The position numbers were made by a program, and so were the translations under genes. Positions 1-64,000 of a stretch of 64,000 nucleotides of DNA are shown piece after piece; positions within the stretch are counted from its first letter, which is position 1; every line of letters begins with the position of its first letter. The DNA is from Candidatus Desulfobacillus denitrificans (lineage in GTDB: Bacteria > Pseudomonadota > Gammaproteobacteria > Burkholderiales > Rhodocyclaceae), in the NCBI GenBank assembly GCA_017347485.1, contig AP021857.1, positions 1,717,390 through 1,781,389 of the forward strand, written 5' to 3'. The notes below the pieces were generated by a model. It had not been told where the DNA came from and did no database searches. It saw only the letters and a list, made by a program, of their open reading frames with translations.

Positions 1-571
1 TTTCCGTGGTGCCCTCCTCGGCCCCTTTCTCGAGGCGTGTGCGGAACTTGTCTCGCTCCGGGGTCGAGTAGATCTGGTCAAGGAATTTGCCGAGCGTGGC
101 GCGGATCATGTCCTGCGGCAGCTTGGCGCGGTTCTCGGCCCAGTCCGTCTCCATGATGCCTGCATCGGGCAATTCGAGATTAACGATGAAACCCAGTTCC
201 TGCCAGAATTCCTTGATCGTGGGCCAGACCTTGTCCGGCGCACCCGCCACCACCAGCCAGCGCTGGCTGCCGGAGCGCTCCACGCGCATCTTGTCGATCT
301 GAGGTAACACCTCCTGCGCGGTGGATTCCTTCGTGCCGGCACGCTCGGAACTGTAAGCAGAGAAGGTGGCGGAACCGCGCGGGGAAATATCCGGAACGGC
401 GTATCGCTCATCGCGGTTTGGCGAAGTCAGGTCAGGGGGAACTTCCAGCGGCGGTAATTTCCCGGCCGACTTGTAGTCGATCTTCTTCGTCTCGATCGAC
501 ATGCTGGAGCACCCCGCCAGCATCATGCCGACAACCGCAAAAATAAACTGCTTGGACCACATGCGGATCAT
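1..571 (-). CDS. bamC: Outer membrane assembly lipoprotein BamC (C-terminus cut by window edge)
   Basis: Accessory lipoprotein of the BAM complex that inserts beta-barrel proteins into the outer membrane. The reverse-strand frame stays open to the window edge, so only about 190 N-terminal residues are visible. They show a short signal peptide ending in a lipobox (LAGC), a basic Lys-Lys stretch, the BamC-typical motif LEVPPDLT in the unstructured N-terminal region, and then the first helix-grip domain (RWLVVAGAPDKVWPTIKEFW). I chose the ATG at 571 because GAAAGG lies at SD distance; an in-frame ATG at 589 has no SD. It lies 26 bases after the dapA stop, as in the classical dapA-bamC pair, so the two are probably co-transcribed. 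Confidence 0.88.
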   Translation of the reverse strand, partial: MIRMWSKQFIFAVVGMMLAGCSSMSIETKKIDYKSAGKLPPLEVPPDLTSPNRDERYAVPDISPRGSATFSAYSSERAGTKESTAQEVLPQIDKMRVERSGSQRWLVVAGAPDKVWPTIKEFWQELGFIVNLELPDAGIMETDWAENRAKLPQDMIRATLGKFLDQIYSTPERDKFRTRLEKGAEEGTTE

Positions 572-597
572 GCCCCGCCTTTCGTTCATGTCGCGTT

Positions 598-1476
598 TCA
601 AACGGCAACCCCTGCTTCCCGCATGGCCAGCAGCACGCGCTCGTGATGCTCCGGCGACAAGGGCGTTAGAGGCAGGCGGATTCCCTCTTCCATCAGCCCC
701 ATGCGGCTGACGGCCCATTTGACCGGAATCGGATTGGCCTCGACGAAGAGATGCCGGTGCAAGCCGAGCAGGCGGGAATTGATGGCACGCGCCCTGACAA
801 CATCGCCGGTGAGCGCGGCGGCGCACATTTCACGCATCAGCTTCGGTGCCACATTGGCGGTCACCGAGATCGTGCCGTGGCCGCCCAACAGGATGAACGC
901 CAGCGCACTGGCGTCGTCGCCACTATAAAGGGCAAACCCCTGCGGTGCCCGCTTAATGAGGTCCGTGCCGCGCTCAAGATTGCCGGTCGCGTCCTTGATG
1001 CCGACGATGCCGGGCACCAGGGCCAGCCGCAGCGTCGTGTCGTTGCTCATGTCGGCGACCGTCCGTCCGGGCACGTTGTAGAGGATCATCGGCAGGTCCA
1101 CCGCCTCGGCAATCGCCTTGAAGTGCCGGTAGAGACCTTCCTGGGTCGGCTTGTTGTAATAGGGCACGACATTGAGCGAGGCGGCTGCGCCGGCTTTCTT
1201 GGCATAGGCGGTCAGCTCGATCGCCTCGGAGGTCGAATTGCCCCCCGTACCCGCAATGACCGGAATGCGGCCGGCGGCGTATTCGACGGCGGCACGAATC
1301 AGCTCGCAATGTTCCCCGACATCGACGGTCGGCGATTCACCTGTCGTTCCGACAATGACTATGCCGTCGGTCCCCTCAGCCACATGAAAATCCACCAGGG
1401 ATTTGAGGTGCGGGAAATCGAGACTGTTATCCGCCCGCATGGGGGTCACGATAGCGACAATCGAGCCTTGGATCAT
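598..1476 (-). CDS. dapA: 4-hydroxy-tetrahydrodipicolinate synthase
   Basis: Cytoplasmic aldolase that condenses pyruvate with aspartate semialdehyde at the entry of the lysine/diaminopimelate branch. It has 292 residues, the normal size. The TIM-barrel landmarks fall exactly at the standard positions: Thr44-Thr45 in the GTTGE motif, Tyr133 in ILYNVPGRT, and Schiff-base Lys161 in GIKDATGN. It is followed by bamC on the same strand. No convincing promoter or strong SD was found in the AT-richer stretch upstream (1477-1592), which otherwise holds nothing recognisable. Confidence 0.97.
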
Positions 1477-1592
1477 GGCTTTACGCGTGAATGAACAAAC
1501 TGTTTATTTTACTCGATGATGTGTGCTTAAGGAAACAAATGAGCGAGGGGCGTAAGGTTGACACCGAGGCGACGTACCGGTTCCCCAGCCGG

Positions 1593-2516
1593 TTACAGGT
1601 CGGCCAGCACCTTGATATGGGACGCCACGCTGCGCCCGAGGGCGGACAAGGCATAGCCGCCTTCCAGCATCGAGACGATGCGGTCCTGCGCCGAGGCAGC
1701 AGCGATCTCCTTGAGTTGGCGAGTCACCCAGACGTAGTCGGATTCGACGAGACCGAGGGAAGCCATGTCATCCTCGTAATGGGCGTCGAATCCGGCGGAT
1801 ATGAAAACCGCTTGCGGCGCAAAGCGGCGCAATGCCGGCAGACAAACGTCCGCGACGGCTTCCCGGAAACCGTCACTGCGCGTGCCGGCGGGCACGGGCA
1901 CATTCACCATGTTCGCCGCAGGCGCATCCGTTCCGCTGTAGGGATAGAATGGATGCTGGAAGGTGCCGACCATCAGCACCCGGGGGTCATTGGCAAAGAT
2001 GTTCTCCGTGCCGTTGCCATGATGGACATCGAAGTCCACGACTGCCACGCGCTCGAGCCCGTGCCTCGCCATTGCATGAGTTGCCGCAATCGCAATATTG
2101 TTGAAAAAACAAAACCCCATCGCCCGGGCACGCTCGGCATGGTGCCCGGGAGGGCGCACGCTGCAAAAGGCGTTCTCCGCCTTGCCGTCCATGACCAGAT
2201 CCACCGCCAGAATGCCTGCCCCCGCCGCGCGCAACGCGGCCTGCCACGTACCCGTGCTCATGGCCGTATCCGGATCGAGATGCACGATGCCGCTTTCCGG
2301 CGCACTTTCGGCTATGCCGCGCACATAATCCTCAGGATGGACGCGGGTAATCTGCTCGAAAGTCGCCAAGGGAGCATCGTAAAAGGAAAGATACAGATCC
2401 AGGCCGGCTGCGATCAGGCGGTCGCTGATGGCGGACAGCCGCTCCGGACATTCCGGATGATGGGCACCCATGTCGTGCAGCAAGCAATCGCGATGCGTGA
2501 TGAAGGCGGTGGTCAT
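1593..2516 (-). CDS. Histone deacetylase family protein (acetylpolyamine/acetyl-lysine hydrolase-like)
   Basis: Zinc amidohydrolase of the bacterial HDAC/AcuC/APAH superfamily, 307 residues. The charge-relay His-His is in RPPGHHAERA, the metal ligands are in VDFDVHHGNG and AGFDAHYEDD, and the catalytic-Tyr-like motif is LEGGYAL. The reverse frame stays open further upstream, but the ATG at 2516 gives the family N-terminus (TAFITHRDCLLHDMG). The real substrate cannot be read from sequence; class II bacterial homologues act on acetylated small amines or acetyl-lysine. It is divergent from the MoxR operon, with 87 bases between the starts. Confidence 0.88.
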   Translation of the reverse strand: MTTAFITHRDCLLHDMGAHHPECPERLSAISDRLIAAGLDLYLSFYDAPLATFEQITRVHPEDYVRGIAESAPESGIVHLDPDTAMSTGTWQAALRAAGAGILAVDLVMDGKAENAFCSVRPPGHHAERARAMGFCFFNNIAIAATHAMARHGLERVAVVDFDVHHGNGTENIFANDPRVLMVGTFQHPFYPYSGTDAPAANMVNVPVPAGTRSDGFREAVADVCLPALRRFAPQAVFISAGFDAHYEDDMASLGLVESDYVWVTRQLKEIAAASAQDRIVSMLEGGYALSALGRSVASHIKVLADL

Positions 2517-2541
2517 TGGGGTTCCCGGTCCCCATCGGTCA

Positions 2542-2571
2542 ATGACATGATCGTCGCGGCGGAAATACAAT
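2542..2571 (+). promoter_or_regulatory. Candidate sigma-70 promoter for the moxR-DUF58-tgpA-mltB operon
   Basis: ATGACA (2542-2547) and TACAAT (2566-2571) are separated by 18 bases, one mismatch each from the -35 and -10 consensus. Transcription would start near 2578, just ahead of the MoxR coding region, which limits how far upstream that gene can begin. Confidence 0.4.
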
Positions 2572-2603
2572 AGAATGCTTCCAATGTTTTCATTATCTCC
2601 CGA

Positions 2604-3560
2604 TTGCACCATTCGCCTCAAGTCTCCAGACGCATCCCCGTGCCGATTTCTCAGATAGACGAAACCATCCAGCAGGCCGGGCGCATCGTGCTCGGCAAGG
2701 AACGCCAGATCCGGCTGGCCCTCGCATGCCTGCTCGCCCGCGGGCATCTGCTCATCGAAGACCTGCCTGGCGTGGGAAAGACCATCCTGGCCCATGTGCT
2801 GGCCAAGCTCCTCGGCCTGAACTTTCATCGCATCCAGTGCACGGCCGACATGCTGCCGGCCGACATCATCGGTGTGTCGATCTATGACCGCAACACGGGC
2901 GCATTCCAGTTCCACCCGGGCCCGATCTTCGCGCAGATCATCCTCGTCGACGAAATCAACCGTGCCACGCCGAAGTCCCAGAGTGCGCTGCTGGAAGCCA
3001 TGGAGGAGCAGCAGGTTACCTGCGAAGGTGAAACGCGTCCTCTGCCCGAGCCCTTCTTCGTGATCGCCACGCAGAACCCCTACCACCAGATCGGCACCTT
3101 CCCGCTGCCGGAATCGCAACTCGACCGCTTCCTGATGCGCATCGAAATGGGCTATCCGGATCAGGCCGCAGAACGCGAACTGCTGGCCGGTGCGGACCGG
3201 CGTGACATGGTCGCCGCCCTGAATCCCTGCATGGAGCCGGGGGAGCTGATCGAGCTGCAGAGGTCAGTGCGCGAGGTGCATGTATCGGAGGCCCTCATTT
3301 CCTACGTCCAGGCCATTGTCGACCATACCCGCCGCTCGCCCGATTACGAAGTCGGCCTGAGTCCGCGCGCCGCCCTGGCCCTGCTGCGTGCGGCCCGCGC
3401 CTGGGCGCTCATCGACCACCGTGACCTGGTCATCCCGGAAGACATCCAGGCCGTCCTTCCCGCCGTGACCGGGCACCGGCTGAGATCCGCCAGCGGCATG
3501 ACGGCAGGTTCAGCAACCAGCCTGGCAACGGCACTGGTGGGCGCCGTACCCATCCCATAG
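2604..3560 (+). CDS. MoxR-family AAA+ ATPase
   Basis: AAA+ chaperone-like ATPase of the MoxR type, thought to act on von Willebrand-domain or DUF58 partners in the cell envelope. Walker A is DLPGVGKTIL, Walker B is IILVDEINRA, the sensor-1 region is IATQNPYHQIG, and an arginine-rich lid follows (SPRAALALLRAARAW). The start is uncertain: no ATG is in frame, and the options are TTG at 2604 or GTG at 2640, neither with a clear SD; the shorter form begins VPISQIDETIQQAG. It is followed after 7 bases by the DUF58 gene, the standard MoxR-DUF58-transglutaminase cluster. Confidence 0.9.
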   Translation: MHHSPQVSRRIPVPISQIDETIQQAGRIVLGKERQIRLALACLLARGHLLIEDLPGVGKTILAHVLAKLLGLNFHRIQCTADMLPADIIGVSIYDRNTGAFQFHPGPIFAQIILVDEINRATPKSQSALLEAMEEQQVTCEGETRPLPEPFFVIATQNPYHQIGTFPLPESQLDRFLMRIEMGYPDQAAERELLAGADRRDMVAALNPCMEPGELIELQRSVREVHVSEALISYVQAIVDHTRRSPDYEVGLSPRAALALLRAARAWALIDHRDLVIPEDIQAVLPAVTGHRLRSASGMTAGSATSLATALVGAVPIP

Positions 3561-3567
3561 TCGCCGC

Positions 3568-4524
3568 ATGCAGGCAGTCGCGTCTTTCCAGCGCTGGCTG
3601 TTCCGTCTCTACGGTCCGGAAGCGGCACCGATCGTCCTGCGCCAGCGCCGCATCTATGTCCTGCCGACCGGGGCGGGCCTGGCCTATGCGGTCGCGCTCG
3701 GCTTCATGCTCATCGGAGCGATCAACTACAACCTCAGCCTCGGCTATGCCCTGGTGTTCCTCCTCGCCGGGCTCGGGCTGGTGACGCTGCTGCATACCTT
3801 CCGCAATCTCGTGCAGTTGGAAATCTCGCCGGGGCGGACCGAGCCGGTGTTCGCAGGGGATGCTGCCCATTTCGGCCTGTGCCTCCTCAACCGCCGGCCG
3901 ACCGGGCGACCCGCCATCTCGCTGCGCCTCGCCGGTGGCGACTGGATCAGCGCCGATCTGGCAGCCGATGCGACGACCGCCATCAGCCTGCCGCTGCCCG
4001 CTCCCCGCCGCGGCTGGCTTCGTTGCGGCCGGCTCACGCTGGAAACGCGCTATCCGCTCTGCCTGGTGCGCGCCTGGAGCTACGTCGAGCCGGACATGGT
4101 CTGCCTCGTCTATCCGCGCCCGGAGGTTGCGGCCCCGCCCCTGCCGGCGTCAGCAACGGGTGAACTGGGAGGACGGCTCGGTGGCATAGGGACCGAGGAC
4201 TTCTCCGGCTTGCGCCCCCATCAGCCGGCCGACTCCCCCCGCCATGTGGCCTGGAAGGCAGTGGCGCGTGAGCAGCCCCTGCTGAGCAAGCAATTTGCGG
4301 GCGCCAGCAGCGCCGATATCTGGCTCGACTGGAACGACCTGCCGCCGGACATGCAGGCAGAGGCGCGGCTGTCCCGACTCACGCGGTGGGTACTCGATGC
4401 GCATGCCCAGGGCCTGGCCTGGGGTCTCAGCCTGCCCGGCAGGCGCCTCCCCTCAGGTCACGGTCCCACGCATTTCCAGGATTGCCTGGAAGCCCTGGCC
4501 CTTCATGGCAACCCAGCGCCCTGA
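3568..4524 (+). CDS. DUF58 domain protein
   Basis: 318-residue membrane-anchored protein of the DUF58 family, found almost always with MoxR ATPases and TgpA-type transglutaminases. Two adjacent hydrophobic segments near residues 30-75 (AYAVALGFMLIGAINYNLSL, then YALVFLLAGLGLVTLL) form a hairpin in the membrane. The C-terminal half carries the DUF58 signature around GTEDFSGLRPHQPADSPRHV and WKAVAREQPLLSKQF. The last 20 bases overlap the start of the transglutaminase gene, implying translational coupling. Biochemical function of the family is not settled. Confidence 0.88.
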   Translation: MQAVASFQRWLFRLYGPEAAPIVLRQRRIYVLPTGAGLAYAVALGFMLIGAINYNLSLGYALVFLLAGLGLVTLLHTFRNLVQLEISPGRTEPVFAGDAAHFGLCLLNRRPTGRPAISLRLAGGDWISADLAADATTAISLPLPAPRRGWLRCGRLTLETRYPLCLVRAWSYVEPDMVCLVYPRPEVAAPPLPASATGELGGRLGGIGTEDFSGLRPHQPADSPRHVAWKAVAREQPLLSKQFAGASSADIWLDWNDLPPDMQAEARLSRLTRWVLDAHAQGLAWGLSLPGRRLPSGHGPTHFQDCLEALALHGNPAP

Positions 4525-6469
4525 CAGCCCGTTGCTTGCCCGCTCGCAGGAACTGTGGCTGCTGGCCTGTTCCGTCCTCACCCTGGTGCCCGGCGTCGAG
4601 CACATTCCGCACTGGCTCACCGCTGCTGCCGGCCTAGCACTCGCCTGGCGGGCGGCAATCTGGTGGCGTCGCGCCTCCTTGCCGCCGCGCTGGCTGCTGA
4701 CTTTCCTCGTTTTCAGCGGCTCGCTGGGCGTCTTCCTCACCTACCGGCAGTTCTTCGGCAAGGATCCGGGCGTCGCCCTGCTGATTCTCTTCCTCGTCCT
4801 CAAACTGCTCGAGATGCGTCGGCTGCGCGACGGGCTGGCCGTCATCTTTCTGTGCTATTTCCTGCTCCTGACCCATTTTCTGGATGCGCAGGGCCTCGAT
4901 GTCGCCGGCTTTACCCTGGCAGCCCTGCTTGGCATCACCGCGGCCCTGTCCGGCCTTGCCCATGCCGGACGTCCCGTCCTGGCGCATCTTCGTCTGTCGG
5001 CGCTCATGTTGGCGCAGGCAACCCCTTTCATGCTTCTCCTGTTTCTGCTGTTCCCGCGCGTCCAAGGGCCTCTTTGGGGCATGCCCGCGGACGCTTACAG
5101 CGGGATGAGCGGCCTTTCGGACACCATGTCGCCGGGTTCCATCAGCCAACTGAGCCTGTCCGGCGAGATCGCCTTCCGGGCGCACTTCGAAGGGGATATC
5201 CCGCCGAAACATCAGTTGTACTGGCGCGGCCCGGTGTTGCGCCTGTTCGATGGCCGCGCCTGGCGCGCCGGCGCGCAAACCGAAAAAGTCAGTCTCCCCG
5301 ATACGGCGGCGGGAACGCGCGTCCGCTACGCGGTGACCCTCGAACCGCACAACAAGCCCTGGCTTTTCGCCTTGGAGGTGCCCTCGTCGGCGCCGCCGGC
5401 TGCCATCGTTTCGCGCGAATTCCAGGTCCTGTCGAAACTGCCCGTACGCAATCGCTTGCGCTATGAAATGCAGGCCCTGCCGGATTTCGTGCCGGGTGCC
5501 GAGGAAAGCCAGGCTTCCCTGCACGGCTATCTCGGACTGCCTGCCAACAATCCGCGCACCCGCGCACTCGTCGGGCAATGGAGGCGCGAAGCGGCGACGG
5601 ACGAAGCCGTCGTCCGTCGCATGCTCGATTTTTTTCGCGCTGAAAACTTTTTCTACACGCTGACCCCTCCGCTGCTCGGAGACAACAGCATCGACCAGTT
5701 CCTCTTCGAAACACGGCGCGGCTTCTGCGAGCACTATGCCTCGGCCTTCGTCTTCGCCATGCGGGCGGCGGAAATCCCGGCGCGCGTGGTCACCGGCTAT
5801 CAGGGCGGCGAGCGCAATCCGGTTGACGGCTATTTGATCGTGCGCCAGTCCGATGCGCACGCCTGGGCGGAGGTCTGGCTGGAGGGCCGGGGCTGGCTGC
5901 GGGTCGATCCGACGGCTGCGGTCGCCCCCAGCCGGATCGAAGCCGGACTGGCTGCCGCCGTCCCAGCCGGGGAACCCCTGCCGTTCATCGTCCGGGCCGA
6001 TCTGTCCTGGCTGCGGCAAATCCGCTTTCGCTGGGAAGCCGTCACCAACACCTGGAACCAGTGGGTGCTGGGGTACACCCCGGAACGGCAACGCGAATTT
6101 CTCTCTCGACTGGGCATGCGCGAGCCGGATTGGCGGAAGATGACAGCGGTCATGGCCGCCTTGTGCGGGTTGTTGCTGCTGGGGTTGACCGCCTGGATGC
6201 TGCACAACCGGACACGTCTCGATCCGATTGTCCGCGCCTGGAACCGGCTGAGCCGCAAGCTCTCGCGCATCGGTTTGGCGCGCAAGGCATGGGAAGGACC
6301 GGCCGACTACGCGCGGCGCGTCACGCTTGCCCGGCCCGAACTGGCGCAACCCCTGTTGGCCATCGCCACGCTTTATATCGATCTGCGTTATGGCAGACTG
6401 GGCGGCAAGCAGCCCATTCAGAAATTGCGCAGACTGATCGCGGACCTGAACATTACCGCCAAACGATGA
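4505..6469 (+). CDS. tgpA: TgpA-type membrane transglutaminase (DUF3488-transglutaminase-DUF4129)
   Basis: Inner-membrane protein with a periplasmic transglutaminase-like domain; Pseudomonas TgpA is the described relative and is linked to envelope integrity. 654 residues from ATG 4505, which overlaps the DUF58 gene. About six membrane segments occupy residues 15-190 (DUF3488). The papain-like core has catalytic Cys408 (RRGFCEHYASAF), His452 (SDAHAWAEVW) and Asp468 (LRVDPTAAV). A further membrane helix near 555-580 precedes a cytoplasmic DUF4129-like tail. One copy of the dispersed AAAGTCAGTC word lies inside it (5285-5294). ATGA overlap with mltB places both in one operon. Confidence 0.9.
   Translation: MATQRPDSPLLARSQELWLLACSVLTLVPGVEHIPHWLTAAAGLALAWRAAIWWRRASLPPRWLLTFLVFSGSLGVFLTYRQFFGKDPGVALLILFLVLKLLEMRRLRDGLAVIFLCYFLLLTHFLDAQGLDVAGFTLAALLGITAALSGLAHAGRPVLAHLRLSALMLAQATPFMLLLFLLFPRVQGPLWGMPADAYSGMSGLSDTMSPGSISQLSLSGEIAFRAHFEGDIPPKHQLYWRGPVLRLFDGRAWRAGAQTEKVSLPDTAAGTRVRYAVTLEPHNKPWLFALEVPSSAPPAAIVSREFQVLSKLPVRNRLRYEMQALPDFVPGAEESQASLHGYLGLPANNPRTRALVGQWRREAATDEAVVRRMLDFFRAENFFYTLTPPLLGDNSIDQFLFETRRGFCEHYASAFVFAMRAAEIPARVVTGYQGGERNPVDGYLIVRQSDAHAWAEVWLEGRGWLRVDPTAAVAPSRIEAGLAAAVPAGEPLPFIVRADLSWLRQIRFRWEAVTNTWNQWVLGYTPERQREFLSRLGMREPDWRKMTAVMAALCGLLLLGLTAWMLHNRTRLDPIVRAWNRLSRKLSRIGLARKAWEGPADYARRVTLARPELAQPLLAIATLYIDLRYGRLGGKQPIQKLRRLIADLNITAKR
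5285..5294 (+). repeat. AAAGTCAGTC word, copy 1 (inside tgpA)
   Basis: Exact copy of the dispersed 10-mer, read Lys-Val-Ser in the tgpA frame. Confidence 0.75.
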
Positions 6470-7473
6470 ACCGGAAGCTGGCCATTCCCTTTTTATGCAT
6501 TCTCGCCTGGGCGGCGCCCGTCATCGCCGGCGCGACCGGCTTTGCCCAACGCGAGGAAGTCCGGGCATTCATCGAGGAGATGCACGACAGGCATGGTTTC
6601 GACCGGGTTCGGCTGGTCCGCTTTTTCAGTCAGGTGCAGCCCCAGCCCAAGGCCATCAGGGCCATCGCCCCGCCCAAGGAGCCCACGGCACGCTCCTGGC
6701 AGCGCTACCGGACGCGTTTCGTCGAGCCCGTTCGTATCGAAGGGGGCCTGCGTTTCTGGGAAGAAAACCGCCAGACGCTGGAAGCCGTGCAACGCGCCTA
6801 TGGGGTGCCCGTCGAGATCATCGTCGCCATCATCGGCATCGAAACGATCTACGGACGGCATATAGGCAAATTTCCAACTCTGGCAACCTTGGCCACACTG
6901 GCCTTCGACTATCCGCCGCGGTCGGACCTGTTCCGCGGCGAACTGGAAGCACTGCTGTTGCTGGCGCGCGAGTCCCGACGCAGCCCGCTCGATTACACGG
7001 GATCCTATGCCGGCGCGCTCGGCATGCCGCAGTTCCTGCCCAGCAGCATTCGTTACTGGGCGGTTGATTTCGATGGAGACGGCCGGATAGACCTTGACAC
7101 GAGCAAGGCCGATGCCATCGCCAGCGTTGCGAATTTTCTCGCCAGCCACGGTTGGGAAACCGGTGGTCCCGTCGCCGCTCCCGCCAGCGTGATCGGCCAG
7201 CGTTACGGCGAGCTCCTCGATGCCGGCATCCTGCCGAGGCTGCTGCCGGCAGAAATGGCAGCCTATGGCGTCAGCTCAGCGCCCGATTCTCCGCAATTGC
7301 CCTGCGCGCTCATCGACCTGCCGACCCCCGAAGAAGCAACAGAATACTGGCTTGGCTACCGCAATTTTTACGTCATCACGCGCTACAACCGGTCAAGCTT
7401 TTATGCCATGACGGTTTATGCGCTGTCAGGTGCCTTGAAGGCGAAAAGGGAAGCCCAACTGGCCGCCAGATAG
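6466..7473 (+). CDS. mltB: Membrane-bound lytic murein transglycosylase B
   Basis: Periplasmic lytic transglycosylase (GH103) cleaving peptidoglycan glycan strands to 1,6-anhydromuropeptides. 335 residues with an N-terminal signal peptide (about residues 1-23) but no lipobox cysteine at the cleavage point, so it is probably secreted or soluble rather than lipid-anchored. Catalytic Glu126 sits in GIETIYG, and SYAGALGMPQFLPSSIRYWA and an EF-hand-like DFDGDGRIDLD loop follow, all typical of MltB. It starts in an ATGA overlap with tgpA, and its stop lies only three bases from the rpoS stop on the other strand, leaving no room for a dedicated terminator. Confidence 0.92.
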   Translation: MNRKLAIPFLCILAWAAPVIAGATGFAQREEVRAFIEEMHDRHGFDRVRLVRFFSQVQPQPKAIRAIAPPKEPTARSWQRYRTRFVEPVRIEGGLRFWEENRQTLEAVQRAYGVPVEIIVAIIGIETIYGRHIGKFPTLATLATLAFDYPPRSDLFRGELEALLLLARESRRSPLDYTGSYAGALGMPQFLPSSIRYWAVDFDGDGRIDLDTSKADAIASVANFLASHGWETGGPVAAPASVIGQRYGELLDAGILPRLLPAEMAAYGVSSAPDSPQLPCALIDLPTPEEATEYWLGYRNFYVITRYNRSSFYAMTVYALSGALKAKREAQLAAR

Positions 7474-7476
7474 ACG

Positions 7477-8388
7477 CTATAGCAGCACATCCTTCGAGAC
7501 GCCGCGCCGCTTGAGAATGCGACGTAACTGGGAGAGCGCCTCGATCTGAATCTGCCTGACCCGCTCCCGTGTCAGGGACAGCCGTTCAGCCAGTTCTTCG
7601 AGCGTCGCCACTTCGCAGCCGTTAAGGCCATAGCGGAACTCGATCACCTGGCGCTGCTTGTCGTTGAGCAAGCCGATCCACTCGTTCACCAGATGTTCCA
7701 CTTCGGCCGCGTGAATTTGCATCTCCGGCGTCTCCGCGGAATCGTCCGCCAGCGACTCGCCGATGGACAGGCTCGGGTCGATCTCCAGCGGCGCGTCGAG
7801 CGAGGCGACATGCTCGTTGAGAGCCAGTACCTGGCGCACCACCTCGACCGGCTTGTCGAGCAATTGGGCGATCTCCTCCACCCCAGTTTCGCGGGCACTG
7901 GCCGACTCCAGGCGCCGCATGGCGCGCAGCACGGAGTTGAGTTCCTTGACGACATGTACCGGCAGACGGATGGTGCGGGACTGGTTCATGATGGCCCGCT
8001 CGATGTTTTGACGGATCCACCATGTGGCATAAGTCGAGAAACGGAAGCCCCGCTCCGGATCGAATTTATCCAGCGCATGGATCAAGCCGAGATTGCCTTC
8101 CTCGACCAGATCCAGCAGCGGCATGCCGCGGTTGAGGTAGTGCTTGGCGATATTCACCACCAGGCGCAGATTGTGTTCGATCATCTTCTGCCGCGCCGCC
8201 TCCTCTCCCCGGCGGGCGCGACGGGAATAGTCCAGTTCCTGCTCGGGCGTCAGCAGGGGGTTGGCACCGATTTCGTTGAGATAGATCTGGGTAACATCGT
8301 TGAGGTATTCCAGTTCGGCCGCCGGCGCTGGCTCTGGCGCCACCGGCTCCGGATGTTCTCCCTCCTCCTGCAAGGTCTCGTCTCGCAT
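7477..8388 (-). CDS. rpoS: RNA polymerase sigma factor RpoS
   Basis: Stationary-phase/general stress sigma factor, 303 residues. Region 1.2 is [20 protein letters not shown]; region 2.4 ([20 protein letters not shown]) recognises the -10 element. Regions 3 and 4 are intact, ending in the 4.2 helix [20 protein letters not shown]. The acidic Pro/Glu-rich N-terminus (residues 8-25) is longer than in enterics. It lies three bases after nlpD, as in Proteobacteria generally, where the main rpoS promoter usually sits inside nlpD. Confidence 0.97.
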
Positions 8389-8391
8389 GGC

Positions 8392-9282
8392 CTATCGAGG
8401 CGGCAGCAGCTTGATGGGATCCAGCGGTTTGCCCTGATGACGGATTTCGAAATGGAGCTTTGCCTGGTCGGTATCGGAGTTCCCGAGTTCCGCGATCTTC
8501 TGTCCCTTGCCCACCTGCTGGCCTTCCTTCGCCAGCAGCTTGCTGTTGTGGGCATAAACGCTGGAAATACTGTTGGCATGCTGGACGATGAGCAGATTGC
8601 CGTAGCCGCGGATGCCGCTGCCGGCGTAAGTCACCTTGCCGGCTTCGGCCGCCTGCACCGGATCGCCGATGCGGCCCTCGATATCGATGCCCTTGTTCCC
8701 GCCCTCCACATAGCCTGCAATGATCTTGCCGCTGCTCGGCCAAGCCCATGACAATTCCCCACCGTTACCCGGCTCGGGCGGTTTTGGCTCGGTCTTGGCA
8801 GGGGCTGTCGGCAAAAAGGCCTCGCCCTGCTTTTGCGCCGCCGCCATCGCCTGTTCCGTATAAGGCTGCTTGCCGCCTTTCGGCTCTCGCTTGACGGTAT
8901 CCGTGCTGGATGGAGCGCTGGGCGTTAGCGGGCGCGACTCGACCTGGGACGGCCCTGTTATCGGCCTGACGACCGCAGTCCCCTCGGGCGGAGCCACCCG
9001 AAGCTGCTGTCCGACGCGGATCATGTTTGGATTGTCGATACTGTTCCAGGCGGCCACATCGCGATAGGATTGTCCATGCTCCAGTGCGATGCTGTAGAGC
9101 GTTTCGCCCCTTTTCACGGTATGGAATTCGCCTGGTTTGGCTTGGGTGGCCGCTGGTGGCGTCGGCTTGCCGGGAGCACCACCCCGCTCGACCACCGGTG
9201 CCGGAGACTTCGAAGCACAAGCAGCCAGCAAGCCGGCCACAATCACAGCCAGCAGGGGTGAAAAACGGACAGCATTCATCAT
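8392..9282 (-). CDS. nlpD: Murein hydrolase activator NlpD (LysM-M23 lipoprotein)
   Basis: Outer-membrane lipoprotein that activates amidases for daughter-cell separation. Signal peptide with lipobox LLAAC, LysM domain at about residues 53-96 (HTVKRGETLYSIALEHGQ), a Pro/Ala/Thr-rich linker, then a C-terminal M23/LytM domain. The M23 domain is degenerate, as expected for NlpD: the first zinc-ligand motif reads NKGIDIEG instead of HxGxD, while a residual His remains in LHFEIRHQG. It should therefore activate other hydrolases rather than cut murein itself. It lies between pcm (2-base gap) and rpoS. Confidence 0.94.
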   Translation of the reverse strand: MMNAVRFSPLLAVIVAGLLAACASKSPAPVVERGGAPGKPTPPAATQAKPGEFHTVKRGETLYSIALEHGQSYRDVAAWNSIDNPNMIRVGQQLRVAPPEGTAVVRPITGPSQVESRPLTPSAPSSTDTVKREPKGGKQPYTEQAMAAAQKQGEAFLPTAPAKTEPKPPEPGNGGELSWAWPSSGKIIAGYVEGGNKGIDIEGRIGDPVQAAEAGKVTYAGSGIRGYGNLLIVQHANSISSVYAHNSKLLAKEGQQVGKGQKIAELGNSDTDQAKLHFEIRHQGKPLDPIKLLPPR

Positions 9283-9284
9283 GC

Positions 9285-9941
9285 CTATTCAACTCCGGCT
9301 ACGAGAGGCACGAAGCGCACCGCATCAAGGCGCGTTTCGGAATAACCCCGCGAACTGCGTTCGATCAGGCAAAGCGCCTGTTCGGCCCCTCCGAGAGGCA
9401 GAATCATGCGCCCGCCGATGGCCAACTGCTCGAGCAATGACTGTGGCACGTGTCCAGCCGCAGCGGCAAGGATGATTGTATCGAAAGGCGCGGCATCCGC
9501 CAGCCCCAGATTGCCATCCGCATGTTTCAGCCTGACATTCGGTAATCGCAAATGACGCAGGTTCGCACGTGCCTTGTCTAGCAACTGCGCAATGCGCTCG
9601 ACGGCATAGACATCCCTGGCCAGTTGCGCAAGGACGGCCGTCTGATAGCCGCAACCGGCACCAACCTCAAGCGTCTTGCCGAGCCCACGACCGGCCACCA
9701 GTAGTTCTATCATGCGGGCCACGATGAACGGCTGCGAAATCGTCTGTTTCATGCCGATCGGCAGCGCCGTATCCTCGTAGGCGCGGGAAGCCAGTGCCTC
9801 CTCGACGAAGATGTGACGCGGCACCGCCGCCATCGCCGCCAGCACCCGCTCGTCGCGAATGCCGTTCTCGCGCAGACGTTCTATCATCCTTGCACGGGTG
9901 CGCTGCGATGTCATGCCAATGCCTGAAAGTTCGCGCCTCAT
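9285..9941 (-). CDS. pcm: Protein-L-isoaspartate O-methyltransferase
   Basis: Repairs isoaspartyl residues in aged proteins using S-adenosylmethionine; cytoplasmic. 218 residues from the ATG at 9941, chosen because it forms an ATGA overlap with surE; a second ATG at 9914 is in frame. Motifs: [17 protein letters not shown] (substrate-binding loop), [17 protein letters not shown] (SAM-binding motif I), and a C-terminal FVPLVAGVE. It belongs to the surE-pcm-nlpD-rpoS stationary-phase cluster. Confidence 0.95.
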
Positions 9942-10681
9942 TTCCCGATCCAGTTCCTTACCGCACCGATCTGCGCTCCGTGCGTCAGATCGATCTGCAG
10001 GGGCGTCACGGAAGCATAGTCGTTTTCCACGGCATGGAAATCCGTCCCCTCGCCAGCGTCCTGTGCCTGTCCGGCCGCGCCGATCCAATACACCGTATCG
10101 CCGCGCGGGTTCACCTGCCTGACCACGCCTTCCGCCTTGTGCCGCTTGCCGAGCCGGGTCACCTGGATGCCCTTCAGTGTGTCCTGCGTCACGTCCGGCA
10201 CATTGATGTTGAGCAGCACCGGCGCATCCAGTGGATTGCGCATGCAACGCTCGACCAAGCGTTTCGCCACCATTGCGGCAGTTTCGAGATGGGCTGCCTT
10301 ATGGCTTGTCAGCGAAACCGCCAAGGAAGGCACGCCCAACAGATAACCTTCTGTCGCAGCGGCCACCGTCCCGGAATAGATCGTGTCGTCGCCCATATTG
10401 GCGCCCAGATTGATCCCTGATATGACCATGTCGGGCAAATGATCCAGCATGCCGGTCACGGCCAGATGCACGCAGTCGGTCGGCGTGCCGTTTACGAAGA
10501 AAAAACCGTTCGCGGCCCGCCGTAAACGCAGGGGACGGTCCAGTGTGAGGGAATTGCTGGCACCGCTGCGGTCGCGCTCCGGGGCGACCACGGTAATATC
10601 GGCAAGGTCGGCAAGCGTTTTGGCGAGCAACTCGATTCCAGGCGAGAAATAGCCGTCGTCGTTGGAAAGGAGAATGCGCAT
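9938..10681 (-). CDS. surE: 5'/3'-nucleotidase SurE
   Basis: Metal-dependent nucleoside monophosphate phosphatase, 247 residues. N-terminal [10 protein letters not shown] carries the metal-binding Asp8-Asp9; [11 protein letters not shown] and [14 protein letters not shown] supply the remaining ligands. The C-terminal [14 protein letters not shown] region matches the tetramerisation tail. It is the first gene of the surE-pcm-nlpD-rpoS set and begins 37 bases from the 3' end of tRNA-Pro. Confidence 0.95.
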
Positions 10682-10718
10682 GGTATGCCGCGCGGCAATG
10701 GCTGCCTCAGGGAAAGAA

Positions 10719-10796
<78 letters not shown>

Positions 10797-10806
10797 CTGG
10801 AGGCGA

Positions 10807-10835
10807 ATTATATCAGAGAGGGAAGAATTGCGACG
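10807..10835 (-). promoter_or_regulatory. Candidate promoter of tRNA-Pro
   Basis: On the minus strand a perfect -10 TATAAT (10812 down to 10807) ends 12 bases before the mature tRNA 5' end. The -35 is weak: the best match is TCGCAA (10833-10828) at a short 15-base spacing. Confidence 0.45.
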
Positions 10836-10850
10836 CGCGAGACGGGCGTG

Positions 10851-11216
10851 TCAGGCGCGGAGAAAAGCAATGATGCCGGCGATTTCGCCACGCAGCGATG
10901 CGGCAGGAACATATTGCTCGCTGGAGGTGGCCACATGATTTTGCGTATCCTTGCCACCGCCCTCCTCAAGACGGTTACGCGCGCCGCTGATGGTAAAGCC
11001 CTCCCGGTAGAGCAGTTCGCGAATGCGGCGCACCAGCAGCACCTCATGGTGCTGATAATAACGGCGGTTGCCGCGCCGCTTGACGGGCTTCAGCTGTGTG
11101 AACTCCTGTTCCCAGTAGCGCAGCACGTGCGGCTTGACGCCGCACAATTCGCTTACTTCCCCGATGGTGAAGTAGCGCTTCGCCGGGATGGGCGGCAAGT
11201 CATCCTTGCTTGCCAT
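10851..11216 (-). CDS. MerR-family transcriptional regulator
   Basis: 121-residue MerR-type DNA-binding protein. The winged helix-turn-helix covers residues 14-80 ([20 protein letters not shown] and [20 protein letters not shown]). No metal-binding cysteine cluster is present in the short C-terminus, so this is not a metal sensor. It overlaps the 3' end of ihfA by 17 bases and ends the translation operon. This ihfA-merR arrangement is common in Betaproteobacteria; its target is not evident. Confidence 0.85.
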
Positions 11217-11505
11217 GGCTGCTCAGCTTTTCGACCGAGGCCTTGAGTTTCTGGCTGGCATGGAATGTCACCACCCGGCGAGCCGTGATCGGAATCTCTT
11301 CTCCGGTTTTCGGATTGCGGCCGGGACGCTGCGGCTTGTCGCGTAGCTGGAAATTGCCAAAACCTGACAGCTTGACGCTTTCGCCGCGTTCGAGCGCTGT
11401 ACGGATTTCTTCGAAAAACCCCTCAACCATGTCCTTCGCTTCGCGCTTGTTCAGGCCGACTTTTTCAAACAACAAATCGGCGAGTTCCGCCTTTGTTAAC
11501 GTCAT
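11200..11505 (-). CDS. ihfA: Integration host factor alpha subunit
   Basis: DNA-bending nucleoid protein that works as a heterodimer with IhfB. 101 residues with [20 protein letters not shown] at the start, the beta-arm [20 protein letters not shown] and a C-terminal [12 protein letters not shown] helix. The beta-arm Pro (RNPKTGE) that intercalates DNA is present. It sits directly downstream of pheT with a 9-base gap, as in enterics. Confidence 0.95.
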
Positions 11506-11514
11506 TTCTGCTCC

Positions 11515-13893
11515 CTATGAACGCAGCTTGGCAGCGAATTTTTGTGTGGCGGCCCCGATCAGTCCGGTCATCGCCGCATCGACTTCGCCATCGGAAAGCG
11601 TTTTCTCAGTATCTTGCATAACTACCCGAAATGCAAGACTTTTTTTCTCTGGATCGACCCCTTTCCCTTGATACACATCGAAAAGAACGATGTCGCGGAC
11701 AAAGGCCTGGGCCGCTGCCAGCAAGGCCTCCCGCAAGGGTTCGGCCGCCTGCTCCAGCGGGACGACAAGGGCCAGGTCGCGTACGACGACGGGAAAACGG
11801 GGAACCTCCTGATAAGCCGGTAGCAGGCGGTGCAACACGGCATCGAGTTCCAGCTCAAATACCGCCGGAGCCGATCCGAGTTCGTATTTTTGGACCCAGC
11901 GCGGATGCAATGCGCCGACAAAGCCAATGACTTTGCCTTCCACGGCGACGGAAGCGGAACGCCCGGGGTGCAACGCAGGGTGATCGAGGCGTCCGAAGCT
12001 GGCACGAGCGGGCGACAGCAAGGCCTCGACATCAGCCTTGGCATCGAAAAAATCCACCAGGCGGGTGGCCACGCCCCACTGCTCCGGTGCTGCCGGTCCC
12101 GCGGCAAGGGCGGCAATCCGCTTCGGTTGCAGGAAGCCCGCGATCTGGTCTCCTTTGCTATCACGCAGGAAGCAGCGCCCGGTTTCGAAAACACGAACCC
12201 GTTCCGTGCGACGGTTGAGATTGCTGACGAGATTCGCCACGAGGCTGCCGATCAGGCTGGAGCGCATCACCCCCATCTGGCTGGCAATCGGATTGGCCAG
12301 CACGACCGGATCCACGTTGGCGCAGAAATCCCTTTCCCATTCGACGTCGACGAAACTGTAATTCACCACCTCTTGGTAGTCCCTCCCTGCCAGCAGCCGC
12401 CGCACGCTCCAGACGCTACGCCCCTGTTCGTCCTGCGGCAGGATCGCCAGCGCACCCTGCGGCAGTCGCGCCGGGATGTTGTCGTAGCCGTGCAGGCGGG
12501 CCAGTTCCTCGACGAGATCTTCCTCGATGGCGATGTCGAAGCGGTGTGATGGCGGCGTTACGCTAAAAACGTCGCCATCCCTCTCGAACGGGAAATCCAG
12601 TCCTTTGAAGAGCCTGTCCGCCACCTCGGCGCCCAAGCGGATACCCAGAACCTTTTCTGCACGCGCCAAGCGCATTCGGACCTTCTTGCGCACTGGCAGG
12701 CAGCCGGGTTCGACTGCCTCCACGGCCGGGCCGGCCTGACCGCCGCAAATGTCCTGTATCAACTGCGTCGCCCGCTCCAGCGCCTCGCGCGTGACGGCAA
12801 AATCGACGCCGCGCTCGAAGCGATAGGAGGCATCCGAGGAGAATCCCAATGCGCGAGCCTTGCCGGCGACGGCATCCGGGGCAAAGAAAGCGCTTTCCAA
12901 AAACAGCTCTGTGGTGCCATCACCGATGCCGCTCTCCTCGCCACCCATGATGCCGGCCAGAGCCAGTGCCCGCCTTTCGTCCGCGATCAGGGCCGTATTT
13001 TCCGACGGCTCGACGGTCTGACCGTTCAGAAGCAGGAGCTTTTCGCCCGCTGTCGGAAAGCGGACGTGGATCGCACCCTGCAGGCGTGTATTGTCGAAAG
13101 CATGCAAGGGCTGGCCGAGCTCCAGCATGACGTAATTGGTGACGTCGACGACGGCGCTGATGGAGCGAATGCCGCTGCGCTCGAGGCGTCGCTTCATCCA
13201 GTCTGGAGTCGGTGACTTCGCGTCGATGCCGCTTATGACCCTTCCGCAATAACGCGGGCACGCCGCAGGGGCGTCCAGCACCACCTCGCGCCGTTTGTCG
13301 CTCTCGACTACTGCTTCGCGTATCTTGGGCAGCACAATCGGGGCACCGGTCAGGGCGCCCACTTCCCGCGCCACGCCCTTCAGGCTGAGGCAATCCGCGC
13401 GGTTCGGCGTCAGCTTGAGGGTGAATAGCTTGTCCTCAAGAACAAGATAGGCGCGGATGTCGCCGCCCACCGGGGCTTCCGTCGGCAGCGGCAACAGGCC
13501 GCTGTGATCATCCGACAGACCGAGCTCGCGCGCGGAACAAAGCATGCCGTGGGACTCGACTCCGCGCACCTTGGCCGCCTTGATTCTGATGCCCGGCAGT
13601 TCCGCCCCGACCAGGGCGCAGGGCACCTTCATGCCGACGGCGACATTCGGTGCGCCGCAGACGATCTGGAGCGTATCACCCTGTCCCGCATCGACGCGGC
13701 ACAGCTTCAGCTTGTCGGCATCCGGATGCTTGTCGACGGAGAGAACCTGCGCCACCACGACGCCGCCAAAGGCCGGCGCCACGTTCTGCAGGGCTTCCAC
13801 CTCCAGTCCTGCCATGGTGAGGCTGTGTGCGAGTTCAGCGCTGGTGAGCGGCGGATTGACGAACTCTCGCAGCCAGTGTTCGGAAAACTGCAT
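11515..13893 (-). CDS. pheT: Phenylalanyl-tRNA synthetase beta subunit
   Basis: Beta subunit of the alpha2-beta2 PheRS, 792 residues from ATG 13893 (MQFSEHWLREFVNPPLTSAE). Domains in order: N-terminal EMAP/tRNA-binding fold (about 40-150), B3/B4 editing module (about 200-400), B5 domain, catalytic-like core, and a C-terminal ferredoxin-like anticodon-binding domain. The reading frame continues upstream of this ATG without a stop, but that extension overlaps pheS and lacks family similarity. It starts 2 bases after the pheS stop. Confidence 0.96.
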   Translation of the reverse strand: MQFSEHWLREFVNPPLTSAELAHSLTMAGLEVEALQNVAPAFGGVVVAQVLSVDKHPDADKLKLCRVDAGQGDTLQIVCGAPNVAVGMKVPCALVGAELPGIRIKAAKVRGVESHGMLCSARELGLSDDHSGLLPLPTEAPVGGDIRAYLVLEDKLFTLKLTPNRADCLSLKGVAREVGALTGAPIVLPKIREAVVESDKRREVVLDAPAACPRYCGRVISGIDAKSPTPDWMKRRLERSGIRSISAVVDVTNYVMLELGQPLHAFDNTRLQGAIHVRFPTAGEKLLLLNGQTVEPSENTALIADERRALALAGIMGGEESGIGDGTTELFLESAFFAPDAVAGKARALGFSSDASYRFERGVDFAVTREALERATQLIQDICGGQAGPAVEAVEPGCLPVRKKVRMRLARAEKVLGIRLGAEVADRLFKGLDFPFERDGDVFSVTPPSHRFDIAIEEDLVEELARLHGYDNIPARLPQGALAILPQDEQGRSVWSVRRLLAGRDYQEVVNYSFVDVEWERDFCANVDPVVLANPIASQMGVMRSSLIGSLVANLVSNLNRRTERVRVFETGRCFLRDSKGDQIAGFLQPKRIAALAAGPAAPEQWGVATRLVDFFDAKADVEALLSPARASFGRLDHPALHPGRSASVAVEGKVIGFVGALHPRWVQKYELGSAPAVFELELDAVLHRLLPAYQEVPRFPVVVRDLALVVPLEQAAEPLREALLAAAQAFVRDIVLFDVYQGKGVDPEKKSLAFRVVMQDTEKTLSDGEVDAAMTGLIGAATQKFAAKLRS

Positions 13894-13895
13894 GG

Positions 13896-14924
<1,029 letters not shown>

Positions 14925-14932
14925 TCAAACGT

Positions 14933-14961
14933 AAAAAAAGGAGGCTGGGGGCCTCCTTTTT
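14933..14961 (-). terminator. Intrinsic terminator or attenuator between rplT and pheS
   Basis: Perfect 11-bp stem AAAAAGGAGGC/GCCTCCTTTTT (14935-14945 with 14951-14961), 5-base loop, and a run of seven U on the minus-strand transcript. It lies 15 bases after the rplT stop and ends only 11 bases before the pheS ATG. Confidence 0.8.
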
Positions 14962-14976
14962 CCGCGCACTGCCCAC

Positions 14977-15336
14977 TCAGGTGGAAAGGCTCGCCTTGAC
15001 CTGGTTCGCAAGCTGGGCAAAGGCCGGCTTGTCGAACACTGCCAGATCCGCCAACACCTTGCGATCGACCTCGATCGACGCCTTCTTGAGGCCGTTCATG
15101 AGCACGCTGTAGGTCAACCCCAACTCGCGTGCGGCCGCGTTGATGCGGACGATCCACAGGGAACGGAACTGGCGCTTGCGCTGGCGGCGGTCGCGGTAGG
15201 CGTACTGCCCGGCCTTCATGACCGCCTGCTTGGCGATACGATAGACGCTGCCCCGGCGGCCGCGGTAGCCCTTGGCCTGGTTGAGCACCTTCTTGTGGCG
15301 CGCGTGCGCCGTTACACCGCGCTTGACTCGTGGCAT
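14977..15336 (-). CDS. rplT: 50S ribosomal protein L20
   Basis: Primary 23S rRNA-binding protein needed early in 50S assembly and, in E. coli, an autogenous repressor of rpmI-rplT. 119 residues, starting [20 protein letters not shown], with the strongly basic N-terminal extension and the C-terminal globular part intact. It follows rpmI after 12 bases and is followed by the hairpin at 14933-14961. Confidence 0.98.
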
Positions 15337-15348
15337 GGTCTGGCCTCC

Positions 15349-15546
15349 TTAGGCGTAGGGCAACATGGCCCGGATCGAAGCGGTGTCCGAATCATGGACA
15401 TTCGTGATCCCGCGCAGCTGACGCTTGGCCTTGGTGGTTTTCTTGGTGAGGATGTGGCGCTTGAAGGCCTGGGAGCGCTTGACGGTGCCCCCCGGCCGCA
15501 CCTTGAAGCGCTTGGCAGCGCCGGATTTGGTTTTCATCTTCGGCAT
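15349..15546 (-). CDS. rpmI: 50S ribosomal protein L35
   Basis: 65-residue basic protein ([20 protein letters not shown]). The ATG at 15546 is preceded by a strong SD (AAAAGGAGA). Upstream lies a 133-base spacer with two potential hairpins that could be a regulatory leader. Part of the infC-rpmI-rplT operon. Confidence 0.97.
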
Positions 15547-15578
15547 CGAAGAATCTCCTTTTAACATGGCGCCGGGTG

Positions 15579-15643
15579 GCTCCCGACTCAGGAGCGCTTC
15601 GACAACCCGCAACCACTTGTCATGAACCTGTCGGCCGGTTCAT
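15579..15643 (-). promoter_or_regulatory. Possible structured leader of rpmI-rplT
   Basis: Two short inverted repeats lie in the infC-rpmI spacer: GCTCC/GGAGC (15579-15583 with 15591-15595) and ATGAACC/GGTTCAT (15622-15628 with 15637-15643). In E. coli, L20 binds structured RNA in this same interval to repress rpmI-rplT. The equivalence here is inferred from position only. Confidence 0.3.
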
Positions 15644-15679
15644 ACCGCCTTGCGCTCCCATTGGCGCGCACAACGCATT

Positions 15680-16216
15680 TCAGTGCTTCTGCTGCTTCTT
15701 GACCGGCGCCAGCACCATGATCAGCTGACGCCCTTCCATCTTTGGAAACTGCTCGACCATACCGTACTGCTCAAGGTCGGCCTTCACCCGCTCCAGCAGG
15801 CGCACACCGAATTCCTGGTGGGCCATTTCCCTGCCGCGAAACCGCAGGGTCACCTTCGTCTTGTCGCCTTCCTGCAGGAACCGTATGAGGTTCCTCAGTT
15901 TGATCTGGTAGTCGCCCTCATCCGTGCCGGGCCGAAATTTCACTTCCTTGACCTGGATCTGCTTCTGCTTCAGCTTCGCTTCATGGGCTTTCTTCGCCTC
16001 GGCATACTTGAACTTGCCGTAATCCATGATGCGGCACACCGGCGGCGTCGCCAGCGGCGCAATTTCAACCAGATCCACTCCCGCCTCTTCGGCCATCCTC
16101 AGCGCAGCCTGGACCGTCACGATCCCGACCTGCTCGCCTTCAACCCCGATCAGACGTATCTCTGGGGCATTGATTTCTTCATTCAGGCGCTGCGCCTTCT
16201 GCTGTGGCTGTACGAT
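15680..16216 (-). CDS. infC: Translation initiation factor IF-3 (non-canonical ATC start)
   Basis: IF-3 keeps 30S free and checks initiator tRNA pairing at start codons. 178 residues. An in-frame TGA lies six bases upstream of an ATC codon (16216-16214), and a GGAG SD sits at normal distance before it. No ATG, GTG or TTG lies between the stop and conserved residues ([20 protein letters not shown]), so ATC must be the start. Rare starts in infC are known (AUU in E. coli) and make IF-3 limit its own translation. It is 26 bases downstream of thrS. Confidence 0.95.
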
Positions 16217-16242
16217 GGTTCAAGTCTCCAAAAATCTGAAAA

Positions 16243-18159
16243 TCAGGCCGCCCCTGCCCGCGCATCGCGTTCTCGCGTCAGGCGTTCGACAAACGTCTCG
16301 AGGGACATTTGCCCGAGGTCCTGTCCGCCCCGGGCACGCACGGCGACCAACCCTGCCGCCTTTTCCTTGTCGCCGACGACGACCTGGTATGGCAGCTTTT
16401 GCAAGCTATGTTCGCGTATTTTATAGCTAATTTTCTCATTGCGCAAATCCGCAACGGCGCGCAGGCCGGCCTGGCGTAGCTTTTCTGCAACAGTCTCTGC
16501 GTAATCGGCCTGATGTTCGGAGATGTTCATGACCACCGCATGGAGCGGGGACAGCCAGAGCGGGAAGGCGCCGGCATGATGCTCGATGAGGATGCCGATG
16601 AAGCGTTCCATCGAGCCGAGGATGGCCCGGTGCAGCATCACCGGCTGGCGTCGGGTATTGTCCTCCGCCACATACTCCGCCCCCAGCCTACCCGGCAGCG
16701 AGAAATCCAGCTGTAGCGTGCCGCATTGCCAGACGCGGTTCAGGCAGTCCTTCAGCGAGAACTCGATCTTGGGTCCGTAGAAGGCGCCCTCGCCTGGCTG
16801 AAGTTCGTATTGCAGTCTCTCGGCGTCGAGCGCCTGGGCCAGCGCGGCTTCGGCCTGGTCCCAGGTTTCATCCGATCCGATGCGCTTTTCCGGACGGAGG
16901 GACAACTTGACCAGGAGGTCGTCGAAGCCGAAATCGGCGTAGACCCTGCGCAGCAGGTCGATGAAGGCCGCCGATTCGGAGAGGATCTGCTCCTCGGTGC
17001 AGAAGATGTGGGCATCGTCCTGCACGAAGCCGCGCACGCGCATGATGCCGTGCAGGGCACCCGAGGGCTCGTTGCGGTGGCAGGAACCGAACTCGGCGAG
17101 GCGCAGGGGCAGGTCGCGGTAGCTCTTGATGCCCTGGTTGAATATCTGCACGTGGCCGGGACAGTTCATCGGCTTGACGGCGTAGTCGCGCTCTTCTGAC
17201 TTGGTGGTAAACATGTGCTCGGCGTAGTTTTCCCAGTGGCCGGAGCGTTCCCACAGCACGCGGTCCATAACCTGGGGCGTGCGAACTTCGTGGTAGCCGT
17301 TGGCGGACAGCAGCCGGCGCATGTACTGCTCGACCTCCTGCCAGATCACCCAGCCCTTGGGATGCCAGAACACCATGCCGGGCGCCTCGTCCTGAAGATG
17401 GAAGAGGTCGAGCTGGCGGCCGAGCTTGCGGTGGTCGCGCTTCTCCGCTTCTTCCAGCATGTGCAGATAGCCGTCGAGCTCGTCTTTTTTCGCCCAGGCC
17501 GTTCCGTAGATGCGCTGCAGCATCTCGTTGCGTGAGTCGCCGCGCCAGTAGGCGCCGGCAACTTTCATCAGCTTGAACACCTTCAGTTTGCCGGTGGAAG
17601 GCACATGCGGGCCGCGGCAAAGGTCGACGAAATCGCCCTCGCGATAGAGGGAGACATCTTCGCCGGACGGAATCGAGGCGATGATCTCGGCCTTGTAGTG
17701 TTCGCCAATGGATTTGAAGAATTCGACAGCCTTGTCGCGCGGCCAGACTTCGCGCACCACCTTAAAATCCCGCTTCGCCAGTTCGGCCATGCGTGTTTCG
17801 ATTTTCGCCAGGTCTTCCGGCGTAAAGGGCCGCTTGTAGGAGAAATCGTAGTAGAAGCCGTTCTCGATCACCGGACCGATGGTGACCTGGGCATCGGGAT
17901 ACAACTCCTTCACCGCATAAGCCAGCAGGTGCGCGGTCGAATGGCGCAGGATTTCGAGGCCTTCCGCGTCCTTGTCGGTAACGATGGCGAGGGCGCAGTC
18001 GCGCTCGATAAAGTGGCTGGTGTCGACCAGGCGGTCGTCGACCTTGCCGGCAATCGCCGCCCTAGCCAGGCCGGCGCCGATCGAGGCCGCCACCTCGGCT
18101 ACCGTGACCGCTTGCGGGAATTCCCGTCTTGTACCATCCGGCAATGTAATTGTCAGCAT
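16243..18159 (-). CDS. thrS: Threonyl-tRNA synthetase
   Basis: Class II synthetase, 638 residues from ATG 18159 ([20 protein letters not shown]). Domains: TGS (1-62), threonyl/alanyl SAD editing domain (about 75-225, [11 protein letters not shown]), class II core with zinc ligand in [10 protein letters not shown] and motif 2 around [20 protein letters not shown], and a C-terminal anticodon-binding domain from about 540. First protein gene of the thrS-infC-rpmI-rplT-pheST-ihfA operon; a hairpin followed by a short T run lies just upstream. Confidence 0.97.
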
Positions 18160-18186
18160 CCCGAGACCACCATAAACAAAAGCCAG

Positions 18187-18210
18187 AAAACCGAAGCCGC
18201 TTCGGCCCCC
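18187..18210 (-). terminator. Hairpin terminator between tRNA-Val(GAC) and thrS
   Basis: On the minus strand, CCGAAG and CTTCGG pair around a 3-base loop (18191-18205), flanked by G-rich sequence and followed by TTTTCT. It probably ends the tRNA transcript; it could also act as an attenuator of thrS. Confidence 0.5.
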
Positions 18211-18236
18211 GTCCCCTGGCTTCTGTTTTCGAAAAT

Positions 18237-18313
18237 TGGTAGGCGCGATAGGACTCGAACCTACGACCCCCACCATGTCAAGGTGGTGCTCTAACCAGCT
18301 GAGCTACGCGCCT
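18237..18313 (-). tRNA. tRNA-Val (anticodon GAC)
   Basis: 77-base tRNA with acceptor AGGCGCG/CGCGCCT, A73 and encoded CCA. Anticodon stem CCACC/GGTGG with loop TTGACAT gives GAC (Val). Its own promoter is at 18325-18352. Confidence 0.95.
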
Positions 18314-18324
18314 GAAAGGCGAGC

Positions 18325-18352
18325 ATTGTAGCTGAAACCACTCCCATTTCAA
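18325..18352 (-). promoter_or_regulatory. Promoter of tRNA-Val(GAC)
   Basis: On the minus strand TTGAAA (18352-18347) and TACAAT (18330-18325) are 16 bases apart. The -10 ends 11 bases before the tRNA 5' end. It may also feed thrS by read-through. Confidence 0.7.
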
Positions 18353-18391
18353 AATGAATCTTGACCATGCCGGCCGACCCGGGAACTTGCC

Positions 18392-19096
18392 CTACATTCC
18401 GTCTGCCGCCGTCCAGAGGCAGTTTCCCTTGCTTTCCTTCCCGATCTCGGCCAGCACCTGCCGGTGTGCCGTCAATTCGGCCGCGCTGGCACGCAGAATC
18501 CGCAGCGGTGGCTGTTCCGCTGCCGTTTCTGCCTGCAAGCCTTGCGTCGGGTCGGCGACAAGTTCCATGATCAGGCTCTCCTGGCCCCGCGTCATCGCCA
18601 GATAGACCTCGGCCAGCAGTTCCGCATCGAGCAAAGCGCCATGCAGGGTTCGGCCGGAATTGTCGATCGTGTAACGCTCGCACAGGGCGTCCAGGGAATT
18701 TCTGCGCCCCGGGTGCAACTCCCGCGCCATCTTCAGCGTGTCCACCACGCCGGCGCAGGCCTGCTCGATCTGTGACTTCCGTTGCAAGGCCAGCTCGTTG
18801 TTGAGGAAGCCGACATCGAATGCGGCGTTGTGAATCACCAATTCGGCGCCCTGAATGAAGTCGAGGAACTCGGCGACGATCTCACCGAAGCGCGGCTTGT
18901 CCTGCAGAAATTCGTTCGACAGGCCATGCACCGCCAGCGCGCCGGCCTCGACTTCCCGCTCCGGATTGATGTAGCGATGGAAGCGCTGTCCCGTGATCTT
19001 GCGATTCAGCAATTCCACGCAGCCGATCTCGATGACGCGATCGCCGAGGCGGAAATCGAGACCCGTGGTTTCGGTATCGAGGACAACCTGTCTCAC
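18392..19096 (-). CDS. dnaQ: DNA polymerase III epsilon subunit (3'-5' proofreading exonuclease)
   Basis: DEDD-family exonuclease that proofreads for the replicative polymerase. 234 residues starting from GTG 19096, which forms a GTGA overlap with rnhA and puts the Exo I motif ([10 protein letters not shown]) near the N-terminus as expected. Exo II is [13 protein letters not shown]; Exo III includes [15 protein letters not shown]. The C-terminal tail that contacts the polymerase is present but divergent. The pairing with rnhA is classical, though here the genes are co-directional. Confidence 0.94.
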
Positions 19097-19551
19097 GCCT
19101 GCGTCCCTTTCAGGGTTTCGATGCCGCGGCGCGCCAGGGCGTCGGCGCGCTCGTTTTCGGCATGGCCGGCGTGGCCCTTCACCCAGCGCCATTCGATGCG
19201 GTGGCGCGCGGCCAGCTCATCCAGCTCCCGCCACAGCTCGGCGTTCTTCACCGGCTGCCGGCCTGCGGTGCGCCAGCCGCGCTTCTTCCAGGCGTGAATC
19301 CATTCGCTGATGCCTTTCTGTACATACTGCGAGTCCGTATGCACCCGCGCATGCACCGGTCGCCTGAGGGCTTCCAGGGCGCGGATTACCGCCGTCAGCT
19401 CCATGCGGTTGTTGGTGGTATTCGCCTCGCCGCCGAACATCTCCCTCTCGTGGCCGCCCATCCGGAGCAGCGCACCCCAACCGCCCGGGCCCGGATTGCC
19501 GCTGCAGGCGCCGTCCGTGTAGATCTCGACGATCTCGGAGCTCGCGCTCAT
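19093..19551 (-). CDS. rnhA: Ribonuclease HI
   Basis: Degrades RNA in RNA-DNA hybrids. 152 residues from ATG 19551, which overlaps the preceding methyltransferase stop. Catalytic carboxylates lie in [12 protein letters not shown], the Glu of [16 protein letters not shown], and the Asp of NERADALAR. The basic handle [14 protein letters not shown] and [10 protein letters not shown] are intact. Confidence 0.96.
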
Positions 19552-20270
19552 TGCCCGTCTTTCTGGATTCTCTGCACCGCCGGAGCCAGCGCCTTCGCCC
19601 GCGCCTTGCGGTCCTGCCAGGTCGGCGTGAGCAGGCGCAGGCCGTGCTGTCGCTTGATGCCCTGCAGAAGATAGACGGAGCCGAAGATCGGCCACCAGCG
19701 GTCGCCGGCGAGTTCGAGAAAATGCCAGCGCCGCAGCCATTGTTCCTGTCGGACGGCGGGCGAATAGCGGCCGAAGCAGCCGGCCTGGGACTCGAAGCTG
19801 AGCAACTGCAGCAGATCCTTGAGGCGGCGCACGCTGAAATACTGTCCGCGCCAGGGAAAAGCCGCGTCGCGTCCGGACAGGCGCCGCCGGATGCCCCACA
19901 GGCTGAACGGATTGAAGCCGGAAATCAGCACCTGCCCTTCGGGAACCAGCACGCGCTCGACCTCGCGCAGGATCTGGTGCGGGTCGTCCGCAAACTCCAG
20001 CGTGTGCGGAAGCGCGACCAGGTCGACGCTGCTGCCCGCCAGGGGCAGATGATGCGCATCGCCGAGCAGCGCCGCCGGCGGGGTCGAATCGTACACAAAG
20101 CGCAGCGGCATGCGATTGGCGCGCAGGCAGTCGCACTGCGGCAGGCCGATCTGCACGGCGTTGTAGCCAAAGATGTCGGCCACCATCTGGTCGAAGCGAG
20201 TCTGTTCCCACTCGAGGATGTACCTCCCCTGCGGGGTCAGCAGCCACTCGTCGCAACCGGGAATTGACAT
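19548..20270 (-). CDS. SAM-dependent methyltransferase (type 11 family)
   Basis: 240-residue class I methyltransferase commonly found next to rnhA and gloB in Beta- and Gammaproteobacteria. The Methyltransf_11 core shows [20 protein letters not shown] and [20 protein letters not shown]. The glycine-rich motif I is weak ([20 protein letters not shown]), so cofactor use should be checked. It starts 27 bases from gloB on the opposite strand and overlaps rnhA by four bases. Substrate unknown. Confidence 0.82.
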
Positions 20271-20297
20271 TTCGCTCCGAAGTCAGAGAATCACGCC

Positions 20298-21062
20298 ATG
20301 GACATTCAATCCTTGCGCGCCTTCGAGGACAATTATATCTGGCTGTTGCGGGAAGGTCGCCGCGTCGTCGTGGTGGATCCCGGCGACGAGGCGCCGGTGC
20401 TGCGCTATCTGGCCGAGGAGGATGCCGACCTCGCCGCCATCCTCCTCACGCATCACCACGGCGACCACACCGGCGGCGTTGCCGGCCTGCTGGCCAGGCA
20501 TCCGGTTCCGGTCTTCGGTCCGGCCGGGGAAAGCATCGCGGGGGTCAGCGTGCCGCTGCGCGAAGGCGACAAGATTGCACTGCCGGATTTCCATGCCGAC
20601 CTGAAAGTCATCGACGTGCCCGGACATACCCGCGGCCACATTGCCTATTATGGCGAAGGCGCGCTGTTCTGCGGCGACACGCTGTTCGCCTGCGGCTGCG
20701 GCCGGTTGTTCGAGGGGACTGCCGCGCAAATGTGGTCATCGCTGGGAAAGCTCGCCGCCCTGCCGCCCGAGACGGGCGTGTACTGTGCCCATGAGTACAC
20801 CGAGTCGAACATCCGTTTCGCCCTCGCCGTTGAACCCGGCAATGCCGCGCTGCTGACCCGCGCCGGACGCGTGGCGGAATTGCGGCGGAACCTGCAACAG
20901 ACGGTGCCCTTTGCCCTGGCCGAGGAGCTGGCGACGAATCCCTTCCTGCGCAGCGCACAACCCGAGGTGGCACGCGCCGCCGAGCGGCATTGCGGAACCG
21001 CCCTGCCCGGCGCCACCGAGGTATTCGCCGCGCTGCGCGAATGGCGGAACGGATTCCGCTGA
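20298..21062 (+). CDS. gloB: Hydroxyacylglutathione hydrolase (glyoxalase II)
   Basis: Metallo-beta-lactamase-fold thioesterase that releases D-lactate and glutathione in methylglyoxal detoxification. 254 residues. Binuclear metal motif [10 protein letters not shown] at residues 51-60, further ligands in [13 protein letters not shown] and [17 protein letters not shown], and the C-terminal glutathione-contact region NPFLR. Convergent with the diguanylate cyclase: the two stops are three bases apart, and an AAAGTCAGTC word spans the junction. Confidence 0.94.
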
Positions 21063-21071
21063 AAGTCAGTC
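21062..21071 (+). repeat. AAAGTCAGTC word, copy 2 (between convergent gloB and GGDEF genes)
   Basis: Exact copy spanning the tail-to-tail junction; it contributes to both stop codons. Confidence 0.75.
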
Positions 21072-22019
21072 TCTCAAGAGCGCCGGTGCAGCCGCCTGGA
21101 TGCGATTCCGTCCCAGTCGCTTGGCCTCGTACAGCGCCCAGTCGGCCGCACTCAGCAGCCTGGGCATGGCCTCGGGCTGCTGCGGCGTCAGGCTCGCCGC
21201 GCCGACGCTCACCGTGACGACGCCGAAGGATGACACCTCGTGCGGGATGCCCAGCGCCTGCACCACCGCGCGCATGGCTTCCGCCACCAGCAAGGCCCCT
21301 TCCGGTCCGGTGCCCGGCAGGATCGCGGCAAATTCCTCGCCACCGTAGCGCGCCACCACGTCGGCTGGACGGCGCAACCGCTCCCGCAAGGCCTCCGCCA
21401 CCGCACGCAAACAGGCATCGCCCGCCTGGTGCCCGCAGCTGTCGTTGTATTGCTTGAAGAAATCCACGTCGATCATCAGGAGGGACAGCACCTCGCGCTC
21501 CCGCAGGCAACGCCGCCATTCCCGCGAGAGGGCTTCGTCGAACTGCCTCCGGTTGGCGATGCCGGTAAGTCCGTCGACGGCGGAAAGCCGCGTCAGTTCG
21601 CGGTTGGCGCTGTCCAGCTTGTGCGTCAGCACGCGCAGCGCTTCGTGCATCTGGATGATGCGCTGCATGGCCCGTACCTTGGCGCCCAGCACCACTTCGC
21701 TCACCGGCTTGAACAAGTAGTCGTCGCCGCCTGCCTCGATGCCGCGTTCGAGATCCTCGTCCTTGGTCAGGGCGGTAAGGAAGATGATCGGCGTCCACTC
21801 GCCGGGTTTTTCCATGGCCCGGATGCGCCGCGCCACTTCGAAGCCGTCGAGGCCGGGCAGGATGATGTCGAGCAGGATGAGCTGTGGGCGCTCGCGCTCG
21901 AAGCTGGCGATCCCCGCCAGCCCGTCGCGGGCCTGCACCGGCTGAATTCCCAGCCGCTCCAGCAAATGGCAGATCACCGCCTGGCTGGTCGCGGTATCTT
22001 CGATGACGAGAGCTTTCAT
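21066..22019 (-). CDS. Response regulator with GGDEF diguanylate cyclase domain
   Basis: Cytoplasmic c-di-GMP synthase controlled by phosphorylation, 317 residues. Receiver domain 1-120 with phospho-acceptor Asp51 (LLDIILPGLDG) and the conserved Lys in LFKPVSE. A helical linker near 120-145 leads to the GGDEF domain at 150-310, with active-site GGEEF at 226-230. The inhibitory I-site RxxD is present as RPAD (217-220), exactly five residues before GGEEF, so product inhibition is expected. No cognate histidine kinase is adjacent. Divergent from mltD. Confidence 0.93.
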   Translation of the reverse strand: MKALVIEDTATSQAVICHLLERLGIQPVQARDGLAGIASFERERPQLILLDIILPGLDGFEVARRIRAMEKPGEWTPIIFLTALTKDEDLERGIEAGGDDYLFKPVSEVVLGAKVRAMQRIIQMHEALRVLTHKLDSANRELTRLSAVDGLTGIANRRQFDEALSREWRRCLREREVLSLLMIDVDFFKQYNDSCGHQAGDACLRAVAEALRERLRRPADVVARYGGEEFAAILPGTGPEGALLVAEAMRAVVQALGIPHEVSSFGVVTVSVGAASLTPQQPEAMPRLLSAADWALYEAKRLGRNRIQAAAPALLRD

Positions 22020-22111
22020 GAGGGAGCGGCGAAAATGATCTTCTCAGGCGAAGGAGCATAGCGGAATTCGGGGACGGCGGTGCCGAATTTGCGAAGATGC
22101 AGGAAGGCAAA

Positions 22112-22140
22112 TTGACGCGGTCTGGCACCAACGGTAGCAT
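22112..22140 (+). promoter_or_regulatory. Candidate promoter of mltD
   Basis: TTGACG (22112-22117) and TAGCAT (22135-22140) are 17 bases apart, 25 bases before the mltD ATG. Confidence 0.5.
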
Positions 22141-22164
22141 TCAGTTTTCGCACGATCAGGCTCC

Positions 22165-23568
22165 ATGTTCAAGTTCAAGCCCGCCTTGCCGGGAATCTTC
22201 GCCTGCCTCGCTTTCTGCCTGATTCCCGCCGCCGCTCTCGCCTCCGAAGCGTCCGACTCGCCGGCTGTCGTCGCGGCCCCCGTCGCTGCCGAAGTGCCCG
22301 CTGCCGAGCCGGTCCAGACCATCGAGCTGAAGGCCGATCTCCCGCCCCTGGCGACGATCGACCTGACCCAGTCGCCCGACGATCTGTGGGAGCGCATCCG
22401 TCGCGGCTTCGGCATGCCCGACATCGACAGCCTCCTCGTTCAGCAGCAGCAGGCCTGGTATCTCGCGCGGCCGGAATATCTGCGGCGCGTGGTCGAACGC
22501 AGCCGCCGCTACATGCACCATATCGTCGAGGAACTGGAGAAGCGGGGCATGCCCACCGAGCTGGCTTTGCTGCCGATCGTCGAGAGCGCCTACAACCCGA
22601 TGGCCTACTCCCGCGCCCACGCCTCAGGCATGTGGCAGTTCATTCCGTCCACCGGCAAAACCTACCAGCTTGACCAGAACTGGTGGCTGGACCAGCGCCG
22701 CGACATCATCGCGTCCACCAGCGCGGCCCTCGATTATCTGCAATCGATTTACGAGATGCACGGCGACTGGCATCTGGCGCTGGCATCCTACAACTGGGGC
22801 GAGAACGCCGTGGCGCGAGCCATCAACAAGAACAAGGCAAAGGGCCTGCCGACCGACTACCTCAGCCTGAGCATGCCCAACGAGACGCGCTGGTACGTGC
22901 CCAAGCTGCAAGCCCTGAAGAACATCGTTGCACGGCCGCAGCTCTTCAACGTCAGCCTGGATCCCATCCCTAACAGGCCCTACTTCCAGACCGTCGAGGT
23001 TTCCGCCCACATGGACGTCGCCATCGCCGCGCGCCTGGCGGAAATGACCATCGAGGAATTCCTCGTCCTTAACCCGGCCTACAACCGGCCGGTGATCCCG
23101 GACAAGGGCGGCGCCAGCATCGTGCTGCCGGCCGAGAAGGTCGACGTGTTCCTGTCCAACCTGGAAGCGCACGACAAGCCGTTGACCAGCTGGCAGGCCT
23201 ACACGATCAAGAAGGGCGAGAGCCTGGACAGCGTGGCGAAAAAACACGGCATGACGGTGGCGCGTCTGCGCCAGGTCAACGGCATCAACCCCAAAATGCG
23301 CATCGGGCCAGGCCATACCCTGCTGGTGCCGGCCAGGGGGGAAGCGGGAACGGACAACCTGCTCGCCGTCAACCTTCCCGTGGCCAAGCCGACTGTGGGT
23401 AAACCGGTGGCCAAGGGCAGTCGCCGGACCAAGACATCCTCGGCCAGCAAAACCCCCGGCGCCAGAAAACCGGCAGCGCAGGCAGCAGCGAAACCCCAGG
23501 CCAAGATCCCCGCCAGGAAGACACCGGCGAAGAAAGTCGCCGCCCGCCGCCCGGCCGCCGCCAACTGA
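22165..23568 (+). CDS. mltD: Membrane-bound lytic murein transglycosylase D (SLT-LysM)
   Basis: Peptidoglycan lytic transglycosylase, 467 residues. Signal peptide about 1-27 with no clear lipobox. SLT domain about 100-260 with catalytic Glu140 (LLPIVESAYNP) and GMWQFIPSTGKTYQL. One LysM domain near 350-395 (YTIKKGESLDSVAKKHGMTV), then a Lys/Ala/Pro-rich basic tail of about 65 residues. E. coli MltD carries two LysM copies, so one fewer is seen here; the basic tail may take over wall binding (inference). Confidence 0.92.
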   Translation: MFKFKPALPGIFACLAFCLIPAAALASEASDSPAVVAAPVAAEVPAAEPVQTIELKADLPPLATIDLTQSPDDLWERIRRGFGMPDIDSLLVQQQQAWYLARPEYLRRVVERSRRYMHHIVEELEKRGMPTELALLPIVESAYNPMAYSRAHASGMWQFIPSTGKTYQLDQNWWLDQRRDIIASTSAALDYLQSIYEMHGDWHLALASYNWGENAVARAINKNKAKGLPTDYLSLSMPNETRWYVPKLQALKNIVARPQLFNVSLDPIPNRPYFQTVEVSAHMDVAIAARLAEMTIEEFLVLNPAYNRPVIPDKGGASIVLPAEKVDVFLSNLEAHDKPLTSWQAYTIKKGESLDSVAKKHGMTVARLRQVNGINPKMRIGPGHTLLVPARGEAGTDNLLAVNLPVAKPTVGKPVAKGSRRTKTSSASKTPGARKPAAQAAAKPQAKIPARKTPAKKVAARRPAAAN

Positions 23569-23573
23569 GCCGC

Positions 23574-25583
23574 TTATTCGTAAAGGAAGCAGCGCACGCG
23601 GTGCGTATCGCCTAGCCGCGTCTCGGCCGGATAGGCGGCGGCGCATTGCGGCATGGCCCGCGGGCAGCGTGGATGGAAATGGCAGCCGGCCGGCGGCTGC
23701 GACGGGGAGGGCATGTCCCCCTTCAGGACGATCGCTTCGCGACGGCCATCGGCATCCAGACGCGGCACGGCAGAGAGCAGGGCCTCGGTGTAGGGATGCT
23801 TCGGCTCGCGCAGGATTTCTTCTACCGCACCCCGCTCGACGATGCGGCCGAGGTACATCACCGCCACCTCGTGCGCCAGGTATTCCACCACCGCGATGTT
23901 GTGGGTGATAAACAAATAGGCCAGGCCGAGCGCGCCCTGCAGTTCCTTCAGCAGGTTGAGGATCTGCGCCTGCACCGAGACGTCGAGGGCGCTGGTCGGC
24001 TCGTCGCACACCAGCAGGCGCGGCGCCACCGCCAGCGCCCGGGCGATGGCGATGCGCTGGCGCTGACCGCCGGAAAACTCGTGTGGATAGCGTCCAAGCA
24101 TGGTGGCGGAAAGACCGACGCGCTCGATCAATTCTGCCGTGCGGCGCGCTTTGGCTGGCGGCGTCCCCCCTTGGCCGAGGGCGGACAGGCCCTCCTCGAT
24201 GATGTCGCCGATCCGCATGCGCGGGTCGAGCGAGGCATAGGGATCCTGGAAAACGATCTGCATCTCGCCACGCAGCCGGCGCAGCCGCGCGGCAGGCAGC
24301 GCCGTCAGTTCCTCGCCGCGGAAGCGCACGCTGCCGCCGGTCGGCTTCAGGAGTTGCAGGATGGCCTTGCCCACGGTGGTCTTGCCGCAGCCGGATTCGC
24401 CGACCAGCGCCAGGGTGCGCCCGGAAGTCAGTCCCAGCGAGACGCCGTCGACCGCCCTCACCTGGCCCACGGCGCGGCGGAACACGCCCTGGCGAATCGG
24501 GAAATGCACCTTCAGGTCATCCACCTCGAGCAGCGGTGCGGCTTCAACCGCTTGCAATGAAGACGCACTCTCCTCCGTTGGTGCCTGCGCGGCCGGCCCG
24601 CCACCGGCGAGCTGCGCATCGACCGCATCGTAGAGATGGCAGCGCACGGCATACCCCGTTTCCGCCCCGTGCCAGGCCGGGATTTCCTCCCGGCAGCGCG
24701 ACCAGACGCGCGGGCAGCGCGGCGCGAAACGGCAACCGGAAAACATCGTCGTCAGCGACGGCACGCTGCCCGCTATGGTTTCCAGCACGCTTTCGCGCCG
24801 TTCCGGCCGCGGCAGCGCGGCGAACAGCTTGATCGAATAGGGATGCTTCGGCGCGGCGAAAAAGTCGATCCGAGAAGCGACCTCCACCAGTTCGCCCGCG
24901 TACATCACGCCGACGCGGCTGGCCAGTTGGCGGGCGATGCCGAGGTCGTGGGTGATCAGCAGCATGCCCATGCCGCGCTCGCGCTGGAGCGCGCCGAGCA
25001 GCTCCAGCACCTGCGCCTGAATGGTGACATCCAGCGCCGTGGTCGGCTCGTCGGCGATCAGCAGCGCCGGGTCGCCGGCCAGTGCCATGGCGATCATGAC
25101 GCGCTGCCTCATGCCGCCGGAGAACTGGAAGGGATACTCTTCGAGACGCCGCCTCGCATCGGGAATGCCGACCGCGTCGAGCAGTTCGCGTGCGCGTCGC
25201 GCCGCCGCCGCGCCGCGCAGTGCGCCATGCCGCGCCAGCACCTCGCCGATCTGCCGGCCGACGCTGAGCACCGGATTCAGGCTGGTGGCCGGTTCCTGAA
25301 AGATCATCGCCATCTCGCCGCCGCGCACCTCGCGCATTTGCGCTTCGGTCAGCGCCAGCAGATCGCGGCCGTTCAGCAGCACGCGGCCACCGCGCACGCG
25401 CCCGACGTCGGGAAGCAGGCGCATCAGGGAAAGCGCCGTCATCGACTTGCCGCAGCCGGATTCGCCGATCAAGGCAAAAGTTCCGCCCGGCTCGATCTCG
25501 AAGGAAACGTCGTCGACGGCCCGCACCGGGCCGGCCGCGCTGTCCAGGAACATTTGCAGCGATTCGACCCTGAGCAGGCTCAT
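23574..25583 (-). CDS. yejF: Fused double ATPase of peptide-type ABC importer (YejF/OppDF-like)
   Basis: 669 residues from ATG 25583, carrying two nucleotide-binding domains of the Opp/Dpp family. First half: Walker A GESGCGKSMT, signature FSGGMRQRV, Walker B LLIADEPTTALD. Second half: GESGCGKTTVG, FSGGQRQRI, LLVCDEPTSALD. Each half ends with the Opp/Dpp Cys motif (GCRFAPRCPRVWSRC and GCHFHPRCPRAMPQC), which in some Dpp ATPases binds an Fe-S cluster. A proline/alanine linker joins the halves. It forms an ATGA overlap with the upstream permease, so the operon is SBP-permease-permease-ATPase. The frame remains open far upstream of the true start. Confidence 0.93.
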   Translation of the reverse strand: MSLLRVESLQMFLDSAAGPVRAVDDVSFEIEPGGTFALIGESGCGKSMTALSLMRLLPDVGRVRGGRVLLNGRDLLALTEAQMREVRGGEMAMIFQEPATSLNPVLSVGRQIGEVLARHGALRGAAAARRARELLDAVGIPDARRRLEEYPFQFSGGMRQRVMIAMALAGDPALLIADEPTTALDVTIQAQVLELLGALQRERGMGMLLITHDLGIARQLASRVGVMYAGELVEVASRIDFFAAPKHPYSIKLFAALPRPERRESVLETIAGSVPSLTTMFSGCRFAPRCPRVWSRCREEIPAWHGAETGYAVRCHLYDAVDAQLAGGGPAAQAPTEESASSLQAVEAAPLLEVDDLKVHFPIRQGVFRRAVGQVRAVDGVSLGLTSGRTLALVGESGCGKTTVGKAILQLLKPTGGSVRFRGEELTALPAARLRRLRGEMQIVFQDPYASLDPRMRIGDIIEEGLSALGQGGTPPAKARRTAELIERVGLSATMLGRYPHEFSGGQRQRIAIARALAVAPRLLVCDEPTSALDVSVQAQILNLLKELQGALGLAYLFITHNIAVVEYLAHEVAVMYLGRIVERGAVEEILREPKHPYTEALLSAVPRLDADGRREAIVLKGDMPSPSQPPAGCHFHPRCPRAMPQCAAAYPAETRLGDTHRVRCFLYE
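24425..24433 (+). repeat. AAGTCAGTC word, copy 3 (9 of 10 bases; inside ABC ATPase gene)
   Basis: Matches the last nine bases of the dispersed 10-mer; the first A is replaced by G. The host gene lies on the opposite strand. Confidence 0.6.
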
Positions 25584-27010
25584 GCCATTTTTCCCGGCAG
25601 GGAGCGACGGCTGCCGGCCAGGCGCGGATCGAAGGCATCGCGCACCGCGTCGGCGAACAGGTTGGCCGCCAGCACCAGCACGAACATGAAGACGAAGGCG
25701 GCCAGCAGCGACCACCACACCACCGGCTCGCGCGCCAGCTCGAGGCGCGCGGTGTTGATCATGGTGCCGAAGCTGATGGTGCTCGGATCGACGCCGATGC
25801 CGATGTAGGACAGCACCGCCTCGGCCAGCACCAGGCCGGAGAAATCCATCACCACCGAGATCAATACGATGTGCATGACGTTGGGCAGGATGTGCCGCCC
25901 CAGGATGCGTGCCGCCGAAGCGCCGAAGGCCTGCGCCGCCTGCACGTACTCCAGCTCGCGCAGCTTGAGCGTCTCGGCGCGCAGCAGCCGGCACAGCCCG
26001 GTCCAACTGGTCACGCCGAGAATCAGGCACAGCGCCAGCAGGCGCGCATCGGCGCGCTGGGCGGCGGTGGCAAACCAGTCCGGATGCATGTCTATCGCCA
26101 CCTGCACCATCAGCACCGCGGCGGCGATCAGCAGCACGCCGGGAATCGAGTTGAGCGTCGTGTAAAGATACTGGATGAGATCGTCCACCCAGCCGCCGAC
26201 ATAGCCGGCGACGAGGCCCAGTGCCACGGCGAAGGGCAGCATGACGAGGGTGGTGAGGGTGCCGATGACCAGGCCGGTGCGGATGCTCTTCAGGGTCAGG
26301 TAGAGCACGTCCTGGCCGACCTTGTCGGTACCGAGGACGTGGTAGCCGCCGGCGAGCGACAACGCCGGCCCGGCCAGCAGCAGGAGCATGCCCAGCGCAG
26401 CCAGCGCGGCATGCCAGGCAAAGCGCGTCTCGCCGCGCCGGATGCGGCGCCAGGCGGCCTGCCAGCCGGTTCCCCAGCGCCGCGCGGCGAACAGTACGGC
26501 AAGCGCGACAAAAGTCAGTCCCGCCAGCACGGCGAGCGCGGCGCCCCGCAGCGTCCGCAGCGTCACGTCGCGGCCCCACTCCGCCTCGACATCCGCAAGA
26601 TGCGCGCCGCCGTGCTTCAGGCGCGGGAACACCCGTGCCTGGCTGCCATCGGGCAGTTCCACCGTCTCCCTGGCGTACAGATGCGCGGCCAGCGGCGCCG
26701 AATAGGTTTTCTCGGTGCCGTCCCGGAGCGGCTGCAGCAGCACATCCAGCAGGCTGCGCACCTCGCCGCTGTACCCGCCCGGCTGGCCGGATGCCGCCTC
26801 CAGGCGCGGCCGGTAATGCAGGGAGTCGATCAGCCCGACGACGACGAAGGCCACCAGCAGGGTCAGCGACGCCATGCCGGCGCGGCTTTCGCCGACGCGG
26901 TGCCAGGAGGCCAGCAGGTATTCGCGCCGGCTGATGTAGATCCCGGAGGCGATGCCGCATGCAACGAGCAGGAAAACCAGCGCATCGGTCCACAACAGCA
27001 CGGGCGTCAT
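25580..27010 (-). CDS. yejE: ABC transporter permease, OppC/YejE-like, with enlarged periplasmic region
   Basis: 476 residues, clearly longer than E. coli YejE (about 340). After two N-terminal membrane helices (about 5-25 and 47-62) there is an extra soluble stretch near 65-150 (HYRPRLEAASGQPGGYSGEV onward). Two more helices and then a normal BPD_transp_1 permease core follow (about 265-460). The EAA loop is LRLLRAETLKLRELEYVQAAQAFGASAARILGRHILPN in pattern, with the conserved Gly-x9-Leu-Pro-Asn. Overlaps both neighbouring genes by four bases. Confidence 0.88.
   Translation of the reverse strand: MTPVLLWTDALVFLLVACGIASGIYISRREYLLASWHRVGESRAGMASLTLLVAFVVVGLIDSLHYRPRLEAASGQPGGYSGEVRSLLDVLLQPLRDGTEKTYSAPLAAHLYARETVELPDGSQARVFPRLKHGGAHLADVEAEWGRDVTLRTLRGAALAVLAGLTFVALAVLFAARRWGTGWQAAWRRIRRGETRFAWHAALAALGMLLLLAGPALSLAGGYHVLGTDKVGQDVLYLTLKSIRTGLVIGTLTTLVMLPFAVALGLVAGYVGGWVDDLIQYLYTTLNSIPGVLLIAAAVLMVQVAIDMHPDWFATAAQRADARLLALCLILGVTSWTGLCRLLRAETLKLRELEYVQAAQAFGASAARILGRHILPNVMHIVLISVVMDFSGLVLAEAVLSYIGIGVDPSTISFGTMINTARLELAREPVVWWSLLAAFVFMFVLVLAANLFADAVRDAFDPRLAGSRRSLPGKMA
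26512..26521 (+). repeat. AAAGTCAGTC word, copy 4 (inside permease gene)
   Basis: Exact copy, antisense to the yejE-like gene. Confidence 0.75.
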
Positions 27011-27984
27011 TGCAGCCTCACGCGCGGGTCGACCAGCGTGTATGACAGGTCGGTCAGGAGCAGGCCGGCAATGTAGAGCACCGAGCCGATGAACACCATC
27101 GCGCGCACCACGGCGAAGTCCTGGGCATTGATGGCGTCGATGGTGTAGGAGCCGAGACCCGGGATGCCGAAGAAGGATTCGGTGAGGAGCGAGCCCATGA
27201 ACAGCAGCGGAATGACGACCACCACGCCGGTGAGGATCGGAATCAGGGCATTCTTCAGCACATGACGGAACAGCACGGCCAGCTCGGACAGCCCCTTGGC
27301 GCGGGCCGTGCGCACGTAGTCCTTGCCGATCTCCTCGAGGAAGATGGTGCGGTACCAGCGCGTGCTGCTGCCGATGCCGGCCGCCACCCCGATCAGCACC
27401 GGCAGCAGCAGGAAGCGCATGGCATCGAGGCCGCCGGCATAGCCCGAGATCGGCACCAGATGCCAGACCTTGCTCACCAGGTACTGCCCGCCGATGATGT
27501 AGAACAGGCTGGAGATCGACATCATCGCCACGCACAACACCACGCCCCAGAAGTCGAGGTAGGTGGCGCGGAAGAAGGCCAGCAGCAGGGCGAAGGACAC
27601 CGTGACGAAGAGGCCGAGAACGAAGGTCGGCACGGCGATGGCCAGGCTCGGACCCATGCGTGTTCGGATCTCGTTGCCGATGTCGCGGCCGTCGTCGGCG
27701 CGACCGAATTCGAAGGCGAACAGCTTCACCGATTTTTCGAAGAAGATGGTGTTCGTCACCCTGGCCGCGCCCTCGGCGTTGCGGTTGTAGAGGAGCGGCT
27801 TGTCGTAGCCGCGCTCGGCCTTCCAGTGCGCGATCGCCTCCGGCGTCACCCGCTTGATGCCAAGCTGCATGCGCGCCATGTCGTCTGGGGTGTTCACGAC
27901 GAAGAACAGCAGGAAGGTCAGCAGGTTGACGCCGATCAGGATCGGAATGGCGTAGAGCAGGCGGCGAACGACGTAGGCCAGCAT
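27007..27984 (-). CDS. yejB: ABC transporter permease, OppB/YejB-like
   Basis: 325-residue inner-membrane permease, first helix at residues 8-29 (RLLYAIPILIGVNLLTFLLF). A periplasmic segment (about 30-105) contains the OppB-typical region but is longer than usual. The permease core (about 105-320) has the EAA motif LEEIGKDYVRTARAKGLSEL. Its ATG shares one base with the stop of the binding-protein gene (TAATG), and its 3' end overlaps yejE. Confidence 0.92.
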   Translation of the reverse strand: MLAYVVRRLLYAIPILIGVNLLTFLLFFVVNTPDDMARMQLGIKRVTPEAIAHWKAERGYDKPLLYNRNAEGAARVTNTIFFEKSVKLFAFEFGRADDGRDIGNEIRTRMGPSLAIAVPTFVLGLFVTVSFALLLAFFRATYLDFWGVVLCVAMMSISSLFYIIGGQYLVSKVWHLVPISGYAGGLDAMRFLLLPVLIGVAAGIGSSTRWYRTIFLEEIGKDYVRTARAKGLSELAVLFRHVLKNALIPILTGVVVVIPLLFMGSLLTESFFGIPGLGSYTIDAINAQDFAVVRAMVFIGSVLYIAGLLLTDLSYTLVDPRVRLQ

Positions 27985-30167
27985 TAGGTGCGCCCTTTCG
28001 ATCGTTCGCGACGACGCCAGCCGATGACGGCCGGCGCCGCGCTGGCGACGATGACGACGACGAGGAGCCCGAGCGGCCAGAGCACGGGGCGGTTCCACTC
28101 GGCGCGCCGCCGCTCGCGCAGCGCGGCATCGATCCGCTGGTACTTGAGGCTGTTCCGCGCCATGAGGTTGGGCTTGAGGTTCGCCACCCAGCCGTGGTAC
28201 AGGCTGTAATCCTTTGGGTGGTAGCCGAAGGACCAGGGCGCGTCCTCGCGCAGGATCGCCATCATGCGGTCGATCAGCGCCTGGCGCGCCGAGCCGTTCT
28301 CCATGTGCTTGACCTGTTCGAAGAGGCGATCGTATTCGGGATTGGCATAGTTGGCGGCATTCTCTCCCTGGGCCTTGGCGCGGCTCTGCGGACCGTGGAA
28401 GAGAAACAGGAAATTCTCCGGATCGGGATAGTCGGCAAGCCAGCCCCAGGCGAACATTTGCGCGGCGCCCTTGCGCACCTTTTCCTGGAAGCGGTTGTAG
28501 TCGGTGCCGCGGATCTCCAGTTGAATGGCGAGCTTGGCGAACTGCTTGCGGTACCAGTCGAGGCGCGGCTTGTCTCCGGGACCGCGGTCGGTGGTGTCGA
28601 GGTACAGCACCAGCGGCTGTCCGCTTTGGGCGTCGCGCCCGCCCGGATAACCGGCCTCGGCCAGCAGCTTTTTCGCCGCCTCGATGGGCTTGCGCTTCGG
28701 CGCATCTCCCGCCCAGTCGTAGACCACCGGATTGACGCCGTCCCTGCCCTCCCTGTAACCGAAAATCCCGGACGGAATCGGTCCCTGCGCCGGGATGCCG
28801 CGGCCGTTGGCGAAAATGGAAATGAATTCCTCCCAGTCGAGCGCGATGGAAATCGCCTGGCGCAGCTTTCGCGCGCGCGCGCGCGCCGCCGCATCGGACT
28901 GCTCGCCGCCCACCACCGGATCGAGCCAGTTGAAGGCGAAATAGTAGGTGCTGGCGCTCACCGAGGTTTTCAGCTTGATGCCCTTCGCCGCCATTTCCGG
29001 CGAAACGCCGGCCTCGCCCTCGACCGAGACGCGCACGGCCTGGTCGAAGCTGTCGGAGCTGATGCCGGACAAGTCGTAGTAGCCCTGCAGGAACTTGTTC
29101 CAGTAGGGAATGCCTTCGCGCTCGCGGCTGAACACCGCCTTGTCGATGAAGGGCATGCGCCTGCCGGCAGCGGCCAGCAGCCCCGCAGCGGCGTCGTCCG
29201 CCTCGCCTGCGTCCGGGTAGGGTTCGCCGCGGAAGTTCGGGTTGCGCTCCAGCACCATGCGCGCGTTGGGATTGTTCTCGGTCAGCATGTAGGGGCCGGT
29301 GCCGATGGGATACCAGTCGAGCGTCAGGTTCCGTTCGGCCATGCCCGGCTGGGCGAAGAAACGGTCGGCCTCGATCGGCACAGGGGCAAAGAAGTTCATC
29401 GCCAGCCAGTAGGCGAACTGCGGGTAGCGACCCTTGATGCGCACGCGATAGCTGTACTTGTCGATCTGCTCGACACCGTCGAGCGGTAGCGTCGACAGGT
29501 CGAGCCAGGCACCTCTCCTGCCCGAGTCCGCCAATGTCTTGTCTTCCGCCTTGAGCCGTTCGGCGAACTCCTTGAAACCGGCGATGTATTCGCTCATCAG
29601 GCCGAACAGCGGCGAGTGCAGCCGGGGGTGGGCAAGACGCTTGATCTGGTAGATGTAGTCCTCGGCGGTCAGCTCGCGCGTGCCGGTCTGCGGGAAATCC
29701 CCCAGGGAATAAACTTCCTTGAGATCAGCCTGGGAAAGATTGTGATAGAGCAGATTGCCGTCAGGGCCGCGGGCGAATGCGGGGTGCGGCTGATACAGGA
29801 TGCCCGGCCGGATACGGATCTCGTAGAGCGTATAAGCCACCCCGGGCGAATCCGCCGGCACGTCGCGCCCGGCGGCATTCACGCTGCGCACGCGCGGCAT
29901 CGTCTCGGCTGTCAGCGGCACCAGGGTATAGGGTCGTTTCAGATAGTGGTACTGCAGCGGCGGCTCGTAGATCTGCGAATTGAATTCCGACTCGTCCGAA
30001 CTGTAGGACTGCACCGGATCGAGATGCTTGGGCCGCTCGGTGAACGCGCCGTAGAGAATGTTCCTGCCGCCGTCCTGCGCCGGATAGGGGTTGTTCCACA
30101 CCTCGCCGCAGCCGGCGAGGAGCGCGGCGAAGGCAAGCAGCCAAGCGTGCATGGGAAATTCGCGCAT
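27984..30167 (-). CDS. Extracellular solute-binding protein family 5, lipoprotein with C-terminal membrane helix
   Basis: 727 residues, far larger than most peptide-binding proteins. N-terminal lipobox LLAGC puts a lipidated Cys at residue 20; a second start at 30152 (MHAWLL) would give the same mature protein. The SBP_bac_5 fold spans about 45-640 ([59 protein letters not shown]). Unusually, a second membrane anchor follows at about 697-715 ([20 protein letters not shown]), then a basic WRRRERSK tail. First gene of the importer operon. Ligand unknown; oligopeptides or a modified peptide are the likely class. Confidence 0.88.
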
Positions 30168-30195
30168 CGTGCGCGGAGTGTAGCCGAAGGGGGAT

Positions 30196-30225
30196 TTGGC
30201 GTCATCCGCGGGGCTCCGCTATAAT
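30196..30225 (+). promoter_or_regulatory. Promoter of fabI
   Basis: TTGGCG (30196-30201) and a perfect TATAAT (30220-30225) are 18 bases apart; an AGGGGA SD precedes the fabI ATG. Confidence 0.75.
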
Positions 30226-30253
30226 CGCGCAGTCATTTTCAGGGGATTCGACG

Positions 30254-31054
30254 ATGGGCTTTCTCGCAGGGAAACGCATCCTCATCACCGGTCTGCTCTC
30301 CAACCGCTCGATCGCCTATGGCATCGCCAAGGCCTGCCATCGCGAGGGCGCCGAACTCGCCTTCACCTACCAGAACGAACGCTTCAAGGAGCGCATTGCC
30401 AAGTTCGCCGAAGAGTTCGGCAGCAAGCTGATCTTTCCCTGCGACGTGGCGGAAGACGCGCAGATCGACACCCTGTTCTGCGGCCTCGGACAGCACTGGG
30501 ACGGACTGGACGGCCTTGTCCATTCGATCGCCTTCGCGCCGAGCGAAGCCATCGAGGGCGATTTTCTCGACGGCATCACGCGCGATGCCTTCCGCATCGC
30601 GCATGATGTCTCTTCCTACAGTTTCCCGGCCCTGGCCAAGGCGGCGCGGCCGCTGCTGCTGAAGGGCCGCAATCCCTCCCTGCTTTGCCTGACCTACCTC
30701 GGCGCCGAGCGCACCATGCCGAACTACAACACCATGGGCCTGGCCAAGGCCAGCCTCGAGGCCGGCACGCGCTACCTGGCCTTCTGCCTCGGCCCCCAGG
30801 GCATCCGCGCCAACGCCATCTCGGCCGGCCCGATCAAAACCCTGGCCGCCTCCGGCATCGGCAATTTCGGCAAGCTGCTCGCCTACAATGCGCACCACGC
30901 GCCGCTGCGGCGCAACGTCACCATCGAGGAAGTCGGCAACGCCGCTGCCTTCCTGCTTTCGGATCTGGCCAGCGGCATCACCGGCGAAATCATGTATGTC
31001 GATGGCGGTCTCAACACGACCGCCCTTGGCAATGCCGAGCCGCTGCCGCTCTAG
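30254..31054 (+). CDS. fabI: Enoyl-[acyl-carrier-protein] reductase (NADH)
   Basis: Final reduction of each fatty acid elongation cycle; the triclosan/isoniazid-type target family. 266 residues of short-chain dehydrogenase fold with the FabI-specific nucleotide motif [17 protein letters not shown] and catalytic Tyr158-x6-Lys165 ([14 protein letters not shown]). YVDGG near the C-terminus closes the fold. Monocistronic: own promoter and strong hairpin terminator. Confidence 0.96.
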
Positions 31055-31067
31055 CGACGGCCCCCAA

Positions 31068-31104
31068 AACACGACGGGCTGCCTCCTCGGCAGCCCGTCG
31101 TGTT
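31068..31104. terminator. Bidirectional hairpin terminator between fabI and ppiD
   Basis: Perfect 16-bp stem (31068-31083 with 31089-31104), loop TCCTC. The arms are AACACGACGGGCTGCC and its complement. It serves both convergent genes. Confidence 0.8.
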
Positions 31105-31124
31105 GTTCTCAGCCAGTCGTCTCA

Positions 31125-33077
31125 TCACTTGCTGCGGCTCGGGGTGTTTTGAACCGGCGCCGGGGCTTCATCGCTGCTCCTGCCCAAGGCGGACTGATCG
31201 ATCTTGACCCCGTATCGCTGCCTCAAAGCCGCCAGATAATCATTGAAATCCTCCGTCCCGTTCAATTGGGCAAGCTGTGCGCGCAGCATCTTCGCGCGCG
31301 GGTCGTCGGCCCCTTTGGCAGAACCTGAATTCACCTGGGTGATCGAATAGAGCGCATAGTCCCCGTTCGCCAGGGACAGGCCAATGTAGGCCGGCAGCCT
31401 GTCTGCGGGCGCCTTGAAAATGGCGCGCTGAACTTCCGGCGGCAGACCTCGCATCGGCTGCCTGACGACGGTCTGCTGCGGGCTCCAGGCCAGTGCCACC
31501 GGCTCACCCTTGCGCAGATGGGCCAGTTTCGCCTCGCCGTCCTTCTGCGCCAGCCGTGCTGACTCCTCGACCGCCAGTTTTTTCTCGATCTCGTCCTTGA
31601 CCGATTCCAGGCTGCGCAATTCGGCCGGCCGCACTTCCGCGACGCGCGCCGCCACAAGGGTGTTCGGCGCCACCTCGACGGCGTCGGTATTGCGCTTGTT
31701 CTTCAGCGCCTCTTCGGCGAAAAGCGCGGAAAACAGCTTTTCATTGCCTGCCAAGGGGCCGGCGGCACTTCGGTTGGCCTGGTCGAAAAATCCGGTTTGC
31801 CGGATCGCCAGCTTGAATTTCTCCGCAGCCGGTTTCAGGCTGTCGGACTGTTCGTACACCATGTTCGAAAACGTCTCGGCCGCTTCGGCAAATTTCCTTC
31901 CCGCCGCCTGCAGTTTGAGCTCCGTTGCGATGGCGTTCTTCGCCTCCTCCAGGCTGCGCACCTTGGCCGGCTTGATGCCGGTCAGCCGGATGATGTGGAA
32001 ACCGAATTCGCTGCGCACCACATCGCTGATTTGATTTTCCCTGAGAGAAAACACCGTCTCCTCGAACGGCTTGACCATGGCGCCCCGCGGAAAATAGCCA
32101 AGGTCGCCGCCTTTCTGCGCCGAGCCGGGGTCCTGCGAATTTTCCCTTGCCAGCCTGGCGAAGTCCGCGGGATTCTTCCTGACTTGCAGGAGGATGGCAT
32201 CCACCCTGCCGCGTGCCGCTTTCTGCGCCTCCTCGGGGGCATCCGCCGGCACCTGGATGAGGATATGGCTGGCACGGCGCTCCTCGGGGGAGGCAAAATT
32301 CTTGGCATTCTTCTCGTAGAAGGTCTTGATTTCCTCGGGGCTAACCGCGACTTGCTCGGCCAGCGATTCCTTGCTCAGCACGACGTATTCGGCCCGGATC
32401 TGCTGGGGAATTTCGAACTGCTTGCGGTTCTTTTCGTAATATTCCTTGACTGCGCCGGCTGACGGCCTGGTTTGGGCCGCGAACTGCTCGAGCCGAACGA
32501 CCGCCTCTTTCACCTGCCGTTCCTCCAGTTGGATGGCGATCGTCCGCCCGGCGGCAACCTGAGAAACCATGCCGGTATCGGAGACCGCCTGCACCAGCTG
32601 CTGCAGCGTCATGTCCTGGCGCAGCTTGGCTTCGAAGCCGGCTTGCGTGAGCCCCTGGGCACGCAAGGCCTGCTCGTAGCGTTGCTTCGAAAACTTGCCG
32701 TCCTCCTGCAGGGCCGGGATCGAACCGATCACCTCGATCAGCTGCGCATCGCTCGCCGCCAGCCCCTCTTTAGCCGCATGCAGCAACAGCAGGCGCTGGG
32801 TCACCAGCGAGTCGAGTACCGCCCGGCGCGCTTCCGGAGTTTCCAGCATGGCTGGATCGAACTCCCGCCCCATCTGCCCGCGCAGGCGCTCCTGCTGGTC
32901 GCGCATGGCCTGCTCGAATTCCTGCGGAGATATCTTGCTGCTGCCGACACTGGCCAATTCCCCGCTCCGGCTGCCGCTCCGGAAATACGAATCCACCCCC
33001 CAGAACGCGAAGGGCAGGGTGATCAATGCCAGGAAAACCTGAACTATCCGTTTGTTGTTGCGAACCGCGTCAAACAT
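31125..33077 (-). CDS. ppiD: Periplasmic folding chaperone PpiD (SurA_N-parvulin)
   Basis: Membrane-anchored periplasmic chaperone at the SecYEG exit, 650 residues. A single N-terminal helix at residues 12-30 (VQVFLALITLPFAFWGVDSY), the SurA_N-like domain to about 230, and a parvulin domain near 265-360 (EERRASHILIQVPADAPEEA; DPGSAQKGGDLGYFPRGAMV). A long C-terminal chaperone region ends in a Pro/Ala-rich tail. It follows hupB as in E. coli, but with two tRNAs and a terminator inserted between them, so it is transcribed separately. Confidence 0.93.
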   Translation of the reverse strand: MFDAVRNNKRIVQVFLALITLPFAFWGVDSYFRSGSRSGELASVGSSKISPQEFEQAMRDQQERLRGQMGREFDPAMLETPEARRAVLDSLVTQRLLLLHAAKEGLAASDAQLIEVIGSIPALQEDGKFSKQRYEQALRAQGLTQAGFEAKLRQDMTLQQLVQAVSDTGMVSQVAAGRTIAIQLEERQVKEAVVRLEQFAAQTRPSAGAVKEYYEKNRKQFEIPQQIRAEYVVLSKESLAEQVAVSPEEIKTFYEKNAKNFASPEERRASHILIQVPADAPEEAQKAARGRVDAILLQVRKNPADFARLARENSQDPGSAQKGGDLGYFPRGAMVKPFEETVFSLRENQISDVVRSEFGFHIIRLTGIKPAKVRSLEEAKNAIATELKLQAAGRKFAEAAETFSNMVYEQSDSLKPAAEKFKLAIRQTGFFDQANRSAAGPLAGNEKLFSALFAEEALKNKRNTDAVEVAPNTLVAARVAEVRPAELRSLESVKDEIEKKLAVEESARLAQKDGEAKLAHLRKGEPVALAWSPQQTVVRQPMRGLPPEVQRAIFKAPADRLPAYIGLSLANGDYALYSITQVNSGSAKGADDPRAKMLRAQLAQLNGTEDFNDYLAALRQRYGVKIDQSALGRSSDEAPAPVQNTPSRSK

Positions 33078-33110
33078 GCTCGACCACCGTCATCAAACAG
33101 AAAAGGATAG

Positions 33111-33140
33111 AAAAAAAGGCGAACTTGCGTTCGCCTTTTT
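33111..33140 (-). terminator. Terminator after the tRNA-Val/tRNA-Asp pair
   Basis: 12-bp perfect stem AAAAAGGCGAAC/GTTCGCCTTTTT (33113-33124 with 33129-33140), TTGC loop, seven U on the minus transcript. It lies 8 bases past the tRNA-Asp 3' end. Confidence 0.85.
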
Positions 33141-33147
33141 CCGATGT

Positions 33148-33224
33148 TGGCGGAGTGGACGGGACTCGAACCCGCGACCCCCGGCGTGACAGGCCGGTAT
33201 TCTAACCGACTGAACTACCACTCC
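33148..33224 (-). tRNA. tRNA-Asp (anticodon GTC)
   Basis: 77 bases; acceptor GGAGTGG/CCACTCC, G73, encoded CCA. Anticodon stem CCGGC/GCCGG with loop CTGTCAC gives GTC. Distal gene of the two-tRNA unit. Confidence 0.95.
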
Positions 33225-33263
33225 TGAAATCCGCTGCCCGCCAGGATTGTCACCTATCCTGGC

Positions 33264-33339
33264 TGGTGGGTGCTGACGGGATCGAACCGCCGACATTCGC
33301 CTTGTAAGGGCGACGCTCTACCAGCTGAGCTAAGCACCC
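33264..33339 (-). tRNA. tRNA-Val (anticodon TAC)
   Basis: 76 bases; acceptor GGGTGCT/AGCACCC, A73, encoded CCA. Anticodon stem TCGCC/GGCGA with loop CTTACAA gives TAC. It precedes tRNA-Asp by 39 bases. Confidence 0.95.
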
Positions 33340-33388
33340 GCTTGCCCGCCGACCGCATTCAGCCGCAGTTTCGGCTCAAGCAAAACGA

Positions 33389-33661
33389 TTAGTTTACCGC
33401 ATCTTTCAATTCTTTTCCAGCGCGAAACTTCGGAACGCGCGCGGCCTTGATCTTTATCGTTGCACCAGTACGTGGATTGCGCCCGCTGCGCGCCGCACGC
33501 TTGCCGACATAAAACGTGCCGAATCCGACCAGTGTCACCATGCCGCCCCGTTTCAAGGATGTCCTGATCGCGCCAATGGCGGCTTCCAGCGCGCGGCCGG
33601 CGGCGGCCTTGGAAATATCGGCCTGCTTGGCGATCTGGTCGATGAGTTCAGACTTGTTCAC
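33389..33661 (-). CDS. hupB: DNA-binding protein HU-beta
   Basis: Nucleoid-associated DNA-bending protein. 90 residues when started at GTG 33661, which is preceded by GGAGGGGGA at ideal distance and yields the HU N-terminus ([20 protein letters not shown]). The upstream in-frame ATG would add an unrelated extension. The beta-arm [20 protein letters not shown] with the intercalating Pro is intact. Downstream of lon as in enterics, with its own consensus promoter. Confidence 0.95.
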
Positions 33662-33717
33662 AAAATCCCCCTCCGATTCTGAATTGTTGAATGACAAACT
33701 TCGAGAGACGAAGGCGT

Positions 33718-33747
33718 TTTATAGCAAGCTGAAAAACCTCGTGTCAA
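33718..33747 (-). promoter_or_regulatory. Promoter of hupB
   Basis: Perfect -35 TTGACA (33747-33742) and -10 TATAAA (33723-33718) are 18 bases apart on the minus strand, about 57 bases before the GTG start. A strong housekeeping promoter by sequence. Confidence 0.8.
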
Positions 33748-33793
33748 GCAAACATGCCGGAGACGCGATGCGGTTCGACGGAAGAACGCAGTT

Positions 33794-33833
33794 CACACGG
33801 GATCGGCCAATGTTGATTGGCCGATCCCGTGTG
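33794..33833. terminator. 18-bp perfect inverted repeat downstream of lon
   Basis: CACACGGGATCGGCCAAT (33794-33811) is perfectly complementary to 33816-33833 around a 4-base loop. It starts 12 bases past the lon stop. There is no T run, so it is either a hairpin stabilising the lon mRNA 3' end or a Rho-assisted terminator. Confidence 0.65.
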
Positions 33834-33844
33834 CAGGATAGTGC

Positions 33845-36256
33845 TCAGTGGGTGACGAGGTTGGTTGCGGCAGGCGGTGCGTCAGCGGCCACGGCGGCCA
33901 CCTCGGCCGACTCGGGCAACGGCTCCGGTTTGCGTTCAAGCGCACGCTCGAGCACCTGGTCAATCCATTTCACCGGAACGATTTCGAGCGCATTCTTGAT
34001 GTTTTCTGGCATGTCGGCCAGATCCTTGACGTTTTCTTCAGGGATCAGCGCCGTACGGATGCCGCCGCGTACGGCGGCAAGCAGCTTCTCCTTGAGTCCG
34101 CCTATCGGCAGTACCTCGCCACGCAGCGTGATCTCGCCGGTCATGGCGACGTCGGCGCGCACCGGAATCCCCGTCAGGATCGAGACGAGTGCCGTCGAGA
34201 TGGCGATGCCCGCGCTGGGGCCGTCCTTCGGCGTCGCCCCTTCCGGCAGGTGGATATGGATATCGCTCTTCTGGTAGAAGTCCTCCGGGATGCCAAGCGC
34301 CTTTGAGCGCTTTCGCACCACGGACAAGGCAGCCTGGATAGACTCCTGCATCACTTCGCCCAACTTGCCGGTGGTCATCGTCTTGCCCTTGCCGGGCAGC
34401 ATCACCGCCTCGATGGTCAGCAGTTCGCCGCCGACCTCGGTCCACGCCAGCCCGGTGACCTGGCCGATCTGGTTCTCCTTCTCGGCCATGCCGAAGGTGT
34501 ACTTGCGCACGCCGAGGTATTTGTCGAGGTTCCTGGCGTTCACCACCACCTTGCTGTGGCGCTTCTTCAGCACCAGCGACTTCACCACCTTGCGGCAGAC
34601 CTTGGAGATCTCCCGCTCCATGCTGCGCACGCCGGCCTCGCGCGTGTAGTAGCGCACGATATCGCGCAGCGCATCCTCCGTGACGGAGAGTTCCTCCTTC
34701 TTCACGCCGTTGTTCTTCAGCTGTTTGGGCAGCAGGTAGCGTTGGGCGATGTTGACCTTCTCGTCCTCGGTGTAGCCGGAAAGGCGGATCACCTCCATGC
34801 GGTCGAGCAACGGCGCCGGAATGTTCAGGGTATTCGCCGTGGCGACGAACATCACGTCGGACAGGTCGTATTCGACCTCCACGTAATGGTCGACGAAGGT
34901 CGAGTTCTGCTCCGGATCGAGCACTTCAAGAAGGGCCGAGCTCGGGTCGCCGCGGAAATCCTGCCCCATCTTGTCGACCTCGTCGAGCAGGAACAGCGGG
35001 TTCTTGACGGCAACCTTGGTCATGTTCTGCAGGATCTTGCCGGGCATCGAGCCGATGTAGGTGCGGCGATGGCCGCGAATCTCCGCCTCGTCGCGCACGC
35101 CGCCGACCGACATGCGGACGAACTTGCGGTTGGTGGCGCGGGCAATCGACTGGCCGAGCGATGTCTTGCCGACGCCCGGGGGGCCGACCAGGCAGAGGAT
35201 CGGCGCTTTCAGCTTGTCGACGCGCTGCTGCACCGCGAGGTATTCGAGGATGCGCTCCTTGACCTTCTCGAGGCCGTAGTGGTCCTTCTCGAGCACCTTC
35301 TCGGCGACGGTAAGGTCCTTGCTGATGCGGCTCTTTTTCTTCCAGGGCAGGTTGGTCAGCGTCTCGATGAAGTTGCGCACCACCGTCGCTTCGGCGGACA
35401 TGGGCGACATCAGGCGCAGCTTCTTCAACTCGGAGAGCGCCTTGGCCTGCGCCTCCTTGCTCATGCCGGCGGCCTTGATTTTCTTTTCCATCTCGTCGAG
35501 GTCGGCGCCCTCCTCGCCCTCGCCGAGTTCCTTCTGGATGGCTTTCACCTGCTCGTTCAGGTAGTACTCGCGCTGGCTCTTTTCCATCTGCCGCTTGACG
35601 CGGCCGCGGATGCGCTTTTCCACCTGCAGGATGTCGAGTTCGGTCTCCAGCTGCGACAGCAGCTTCTCGAGGCGGGCGCCGACGTCGAATATCTCGAGGA
35701 TTTCCTGCTTCTGCTCGAGCTTGAGCGGCAGGTGGGCGGCGATGGTGTCGGCCAGGCGCCCGGCCTCCTCGATGCCCGCCAGCGAAGTGAGGATCTCCGG
35801 CGGAATTTTCTTGTTGAGTTTCACGTACTGGTCGAACTGGGCGATGATGGCCCGGCGCATCGCCTCGACTTCATGGGTAGCCCGCTCGTCGGCCGGCAGC
35901 GGCATGACTTCCGCGGAGAACATGCTGCGCTGGTCGGTCACGCGCTCGATGCGCGCGCGCTGGCCGCCCTCGACGAGCACCTTCACCGTGCCATCGGGCA
36001 GCTTGAGCATCTGCAGGATGTTGGCGACGCAGCCGATCTCGTACATGTCCTCGACGCCCGGTTCGTCCTTGGCGGCCGACTTCTGCGCCACGAGCAGGAT
36101 GTGCTTGCCCGCCTCCATGGCGGTTTCCAGCGCCTTGATCGATTTCGGACGCCCGACGAAGAGCGGAATCACCATGTGGGGGAAAACCACGACGTCGCGC
36201 AGGGGCAACAGCGGGAGTTCAATGCGTTCTGCGGGGAGGTCAAGCGCGCTTGACAT
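33845..36256 (-). CDS. lon: ATP-dependent protease La
   Basis: Cytoplasmic AAA+ protease degrading misfolded and regulatory proteins, 803 residues. N-terminal substrate domain ([20 protein letters not shown]), AAA+ module with Walker [14 protein letters not shown] and Walker [14 protein letters not shown], and the Lon protease domain. The Ser-Lys dyad is in [11 protein letters not shown] and [13 protein letters not shown]. The C-terminal 30 residues are Ala/Pro-rich. A sigma-32-like promoter lies at 36292-36319. Confidence 0.97.
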
Positions 36257-36291
36257 GATCGTTATCCTTTGAAGAGACGGCCGTTTTGCCT

Positions 36292-36319
36292 ATATGGAGT
36301 CAACGGCCGGGAATTCAAG
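36292..36319 (-). promoter_or_regulatory. Sigma-32 (heat-shock) type promoter of lon
   Basis: On the minus strand CTTGAA (36319-36314) is followed after 14 bases by CTCCATAT (36299-36292). This matches the RpoH pattern CTTGAAA / CCCCATNT with one mismatch in each box. The lon ATG is 35 bases downstream. Confidence 0.6.
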
Positions 36320-36354
36320 AAGTTCAGTCCGGGCGGAAAACCCGGCCGAATCAA

Positions 36355-37620
36355 TCAGTTGGAGCCTGCAACCTTGGGCTGGTCGGCGTAGATCAGGATC
36401 GGCTTGGCGGCGCCCTCGATCATGCCCTCGTCGACCACCACCTTGGAGACATTCTCCATGTTGGGAAGTTCGTACATGGTGTCGAGGAGCACCGTCTCGA
36501 GGATGGAGCGCAGGCCGCGCGCGCCGGTCTTGCGCTTGAGCGCCTTGCGGGCGATCGCCTGCAGGGCCTGGGGGCGCACTTCAAGCTCGCTGCCCTCCAT
36601 GGCGAAGAGCTTCTGGTACTGCTTGATGAGGGCGTTCTTCGGCTCGACGAGGATTTCCATCAGCGCTGCCTCGTCCAGCTCGTGCAGCGTCGCCACCACC
36701 GGCAGGCGGCCGACGAGTTCGGGAATCAGTCCGAACTTGACCAGATCCTCCGGTTCGACCATGCGCAGGGTCTCGGTGAAGTCCTTGCTGTCACGGCTCT
36801 TCACCTCGGCGCCGAAGCCGATGCCGGCCTGCTCGGTGCGGTTGCGGATGACCTTGTCGAGGCCGTCGAAGGCGCCGCCGCAGACGAACAGGATGTTGGT
36901 GGTATCGACCTGGACGAAGTCCTGGTTGGGGTGCTTGCGCCCGCCCTGCGGCGGCACCGAGGCGATGGTGCCCTCGATCAGTTTCAGCAGCGCCTGCTGT
37001 ACGCCCTCCCCCGACACGTCGCGGGTGATCGACGGGTTGTCGCTCTTGCGCGAGATCTTGTCGATCTCGTCGATGTAGACGATGCCCTGCTGTGCCTTCT
37101 CGACCTCGTAGTCGCACTTCTGCAGCAGCTTCTGGATGATGTTCTCGACATCCTCGCCGACGTAGCCGGCCTCGGTCAGCGTCGTCGCATCGGCCATCAC
37201 GAAAGGCACATTGAGCAGGCGCGCCAGCGTCTGCGCCAGCAGCGTCTTGCCCGAGCCGGTCGGGCCGATGAGCAGGATGTTGCTCTTCGCCAGCTCCACT
37301 TCGTCGCTCTTCGACAGGTGCTTGAGGCGCTTGTAATGGTTGTAGACCGCCACCGACAGGATGCGCTTGGCCGGATCCTGGCCGATGACGTACTGGTCGA
37401 GGATGGTGCAGATTTCCTTCGGCGTCGGCAGGTCGCCCTTGGCGCCCTTGCCGCCGTGATCCGCGGCGATCTCGTCGCGGATGATGTCGTTGCACAGCTC
37501 GATGCATTCATCGCAGATGAAGACGGACGGCCCGGCGATGAGCTTGCGCACCTCGTGCTGGCTCTTGCCGCAGAAAGAGCAGTAAAGGAGCTTCTCGCCC
37601 GGGGTCTTCTTGTCCGTCAT
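36355..37620 (-). CDS. clpX: ATP-dependent Clp protease ATP-binding subunit ClpX
   Basis: AAA+ unfoldase feeding ClpP, 421 residues. N-terminal C4 zinc domain (Cys14, 17, 36, 39). Walker A is [14 protein letters not shown], Walker [13 protein letters not shown], sensor regions are intact, and the ClpP-contacting loop region IGF is present in [11 protein letters not shown]. Preceded by clpP after a 33-base gap and followed by lon. Confidence 0.97.
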
Positions 37621-37653
37621 CTCTGTCTCCGTATCCTTGCGCCGCGCTTTTTG

Positions 37654-38316
37654 TCAGGCTTCCGCGCGATTCGTCAGAACCTTGTCCACCAGGCCGTACT
37701 CGACTGCTTCGGCGCCGGAAAGGAAGTTGTCGCGGTCGGTGTCGCGCTCGATGCGCTCGATCGGCTGGCCGGTGTGCTTGGCCATGATTTCGTTGAGCCG
37801 GGCGCGCAGGTAGAGGATTTCCTTGGCGTGAATCTCGATGTCCGAGGCCTGTCCCTGGAAGCCGCCCATCGGCTGGTGGATCATCACGCGCGAATTCGGC
37901 AGGCAGAAGCGCTTGCCCTTGGCGCCGGCCGTCAGCAGGAAGGCGCCCATGCTCGCCGCCTGGCCGACGCACAACGTCGACACGTCAGGCTTGATGAACT
38001 GCATGGTGTCGTAAATGGCCAACCCGGCCGAGACGGATCCCCCCGGCGAGTTGATGTAGAAGTAGATGTCCTTGTCGGGATTTTCCGACTCGAGGAACAG
38101 CAGCTGGGCAACGATCAGGTTGGCCGTGGCATCGTTGACCGGCCCGACCAGGAAGACGACGCGCTCCTTGAGCAGGCGCGAATAGATATCGTAGGCGCGT
38201 TCGCCGCGCCCGCTCTGTTCGATCACCATGGGAATCAGCCCCAGGGACTGGGGATCCCACTGATCTTGCTGCCCGTTGCGATTGCCGTAGTTCATGCTTG
38301 GTCTGGGCGGCATCAT
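37654..38316 (-). CDS. clpP: ATP-dependent Clp protease proteolytic subunit
   Basis: Serine peptidase of the ClpXP/ClpAP complexes, 220 residues from ATG 38316, which overlaps the tig stop (ATGA). In-frame ATGs at 38313 and 38295 are alternatives and none has a strong SD. Catalytic Ser122 ([11 protein letters not shown]) and His147 (VMIHQPMGG) are clear; the Gly-rich strand [12 protein letters not shown] is intact. Confidence 0.96.
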
Positions 38317-39617
38317 GCCGCATTTCCCATCAGTTCGTCAAAAGAGGCCGCCTTGTCGCTGGCCTGGGCATTCGCCACCACCCAATTCACCACGTTTTCC
38401 TCGATCGCCAGTGCCTCGACCTGGGCCAGCCGCTGCGGCTGGGAGTAGTACCAGCGCACCACCTCTTCCGGCTGCTCGTAGGACTGGGCCTGCTCGTCGA
38501 TCAGCGCGCGCACCTGCTCGGGCTTGGCGTGCAGGCCGTTTTCCTTCACGGCTTCGGCGATGATCAGGCCGAGCTTGACGCGGCGCTCGGCCTGGGCGGT
38601 AAACCAGGTCGCCTCGACGGGCATGTTCTTGATGTCCACGCCGCGATTCGCCAGATCCTGGCGGGCGGCTTCGGCCATCGATTCGGCTTCCTGCTCGATC
38701 AGGGCCTTCGGCACGTCGAGCGGATTGGCGTCGAGCATGGCCTGCATGGCCTGCTCCTTGACGCGGGCCTTGATGCGCTTGTTCACCTCGTTTTCCAGGT
38801 TGCTCCGTATCTCGGCGCGCATTTTCGCCACGTCGCCGTCGGCAATGCCGAGGGACTTCGCGAAATCCGCGTCGACCGCCGGCAGTTGCGGCGCCTCGAC
38901 ACCCTTCAGCGAAACGTCGAAACTGACCTGCTTGCCGGCCAGTTCGGTCGCCTGGTAGTCGGCCGGGAAGGTCAAATCGAAGGTCCGGTTCTCGCCCGCC
39001 TTGAGGCCGGCGATGCCATTCTCGAACTCCGGCAGCATGCGCCCCTCTCCCAGCACGACCGGGTAGTCGGTGGCCTGGCCGCCCTGAAAGACTTCGCCGT
39101 TCAGCTTGCCGGTGAAGTCGATGACGACGCGGTCGCCCTTCTCGGCGGCACGTTCCGCCAGGCTGTAGCTGGTGCGTTGCCTGCGCAGCACTTCCAGCGT
39201 CTTGTCCACTTCCGTCTCGCCCACCTCCAGGCGGGGCCGTTCGATGGTCTTGTCGGCGATGCTGTTCAGCTTCACTTCAGGATAAATCTCGAACACCGCG
39301 GAAAATTCCAACTTGCTGGCGTCCTCGCCGCCCTTCGGCTCGATGCGCGGATAGCCGGCGACGCGCAGGTTCTGCTCGCGCACGGCATTGCCAAAGGCCC
39401 TTTCCACCGCTTCGCCAATGGCTTCGTTGCGCGCCTGCGCGCCATACTGCTGCGCGACCATCTTGAACGGCACCTTGCCAGGGCGGAAGCCGGGCATCTT
39501 CACCGTGCGCGCCATCTTCTTCAGGCGCTGCTCGACGTCTTTTTCGATATCCGCCATCGGCACCGTCATGTCGATGCGGCGCTCCAGGGGGCTTGCGGGT
39601 TGAGGGTTGGTCTGCAT
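38313..39617 (-). CDS. tig: Trigger factor
   Basis: Ribosome-bound chaperone and peptidyl-prolyl isomerase, 434 residues. The ribosome-docking signature is [14 protein letters not shown], the FKBP-type domain covers about 160-245 ([20 protein letters not shown]), and the C-terminal chaperone domain is complete. The start is placed at 39617; the frame upstream extends without family similarity. First gene of tig-clpP-clpX, downstream of tRNA-Leu. Confidence 0.95.
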
Positions 39618-39666
39618 GAAAAATCCTAGGTTGAATCAATTGGTTGTGCCGGGCGGTCGGCCGCTC

Positions 39667-39751
39667 TGGTGCGAAGGGCGGGACTTGAACCCGCACGCCT
39701 CGCGGCGCTGGAACCTAAATCCAGTGCGTCTGCCAATTCCGCCACCTTCGC
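39667..39751 (-). tRNA. tRNA-Leu (anticodon TAG)
   Basis: 85-base class II tRNA with a long variable arm. Acceptor GCGAAGG/CCTTCGC, A73, encoded CCA; anticodon stem CTGGA/TCCAG with loop TTTAGGT gives TAG. Located 49 bases upstream of tig. Confidence 0.95.
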
Positions 39752-39832
39752 GCGGCTGCAATTCTACCCTATTAGCCCCTATACTGGCGACCCGGGCAAC
39801 TGGCGCAAGTGCCCGATCAGCCGAGTTTTTTC

Positions 39833-40642
39833 ATGTCCGTCGAGCATTACGAAAACTTTCCCGTCGCCTCCCTGCTGCTACCCGCGCGACTGCGCGAGCC
39901 GGTCAAGGCCATCTACGCCTTCGCCCGCAGCGCCGACGACATCGCCGACGAGGGTACCCAGACCGACCGGGAGCGCCTCGACGGCCTCGATCGCTACCGC
40001 AGCGAACTGGACGCCATCGCAGCCGGCCGCCCGACGCAGGACCCGATCTTCCGGCGCCTGGGGCCGGCCATCGCCGCGCACGGACTGCCGCTCCAGCTTT
40101 TCCGCGACCTCCTCGACGCCTTCAGCCAGGACGTGGTGAAGAAACGCTACGCCGATTACGGGGAACTGATGGACTACTGCCGCCGTTCCGCCGATCCGGT
40201 CGGCCGCCTGCTGCTGCACTTGTACGGCATCCGCGACGAAAAAAGTCAGTCCCTGTCGGACGGCGTCTGCAGTAGCCTGCAGCTCATCAACCACTGGCAG
40301 GACATTGCGATTGACTGGCAAAAGGGTCGTGTCTACCTGCCGCAGGACGAGTTGACGCGCTTCGGCATCCGGGAGGATCAGATCGCCGCGGGCCGCTGGG
40401 ACGCCGCCTGGGCGGCCATGATGGATTTCCAGATCGACCGCGCCCGCGGCATGATGCTCGCCGGCGGCCCGCTGGTGCATGCCCTGCGCGGGCGCATCGG
40501 CTTCGAGCTGCGGCTCATCGTCGCCAGCGGCCTGCGCATGCTGGACAAATTGCAGCGCGTGCGCGGCGACGTTTTCCGCCGGCGGCCGGTCATCACGAGG
40601 CGGGATTGGCCGGGCATCCTGCTCCACGCCGCATTCGCATGA
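39833..40642 (+). CDS. hpnC: Squalene synthase HpnC
   Basis: Trans-isoprenyl-diphosphate synthase fold enzyme of the HpnCDE route to squalene; HpnC converts presqualene diphosphate to hydroxysqualene. 269 residues from ATG 39833 (SVEHYENFPVASLLLPARLR); a GTG at 39809 is an in-frame alternative. Aspartate-rich motif 1 is RSADDIADE; motif 2 is the atypical NHWQDIAIDW. It overlaps hpnD by ATGA and holds one AAAGTCAGTC word. Head of an hpnCDE operon, divergent from tRNA-Leu. Confidence 0.9.
   Translation: MSVEHYENFPVASLLLPARLREPVKAIYAFARSADDIADEGTQTDRERLDGLDRYRSELDAIAAGRPTQDPIFRRLGPAIAAHGLPLQLFRDLLDAFSQDVVKKRYADYGELMDYCRRSADPVGRLLLHLYGIRDEKSQSLSDGVCSSLQLINHWQDIAIDWQKGRVYLPQDELTRFGIREDQIAAGRWDAAWAAMMDFQIDRARGMMLAGGPLVHALRGRIGFELRLIVASGLRMLDKLQRVRGDVFRRRPVITRRDWPGILLHAAFA
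40242..40251 (+). repeat. AAAGTCAGTC word, copy 5 (inside hpnC)
   Basis: Exact copy, on the coding strand but in a different frame from copy 1 (Lys-Ser-Gln-Ser). Confidence 0.75.
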
Positions 40643-41478
40643 ACATGAGCCCGGACGCGTATTGCCAGAAGAAGGCGGCGGCCAGCGGCTCCAGCTTCTA
40701 CTTCAGTTTCCTGTTTCTGCCGCCCCGGCGCCGCCGCGCCATCGTCGCCCTCTACGCCTTCTGCCGCGAAGTCGACGATGCCGTCGACGAATGCGCCGAT
40801 GCGCAGGCGGCCCGCGCCAGGCTCGCCTGGTGGCGCGCCGAACTGGCCGGCACCTACGACGGCAGGCCGGGCCATCCCGTCACGCAGGCCCTGGCGGACG
40901 CCGCGCGCGACTTCAACCTGCCGCAGGAGCTGCTCACCGAAATCATCGACGGCATGGAAATGGATCTGTCGCAGACACGCTACGCCGATTTCAAGGCGCT
41001 GAACCTCTATTGCTACCGCGTCGCCAGCGTGGTCGGGCTGCTCGCCGCGGAGATTTTCGGTTACGAGGACCGGCGCACCCTCAAGTATGCCCACGACCTC
41101 GGCCTCGCCTTCCAGCTCACCAACATCATCCGCGACGTCGGCGAGGATGCCCGCCGCGGCCGCATCTACCTGCCGCAGGACGAGCTGGAGCGCTTCGGCG
41201 TCAACGCCGAGGACATCCTCCATGCGCGCTACACGGAGGGCTTTCATCGCCTCATGGACTTCCAGATCGAGCGGGCGGAACGCTATTACGAGCAGGCCTT
41301 CGCCCAATTGCCGGCGCAGGATCGCCGCGCGCAGCGGCCCGGCCTGGTCATGGCGGCGATCTATCACGCCCTGCTGCGGAAAATCCGCCGCGATGGCTGT
41401 CGCGTCCTCGACCGGCGCATGGCGCTGACGCCCTTGCGCAAGCTGTGGATCGCCTGGCGCACCTGGAGGCGGGGCTGA
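40639..41478 (+). CDS. hpnD: Presqualene diphosphate synthase HpnD
   Basis: Condenses two farnesyl diphosphates to presqualene diphosphate. 279 residues with both Mg-binding motifs of the squalene/phytoene synthase family: CREVDDAVDE and LTNIIRDVGEDARRGRIYLP. The N-terminal SGSSFYFSFLFLP substrate region is typical. Overlaps hpnC by four bases, and hpnE begins after a 3-base gap. Confidence 0.93.
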   Translation: MNMSPDAYCQKKAAASGSSFYFSFLFLPPRRRRAIVALYAFCREVDDAVDECADAQAARARLAWWRAELAGTYDGRPGHPVTQALADAARDFNLPQELLTEIIDGMEMDLSQTRYADFKALNLYCYRVASVVGLLAAEIFGYEDRRTLKYAHDLGLAFQLTNIIRDVGEDARRGRIYLPQDELERFGVNAEDILHARYTEGFHRLMDFQIERAERYYEQAFAQLPAQDRRAQRPGLVMAAIYHALLRKIRRDGCRVLDRRMALTPLRKLWIAWRTWRRG

Positions 41479-41481
41479 GCC

Positions 41482-42765
41482 ATGCGCATCGCCGTCATCG
41501 GAGCGGGCTATGCGGGCATGGCGGCGGCCAGCGAACTGGCCGCGCGCGGCATTCCCACCACGGTGTTCGAGACCTCGCGCACGCTGGGCGGTCGCGCCCG
41601 GCGCATCGAATCCCGCGGCTACCCCCTCGACAACGGCCAGCATATCCTGATTGGCGCCTACACCGAGCTGTTGCGCCTGATGCGGATGGTCGGCGCCGAT
41701 CCCGAGGCGCTGCTCGAACGCCTGCCGCTGACCCTGATCTACCCGCGCCGCCTGCGGCTGCGCGCGCCGCGGCTGCCGGCCCCTCTGCACCTGGCCGTCG
41801 CCCTGCTCACCGCAAGCGGCCTGTCCCTCGGCGCCCGGCTGGGCGCCATCCGCTTCATGCGGGCGGCGCAGCGGGCCGGCTTCCGCCTCGACCGCGACAT
41901 CCCCTTCAGCGAGCTGATGGTCCGCCACGGCCAGCACGAGGCCGTGGTGCGCTACCTGTGGCAGCCGCTGTGCACCTCGGCCCTCAACACGCCGCCGCAG
42001 GAAGCCTCCGCCCAGGTCTTCCTCAACGTGTTGCGCGACAGCCTGGCGGCAGCCCGCCAGGCCAGCGACCTGCTGTTGCCGCGCACGGATTTCTCCGCCC
42101 TGTTCCCCGAACCGGCCGAACGCTTCCTGCTCGCTCGCGGCGGCGAGGTGCTGCGCGGCGCGGCGATTCGCTCCATCGACTGGAACCCTTACGGCTTCAC
42201 CCTCGAGGGCGACGCCGGCGGCCGCAGCTTCACGCATGTCGTCGCCGCCGTGGCGCCCTACCATCTGCCCCGCCTCGCGGCGCGGCTGCCGCGCCTGCAG
42301 CCGGTGCTGGACGACATCGCCGCGCTTGCCTACGAGCCGATCCTCACCGCCTACCTCGGCTATCCACGGCCGGTACGGCTGCCCGGTCCAATGGTCGGCG
42401 TCGGCGGCACGGCGCATTTCCTGTTCCAGCATGCGCCCGACACGCTTGCCGCCGTCACCAGCGCCGGCGGACCGCATCTGGCGCTGCCGCACGGGGAACT
42501 CGTCGAGCGCATCCATGCGGAAGTGTGCGGGGTCGTCGGCGATGCCCCCGGGCCGGCCTGGTCGCAAGTGATCGTCGAGAAACGCGCCACCTTCGCCTGC
42601 CGTCCCGGCGTGCGCCGTCCGGCCTGCGAAACGCCGCTGGCCAATTTCTATCTTTGCGGGGATTACGTCGCCTCGGACTATCCGGCGACCCTGGAAGCCG
42701 CCGTGCGCAGCGGCGTCGCCTGCGCGCGGCTGATCAGCTCACAAGCCGGCCGCCGTCCAGCCTGA
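41482..42765 (+). CDS. hpnE: Hydroxysqualene dehydroxylase HpnE
   Basis: FAD-dependent amine-oxidase-fold enzyme that reduces hydroxysqualene to squalene. 427 residues; FAD-binding IAVIGAGYAGMAAASELAAR at the N-terminus, NGQHILIGAYTEL, and a C-terminal flavin motif YLCGDYVASDYPATLEAAV. Its last 32 bases overlap the 3' end of the convergent ABC ATPase gene. The window holds no squalene-hopene cyclase. Confidence 0.93.
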   Translation: MRIAVIGAGYAGMAAASELAARGIPTTVFETSRTLGGRARRIESRGYPLDNGQHILIGAYTELLRLMRMVGADPEALLERLPLTLIYPRRLRLRAPRLPAPLHLAVALLTASGLSLGARLGAIRFMRAAQRAGFRLDRDIPFSELMVRHGQHEAVVRYLWQPLCTSALNTPPQEASAQVFLNVLRDSLAAARQASDLLLPRTDFSALFPEPAERFLLARGGEVLRGAAIRSIDWNPYGFTLEGDAGGRSFTHVVAAVAPYHLPRLAARLPRLQPVLDDIAALAYEPILTAYLGYPRPVRLPGPMVGVGGTAHFLFQHAPDTLAAVTSAGGPHLALPHGELVERIHAEVCGVVGDAPGPAWSQVIVEKRATFACRPGVRRPACETPLANFYLCGDYVASDYPATLEAAVRSGVACARLISSQAGRRPA

Positions 42766-43423
42766 GCACGCGCCCGCAGCGTCGCGCGATGGCCTCGTCG
42801 TGCGTCACCAGCACCAGCGTCGTGCCCTGCTCGGCATTCATGGCGAACATCAGGTCGATGATGCCGGCGCCGGTAGCCGCATCGAGGTTGCCGGTCGGCT
42901 CGTCGGCCAGCAGCAGCCCCGGCTTCGCCGCGAAGGCGCGCGCGATGGCGACGCGCTGCTGCTCGCCGCCGGAGAGGTGCTTCGGGTAATGTCCGAGGCG
43001 CTCGGAGAGCCCGACGCGCGCCAGCATCTGCTGCGCATCGGCGCGCGCGCCGGAGCGGCCGGCCAGCTCCAGCGGCAGCATGACGTTCTCCAGCGCGGTG
43101 AGCGCCGGCAGCAGCTGGAAGGACTGGAAGACGAAACCGAGCAGGCGTCCGCGCAGGGCGGCGCGTGCGTCTTCGTCGAGGGCGTTGAGATCGTACCCCG
43201 CCAGCCGCACGCAGCCCCGCGACGGAACATCCAGCCCGGCCAGCAGTCCAAGCAGCGTCGATTTGCCCGAACCGGAAGCGCCGACGATGGCCACCGCCTC
43301 GCCGGCCATGACCCGAAACGAAATCTCGTGCAGAATCACCAGCCGGCCGTCGCCGCTCGGCACTTCCTTGCCGAGGGCGGCGGCCTCGACCATGGGGACC
43401 GGGGAATCAATGCTGAAGTTCAT
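42734..43423 (-). CDS. ybbA: ABC transporter ATPase, YbbA-like (lipoprotein-release type)
   Basis: 229-residue ATP-binding protein of the LolD/MacB/YbbA group. Walker A GASGSGKST, signature HLSGGEQQRVAIARA, Walker B LLLADEPTGNLD, and H-loop LVLVTHDEA. The ATG at 43423 overlaps the tesA start on the other strand; an in-frame ATG at 43393 (MVEAAALGKEV) would avoid that overlap. The divergent pairing with tesA matches E. coli, but the usual YbbP permease gene is absent: hpnE lies immediately beyond. Confidence 0.9.
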   Translation of the reverse strand: MNFSIDSPVPMVEAAALGKEVPSGDGRLVILHEISFRVMAGEAVAIVGASGSGKSTLLGLLAGLDVPSRGCVRLAGYDLNALDEDARAALRGRLLGFVFQSFQLLPALTALENVMLPLELAGRSGARADAQQMLARVGLSERLGHYPKHLSGGEQQRVAIARAFAAKPGLLLADEPTGNLDAATGAGIIDLMFAMNAEQGTTLVLVTHDEAIARRCGRVLRLDGGRLVS

Positions 43424-44015
43424 CTCTGCGGGGCTCTTTCTTCTCTTCTCGTTCGCCGCGCAGGCGGCGGGCAGCATCCTCGTCCTCGGCGACAGCCTCT
43501 CGGCCGGCTACGGCCTCGGCCAGGGGCAGTCCTGGCCGGCACTGCTGGAGAAACGCCTGCGCGAACAGCGGCTGGATTATAGCGTCGTCAACGCCAGCAT
43601 CAGCGGCGACACCACCGCCGGCGGACGCAGCCGCATCGGCGCCGCGCTCGAAACGGCGAAACCATCCATCGTCATCATCGCCCTGGGCGCCAACGACGGC
43701 CTGCGCGGCCTGCCGGTCGCCGCCATGCGCGACAACCTGCACGCGATGATAGAAGCCGCCCGCGCGCGCAAGGCGCGCGTAGTGCTGGCGGGCATGAAGC
43801 TGCCGCCGAACTACGGCCCCGACTACACGCGGGCCTTCGAGCAAAGCTATGCCGAATTGGCGAAGCGCCACAAGACGGCGCTGCTGCCCTTCCTGCTCGA
43901 CGGCGTGGCGGAGAAGCGCGAACTGTTCCAGGCCGACGGCATCCACCCCCTCGCCGAGGCCCAGCCGCTGATCCTCGACAACGTCTGGAAGATCCTGAAG
44001 CCGCTGCTCAGATGA
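43410..44015 (+). CDS. tesA: Acyl-CoA thioesterase I / arylesterase (GDSL hydrolase)
   Basis: Periplasmic SGNH/GDSL hydrolase (thioesterase I, protease I, lysophospholipase L1). 201 residues with an N-terminal signal peptide (about 1-20). Block I GDSLSAGYG holds nucleophile Ser29; GANDGLRG supplies the oxyanion Asn; ADGIHPLAEAQ holds Asp and His. It starts 14 bases inside the longer form of the divergent ATPase gene and ends overlapping selD by eight bases. Confidence 0.93.
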   Translation: MLKFISAGLFLLFSFAAQAAGSILVLGDSLSAGYGLGQGQSWPALLEKRLREQRLDYSVVNASISGDTTAGGRSRIGAALETAKPSIVIIALGANDGLRGLPVAAMRDNLHAMIEAARARKARVVLAGMKLPPNYGPDYTRAFEQSYAELAKRHKTALLPFLLDGVAEKRELFQADGIHPLAEAQPLILDNVWKILKPLLR

Positions 44016-45045
44016 CCTGCAGGCGGGCCGGCCCCGCCTCGAGGCGCCCGATCGCGCGCGCCTCGGCGAAGCCGGCACCGTGCAGCTCGGCCAGCACCGC
44101 AGCAGCCACCTCCGGCGCGCAGGCGATCAACAGGCCGCCGCTGGTCTGCGGATCGGTCAGCAGCTTCTGCTGCCAGTCCGACATGCCGGGCGGCAACGCG
44201 ACGTCTGCCCCATAGCCGTTCCAGTTGCGCGTCGACGCGCCGGTGGAAATTCCCTCCTGCGCGAAACCGACCGCTTCGGGAATCAGCGGCAGGTCGGCGA
44301 AGCGCACCTCGGCACCCAGCCGCGAGCCGCGACAGATCTCCAGCAAGTGGCCGGCGAGGCCGAAGCCGGTGACGTCGGTGATGGCGTGCACGCCGTCCAT
44401 CTCGGCAAGACGCGCGCCGGGCGTGTTGAGCTGCGTCGTGTGGCGGATCATCGTGGCGTAGCCCGCGGAAGAGAGCAGGCCCTTCTTCAGCGCGGCGGAC
44501 AGGATGCCGACGCCGAGCGGCTTGCCGAGGACCAGCGTGTCGCCGGCCTGCGCGCCGCTGTTGCGCTTGACGCGCCGCGGATGCACCAGGCCCAGCGCCA
44601 CCAGGCCGTAGATCGGCTCCAGCACGTCGATGGAATGGCCGCCGGCGATGGGGATGCCGGCCTCGGCGCAGACCGATTCGCCGCCGGCGAGGATCTTGCG
44701 GATCGCCTCCGTCGGCAGCTTGTCGAGCGGCATGCCGACCACCGCCAGCGCGAAAATCGGCCGCCCGCCCATGGCGTAGATGTCGGAGATGGCGTTGGTC
44801 GCCGCGATGCGGCCGAAGTCGTAGGGATCGTCGACGATCGGCGTGAAGAAATCCGTCGTGGCGACCAGCGCCTGCTCCTCGTTGAGCTGATACACCGCCG
44901 CGTCGTCGGCGGTCTCGGTGCCGACGATGAGTTCCTTCGGCATGACGCGCATCGGCGTGTCGGCGAGCAGCTCGGTGAGCAAGGCCGGCGCGATTTTGCA
45001 GCCGCAGCCGCCGCCGTGGGAGAATTGGGTCAGTTTGATTTCCAT
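44008..45045 (-). CDS. selD: Selenide, water dikinase (selenophosphate synthetase)
   Basis: Makes selenophosphate from selenide and ATP, the donor for selenocysteine and 2-selenouridine. 345 residues from ATG 45045 (MEIKLTQFSHGGGCGCKIAP). Catalytic Cys14 and Lys17 match E. coli Cys17/Lys20, so this is the cysteine, not the selenocysteine, form. ATP-binding TETADDAAVY and TDFFTPIVDDPYDFGRIAAT are intact. It is divergent from selU across a large inverted repeat whose edge comes within 10 bases of the selD start. No selA, selB or selC lies in the window. Confidence 0.95.
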   Translation of the reverse strand: MEIKLTQFSHGGGCGCKIAPALLTELLADTPMRVMPKELIVGTETADDAAVYQLNEEQALVATTDFFTPIVDDPYDFGRIAATNAISDIYAMGGRPIFALAVVGMPLDKLPTEAIRKILAGGESVCAEAGIPIAGGHSIDVLEPIYGLVALGLVHPRRVKRNSGAQAGDTLVLGKPLGVGILSAALKKGLLSSAGYATMIRHTTQLNTPGARLAEMDGVHAITDVTGFGLAGHLLEICRGSRLGAEVRFADLPLIPEAVGFAQEGISTGASTRNWNGYGADVALPPGMSDWQQKLLTDPQTSGGLLIACAPEVAAAVLAELHGAGFAEARAIGRLEAGPARLQVI

Positions 45046-45054
45046 GATGTTCCA

Positions 45055-45120
45055 CCACGGCGGGCACGGCGACACGGCGAAATACTTTTCGTTTGCGCCG
45101 TGTCGCCGTGTTCGCCGTGG
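45055..45120. repeat. Large inverted repeat between selD and selU built from ACGGCG units
   Basis: 25-base arms (45055-45079 and 45096-45120) are complementary except for two positions and flank a 16-base A/T-rich loop. Each arm contains three ACGGCG cores spaced as CCACGGCG, CACGGCGA, CACGGCG. It fills the whole divergent intergenic space between the two start codons. Confidence 0.85.
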
Positions 45121-45134
45121 TTAATATTCAAGTC

Positions 45135-46190
45135 ATGCAAAAGGCAACCGCAACCGTAGCACAAGTCGCCGACTTCGACGAGATCATCGATGTGCGCTCG
45201 CCCGCCGAGTTCGCCGAAGACCATGTGCCGGGCGCGGTCAATTGTCCGGTGCTCTCCGACACGGAGCGCGCCCGCGTCGGCACGCTCTACAAGCAGGAAT
45301 CCCCCTTCGCCGCCAAGAAGCTCGGGGCGGCGCTCGTCGCCCGCCACATCGCCGAGCATATCGAAACGCGCTTCCTCGACAAGCCGCGCGAATGGAAACC
45401 GCTCATCTACTGCTGGCGCGGCGGCAAAAGGAGCGGCGCCATGACCCACGTGCTGCGCCAGATCGGCTGGCACGCCTGCGCGCTGGAAGGCGGCTACAAG
45501 TCCTGGCGCCGCCACGTCGTCGCCGAACTGGCCGGGCTGCCGCGGCGCTTTTCCTTCCGCGTCGTCAGCGGCGCCACCGGCAGCGGCAAGAGCCGCCTGC
45601 TCGAAGCCCTCGCCGCGCAGGGCGCGCAAGTGCTCGACCTGGAGGCGCTGGCCGCGCACAAGGGTTCGGTGCTGGGCGGCCTGCCCAACGCATCCCAGCC
45701 TTCGCAGAAACTGTTCGAGAGCCGCCTGCTCGCCGTGCTGCGGGGACTGACTTTTGCCGAGCCGGTGTACGTCGAGGCGGAAAGCCGCAAGATCGGCCGG
45801 CTGCAACTGCCCGACGCCCTGCTGGAGACCATGCGCGCCGGCCCCTGCCTGCGCATCGAAGCGACCCTGCCGGCGCGCGTCGCCTTCCTCATCGGCGACT
45901 ACGATTACTTCCTCGCCGACCCGGCCTCGCTCAAGGAAAAGCTCGCCTGCCTGCGCGAGCTGCAAAGCGGCGAGACGCTCGCGCGCTGGAACGCGCTGAT
46001 CGACGCGCGCGACTGGCCGGCGCTGGTGGCCAAACTGCTGGAACTGCATTACGACCCGCTCTACCGGCGCTCGCAAGGCAGGAACTACGCCCATTTCGCC
46101 GAGGCGCCGCGCTTCGCCACCGACGATCTCTCCCCCGCCGGGCTGGAGAGGCTGGCCCGGCAAATCCTGAATACCGCAAGCGGTCCCTAG
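45135..46190 (+). CDS. mnmH: tRNA 2-selenouridine synthase
   Basis: SelU/YbbB converts 2-thiouridine at the tRNA wobble position to 2-selenouridine, using selenophosphate from SelD. 351 residues. Rhodanese domain with catalytic Cys93 (IYCWRGGKRSG); P-loop domain GATGSGKS at 146-153, both required in the family. Start at ATG 45135; an upstream ATG at 45093 would begin inside the inverted repeat. One AAAGTCAGTC word lies within. It ends in CTAG, shared with the stop of the convergent ATPase. Confidence 0.95.
   Translation: MQKATATVAQVADFDEIIDVRSPAEFAEDHVPGAVNCPVLSDTERARVGTLYKQESPFAAKKLGAALVARHIAEHIETRFLDKPREWKPLIYCWRGGKRSGAMTHVLRQIGWHACALEGGYKSWRRHVVAELAGLPRRFSFRVVSGATGSGKSRLLEALAAQGAQVLDLEALAAHKGSVLGGLPNASQPSQKLFESRLLAVLRGLTFAEPVYVEAESRKIGRLQLPDALLETMRAGPCLRIEATLPARVAFLIGDYDYFLADPASLKEKLACLRELQSGETLARWNALIDARDWPALVAKLLELHYDPLYRRSQGRNYAHFAEAPRFATDDLSPAGLERLARQILNTASGP
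45745..45754 (-). repeat. AAAGTCAGTC word, copy 6 (inside selU/mnmH)
   Basis: Exact copy on the minus strand (GACTGACTTT on plus). Confidence 0.75.
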
Positions 46191-48508
46191 CGCACCCCCA
46201 GCTGCGCGAAAATGCGGATCTTCAGGAAGTCCATCACGACCAGGTAGCCGGCGAGCAGCAGGAGCAGCCCGCCCACCAGCGCGGCGGGCACCGCCGCCAT
46301 GAAGATGCCGTGCGTGGCGAGCAGCGACACGACGAGGATGTCCGCAAGCGAAGCGATCAGCAACCAGGCCGAAGGCCTGGACTGCCAGAAATGGCCCCGT
46401 TCCCGCACCAGATAGACGATACCCTGGCCGGAGAACACCAGCATCAGGAACATCAGGGTTTGCAGTTGCGGCAGGCTGAGATCGAGCCAGGCGCGCGCGG
46501 CGAAGAACACGCCGAAGGAGAGCGCCAGGATGCAGGCCGCCAGCGCGCCGCCCGCCACCATCAGGGTGCGGATGTGCCAGCGGTCGGGGCCGGGCGAGAA
46601 GGTCACGCGGTCGGTGGCGATCGACATGGAAACGAAATCGTTGGCGAACAGCAGCAGGACGATGAGCAGCGGCGTGACGACGAACTCGCCGGTGAGCATC
46701 ACGCCGAGGCTGAGGAAAACCGCGATCTCCAGCGTCTTGATGATCTTGTTCAGCGTGTAGGTCAGCATGCGCTGGTGGATGCGGCGGCTGGCCTCGACCG
46801 CCGCCACCACGTCGGCCAGTCCGGGGCGGGTGAGCACCAGGCTGGCCGAGGCCTTGGCGACATCGGTGGCATTGGCCATGGCAATGCCGACCTCGGCCTG
46901 CCTGAGTGCCGGCGCGTCGTTCACGCCGTCGCCGGTCATGCCGACCACGTGGCCGGCGCGCTGATACGTGCGCACCAGGCGGAATTTGTCCTCGGGCAGG
47001 ACGCCGGCGAAGACATCGCAGTCGGGCGGCGGCGCGGATTCGTCGCCGCGCAGCGCCTCGGCCCGGCAGGCCCGCTCGCCGAGGCCGACCTCGGCGGCGA
47101 CCGTGCGCGCGGTGGCCAGCCCGTCGCCGGTCACCATCAGCGTGCGCACGCCGAGACCGCGCAGGTTGTCCACCATCTGGCGCGCATCGGCCCGTGGCGG
47201 ATCCCGCAGCGCCACGAGTCCGGCGAGCTCGAGGCGATCGCCGGCGCCTTCGGCCACGCCCATGACGCGAAAGCCGCTGGCCGCCAGGCGCTCCACTTCC
47301 TCATGGATGTCGGGGGCGCCGGCGCACAGCGCGGCGATCACGCGCGCCGCGCCCTTGAGCACGCGCCGCTCGCCGTCGCCGTCGCGGCAGACCGCCTCGG
47401 AACGCTTGGTTTGCGGGTCGAAGGGTATGAAGCGCAGCGTCTCCATCACCGGCGCCGACAGGCCGCGGGCGCGGGCCGCCTCGAGGATGGCCAGATCGAT
47501 CGGATCCTGGGTCGCCTCGTCGCTGGCCAGCACCGCCAGGCGCAGCACGTCGTCCTCGCCATAGGGTGCGCGGGAACTGAGCGCGGCGAGCGCCAGGCGG
47601 TTCTCCGTGATGGTGCCGGTCTTGTCGCTCGCCAGCACGTCCATGGCGGCCGCTTCCTCGATGGCGGAAAGCCGCGTCACCAGCACGCCGTGAGCGGCCA
47701 GTTCACGCGCGCCGAAGGCCGTCGCCAGCGTGAAGGTCGCCGGCAGCGCGACGGGCACCGAGGCCACCAGCAGGATCAGCGTGAAGGGGATCACCTCGAC
47801 CAGCGGCAGGCCGCTCGCCAGCGCATAGACGATCAGCGCCGCCACCAGCACGGCATCCAGCGCCACCAGGTAGCGCACGATGGCGAAGATGGTCCGCTCC
47901 AGGTGGCTCACCGTCCTGGCCGTGCGCACCAGTTCCGCCGTCTTGCCGAAATAGGTGCGCACGCCCGTGGCGGTGACCTCCCCGGTCGCCTCGCCGCGCC
48001 GGATGATGGCGCCGGCATGGACCATGTCGCCGCTGCCCGCCTCCACCGGCAGCGATTCGCCGGTGAGCGCCGACTGGTCCGCCTGCACCTGGCCATCGGC
48101 CAGGCGCACGTCGGCCGGCGCCAGGTCGCCCATGCGCAGGTGGATCATGTCGCCGGGCACCAGTTGCGGCGCCGGCAGGCGTTGCCACTGCCCGTCGCGC
48201 CGCGCCCGCGACATGACGGTCAGGCGCGCCTTGAGCAGGTCCAGCGCGCGGTTGGCGCGGCTTTCCTGGATGAAACCGAGCAGGGCATTCACGATCAGCA
48301 GCGCGAAGATGATGGCCGCCTCATCCTCCTTGTCGAGGAACAGCTGCAGGAGAATGACGACTTCGAGCATCCACGGCACCGGCCCCCACAGCTTGGCGAG
48401 GAAGTCGCGCCCGGGATGACGGCGTTCCTCGGCGACGGCATTCGGGCCGTACTCCCGCAGCCGGCGCTGCGCTTCGATGCTGGTCAGGCCGGCGGTAATT
48501 TCAGGCAT
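46187..48508 (-). CDS. P-type ATPase, plasma-membrane proton (P-IIIA) type
   Basis: 773-residue cation pump. TGES at 149-152 (actuator domain), PVALP at 252-256 in M4, the motif of P-IIIA H+-ATPases, phosphorylated Asp295 in DKTGTITEN, and hinge MTGDGVNDAPAL. About ten membrane segments are expected; the last four lie at about 590-760. No metal-binding N-terminal domain is present, arguing against P-IB pumps. Proton export is the family expectation; it could also move Mg. The stop codon shares CTAG with mnmH. Confidence 0.88.
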   Translation of the reverse strand: MPEITAGLTSIEAQRRLREYGPNAVAEERRHPGRDFLAKLWGPVPWMLEVVILLQLFLDKEDEAAIIFALLIVNALLGFIQESRANRALDLLKARLTVMSRARRDGQWQRLPAPQLVPGDMIHLRMGDLAPADVRLADGQVQADQSALTGESLPVEAGSGDMVHAGAIIRRGEATGEVTATGVRTYFGKTAELVRTARTVSHLERTIFAIVRYLVALDAVLVAALIVYALASGLPLVEVIPFTLILLVASVPVALPATFTLATAFGARELAAHGVLVTRLSAIEEAAAMDVLASDKTGTITENRLALAALSSRAPYGEDDVLRLAVLASDEATQDPIDLAILEAARARGLSAPVMETLRFIPFDPQTKRSEAVCRDGDGERRVLKGAARVIAALCAGAPDIHEEVERLAASGFRVMGVAEGAGDRLELAGLVALRDPPRADARQMVDNLRGLGVRTLMVTGDGLATARTVAAEVGLGERACRAEALRGDESAPPPDCDVFAGVLPEDKFRLVRTYQRAGHVVGMTGDGVNDAPALRQAEVGIAMANATDVAKASASLVLTRPGLADVVAAVEASRRIHQRMLTYTLNKIIKTLEIAVFLSLGVMLTGEFVVTPLLIVLLLFANDFVSMSIATDRVTFSPGPDRWHIRTLMVAGGALAACILALSFGVFFAARAWLDLSLPQLQTLMFLMLVFSGQGIVYLVRERGHFWQSRPSAWLLIASLADILVVSLLATHGIFMAAVPAALVGGLLLLLAGYLVVMDFLKIRIFAQLGVR

Positions 48509-48535
48509 TTGTACTTATCAAGGAATGAACTGCGG

Positions 48536-49084
48536 TCAGGGCAGGCGGAATGGCCCCTCGCCCTTGACGGCGCACAGGCGCTGCACCACCGCCGGCTTCG
48601 GAAGCGCCACTTTGCCCTGCTCGAAGGCGACGACGCGTAGACCAACAAACGCTTCCAGCAGTTCTCCCGAACGCAGCAGGAAATCCGCATTCGAGGGCCG
48701 GCCGAAGCGCTCGTTGCCCGACATGAAGGTTTCGTAGATCAGCACGCCGCCTTCCGCCAGGGTCGCGGCGAGGTGCGGAAACAGCGGCCGGTGCAGGTAG
48801 TTCGTCACGACGATGCCGTCGAATGCCCGGCCGGCATACGGCCAGGGGCCGCCTTCCAGATCGGCCTGGCGCGTCGCCACGTTGGGCAGGCCGGCCAGTT
48901 CCGCTAGATCCTCGCCCGAGCGGTCCACGGCTTCGACCGCAAAGCCCATTCCGGCCAGCAGGCGCGCATGCCGTCCCCGACCGCAGGCCAGGTCCAGCAC
49001 GCGCCCGCCCGGCGCGATGAGGGGAGCATGGCGCCGCACCCAGGCCGAAGCTTCCAGGGAATGCCCGTGGTTCAAGCCGTTCAT
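48536..49084 (-). CDS. SAM-dependent methyltransferase (class I)
   Basis: 182-residue methyltransferase of the TehB/SmtA-like group. Motif I VLDLACGRGRHARLLAG, acidic motif II AVEAVDRSGEDLAEL, and FDGIVVTNYLHRPLFPHLAA. The ATG at 49084 is preferred because the longer frame crosses the kinase gene start. Divergent from the histidine kinase (53-base gap). Substrate unknown. Confidence 0.82.
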   Translation of the reverse strand: MNGLNHGHSLEASAWVRRHAPLIAPGGRVLDLACGRGRHARLLAGMGFAVEAVDRSGEDLAELAGLPNVATRQADLEGGPWPYAGRAFDGIVVTNYLHRPLFPHLAATLAEGGVLIYETFMSGNERFGRPSNADFLLRSGELLEAFVGLRVVAFEQGKVALPKPAVVQRLCAVKGEGPFRLP

Positions 49085-49137
49085 GAATCGCGCCGATAAA
49101 GATTGCAAGCCTTCTTGCCGGATTATATTCTGCCCCC

Positions 49138-52100
49138 ATGGCCGGTATCCGCCCTGCATTCGCAGACAGGCCGCTGGCGCCGTTTGCGCTGGCGGCAATC
49201 CTGCTCGCGGTTGGCCTGGCGCTGACGCTGCTGGCCCATCGGCTGGTGGCGGAACAGCATGAAAGGGAAACCCGACAGCGCTTCGACACACGCGCCGGGA
49301 TCGTCTTCAACGAGATCGGCGAGCGCCTGGGTGATTACCGCAACATCATCCTCGGCCTGCAAGGGCTGTATCTCGCCTCCTCACGGGTGGACAGGAGGGA
49401 GTTCCATCTCTACTACCGCAACCTGGTGCTGGAAAACCAACTGCCCGGCCTGCAGGCGCTGGCCTTCCAGCGCCTCGTGCGGCGCGAGGACAAGGCCGCC
49501 TTCATAGACCGCGTGCGCCACGACCGCACGCTGGACCCGAACGGCTATCCGGCCTTCGCCATCCGGCCCGAGGGGGAGCGGCCGGAGTATGTCGTGTTCG
49601 AATACCTCGAGCCGATGGCGTCGAACCCGGGGGAATTCGGCTACGACGCCGCCACCCGGGCCGGCAACGTCGATGCCATCCGCCTGGCGCGGGACACGGG
49701 CCGCTTCCAGGTCTCGCAGCCCATGAACATTGCTCAAAGCCCGGCCGGCATGTCACGGCTGGTGCTGCGCGCCCCGGTTTATCGCTACGGCGCCCCGCTC
49801 GATCGCCTCGAACAGCGCCGCGCCGCCCTGGAAGGCTTCGTCGTCCTGACCATCGACAGCCAGGCGGCTTTCGGCACGAAATTCGCGAACTTCGCCCTGG
49901 CGGGCGAGAGCCTCGCCATCGACGACCTCGGCCTGGCACAGGCAGCGCCCCCCGCGGCGGCGCCGCTGCGCCTGTTTGCCAATACGGCCGCTGCCGACGG
50001 TACCGCCGGCGCCCTGGGCAAGACCGCCCGGATCGAATTCGGCGGACGCAATTGGGAACTGCGCTTTTCCGTCGACGACGCCTGGCGGCGGCACCAGCCC
50101 GGTCGCGATATTCCCGCGCTGATCCTGGTCGGCGGCAGCCTCGTCAGCCTGCTCGTCGCGGGGCTCGGCCTGACGCTGGCCCAGTCCAGAAAATTCGCCT
50201 TCGGCCTGGCCCATCGCATGACACGGGATATGCGGCGCAGCGAGGAGCGTTTCCGCGCCGCCGTGGACGTCTCCTCGGAATGGTACTGGGAACAGGACCG
50301 CGACCACCGTTTCATCGACACCTCCGGCGGCGCACATGCCCGCGCCGGGCTCGACTTCGACCTGACGAAAGGCAAGACCCGCTGGGAACTGGCGCCCGAT
50401 GCGCTGCCCCCCGCAGAATGGGCCGCCCACCGCGCCGCACTGGAAGCCCGTCAGCCGTTTACCGTCAGCTATCCGCTGCGCACTGGCGACGGCGTGCGCT
50501 GGCTGGAAGCCAAGGGCCTCCCGCGCTACGACGAGAACGGCGAGTTCGTCGGCTACCACGGCACCGGCCGCGACATCACCCTGCAGATCGACTACGAGCA
50601 GCGACTCCGGCAGCAGGCCGATCTGCTGCAGACCGTGCTGGAGCACATGAACCAGGGCATCAGCGTGGTCGATGGCGAACTGCGGCTGGTCGCCTGGAAC
50701 CGGCGCTTCATCGAACTGCTCGGCTTCCCCGAGGCGCTCGGCCGGGCGGGCACGCCCTTCGAGGACTTCGTCCGGCACAACGCGCAGCGCGGCGAATACG
50801 GGCCGGGCGACCTCGAGGAACTCGTGCGGGAGCGCGTCGAACTGGCCCGTCGCTTCGAACCCCATTCTCTCAAACGCCGACGTCTCAACGGAACGATACT
50901 GCAGATCAACGGCAATCCCCTGCCCGGCGGCGGCCTGGTCACCACCTACACCGACATCACGGAGCAGGAGCAGGCGGCCGAGCGCATTCTCGTCGAGCGC
51001 GATTTCCGCCAGCACCTCATCGAATCGGTGCCGGGCATCTTCTACCTCTTCGACCCGGAAGGCCACTACCTGATGTGGAACCGCAACCTGGAAACGGTCA
51101 GCGGCTATTCGGCCGAGGAAATCGCCGCCATGCGCCCGCTCGACCTGTACGAGGAAACGGATCGCAGGCAGATCGCGCAAAAGGCCGGCGATGTCATCGC
51201 CACAGGATCGTCCGCCGTCGAGGCGCGCTTGCGGGCCAAGGACGGCCGGCTCGTGCACTATTACCTCACGGGCGAACGCATCGTGCTGGATTCGGGCCGG
51301 CCGGCGATCCTCGGCGTCGGTCTCGACATGAGCGAACTGCGCCGCGCCCGGGAGATGCTCGAAGCGCAGACGGCCGTCCTGCAGGCGACGCTGGAGGCGA
51401 TGGACCAGGGTATCAGCGTCGTCGACGGCGCGCTGCGCATGAGGGCGCTCAACCGGCGCTTCTGCGAGATGCTCGAGTTTCCGGAGGAGATGGCCCGCGC
51501 GGGCGCTTCGTTCGAGGATTTCGTGCGCTTCAACGCGCAGCGCGGCGAATACGGCCCGTGCAACGTCGAAGACAAGGTACGGGAACTGGCCGAGCGCGCC
51601 CGCCACCCCGTCCCCCACCGCTTCCGGCGCACCCGGCCGAACGGCCGCGTCATCGAGGTGAGGGGCAACCCCATGCCAGGCGGCGGCTTCGTCACCACCT
51701 ACACCGACGTCACGGAGCAGGAACAGGCGCAGGCGGCGCTGCGCGAAAGCGAAGCGCGCTTCCGGCGCATCATCGAACAGAGCCCCATCTCGATGGCGAT
51801 CGCCACCCTGGACGGCACGCTCGAATTAGTCAATCGCAAGGTGCACGACACCTTCGGCTACCTTCCTGAAGACATCCCTCGCCTGGATGTTTGGTACCTG
51901 AAAGCCTATCCCGATCCGGCCTACCGGCAGGAGGTCATCGAGCAATGGACGGGGCTCGTCCAGGAGGCCTTCGCCGGCAACCATGAGATCGAGCCGCAGG
52001 AATATCGCGTCACCTGCAAGGATGGCAGCGAGAAAGTGGTGGAGATCTTCGGCGTGCCGATGACGGACAAGGTCCTGATCATGCTGGTCGACGTCACTGC

Positions 52101-52854
52101 TCGTAAAAATGCCGAAGCCGGCATCCTGCGCCTGAACGAAAGCCTCGAGCAGCGCGTGCGCGAGCGCACCGCCGAGCTGGAAGCCTCCAACCAGGAGCTC
52201 GAATCCTTCAGCTACTCGGTGTCGCACGACCTGCGCGCGCCGCTGCGCGCCCTCAACGGCTTCAGCCACCTGCTGCAGGAGGAATATTCGCACCGCATCG
52301 ACGCCAACGGCCTGCAATACCTTTCGCGCATCCGCGCCGCCAGCAAGCGCATGGGCGAACTGATCGACAACCTGCTCGACCTCGCCCGCGTCAGCCGCCA
52401 GGAACTCAAGCGCGTTCCGCTCGACCTGAGCGCGCTGGCCAACGAAATCCGCGAGTCTCTCGAGGAGCAGTTCCCGCAACGCAAGTTGGCATGGCACATC
52501 GCCCCCGGCCTGCAGGTGCGCGCCGACCCGGTTCTGGCCAAGGCCCTGCTCGAGAATCTGCTGCGCAATGCCTGGAAGTTCACCGCCGAGCGCGAGGACG
52601 CCCGCATCGAACTCTCGGTCGCCGCGCAGGACGGGGAGGCGGTGTTTTGCGTCCGCGACAACGGCGCCGGCTTCGAGATGGCCTACGCCGACAAGCTGTT
52701 CAAGCCCTTCCAGCGCCTGCACGACGCCAAGCGCTTCGAGGGCACCGGCATCGGCTTGGCCATCGTCCATCGCATCCTGCATCGCCATGGCGGCCGCATC
52801 TGGGCGGTAGGGGCGCCCGGAGAGGGCGCCGCCTTCCACTTCACGCTGCCGTGA
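49138..52854 (+). CDS. CHASE-multi-PAS sensor histidine kinase
   Basis: 1238-residue membrane sensor. Transmembrane helix at about 14-34, periplasmic CHASE domain (about 75-310, GLQGLYLASSRVDRREFHLY), second helix about 325-350, then five PAS modules (about 370-1000). PAS 2 and PAS 4 are duplicates sharing 'QGISVVDG' and 'NAQRGEYGP'. HisKA has phospho-His1030 (YSVSHDLRAPLRALNGF), and HATPase_c ends with GTGIGLAIVHRILHRHGG. No receiver domain and no adjacent response regulator, so it is an orphan kinase; CHASE suggests a small extracellular ligand. GTGA overlap with tag. Confidence 0.93.
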   Translation: MAGIRPAFADRPLAPFALAAILLAVGLALTLLAHRLVAEQHERETRQRFDTRAGIVFNEIGERLGDYRNIILGLQGLYLASSRVDRREFHLYYRNLVLENQLPGLQALAFQRLVRREDKAAFIDRVRHDRTLDPNGYPAFAIRPEGERPEYVVFEYLEPMASNPGEFGYDAATRAGNVDAIRLARDTGRFQVSQPMNIAQSPAGMSRLVLRAPVYRYGAPLDRLEQRRAALEGFVVLTIDSQAAFGTKFANFALAGESLAIDDLGLAQAAPPAAAPLRLFANTAAADGTAGALGKTARIEFGGRNWELRFSVDDAWRRHQPGRDIPALILVGGSLVSLLVAGLGLTLAQSRKFAFGLAHRMTRDMRRSEERFRAAVDVSSEWYWEQDRDHRFIDTSGGAHARAGLDFDLTKGKTRWELAPDALPPAEWAAHRAALEARQPFTVSYPLRTGDGVRWLEAKGLPRYDENGEFVGYHGTGRDITLQIDYEQRLRQQADLLQTVLEHMNQGISVVDGELRLVAWNRRFIELLGFPEALGRAGTPFEDFVRHNAQRGEYGPGDLEELVRERVELARRFEPHSLKRRRLNGTILQINGNPLPGGGLVTTYTDITEQEQAAERILVERDFRQHLIESVPGIFYLFDPEGHYLMWNRNLETVSGYSAEEIAAMRPLDLYEETDRRQIAQKAGDVIATGSSAVEARLRAKDGRLVHYYLTGERIVLDSGRPAILGVGLDMSELRRAREMLEAQTAVLQATLEAMDQGISVVDGALRMRALNRRFCEMLEFPEEMARAGASFEDFVRFNAQRGEYGPCNVEDKVRELAERARHPVPHRFRRTRPNGRVIEVRGNPMPGGGFVTTYTDVTEQEQAQAALRESEARFRRIIEQSPISMAIATLDGTLELVNRKVHDTFGYLPEDIPRLDVWYLKAYPDPAYRQEVIEQWTGLVQEAFAGNHEIEPQEYRVTCKDGSEKVVEIFGVPMTDKVLIMLVDVTARKNAEAGILRLNESLEQRVRERTAELEASNQELESFSYSVSHDLRAPLRALNGFSHLLQEEYSHRIDANGLQYLSRIRAASKRMGELIDNLLDLARVSRQELKRVPLDLSALANEIRESLEEQFPQRKLAWHIAPGLQVRADPVLAKALLENLLRNAWKFTAEREDARIELSVAAQDGEAVFCVRDNGAGFEMAYADKLFKPFQRLHDAKRFEGTGIGLAIVHRILHRHGGRIWAVGAPGEGAAFHFTLP

Positions 52855-53435
52855 AGGCTGCGCTGCAGCGCTGCGGCTGGTGCGGCAGCGATCCATTGTA
52901 TGTGTCCTATCACGACACCGAATGGGGCGTGCCGGTGCACGACGACCGGCGGCTCTTCGAATTCCTCCTCCTCGAGGGCGCCCAGGCCGGATTGTCCTGG
53001 ATCACCATCCTGAGAAAGCGCGAAGCCTACCGCCGCGCCTTCGCCGGCTTCGATGCGGAGAAGGTCGCCCGCTATGGGGAGCGGCAGGTCGCGCGACTGC
53101 TCGCCGATCCCGGCATCGTGCGCAACCGCCTGAAGATCGAGGCGGCCATCAACAACGCGCGGCGCTTTATCGAGGTGCAGGAGGCATTCGGCCGCTTCGA
53201 CGACTACGTCTGGCGCTTCGTCGACGGCCGGCCGATCACCAACCGCTGGAAGGCTTTGGAGCAGGTGCCAGCCAGCACGAGGGAATCCGCTCTGCTGAGC
53301 CGCGACCTCAAGGCGCGCGGCTTCAAGTTCGTCGGCAGCACAATCTGCTACGCCCACATGCAGGCCACCGGCATGGTCAACGACCACCTCACCGGCTGTT
53401 TTCGCCACGCCGAAGTGTCGCGACAGCCGCGCTGA
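52851..53435 (+). CDS. tag: DNA-3-methyladenine glycosylase I
   Basis: Base-excision glycosylase removing 3-methyladenine. 194 residues starting at GTG 52851 inside the kinase stop (GTGA). HhH-type fold with zinc ligands Cys8 and His21 near the N-terminus and the His/Cys pair in MVNDHLTGC; the catalytic Glu is in FEFLLLEGAQAGLSWITIL. Coupled to the kinase gene without obvious functional logic. Confidence 0.94.
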   Translation: MKAALQRCGWCGSDPLYVSYHDTEWGVPVHDDRRLFEFLLLEGAQAGLSWITILRKREAYRRAFAGFDAEKVARYGERQVARLLADPGIVRNRLKIEAAINNARRFIEVQEAFGRFDDYVWRFVDGRPITNRWKALEQVPASTRESALLSRDLKARGFKFVGSTICYAHMQATGMVNDHLTGCFRHAEVSRQPR

Positions 53436-53504
53436 CCGGCTGGCCGCCGTTTTATCCTGTTGATTGAATTGCACATTCGGCAAAGCCGTCGGCTTGGCTA
53501 TTCC

Positions 53505-53549
53505 TGATACACATTTAACTTTATTTGGTTTATTATTTGTATCGTATCA
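53505..53549 (+). promoter_or_regulatory. AT-rich promoter/operator region of the molybdoenzyme gene
   Basis: A 60-base A/T-rich island unlike its surroundings. TGATACA (53505-53511) is mirrored by TGTATC (53538-53543) and again by GTATCA (53544-53549), an inverted pair that could bind a dimeric regulator. TATTAT at 53531-53536 is a possible -10, with no good -35. AGGAGG (53555-53560) is the SD, unusually close (4 bases) to the ATG. Confidence 0.45.
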
Positions 53550-53564
53550 ACCGCAGGAGGCCAT

Positions 53565-56285
53565 ATGGAATCGAATCAGGCGAAATGGGTGCCGACCTAC
53601 TGCTTCAACTGCGTGGCGGGCCCGGACCTGCTGTCGGTGAAGGTGGAAAACGGCGTCGCCACCGAGGTGGCGCCGAACTTCAACGGACGGGGCATCCATC
53701 CCGGCGACGGCAAGCCCTGCGTCAAGGCCTACGGCCTGATCCAGAAGACCTACTCACCCCATCGCATCCTTTCGCCGATGCGGCGCACCAACCCGAAGAA
53801 GGGCATGGACGAGGATCCGCGCTTCGAGCCGATTTCCTGGGACGAGGCGCTCGACATCGTCGCCGCCCGGTTGCGCGACATCCGCGCCAAGGGAGTGAAC
53901 GACGATGCCGGCCTGCCACGCGTGGCGGCCAGCTTCGGCCACGGCGGCACGCCCTCCAACTACATGGGCACCTTCCCGGCCTTCCTTTCCGCCTGGGGCG
54001 CCATTGACTACAGCTTCGGCTCCGGCCAGGGCGTGAAGTGCACGCACTCCGAGCATCTTTACGGCGAGTATTGGCATCGCGCCTTTACCGTTGCCGCCGA
54101 CACGCCCTACACGGAGTACATCATTTCCTTCGGCGCCAATGTCGAAGTCACCGGCGGCGTCTGTGCCGCCACGCGTCATGCCGCTGCCCGCGTGCGCGGC
54201 ATGAAGCGCGTCTATGTCGAGCCGCATCTGGGCGTCACCGCCGCCGCCTCCGCCGAGTGGGTTCCCATCAAGCCGAAGACCGATGGCGCCTTCATGTTCG
54301 CCCTCATCCACGTCATGCTGCACGAACGGCCGCGCGAGGATCTCGACCTGCCCTTCCTGCGCGACCGCACCGCCTCGCCCTACCTGGTCGGCCCCAACGG
54401 CTACTACCTGCGCGATCCGGACAGCGGCAAGCCCCTGCTGTGGGACACCCGCCGCAACGCCGCCGTGCCCTTCGACACGCCGGACACCCTGCCCGCCATC
54501 GAGGGCCGCTTCCGCGTTGCCTCGGCCTATGAACAGGGCCCCGACCAGGACCGCTGGCAGTATCTCGACGTCGATGGCGAGACGGCCTTCACCAAGCTCG
54601 TGGATCACATGCGGCCCTACTCCCCGGAGTGGGCGGAAAAGGTCTGCGAGGTGCCGGCCGAGCGCATTCGCCGCATCGCCAACGAGTTCGTCGATCACGC
54701 CCGCATCGGCGAGACCATCGAGATCGACGGCGAGGTGCTGCCCTTCCGCCCCGTTTCGGTGACGCTCGGCAAGACCGTCAACAACGGCTGGGGCGCCTTC
54801 GACTGCTGCTGGTCGCGCACCGTCATGGCGGTGCTGGTCGGCGCCCTGGAAGTCCCCGGCGGCACGCTCGGCACGACCGTGCGCATCAACCGCCCGCACG
54901 AAGACCGGCTGCAGAGCGTCAAGCCGGGCGAGGACGGCTTCATGGTGCACGGCCTGAATCCGACCGATCCCGAGCGCTGGGTTCGCCGGCCAGCCAATCG
55001 CAACGCCCACCGCACCCTGGTGCCGCTGGCCGGCAACGGGCCCTGGAGCCAGGCGCTCGGCCCGACCCACCTGGCCTGGATGTGGCAGAAGGAGGCGCCG
55101 GAAAAGCTCATGACGCCGGCTTTCCCGGAGCTGTGGTTTACCTTCCGCACCAATCCGGCGATTGCCTTCTGGGACACGCACGGGCTGACCGAAACCATCG
55201 CGCGCTTCCCCTTCATGGTCTCCTTCGCCTACACCATCGACGAGACCAACTGGATGGCCGACATCCTGCTGCCCGAGGCGACCGACCTGGAAAGCCTGCA
55301 ACTGATCCGCCTCGGCCGCACCAAGTACATCGAGCAGTACTGGGACCACCAGGGCTTCATCCTGCGCCAGCCGGTCGTCGATGCGCGCGGCGACACGCGC
55401 GATTTCACCTGGATCTCGACCGAACTCGCGCGACGCGTCGGCCTCATCGAGGAATACAACAACGCCATCAACCGCGGCGCCGGCACGATACGCCTGAGAG
55501 GCGAGCATTATGATTTCTCGCTCGACCCGAAAGTGCCGCACAGCGTCGAGGAAATCTGGGATGCCGGCTGCAAGGCCGCCACCGCGGAGCTGTCCGAAGG
55601 CAAGGAGATACGCGATCTGGCCTGGTTCAAGGAAAACGGCTTCTACAGCAAGCCCTGGTCGCGCCGCGGCTGGTACCTCTACCCCAAGATGGTGGAGCAC
55701 AAGCTGCGCTTCGAACTGCCCTACCAGGAGCGCCTCACGCGCTCCGGCCGCGAGCTGGAGCGCCGCCTGCACGAGCAGGGCATCCATTGGTGGGACGAGC
55801 AGCTTACCGAGTACCAGTTCCTGCCCGGCTGGCACGACATGCCGGGCAAATGGGAGCGCGCCCTGATCAACCAGGGCGCGCGGCCAGAGGATTTCCCCTT
55901 CTGGCTGCTCACCACCAAGAGCATGCAGTTCCACGCCGGCGGCAACGCCTCGATCCAGCTCATGGACGAGCTGTCGCAGAACGTCCGCGGCCACCGCGGC
56001 GTGGTGATGAACACGCGCACCGCGGAAAAGCTCGGCATCGAAGACGGCGAGCTGGTGGAGGTCGTCTCCACGGTGCGCACCACGCGCGGCCCGGCCATCC
56101 TCAACCAGGGCATCCGTCCGGACACGCTGCTCATCATCGGCCAGTTCGATTACTGGGCGACACCCTACGCCAAGGACATCAAGGCGCCGAGCCTCAACAC
56201 CGTGGCGCCGATGTCGCTGGAACTCACCGACGCCACCGGTTCCGGCTCGGACGTGGTGCGCGTCGCCCTGCGCAAGGCCGCCTGA
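53565..56285 (+). CDS. Molybdopterin oxidoreductase, PadB-like (DMSO reductase superfamily)
   Basis: 906-residue catalytic subunit that should bind Mo- or W-bisPGD. There is no Tat signal, so it is cytoplasmic. The N-terminal region has Cys13, Cys16 and Cys52, but Pro20 replaces the third cysteine of the usual CxxCxxxC Fe-S motif. GSGQGVKCTHSEHLYGEYWH holds a candidate metal ligand Cys159; the C-terminal molydop-binding domain is about 790-900. Overall pattern recalls PadB, the large subunit of phenylacetyl-CoA:acceptor oxidoreductase, and acetylene hydratase-like enzymes. No padC/padD-type Fe-S or membrane subunit is adjacent. Followed after 11 bases by fdhD. Substrate unproven; CoA-linked aromatic compounds are suggested by the hcr neighbours. 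Confidence 0.8.
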   Translation: MESNQAKWVPTYCFNCVAGPDLLSVKVENGVATEVAPNFNGRGIHPGDGKPCVKAYGLIQKTYSPHRILSPMRRTNPKKGMDEDPRFEPISWDEALDIVAARLRDIRAKGVNDDAGLPRVAASFGHGGTPSNYMGTFPAFLSAWGAIDYSFGSGQGVKCTHSEHLYGEYWHRAFTVAADTPYTEYIISFGANVEVTGGVCAATRHAAARVRGMKRVYVEPHLGVTAAASAEWVPIKPKTDGAFMFALIHVMLHERPREDLDLPFLRDRTASPYLVGPNGYYLRDPDSGKPLLWDTRRNAAVPFDTPDTLPAIEGRFRVASAYEQGPDQDRWQYLDVDGETAFTKLVDHMRPYSPEWAEKVCEVPAERIRRIANEFVDHARIGETIEIDGEVLPFRPVSVTLGKTVNNGWGAFDCCWSRTVMAVLVGALEVPGGTLGTTVRINRPHEDRLQSVKPGEDGFMVHGLNPTDPERWVRRPANRNAHRTLVPLAGNGPWSQALGPTHLAWMWQKEAPEKLMTPAFPELWFTFRTNPAIAFWDTHGLTETIARFPFMVSFAYTIDETNWMADILLPEATDLESLQLIRLGRTKYIEQYWDHQGFILRQPVVDARGDTRDFTWISTELARRVGLIEEYNNAINRGAGTIRLRGEHYDFSLDPKVPHSVEEIWDAGCKAATAELSEGKEIRDLAWFKENGFYSKPWSRRGWYLYPKMVEHKLRFELPYQERLTRSGRELERRLHEQGIHWWDEQLTEYQFLPGWHDMPGKWERALINQGARPEDFPFWLLTTKSMQFHAGGNASIQLMDELSQNVRGHRGVVMNTRTAEKLGIEDGELVEVVSTVRTTRGPAILNQGIRPDTLLIIGQFDYWATPYAKDIKAPSLNTVAPMSLELTDATGSGSDVVRVALRKAA

Positions 56286-56296
56286 AGCAGGCCGAC

Positions 56297-57217
56297 ATGG
56301 GTCACATGCGTCGGCACGGCACTCGCGCCGTCAGCGTTCACCGCTACGAGGGCGGCTCCGGCCGGGAGGATGCCTGCTGGGTGGTCGATGAGGAACCGCT
56401 GACCATCGAGGTCGAGGGCATCGGCAGCTACACGCTGATGTGGACCCCGACCGAGCCGGTCGGCGCACCCTGCGGCTTCATGCCAGACGACGGCGTTCTG
56501 GCCGAAGGCGGCGTGCCGGAAATCCTCGCGCTGGCCGCCGGCTTTTCCTTCACGGAAGGGCTGTTCGACCGCCTCGCGGACATCCGCTCGCTGGCCGTCT
56601 GCCCGGACAATCCCGGTGTCGTGCGCCTCGTCCTCGCCGATCCCCGGCGGGCGCAGGTGCGCCGCCGCAACGTGGTGGTCGGTTCCTCCTGCGGCATCTG
56701 CGGCGGCCGCGAGCAGATCGAGGCAATCGTCGGCGGCATCCCGCCGGTCGGCGACAGCCTGCGCCTGGAACCGGGCCGCCTCGGCAGCATCATGGCGGCG
56801 ATGCGCCAGCGCCAGTCCGTCTGGCTCGCCACCGGCGGCACCCACGCCGCGGCCATCTTCGACGGCAACGGCCGCATCCTCGTCCTGGCCGAGGACCTCG
56901 GCCGCCACAATGCCCTCGACAAGGCCATCGGCCACTGCCTGCTGGCCGGCCTGCCGCTGGCCGGCTGCGGCACGGCGCTGACCAGCCGCGTCACCCTGGA
57001 GATGGCCAGCAAGGCGGCGCGCGCCGGGCTGGAACTGGTCGCCGCCGTCTCCGCCGCCTCGACGCTGGCGATCGAGGTGACGGACCGCTTCGGCATCACC
57101 CTCTGCGGCTTCGTCCGGCACGGCCGCGCCACCGCCTTCACCCACGGCCGGCGCCTGCTGGCCAAGGCAGCCGGTCCGGCTGCCGGCCAGCCCGGCAAGC
57201 CCATCCATATTGCTTGA
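56297..57217 (+). CDS. fdhD: Formate dehydrogenase accessory sulfurtransferase FdhD
   Basis: Transfers sulfur from IscS to the Mo-bisPGD cofactor, needed for formate dehydrogenase activity in E. coli. 306 residues from ATG 56297. The catalytic Cys motif is GSSCGICGGREQIEA; ATGGTHAAAIFD and AEDLGRHNALDKAIGHCLLA are FdhD hallmarks. The frame stays open well upstream of this start. Here it follows the PadB-like enzyme, not a formate dehydrogenase, so that enzyme is probably its client (inference). Confidence 0.93.
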   Translation: MGHMRRHGTRAVSVHRYEGGSGREDACWVVDEEPLTIEVEGIGSYTLMWTPTEPVGAPCGFMPDDGVLAEGGVPEILALAAGFSFTEGLFDRLADIRSLAVCPDNPGVVRLVLADPRRAQVRRRNVVVGSSCGICGGREQIEAIVGGIPPVGDSLRLEPGRLGSIMAAMRQRQSVWLATGGTHAAAIFDGNGRILVLAEDLGRHNALDKAIGHCLLAGLPLAGCGTALTSRVTLEMASKAARAGLELVAAVSAASTLAIEVTDRFGITLCGFVRHGRATAFTHGRRLLAKAAGPAAGQPGKPIHIA

Positions 57218-57246
57218 TTGCAAATTGTTGCGTTTCAATCTATCAT
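57216..57246 (+). promoter_or_regulatory. Candidate promoter and operator of hcrCAB
   Basis: TTGCAA (57218-57223) and TATCAT (57241-57246) are 17 bases apart, 36 bases before the hcrC ATG. An imperfect inverted repeat, GATTG-c-AAA to TTT-CAATC (57216-57240), covers the -35 and spacer and could be a repressor site. AAAGGG (57269-57274) is the SD. Confidence 0.5.
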
Positions 57247-57281
57247 CGCAAACAGGACAATGGCGATGAAAGGGCGGACAC

Positions 57282-57770
57282 ATGAAACGCATCCTGCGCA
57301 TCCGGGTGAACGGCCGCTGGCGTGAAGAGGCGGCGGCGGACAACACCCTGCTGATCGACTTCCTGCGCGAGCAGCTCCGGCTCACCGGCACCAAGCAGGG
57401 CTGCGACGGCGGCGAATGCGGGGCATGCACGGTGCTGGTCGACGGCAAGCCGCGACTGGCCTGCTGCACCTTCGCCGCCTCGGTCGAGGGCCATCACGTC
57501 GAAACCATCGAATCCCAAGCGCGGGACGGACAGCTCTCCTCCCTGCAGCAGGCCTTCCACGAGAAGCTCGGCACCCAGTGCGGCTTTTGCACGCCGGGCA
57601 TGATCATGGCGGCGGAGGCGTTGCTGCGCCGCAACCCGAATCCGGACGAGGCCGAGATCCGCGAGGCGCTCGGCAGCAACTTGTGCCGCTGCACGGGTTA
57701 CGTGAAAATCATCGAATCCGTGCAGGCCGCCTGCCCCGGCCATGGCGCAACGACAGGAGAGCCGGCATGA
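57282..57770 (+). CDS. hcrC: 4-hydroxybenzoyl-CoA reductase, gamma (2x[2Fe-2S]) subunit
   Basis: Small Fe-S subunit of the xanthine-oxidase-family enzyme that removes the para-hydroxyl of 4-hydroxybenzoyl-CoA to give benzoyl-CoA in anaerobic phenol and cresol pathways. 162 residues. Plant-type cluster ligands Cys41, 46, 49, 61; second cluster Cys100, 103, 135, 137 (CGFCTPGM; NLCRCTGY). ATGA overlap with hcrA. Electron donor in Thauera is a low-potential ferredoxin; none is encoded here. Confidence 0.92.
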   Translation: MKRILRIRVNGRWREEAAADNTLLIDFLREQLRLTGTKQGCDGGECGACTVLVDGKPRLACCTFAASVEGHHVETIESQARDGQLSSLQQAFHEKLGTQCGFCTPGMIMAAEALLRRNPNPDEAEIREALGSNLCRCTGYVKIIESVQAACPGHGATTGEPA

Positions 57771-60115
57771 ACACGAAACCGCTGAAGGGCGTCGGCGAGC
57801 GCCTGCCGCTGGTCGACGGCATCGAGAAAGTCACCGGCCACGCCAAATACACGGCCGACCTGTTCCCGCCGGACGCGCTGGTCGGCAAGATCTACCGCAG
57901 CCCGCTGCCCCACGCCGAACTGATCGAGGTCGACGTCTCCGCGGCGCGGCAGCTGCCCGGCGTGGTGGCGGTCATCACCGGCGAGGACTGCGACGTCCCC
58001 TACGGCATCCTGCCGATCGCGCAGAACGAGTTCCCCCTGGCGCGTGGCAAGGTGCGCTATTTCGGCGAGCCGGTGGCGGCCGTCGCGGCGATCGACGAAG
58101 AAACCGCCGATCGGGCCCTCAAGCTGATCCGCCTGCACGTGCGCGAGCTGCCGGTCATCGAGACGATCGCCCAGGCGCGCGCGCCCGGCGCCGCGCTGCT
58201 GCACGACAACAAGCCCGGCAACGTCGAGCGCGAGGTGCACAACGAGTTCGGCGACACCACGGCGGGCTTCACCGCGGCCGACCTGATTCGCGAGCAGACC
58301 TACCACACGGCCGAGGTCAACCATGCCCAGATGGAGCCGCACGCCGCATTCGCCGCCTGGGATCCGCTGCGCGAGCAGCTGACGCTGCATACCTGCAGCA
58401 TGGTGCCCTACTATGTGCACAAGCGCGTCGCCCAGTGCCTCGGCATCGATACCGCCCAGGTCCGCGTCATCAAGCCCTTCGTCGGCGGCGCCTTCGGCGC
58501 ACGCGTCGAAACCCTCAACTTCGAAATCGTCATCTCCCTGCTGGCGCGCGCCGCCAAAGGCACCGTGCGCATGCAGCTGACGCGCGAGGAATGCATGCTG
58601 ACGCATCGCGGCCGCCCGGAGAGCGACACCCGCGTGAAGCTCGGCATGGCCCGCGACGGCCGCATCACCGCCTGCGAATGCGAAGTCGTCCAGCGCGGCG
58701 GCGCCTATGCCGGCTACGGCATCATCACCATTCTCTACGCCGGCGCGCTGATCAACGGCCTCTACGACCTGCCGGCCGTGAAATACGACGGCTACCGCAT
58801 CTATTCCAACACGCCGCCCTGCGGCGCCATGCGCGGGCACGGCACGGTCAACACCCGCATCGCCTTCGAGTCGCTGATGACCTCGATGGCCATCGAACTG
58901 GGCCTCGATCCGATCGAGGTGCGGCGGCGCAACCTGCTGCCCTGCCCGACCGAGACCCTCAACGGCCTGCGCGTCGAGTCCTACGGCCTGCCCGAGTGTC
59001 TCGACAAGGTCGAAGAGGCGAGCGGCTGGCGCCAGCGCCGCGGCAAGATGCCGAAGTGGAAGGGCATCGGCATGGCCTGCTCGCATTTCGTCAGCGGCTC
59101 GGCCAAGCCGGTGCACTTCACCGGCGAGCCGCACGCCACCATCGTGCTCAAACTGGACTTCGACGGCGGCATTTCCATCCTCTCGGGCGCCGCCGACGTC
59201 GGCCAGGGAAGCACCACCATCGTCGCCCAGGTCGTCGTCGAGGTGCTCGGCGTGGACTGGCGTCGCGTGCGCGTGATCACCAACGACAGCGCGGTCACGC
59301 CCAAGGACAACGGCTCCTATTCCTCGCGCGTCACCTTCATGGTCGGCAACGCCTGCCTCGACGCCGCCAACAAGCTGAAGCAAATTCTCGTCGAGGCCGC
59401 CGCGCGCCGGCTCCAGGTCGCCCCCGACCAGGTCGAGTGCATGGGCGAGTCCTACCAGGTGGCGGGCGATCCGTCCCGCGCGATCGGCTTCGGCGATGCC
59501 GCGGCGGAAGCCCTGGTCGACACCGGCACGCTCCACGTCAAGGGCACCTTCACCTGCCCGGTCGAGTTCCAGGGCGGCAAGCACCGCGGCGGCGCCGTCG
59601 GCTCGACCATGGGCTTTTCCTATGCCGCGCAGGCAGTCGAGGTCACGGTCGATCCCGTCACCGGCCGGGTCAGCATCGACAAGGTCTGGGCCGCGCTCGA
59701 CTGCGGCTACGCCATCAACCCGCTCAGCGTCGAAGGCCAGGTGCAAGGCGCCGTCTTCATGGGCATGGGACAGGGCCTGTCCGAGCAGACCCGCTACGAA
59801 AACGGCAAGCACGCGGCCGCCAATTTCCTGGAGTACGGTTTTCCGACCATTGCCGAAACTCCGCCGATCGAGGTGTTCATCGTCGAGAGCATCGATCCGA
59901 ACGGCCCCTTCGGCGCCAAGGAGGCCAGCGAAGGCCCGCTGGCCGGCTTTCCCGCCGCGCTGGCCGACGCCGTGCGCGAGGCGACCGGCCTCGAACTGAC
60001 CGATTTTCCGCTCACGCCGGAGCGCATCGCCGAGGCGCTGGAGGCGCGCGAGCGCGCCGGGCGCGCCGCCCAGCGCAAGGCCGCGAAGCAATCCGCCACC
60101 GAAGGAGCCGTCTGA
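57767..60115 (+). CDS. hcrA: 4-hydroxybenzoyl-CoA reductase, alpha (molybdenum) subunit
   Basis: Mo-containing catalytic subunit, 782 residues from ATG 57767, close to the Thauera enzyme length. Xanthine-oxidase family landmarks: VDGIEKVTGHAKYTADLFPP at the N-terminus, the Mo-site loops GGAFGARVE and PPCGAMRGHGTVN, GAADVGQGSTT, and the catalytic-Glu motif GAKEASEGPLAG near residue 720. The open frame extends upstream through hcrC in another phase. One base (TGATG) is shared with the hcrB start. A C-terminal Ala/Arg-rich tail is a little longer than usual. Confidence 0.93.
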   Translation: MNTKPLKGVGERLPLVDGIEKVTGHAKYTADLFPPDALVGKIYRSPLPHAELIEVDVSAARQLPGVVAVITGEDCDVPYGILPIAQNEFPLARGKVRYFGEPVAAVAAIDEETADRALKLIRLHVRELPVIETIAQARAPGAALLHDNKPGNVEREVHNEFGDTTAGFTAADLIREQTYHTAEVNHAQMEPHAAFAAWDPLREQLTLHTCSMVPYYVHKRVAQCLGIDTAQVRVIKPFVGGAFGARVETLNFEIVISLLARAAKGTVRMQLTREECMLTHRGRPESDTRVKLGMARDGRITACECEVVQRGGAYAGYGIITILYAGALINGLYDLPAVKYDGYRIYSNTPPCGAMRGHGTVNTRIAFESLMTSMAIELGLDPIEVRRRNLLPCPTETLNGLRVESYGLPECLDKVEEASGWRQRRGKMPKWKGIGMACSHFVSGSAKPVHFTGEPHATIVLKLDFDGGISILSGAADVGQGSTTIVAQVVVEVLGVDWRRVRVITNDSAVTPKDNGSYSSRVTFMVGNACLDAANKLKQILVEAAARRLQVAPDQVECMGESYQVAGDPSRAIGFGDAAAEALVDTGTLHVKGTFTCPVEFQGGKHRGGAVGSTMGFSYAAQAVEVTVDPVTGRVSIDKVWAALDCGYAINPLSVEGQVQGAVFMGMGQGLSEQTRYENGKHAAANFLEYGFPTIAETPPIEVFIVESIDPNGPFGAKEASEGPLAGFPAALADAVREATGLELTDFPLTPERIAEALEARERAGRAAQRKAAKQSATEGAV

Positions 60116-61089
60116 TGCAAGACCTCGCCATCCTCAAGCCCGAATCGGTCGCCCAGGCGATCGCCCTGCACGGCGCCGGCGAAGGCGCGCGCTACCTCGC
60201 CGGCGGCACCGATCTGGTGCCCAACCTTCGCCGCAACATCCAGAAGGCGAAGACGCTGATCGACGTCTCCGGCCTCGCCGAACTGCACGGCATCGGCGTG
60301 GAAAGTCAGTCGCTGCGCATCGGCGCCGGCGTGACGCTGGAGGACCTCTGCGCCTCCGAGGCGGTGCGCCGCCAGGCGCCGCTGCTGGCGCAGGCCGCGT
60401 CGCAGGTGGCCGGCCCGACGCATCGCGCCGCCGGCACCGTCGGCGGCAACCTGATGCAGGACACGCGCTGCTATTTCTACAACCAGAGCGATTTCTGGCG
60501 CACCGCCAACGAGTACTGCATGAAATGCGAGGGCGACACCTGCCGCGTCGCGCCGAAATCGGACCGCTGCTACGCCTGCTACAGCGGCGACCTGGCGCCG
60601 GCCCTGCTGGTGCTCGGCGCCGAGGTCGACATTTCCGGCCCCACGGGCAACCGCCGCGAGCCGCTCGCCGCCCTCTTCGCCGACGACGGCATGCGCCACC
60701 TCAAGCTCGCGCCCGGCGACCTGCTGGTGTCCGTGGACGTGCCCTCGCAGGCCGGCTGGTCGGCGGGCTACGAGAAGGTGCGCATGCGCGGCGCCATCGA
60801 CTTCCCGCTCGCCGGCATCGCCGTGGCGCTCAAGCGCGACGGCGGCCGCATCGCCGCGCTGCGCATCGCCTGCACCGGCGTCAATTCCTATCCCGGCCTG
60901 GTGCCGGGTCTCGATGCGCTGTGCGGCAAGGCGCCCGACGACGCCTTCTTCGCCGCACTGGACAAGGCCGTGCGCAAGGAGATCCAGCCGATGGAATCCA
61001 CCCTCACCGCCGCCGGCTATCGGCGCCGCGTCGCCGGCGGGCTGGCGCGCCGGCTGGTCGAGCGGCTTTTCGAAGCAGCTGGCGCCTGA
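60115..61089 (+). CDS. hcrB: 4-hydroxybenzoyl-CoA reductase, beta (FAD, [4Fe-4S]) subunit
   Basis: FAD subunit, 324 residues, the same length I recall for Thauera HcrB. FAD-binding LAGGTDLVPNLRR and TVGGNLMQDTRCYFYN. It has the insertion that distinguishes HCR from other family members: six cysteines at 119, 135, 138, 143, 152, 155. Positions 119, 135, 143 and 152 reproduce the spacing of the extra [4Fe-4S] ligands of the Thauera enzyme. This cluster is tied to its reversed, reductive electron flow, so the assignment as true HCR is strong. Contains one AAAGTCAGTC word. Confidence 0.94.
   Translation: MQDLAILKPESVAQAIALHGAGEGARYLAGGTDLVPNLRRNIQKAKTLIDVSGLAELHGIGVESQSLRIGAGVTLEDLCASEAVRRQAPLLAQAASQVAGPTHRAAGTVGGNLMQDTRCYFYNQSDFWRTANEYCMKCEGDTCRVAPKSDRCYACYSGDLAPALLVLGAEVDISGPTGNRREPLAALFADDGMRHLKLAPGDLLVSVDVPSQAGWSAGYEKVRMRGAIDFPLAGIAVALKRDGGRIAALRIACTGVNSYPGLVPGLDALCGKAPDDAFFAALDKAVRKEIQPMESTLTAAGYRRRVAGGLARRLVERLFEAAGA
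60302..60311 (+). repeat. AAAGTCAGTC word, copy 7 (inside hcrB)
   Basis: Exact copy on the coding strand (Glu-Ser-Gln-Ser context). Confidence 0.75.
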
Positions 61090-61134
61090 TCCGGATCATT
61101 CCGGGGACGCGCCTGCTGGACTAGAATCGCCGCC

Positions 61135-61338
61135 ATGAGCGCCTGGTCCTGTCCCCACGACCTGAACGGCATCTGCCAGAAAGTGGCCGGCGCCGCCTGC
61201 GATCCGGGCATGCGCGGCTGCGTGCTGCACGGCAAGGTGCGTTTCGCCAGCGCGGAGAAACAGGCCGAGCGCAAGCCGGTCAAGGCCGAGCCGGCCGCCA
61301 AGCCGGCGTCCTCCCCGAAGCGCCGCCTGCCCTTTTGA
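61135..61338 (+). CDS. Small four-cysteine protein of unknown function
   Basis: 67 residues. The N-terminal half is compact and Cys-rich (Cys6, Cys14, Cys22, Cys29; C-x7-C-x7-C-x6-C) with CDPGMRGCVLHGKVRF; the C-terminal half is a basic Lys/Ala/Pro tail. I recognise the pattern from other Betaproteobacteria but know no function; metal or Fe-S binding is plausible. There is no SD. TAGAAT at 61122-61127 puts a likely transcription start at or next to the ATG, suggesting a leaderless mRNA. It ends one base from the convergent MFS gene. Confidence 0.7.
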   Translation: MSAWSCPHDLNGICQKVAGAACDPGMRGCVLHGKVRFASAEKQAERKPVKAEPAAKPASSPKRRLPF

Positions 61339-61339
61339 A

Positions 61340-62554
61340 TCAGCGGGCGGGCAGCCGCCCGACCCCCAGCGCCGTCAGGATCGCCGCGCCCTGCAGGAGC
61401 GCCACGCCGGCGAGCGCGGCGCCGAAATGGCCCGCATCCATGAGCGGGCCGAACGCCAGCGGCGAGATCGCCAGGCCGATGTCCAGCCCGGAATAGACGA
61501 AGCCATACACGCGACCGTAGGCCTGCTGGCCGAAGCGCGAAGTGGCCGCACGGCGCACCAGCAGATCCCGCGAAGGTCCGGCGATCCCGGTGCAGAAGCC
61601 CATCACGCCCATCGCCAGCGAAACGCTCCAGCCGGGCAGCGCGCCACTGGCGATCAGCACCGCGATCAGCGCGGCGGCGCCGAGCGCGCCGGCGATCAGC
61701 CGGTCATGCGGCGCGTTGCGGCTGGCCAGCACGCCGCCGGCCGCGATGCCCGCCGCGCCGCCGAGCAGGAAGGCCGTCAGCGTCGCCGCCGCCGCCGCCA
61801 CCGGGAGGCCGTACAGGTTCTGCATCATGGGCGTGGCGAAGTTCTGCAGGGCGCCGAAGGCCGCCGTGATCAGCAGAAAGAAGGCGAAGCACATCCACAC
61901 CGCGCCGACACCGAGAAAGCCGAAGGTCGACGCCGTCCTGGCCGGACTGACTTTCGCGCCGGCCTCCGGTAGAGCCGTCGCCTCGCGGCGCAGCCAGACG
62001 ACCAGCCAGGCCAGGACACCGACGACGGCCGCGCCGATTGCCGCCGTGCGCCAGCCCGCCGCGGCGGCGATGCCGGTGAGAAACACCGGTGCGATGGCCC
62101 AGCCGAGGTTGCCCGACAGGCCGTGCGCCGAGAAGGCATGGCCGAGCCGCGCCTGGCTCACCTTGCGGTTGAGCACCGTGAAATCGGCCGGATGGAAGAC
62201 GCTGTTGCCGAGCCCCGTCAGCGCGCCGACCGCCAGCAGCATGGCATAGCTGCGCGACACGCTCAGCAGCAGCGCGGCGAGGACGAAGCAGGCGATGCCC
62301 GCCAGCAGCACGCGGCGCGGGCCGATGCGGTCCACGACGAAGCCGGACAGCGCCTGGCCGATGCCGGAGACCACGAAGAAGGCGGTCATCAGCGCGCCGG
62401 CCTCGGTGAAGTTGAGGCCGAATTCCGGCATCAGCCAGGGAAACAGCGGCGGCAGCAGCAGGTGGAAAAAATGCGAGGTGCCGTGGACGAAGCCGATCAG
62501 CCCGATGACGCGCACGTCGCTGCGCAAATCGGCCGGGGCGGATACGCCGTCCAT
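61340..62554 (-). CDS. MFS transporter
   Basis: 404-residue major facilitator with about 12 membrane helices. MFS signature between helices 2 and 3: DRIGPRRVLL. The stretch NSVFHPADFTVLNRKVSQAR and HAFSAHGLSGNLGWAIAPV resembles the fosmidomycin-resistance (Fsr) branch of sugar-phosphate or drug exporters. It starts 4 bases after the pyruvate-kinase-like gene and is probably co-transcribed with it. Substrate unknown. Contains one AAAGTCAGTC word. Confidence 0.85.
   Translation of the reverse strand: MDGVSAPADLRSDVRVIGLIGFVHGTSHFFHLLLPPLFPWLMPEFGLNFTEAGALMTAFFVVSGIGQALSGFVVDRIGPRRVLLAGIACFVLAALLLSVSRSYAMLLAVGALTGLGNSVFHPADFTVLNRKVSQARLGHAFSAHGLSGNLGWAIAPVFLTGIAAAAGWRTAAIGAAVVGVLAWLVVWLRREATALPEAGAKVSPARTASTFGFLGVGAVWMCFAFFLLITAAFGALQNFATPMMQNLYGLPVAAAAATLTAFLLGGAAGIAAGGVLASRNAPHDRLIAGALGAAALIAVLIASGALPGWSVSLAMGVMGFCTGIAGPSRDLLVRRAATSRFGQQAYGRVYGFVYSGLDIGLAISPLAFGPLMDAGHFGAALAGVALLQGAAILTALGVGRLPAR
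61945..61954 (-). repeat. AAAGTCAGTC word, copy 8 (inside MFS transporter gene)
   Basis: Exact copy on the minus strand, which is the coding strand of the transporter. Confidence 0.75.
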
Positions 62555-62558
62555 GCGC

Positions 62559-64000
62559 TCATTCCTCCGCGGCGAAGCTGCGCGCCAGGCGCAGCTGGCG
62601 CAGCACCGGCCGCTTCTTGTCCTGGTGCCGGCGCATGCGGTGCAGGATGTCGTCGAGCGTCTGCACCGCGCGCAGGATGTGCGGCCCCTTGTTGAGCATG
62701 ACGCATTCGGCGCGGTGGCCCATCGCCGCGTCGGTGATCTCGGCGCGCGAGGGGATGCCCTCCTTGGCCAGCGTCTCCAGCACCTGGGTGGCCCAGATCA
62801 CCGGCACGTGCGCCGCCTCGCAGACCCACAGCATCTCCTCCTGCACTTCCGCCAGGCGCTCGTAGCCGCATTCCACGGCGAGGTCGCCGCGCGCGATCAT
62901 GACGCCGCAGGCCGCCCCCCGCATCGCCGCCAGCAGCATGCTGGGCAGCTGGTCGAAGCCGCGCCGCGTCTCGATCTTCAGCACGATGGCCGGCGTGCCG
63001 CGGCCGAGGCGGGCGATCTCGGCGGAGAGCGCCTCGACGTCCTCGACGCTGTTGGCGAAGGACAGCGCCACCATGTCGGCGTGCTCGACGATGAAGCGCA
63101 GGTCGTCGCGGTCCTGTTCGGTCAGCGCCGGCAGCCGCAGGAGGCTGTCCGGCAGGTTGATGCCCTTGTCGGCGCGCAATCGCTCGCCGTTCGGCCGCGC
63201 CCGCACGATGCGCACGCGCAGGCCGGTGCGGCCGACCTTTTCCACCGTGCCGCCGATGCGCCCGTCGTCGAGCCAGACGGCGTCGCCGGGCCGCACGTCG
63301 GCGAACACCTGCGGCAGCGTGCAGCCGATGCGCGCCGGCGTCAGTACGCGCCCGTTGCGGTCAAAGCTGGCCGGCTCCCCCGGCTTCTCGTCCGGGGTCA
63401 GCAGCAGCAGGTCGCCCTGGCGCAGCAGCAGCGCGTTTTCCTGCGGCGGCAGGTCCCCCACCCGCACCCTGCTGTTCTTGCCGCGCCTGCCCTCGCGGCG
63501 CAGCACCACGCCGGGAGCGAAATAGGCGGTGCTGGCGCACAGCCCCCAGGCGCAGCCGGCGCCGACCTCGACGATGTCCAGCCGGCGCATGCGGCCGGCA
63601 GCGTCCTCGAAAACCACGCGGTCGCCCTCGGCGAGCCGCCGCAGCCAACCGGCGCCGACCGGCAGGACGGCATCCGCCTCGCTCGGCGCCTCGGTCCCCG
63701 CCTGCGGCGCATGCAGCCAGACGCGCGCCGGCGCGGTGACGCGGCCGAAGGCGTCGCGCTGGGGCCGCACCTTCTTCACCTTCGGTCCGGGCGCCACCGG
63801 GCCGGTGCGCAGCTTCGGCCCGGCCAGATCCATCAGCACCTTGCAGCGGCGCTTCAGCGCCTGCTCGGCACGGCGCAGGTGGTCGATCATGCGCAGCCAG
63901 GCGCCCGGCTCGTCGTGGGCGCAGTTGATGCGCATGCAGTTCATGCCGCCGGCGAGGAGGTCGTGCACCAGCTGGTAGTCGAGGGCCGCCTCGCTCGGCA
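62559..64000 (-). CDS. Atypical pyruvate-kinase-like protein (N-terminus beyond window edge)
   Basis: At least 480 residues, open to the window edge, so the start is missing. Pyruvate kinase features: MNCMRINCAHDEP, VLMDLAGPKLRTGPV, KGINLPDSLLRLPALTEQD, catalytic-Lys region IVLKIETRRGFDQLP, and MIARGDLAVECGYERLAEVQ. Differences: the B domain is enlarged to more than 180 residues. The conserved GT-x-A-VMLSGETA block reads AECVMLNKGPH. The C-terminal allosteric domain is absent: the chain ends about 45 residues after that block. Probably a paralogue with altered regulation or substrate; the main pyruvate kinase should be elsewhere. Confidence 0.78.
   Translation of the reverse strand, partial: PSEAALDYQLVHDLLAGGMNCMRINCAHDEPGAWLRMIDHLRRAEQALKRRCKVLMDLAGPKLRTGPVAPGPKVKKVRPQRDAFGRVTAPARVWLHAPQAGTEAPSEADAVLPVGAGWLRRLAEGDRVVFEDAAGRMRRLDIVEVGAGCAWGLCASTAYFAPGVVLRREGRRGKNSRVRVGDLPPQENALLLRQGDLLLLTPDEKPGEPASFDRNGRVLTPARIGCTLPQVFADVRPGDAVWLDDGRIGGTVEKVGRTGLRVRIVRARPNGERLRADKGINLPDSLLRLPALTEQDRDDLRFIVEHADMVALSFANSVEDVEALSAEIARLGRGTPAIVLKIETRRGFDQLPSMLLAAMRGAACGVMIARGDLAVECGYERLAEVQEEMLWVCEAAHVPVIWATQVLETLAKEGIPSRAEITDAAMGHRAECVMLNKGPHILRAVQTLDDILHRMRRHQDKKRPVLRQLRLARSFAAEE

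What the first reader, a model, noticed from the sequence alone, without database searches (positions are those of the whole stretch)
5285..61954. Dispersed 10-mer AAAGTCAGTC, seven exact copies plus one 9-mer in 64 kb
Exact copies start at 5285, 21062, 26512, 40242 and 60302 on plus and cover 45745-45754 and 61945-61954 on minus; AAGTCAGTC is at 24425. With about 64% G+C I would expect well under one copy of such a word on both strands. The copies fall in unrelated genes, on both coding and template strands, in different reading frames, and once exactly between two convergent stop codons. Protein conservation therefore cannot explain them. Spacing is roughly one per 8 kb and six of eight point the same way. 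Known analogues are DNA uptake sequences, Chi-type recombination sites, FtsK-orienting sequences and methylation targets. I know of no described uptake sequence of this form in Rhodocyclales.
Basis: seen in the sequence. Interest (0 to 1): 0.72.

Follow-up and report, generated by a model that had tools for sequence, protein, structure and literature searches.

The report
New DNA-uptake sequence in Rhodocyclales
A 24-letter two-part DNA word occurs hundreds of times around the chromosome of this Rhodocyclales bacterium, and at the sites compared with a close relative nearly all its fixed letters stay the same while the surrounding DNA changes; it is likely a self-recognition tag for taking up DNA, which would be the first outside the two bacterial families known to use such tags.

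Summary
AAAGTCAGTC occurs 416 times in the window's own 3.15-Mb genome, against 4 for the reversed control, and ranks first by z-score among 10-mers in an 844-kb sample (106 seen, 0.18 expected). It is half of the signal: 103 of 105 copies carry ACGGCG (at most one mismatch) exactly 8 bases downstream, giving AAAGTCAGTC-N8-ACGGCG. Copies are balanced between leading and lagging strands (65/65), scattered without ori/ter bias, about 8 times rarer in lower-G+C DNA, and mostly next to stop codons when not inside genes. Core and tail are 97-98% identical in a relative whose flanks are 73-76% identical. In a motif-free species of the same genus, none of 9 aligned sites is a 24-bp empty site, so copies seem to arise or decay by small changes, not insertion. 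A sister genus uses a dialect ending in ACGCCG. This fits an uptake sequence (DUS/USS-like) and argues against Chi, FtsK-orienting sequences or a mobile repeat. Uptake itself is inferred: ComEC, type IV pilins and a ComP-family minor pilin are present, but no ComEA was found and no receptor identified. A 2025 paper states that only Neisseriaceae and Pasteurellaceae are known to do this.

The parts
5285..5308 (+). motif copy, 16 of 16 fixed positions; in a TgpA/transglutaminase-like gene, frame 0 (KVS..TA)
   Evidence: kept in G010, one core change in G073
21062..21085 (+). motif copy, 14 of 16, spanning two convergent stop codons (hydroxyacylglutathione hydrolase-like and GGDEF genes)
   Evidence: degraded in G010, full motif in G073
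   Evidence: full AAAGTCAGTC in G010 and G073, no motif in G121 or G184
26511..26534 (+). motif copy, 16 of 16; antisense in a binding-protein-dependent permease gene (AVLAGLTF)
   Evidence: kept in G010 and G073, one core change in G184, replaced at the same length in G121
40242..40265 (+). motif copy, 16 of 16; in a squalene/phytoene synthase gene, frame 1
   Evidence: kept in G010 and G073, no motif in G121
45731..45754 (-). motif copy, 16 of 16; antisense in a rhodanese-domain gene (AVLRGLTF)
   Evidence: kept in G010 and G073, replaced at the same length in G121
60302..60325 (+). motif copy, 15 of 16 (tail TCGGCG); in a molybdopterin dehydrogenase FAD-binding gene, frame 1
   Evidence: kept in G010; fell outside the RCGSCG pattern used
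61931..61954 (-). motif copy, 16 of 16; in an MFS transporter gene, frame 0 (KVS..TA)
   Evidence: kept in G010, absent in G073

Best explanation
The dispersed 24-bp word AAAGTCAGTC-N8-ACGGCG is likely a DNA uptake sequence, predicted to be bound by a type-IV-pilus receptor so that DNA of the bacterium's own kind would be imported in preference to foreign DNA. Shown here: hundreds of copies, fixed two-part anatomy with an 8-base spacer, no replication-strand or ori/ter bias, scarcity in lower-G+C DNA, concentration by stop codons when not inside genes, conservation of core and tail above flanks at orthologous sites, no 24-bp empty site among those aligned, presence in two genera with a different tail base, and only 0-12 copies of the core in 371 other sampled genomes of the family. 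Inferred: that biased uptake followed by recombination keeps restoring the word (molecular drive), that both halves are read together by one receptor, and that the receptor is a minor pilin. Not shown: uptake itself, natural competence of this organism, and the identity of the receptor.
For: 416 copies genome-wide against 4 for the reversed control; first 10-mer by z-score in an 844-kb sample, 106 against 0.18 expected. Tail ACGGCG at fixed distance with at most one mismatch in 103 of 105 exact cores, and in 38 of 52 one-mismatch cores. Leading 65, lagging 65; near-ori 58 in 400 kb, near-ter 72 in 444 kb. 4 of 130 sites in 166 kb below 64% G+C against 126 in 678 kb above (P = 3e-8). Of 49 sites not wholly inside genes, 41 lie within -24 to +40 nt of a stop codon end, against 27.9% of 5,000 random not-wholly-coding 24-mers. 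Own against G010, 11 sites: core 108/110, tail 64/66, spacer 66/88, flanks 241/330 and 250/330 (P = 5e-15 for core plus tail against flanks, columns treated as independent). Core in excess in 15 of 16 sampled genomes of genus g1 and 4 of 6 of g66; 371 genomes outside g1, g66 and g23 hold 0-12 copies. Dialect: ACGCCG in 134 of 137 motifs of G149 but 11 of 384 of G000. ComEC is present, as are type IV pilins and a ComP_DUS-family minor pilin.
Against: No ComEA-type protein was found in G000 with TIGR00426 or PF12836; in both searches the only hits in g1 and g66 lie in 452-810-aa frames. The ComP-family minor pilin occurs with and without the motif: 25 of 26 genomes searched, the miss being motif-rich G658 (85% complete). 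The copy in G000 matches those of G010 and G073 only over residues 19-79 and 19-97 of 179, odd for a receptor of a shared word. An MSHA-type minor pilin is missing from motif-rich, 99%-complete G614 and from less complete, motif-bearing G670 and G704, so it is not required. No ComEC was found in motif-rich G149 (85% complete). Close inverted pairs are few in the 844-kb sample, one 22 and one 69 bases apart, whereas DUS form such pairs in high numbers (PMC3630211, passage). G121 keeps ComEC and pilins without the motif. No uptake or transformation data were seen.
Confidence: 0.8

Rival explanations
1. A recognition site for a chromosomal DNA-binding protein (nucleoid organisation, segregation or recombination initiation such as Chi, FtsK-orienting sequences, Noc/SlmA/MatP-type sites).
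For: Long fixed recognition sequence conserved above flanks and scattered all round the chromosome; counts per 20 kb (mean 3.07, variance 2.17 over 42 stretches) are no more clumped than random.
Against: No leading-strand bias (65/65) and no ori/ter bias (58 in 400 kb against 72 in 444 kb). The motif is not palindromic, and Chi and FtsK-orienting words are about 8 bases (recalled). Scarcity in lower-G+C DNA is not expected of a whole-chromosome organiser.
Confidence: 0.1
2. Short mobile repeats (REP- or palindromic-element-like) inserted into genes and intergenic spaces.
For: Many near-identical short copies, some overlapping gene ends. At the 21062 site G073 carries 39 extra bases just upstream of its motif.
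Against: Aligned to motif-free G121, 0 of 9 sites shows a 24-base empty site; 5 of 9 align without gaps in the 24 columns and 4 have gaps of 1-3 bases (only sites whose flanks align were counted, and extra bases in the relative were ignored). The 8-base spacer varies between copies. Frames are strongly filtered: of 81 coding sites 47 fall in one antisense frame and 0 in the frame that contains TGA.
Confidence: 0.03
3. A transcription-terminator family: the motif is selected as a 3'-end hairpin.
For: 41 of 49 not-wholly-coding sites lie by a stop codon; an internal stem of 4 or 5 pairs is possible in 28 of 49 such sites against 21 of 81 coding sites (P = 0.0007); two perfect inverted pairs, in L177 and L091.
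Against: 81 of 130 sites lie inside genes, and stop-proximal copies point both ways about equally, 21 against 20. Better read as a secondary use, as reported for DUS (PMC3630211, passage).
Confidence: 0.04
4. A restriction-modification or DNA-methylation target.
For: Two-part word with a fixed spacer, as in type I sites (recalled).
Against: Sixteen specified bases are too many for such a site (recalled), and modification gives no obvious reason for a 100-fold excess or for conservation above flanks. Methylation itself was not testable.
Confidence: 0.03

Closest known systems
DNA uptake sequences (DUS) of Neisseriaceae, receptor ComP
   Same: Hundreds of copies or more, core constant with dialects, intergenic copies tied to terminators, a UGA stop in one frame of the word, reported scarce in the accessory genome (passages of PMC3630211 and PMC5031613); same class Betaproteobacteria (recalled).
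   Different: Unrelated sequence; two blocks over 24 bp instead of one word of about 12; few inverted pairs here; the ComP-family pilin does not track the motif.
Uptake signal sequences (USS) of Pasteurellaceae, predicted receptor PpdA/ComN
   Same: Genomes with hundreds or more copies, and recognition that extends beyond the core (extended USS; passages of PMC12616744).
   Different: The downstream part here is a near-invariant ACGGCG, not a less conserved AT-rich tract; the sequence differs from AAGTGCGGT; other class of Proteobacteria; no PpdA orthologue was searched for.
Chi and FtsK-orienting sequences
   Same: Over-represented dispersed words read by a protein.
   Different: Those are short and strand-biased (recalled); here 65/65.

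Membership tests
DNA uptake sequence (DUS/USS) | hundreds of copies far above chance, both strands | tested here: met
   197 + 219 against 1 + 3 control; 106 against 0.18
DNA uptake sequence (DUS/USS) | spread over the chromosome without replication-strand or ori/ter bias | tested here: met
   65/65 and 58/72, with ori near 0 and ter set at 1.6 Mb from the GC skew of the stretches
DNA uptake sequence (DUS/USS) | constant core with lineage dialects | tested here: met
   core shared by g1 and g66; tail mostly ACGGCG against mostly ACGCCG
DNA uptake sequence (DUS/USS) | scarce in recently acquired or accessory DNA | tested here: inconclusive
   4 of 130 sites in the 20% of the sample below 64% G+C; G+C is only a proxy, accessory genes were not identified as such
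DNA uptake sequence (DUS/USS) | copies arise by point mutation and are kept, not inserted | tested here: met
   0 of 9 empty sites in G121; core and tail 172/176 in G010
DNA uptake sequence (DUS/USS) | intergenic copies often as inverted pairs at terminators | tested here: inconclusive
   stop-proximal 41 of 49, but only two inverted pairs less than 300 bases apart in the 844-kb sample
DNA uptake sequence (DUS/USS) | complete competence machinery (type IV pilus, ComEA, ComEC) | tested here: inconclusive
   ComEC and pilins found; ComEA not found; PilQ, PilT and DprA not searched
DNA uptake sequence (DUS/USS) | sequence-specific receptor | tested here: inconclusive
   candidate pilins do not track the motif
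DNA uptake sequence (DUS/USS) | motif promotes DNA uptake or transformation | not testable with these tools
   needs cells
Chi / FtsK-orienting sequence | bias to one strand relative to replication | tested here: not met
   65/65
Mobile short repeat | empty sites in relatives | tested here: not met
   0 of 9 aligned sites
Methylation / restriction site | modified base within the motif | not testable with these tools
   no read-level data

The most novel reading that the evidence does not exclude
A third, independently evolved self-DNA code in bacteria, in a group of largely uncultivated Rhodocyclales: a rigid two-part 24-bp address, read by a receptor that is neither a ComP orthologue conserved along with the motif nor part of an MSHA pilus, in cells that appear to lack ComEA, so the import machine itself may be of a new type.
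Probability: 0.45. Interest if true: 0.88.

Novelty: new variant of a known kind. Interest (0 to 1): 0.78.

Why it matters
Sequence-specific DNA uptake is stated to be known in only two families (PMC12616744, passage). A third case with unrelated sequence and a two-part design would give an independent replicate of how such codes arise, spread by molecular drive and split into dialects. It gives a direct way to look for the receptor (co-variation with the tail base across two genera) and predicts natural transformation, and a usable tag for genetics, in a group whose motif-bearing records seen here are mostly metagenome-assembled.

Tried and rejected
Receptor hunt by presence and absence: N_methyl pilins in 12 genomes, ComP_DUS in 26 and an MSHA-type minor pilin in 48. 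None separates motif-bearing from motif-free genomes; the MSHA pilin is found in 29 of 48, motif-free ones among them, and is missing from motif-rich G614. ComEC is found in 34 of 36 genomes, misses being G149 and G178 (85% and 80% complete), and does not discriminate. ComEA: TIGR00426 and PF12836 gave none in G000.

Another motif in motif-free G121: in 187 kb the strongest 9-mer is AAGGGGAGG, 11 against 0.37 expected, not followed up; there is one AAAGTCAGTC. Faint relics: in 244 kb, 3 near-matches (14 or more of 16) at spacer 8, against 0-1 at each of the other nine spacers tested.

Literature: no paper holds 'uptake sequence' with Rhodocyclales or Rhodocyclaceae, and one, on Neisseria meningitidis mutants, with Burkholderiales. 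The 10-mer itself is in 36 papers; the 20 listed have titles on other subjects and were not opened. In the listings (25 of 358; 30 of 48; 10 of 1,787; 3 of 3) no title reports an uptake sequence in another family; many are on unrelated subjects. I saw passages of PMC12616744 (abstract included), PMC3630211 (abstract included) and PMC5031613, and search listings of the rest. No bioRxiv preprints were held.

Gene calls are from my own simple codon-usage caller (807 genes, 89% coding), not from an annotation. The 130-site set uses the pattern and drops variants such as the window's 60302 copy. One search counts only sites whose 84-base neighbourhood aligns in stretches that I had fetched from the relatives (11, 7, 9 and 2 sites for G010, G073, G121 and G184).
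Full report
What was checked. The seven exact copies of AAAGTCAGTC and the 9-mer are in the window where stated, except that one start is 26511, not 26512. The window lies in a single-contig genome of 3,145,360 bases at 1717390-1781389. There the 10-mer occurs 197 times forward and 219 reverse; the same pattern read backwards occurs 1 and 3 times. In a sample of 39 evenly spaced 20-kb stretches plus the window (844 kb) it ranks first by z-score among 10-mers with at least 12 copies: 106 against 0.18 expected under an order-3 Markov model.

Organism. A sister genome, G073, has contigs of 1,049,257, 541,427 and 452,037 bases, the lengths of JACRPA010000002.1, -06.1 and -05.1, titled Rhodocyclales bacterium NC_groundwater_1975_Pr3_S-0.2um_66_25. 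A 200-base piece of locus L034 from G184, in the same genus, is in L090, a record titled Betaproteobacteria bacterium HGW-Betaproteobacteria-14.

Anatomy. The 10-mer is half of a two-part word. Of 105 exact copies with enough flank, 91 have ACGGCG exactly 8 bases downstream, 12 have it with one mismatch and 2 with two. Of 52 one-mismatch cores, 38 have the tail with at most one mismatch, 1 has two mismatches and 13 have five or six, so those 13 are probably chance. The 8-base spacer is variable but biased (position 12 C in 84 of 105, 15 C in 90, 16 a purine in 100). An A precedes the core in 67 of 105. With the spacer set to 8, 92 places in the sample match all 16 fixed positions; at each of the nine other spacers from 4 to 13, none does.

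Where copies lie. Allowing one core mismatch and RCGSCG, the sample has 130 sites: 81 inside predicted genes, 33 intergenic, 16 across a gene end. Inside genes 47 are antisense in one frame (typically AVxxxLTF in the protein), 24 sense in frame 0 (typically KVSxxxTA), 5 and 3 in the other sense frames, 2 in another antisense frame and none in the antisense frame that contains TGA. So protein tolerance filters the positions but no one peptide explains them. Of the 49 sites not wholly inside genes, 41 lie within -24 to +40 nt of the end of a stop codon, 21 antisense and 20 sense; random not-wholly-coding 24-mers do so in 27.9% of 5,000 draws. In those 49, a possible internal stem between the end of core plus spacer start and the tail (4 or 5 pairs, G-T allowed) is commoner than in coding sites: 28 of 49 against 21 of 81 (P = 0.0007). 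Coding-frame constraint may contribute to that difference. Two inverted pairs less than 300 bases apart were seen in the sample, 22 and 69 bases apart. The first (L177, 46 bp) and an overlapping pair in Sulfuritalea PRO1 (L091, 33 bp) are perfect hairpins in sequence.

Chromosome-wide pattern. GC skew by stretch, which is noisy, puts the origin near position 0 and the terminus near 1.6 Mb. With that, sites fall 65 on leading and 65 on lagging strands; 58 in 400 kb nearer ori and 72 in 444 kb nearer ter; counts per 20 kb have mean 3.07 and variance 2.17. In 2-kb pieces below 64% G+C (166 kb) there are 4 sites; above (678 kb) 126 (P = 3e-8). Nine of the 16 fixed letters are G or C, against 65.7% in the window, so composition alone would not predict this.

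Relatives. In 395 genomes of the family the core is in excess in 15 of 16 members of the genus (19 to 416 copies), with G121 at 4; in g66 in 4 of 6 (68, 107, 261, 68; the others 6 and 0); in g23 G023 has 17 and G084 2; the other 371 have 0 to 12, about the level of the reversed control. The full motif is in 17 of 199 family genomes, nine of them single copies, and among 399 genomes of the order only G000 (384) and G279 (8) have more than one. The tail differs by lineage: ACGCCG makes up 134 of 137, 47 of 72 and 21 of 24 motifs in g66 genomes G149, G114 and G066, but 11 of 384, 16 of 330, 10 of 338 and 5 of 107 in g1 genomes G000, G010, G073 and G184. In g66 the tail is less tightly coupled to the core: G149 has 261 cores and 137 with RCGSCG.

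Evolution at orthologous sites. About 56 kb of the window aligns to G010 and 49 kb to G073 at 80-89% identity; parts of 46-53 kb align less well, and 53-61 kb did not align in G073. Over the 11 own sites that could be aligned to G010, core identity is 108/110, tail 64/66, spacer 66/88, flanks 241/330 and 250/330. Over 7 sites in G073 it is 64/70, 38/42, 46/56, 147/210 and 164/210, with one site gone. Over 9 sites in motif-free G121, core identity is 56/90, tail 44/54, spacer 54/72, and the core is below its flanks (201/270 and 207/270). Over 2 sites in G184 the core is 13/20. The sites were picked in G000 and columns are not independent, so P values are only indicative. None of the G121 alignments shows a 24-bp empty site; ignores extra bases in the relative, and one search shows one such case of 39 bases beside the 21062 site in G073. 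G121 has a small excess of near-matches at spacer 8, a hint that it lost the motif.

Mechanism. This set of features - abundance, symmetry, dialects, conservation against drift, origin by small changes, avoidance of low-G+C DNA, use of gene ends - resembles that of uptake sequences in Neisseriaceae and Pasteurellaceae (passages of PMC3630211, PMC5031613 and PMC12616744). The likely cycle, inferred: a surface receptor binds DNA that carries the word, the DNA is pulled in and passed through ComEC, and recombination copies the word back into places where it had decayed. ComEC is present (TIGR00361, 353 bits) and its own gene carries two copies of the word. Type IV pilins are present, among them a ComP_DUS-family minor pilin at 2295208-2295747.

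What does not fit yet. No ComEA-type protein was found in G000 by two models. Some competent bacteria are known to do without it (recalled), but it leaves the pathway incomplete. The ComP-family pilin is present with or without the motif and was not found in motif-rich G658 (85% complete), and the copies in G000, G010 and G073 resemble each other only near the N terminus. An MSHA-type minor pilin is absent from motif-rich G614. No ComEC was found in motif-rich G149 (85% complete). The receptor is therefore open. Inverted pairs are few. Uptake was not observed.

Rivals. Chi and FtsK-orienting sequences are contradicted by the strand balance, macrodomain or nucleoid-occlusion sites by the even ori/ter distribution and lack of symmetry, mobile repeats by the lack of empty sites. 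A terminator role may be a secondary use of some intergenic copies. A methylation target was not testable. A phage source is unlikely: 24 viral stretches, 23 of them with one copy.

Novelty. [quoted passage not shown] My searches for an uptake sequence with Rhodocyclales, Rhodocyclaceae or Burkholderiales found no report of one in these groups, in a library that lacks most subscription journals and all preprints. I rate it a new variant of a known kind: unrelated sequence, two-block design, new lineage.

Noticed in passing
own-genome sample L160-L198 and window: The next over-represented family of 10-mers is CCCCTCTCCC / CCCTCTCCCG (36 and 24 copies against 0.4 and 0.9 expected), which looks like a G+C-rich palindromic repeat or terminator family.
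   Followed up: no
L184:11280-13616 (ComEC gene of G000): The ComEC gene itself carries two copies of the motif, at L184:11320 and 13501, the second giving AVLAGLTF near its N terminus.
   Followed up: partly
L166:18593-18685 and L135:2732-2824: A pair of motif copies 69 bases apart in opposite orientation is found in G000 (L166) and in Sulfuritalea PRO1 (L135) with very similar surrounding sequence.
   Followed up: no
G279 (another family of the order) and G672 (g19): G279 has 8 full motifs, 7 of them on the forward strand, and G672 has 12 cores, unlike their neighbours; possibly imported DNA or a weak further lineage.
   Followed up: no
G121 (same genus, 2.4 Mb, 98% complete): A member of the genus with ComEC and pilins but no excess of the motif and no MSHA-type minor pilin found; a natural comparison for loss of the system. 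Its strongest 9-mer in 187 kb is AAGGGGAGG, 11 against 0.37.
   Followed up: partly
G149 and other g66 genomes: In G149 only about half of the cores carry an RCGSCG tail (137 of 261; in G114 72 of 107, in G066 24 of 68), so a further tail variant or a relaxed tail may exist there.
   Followed up: no
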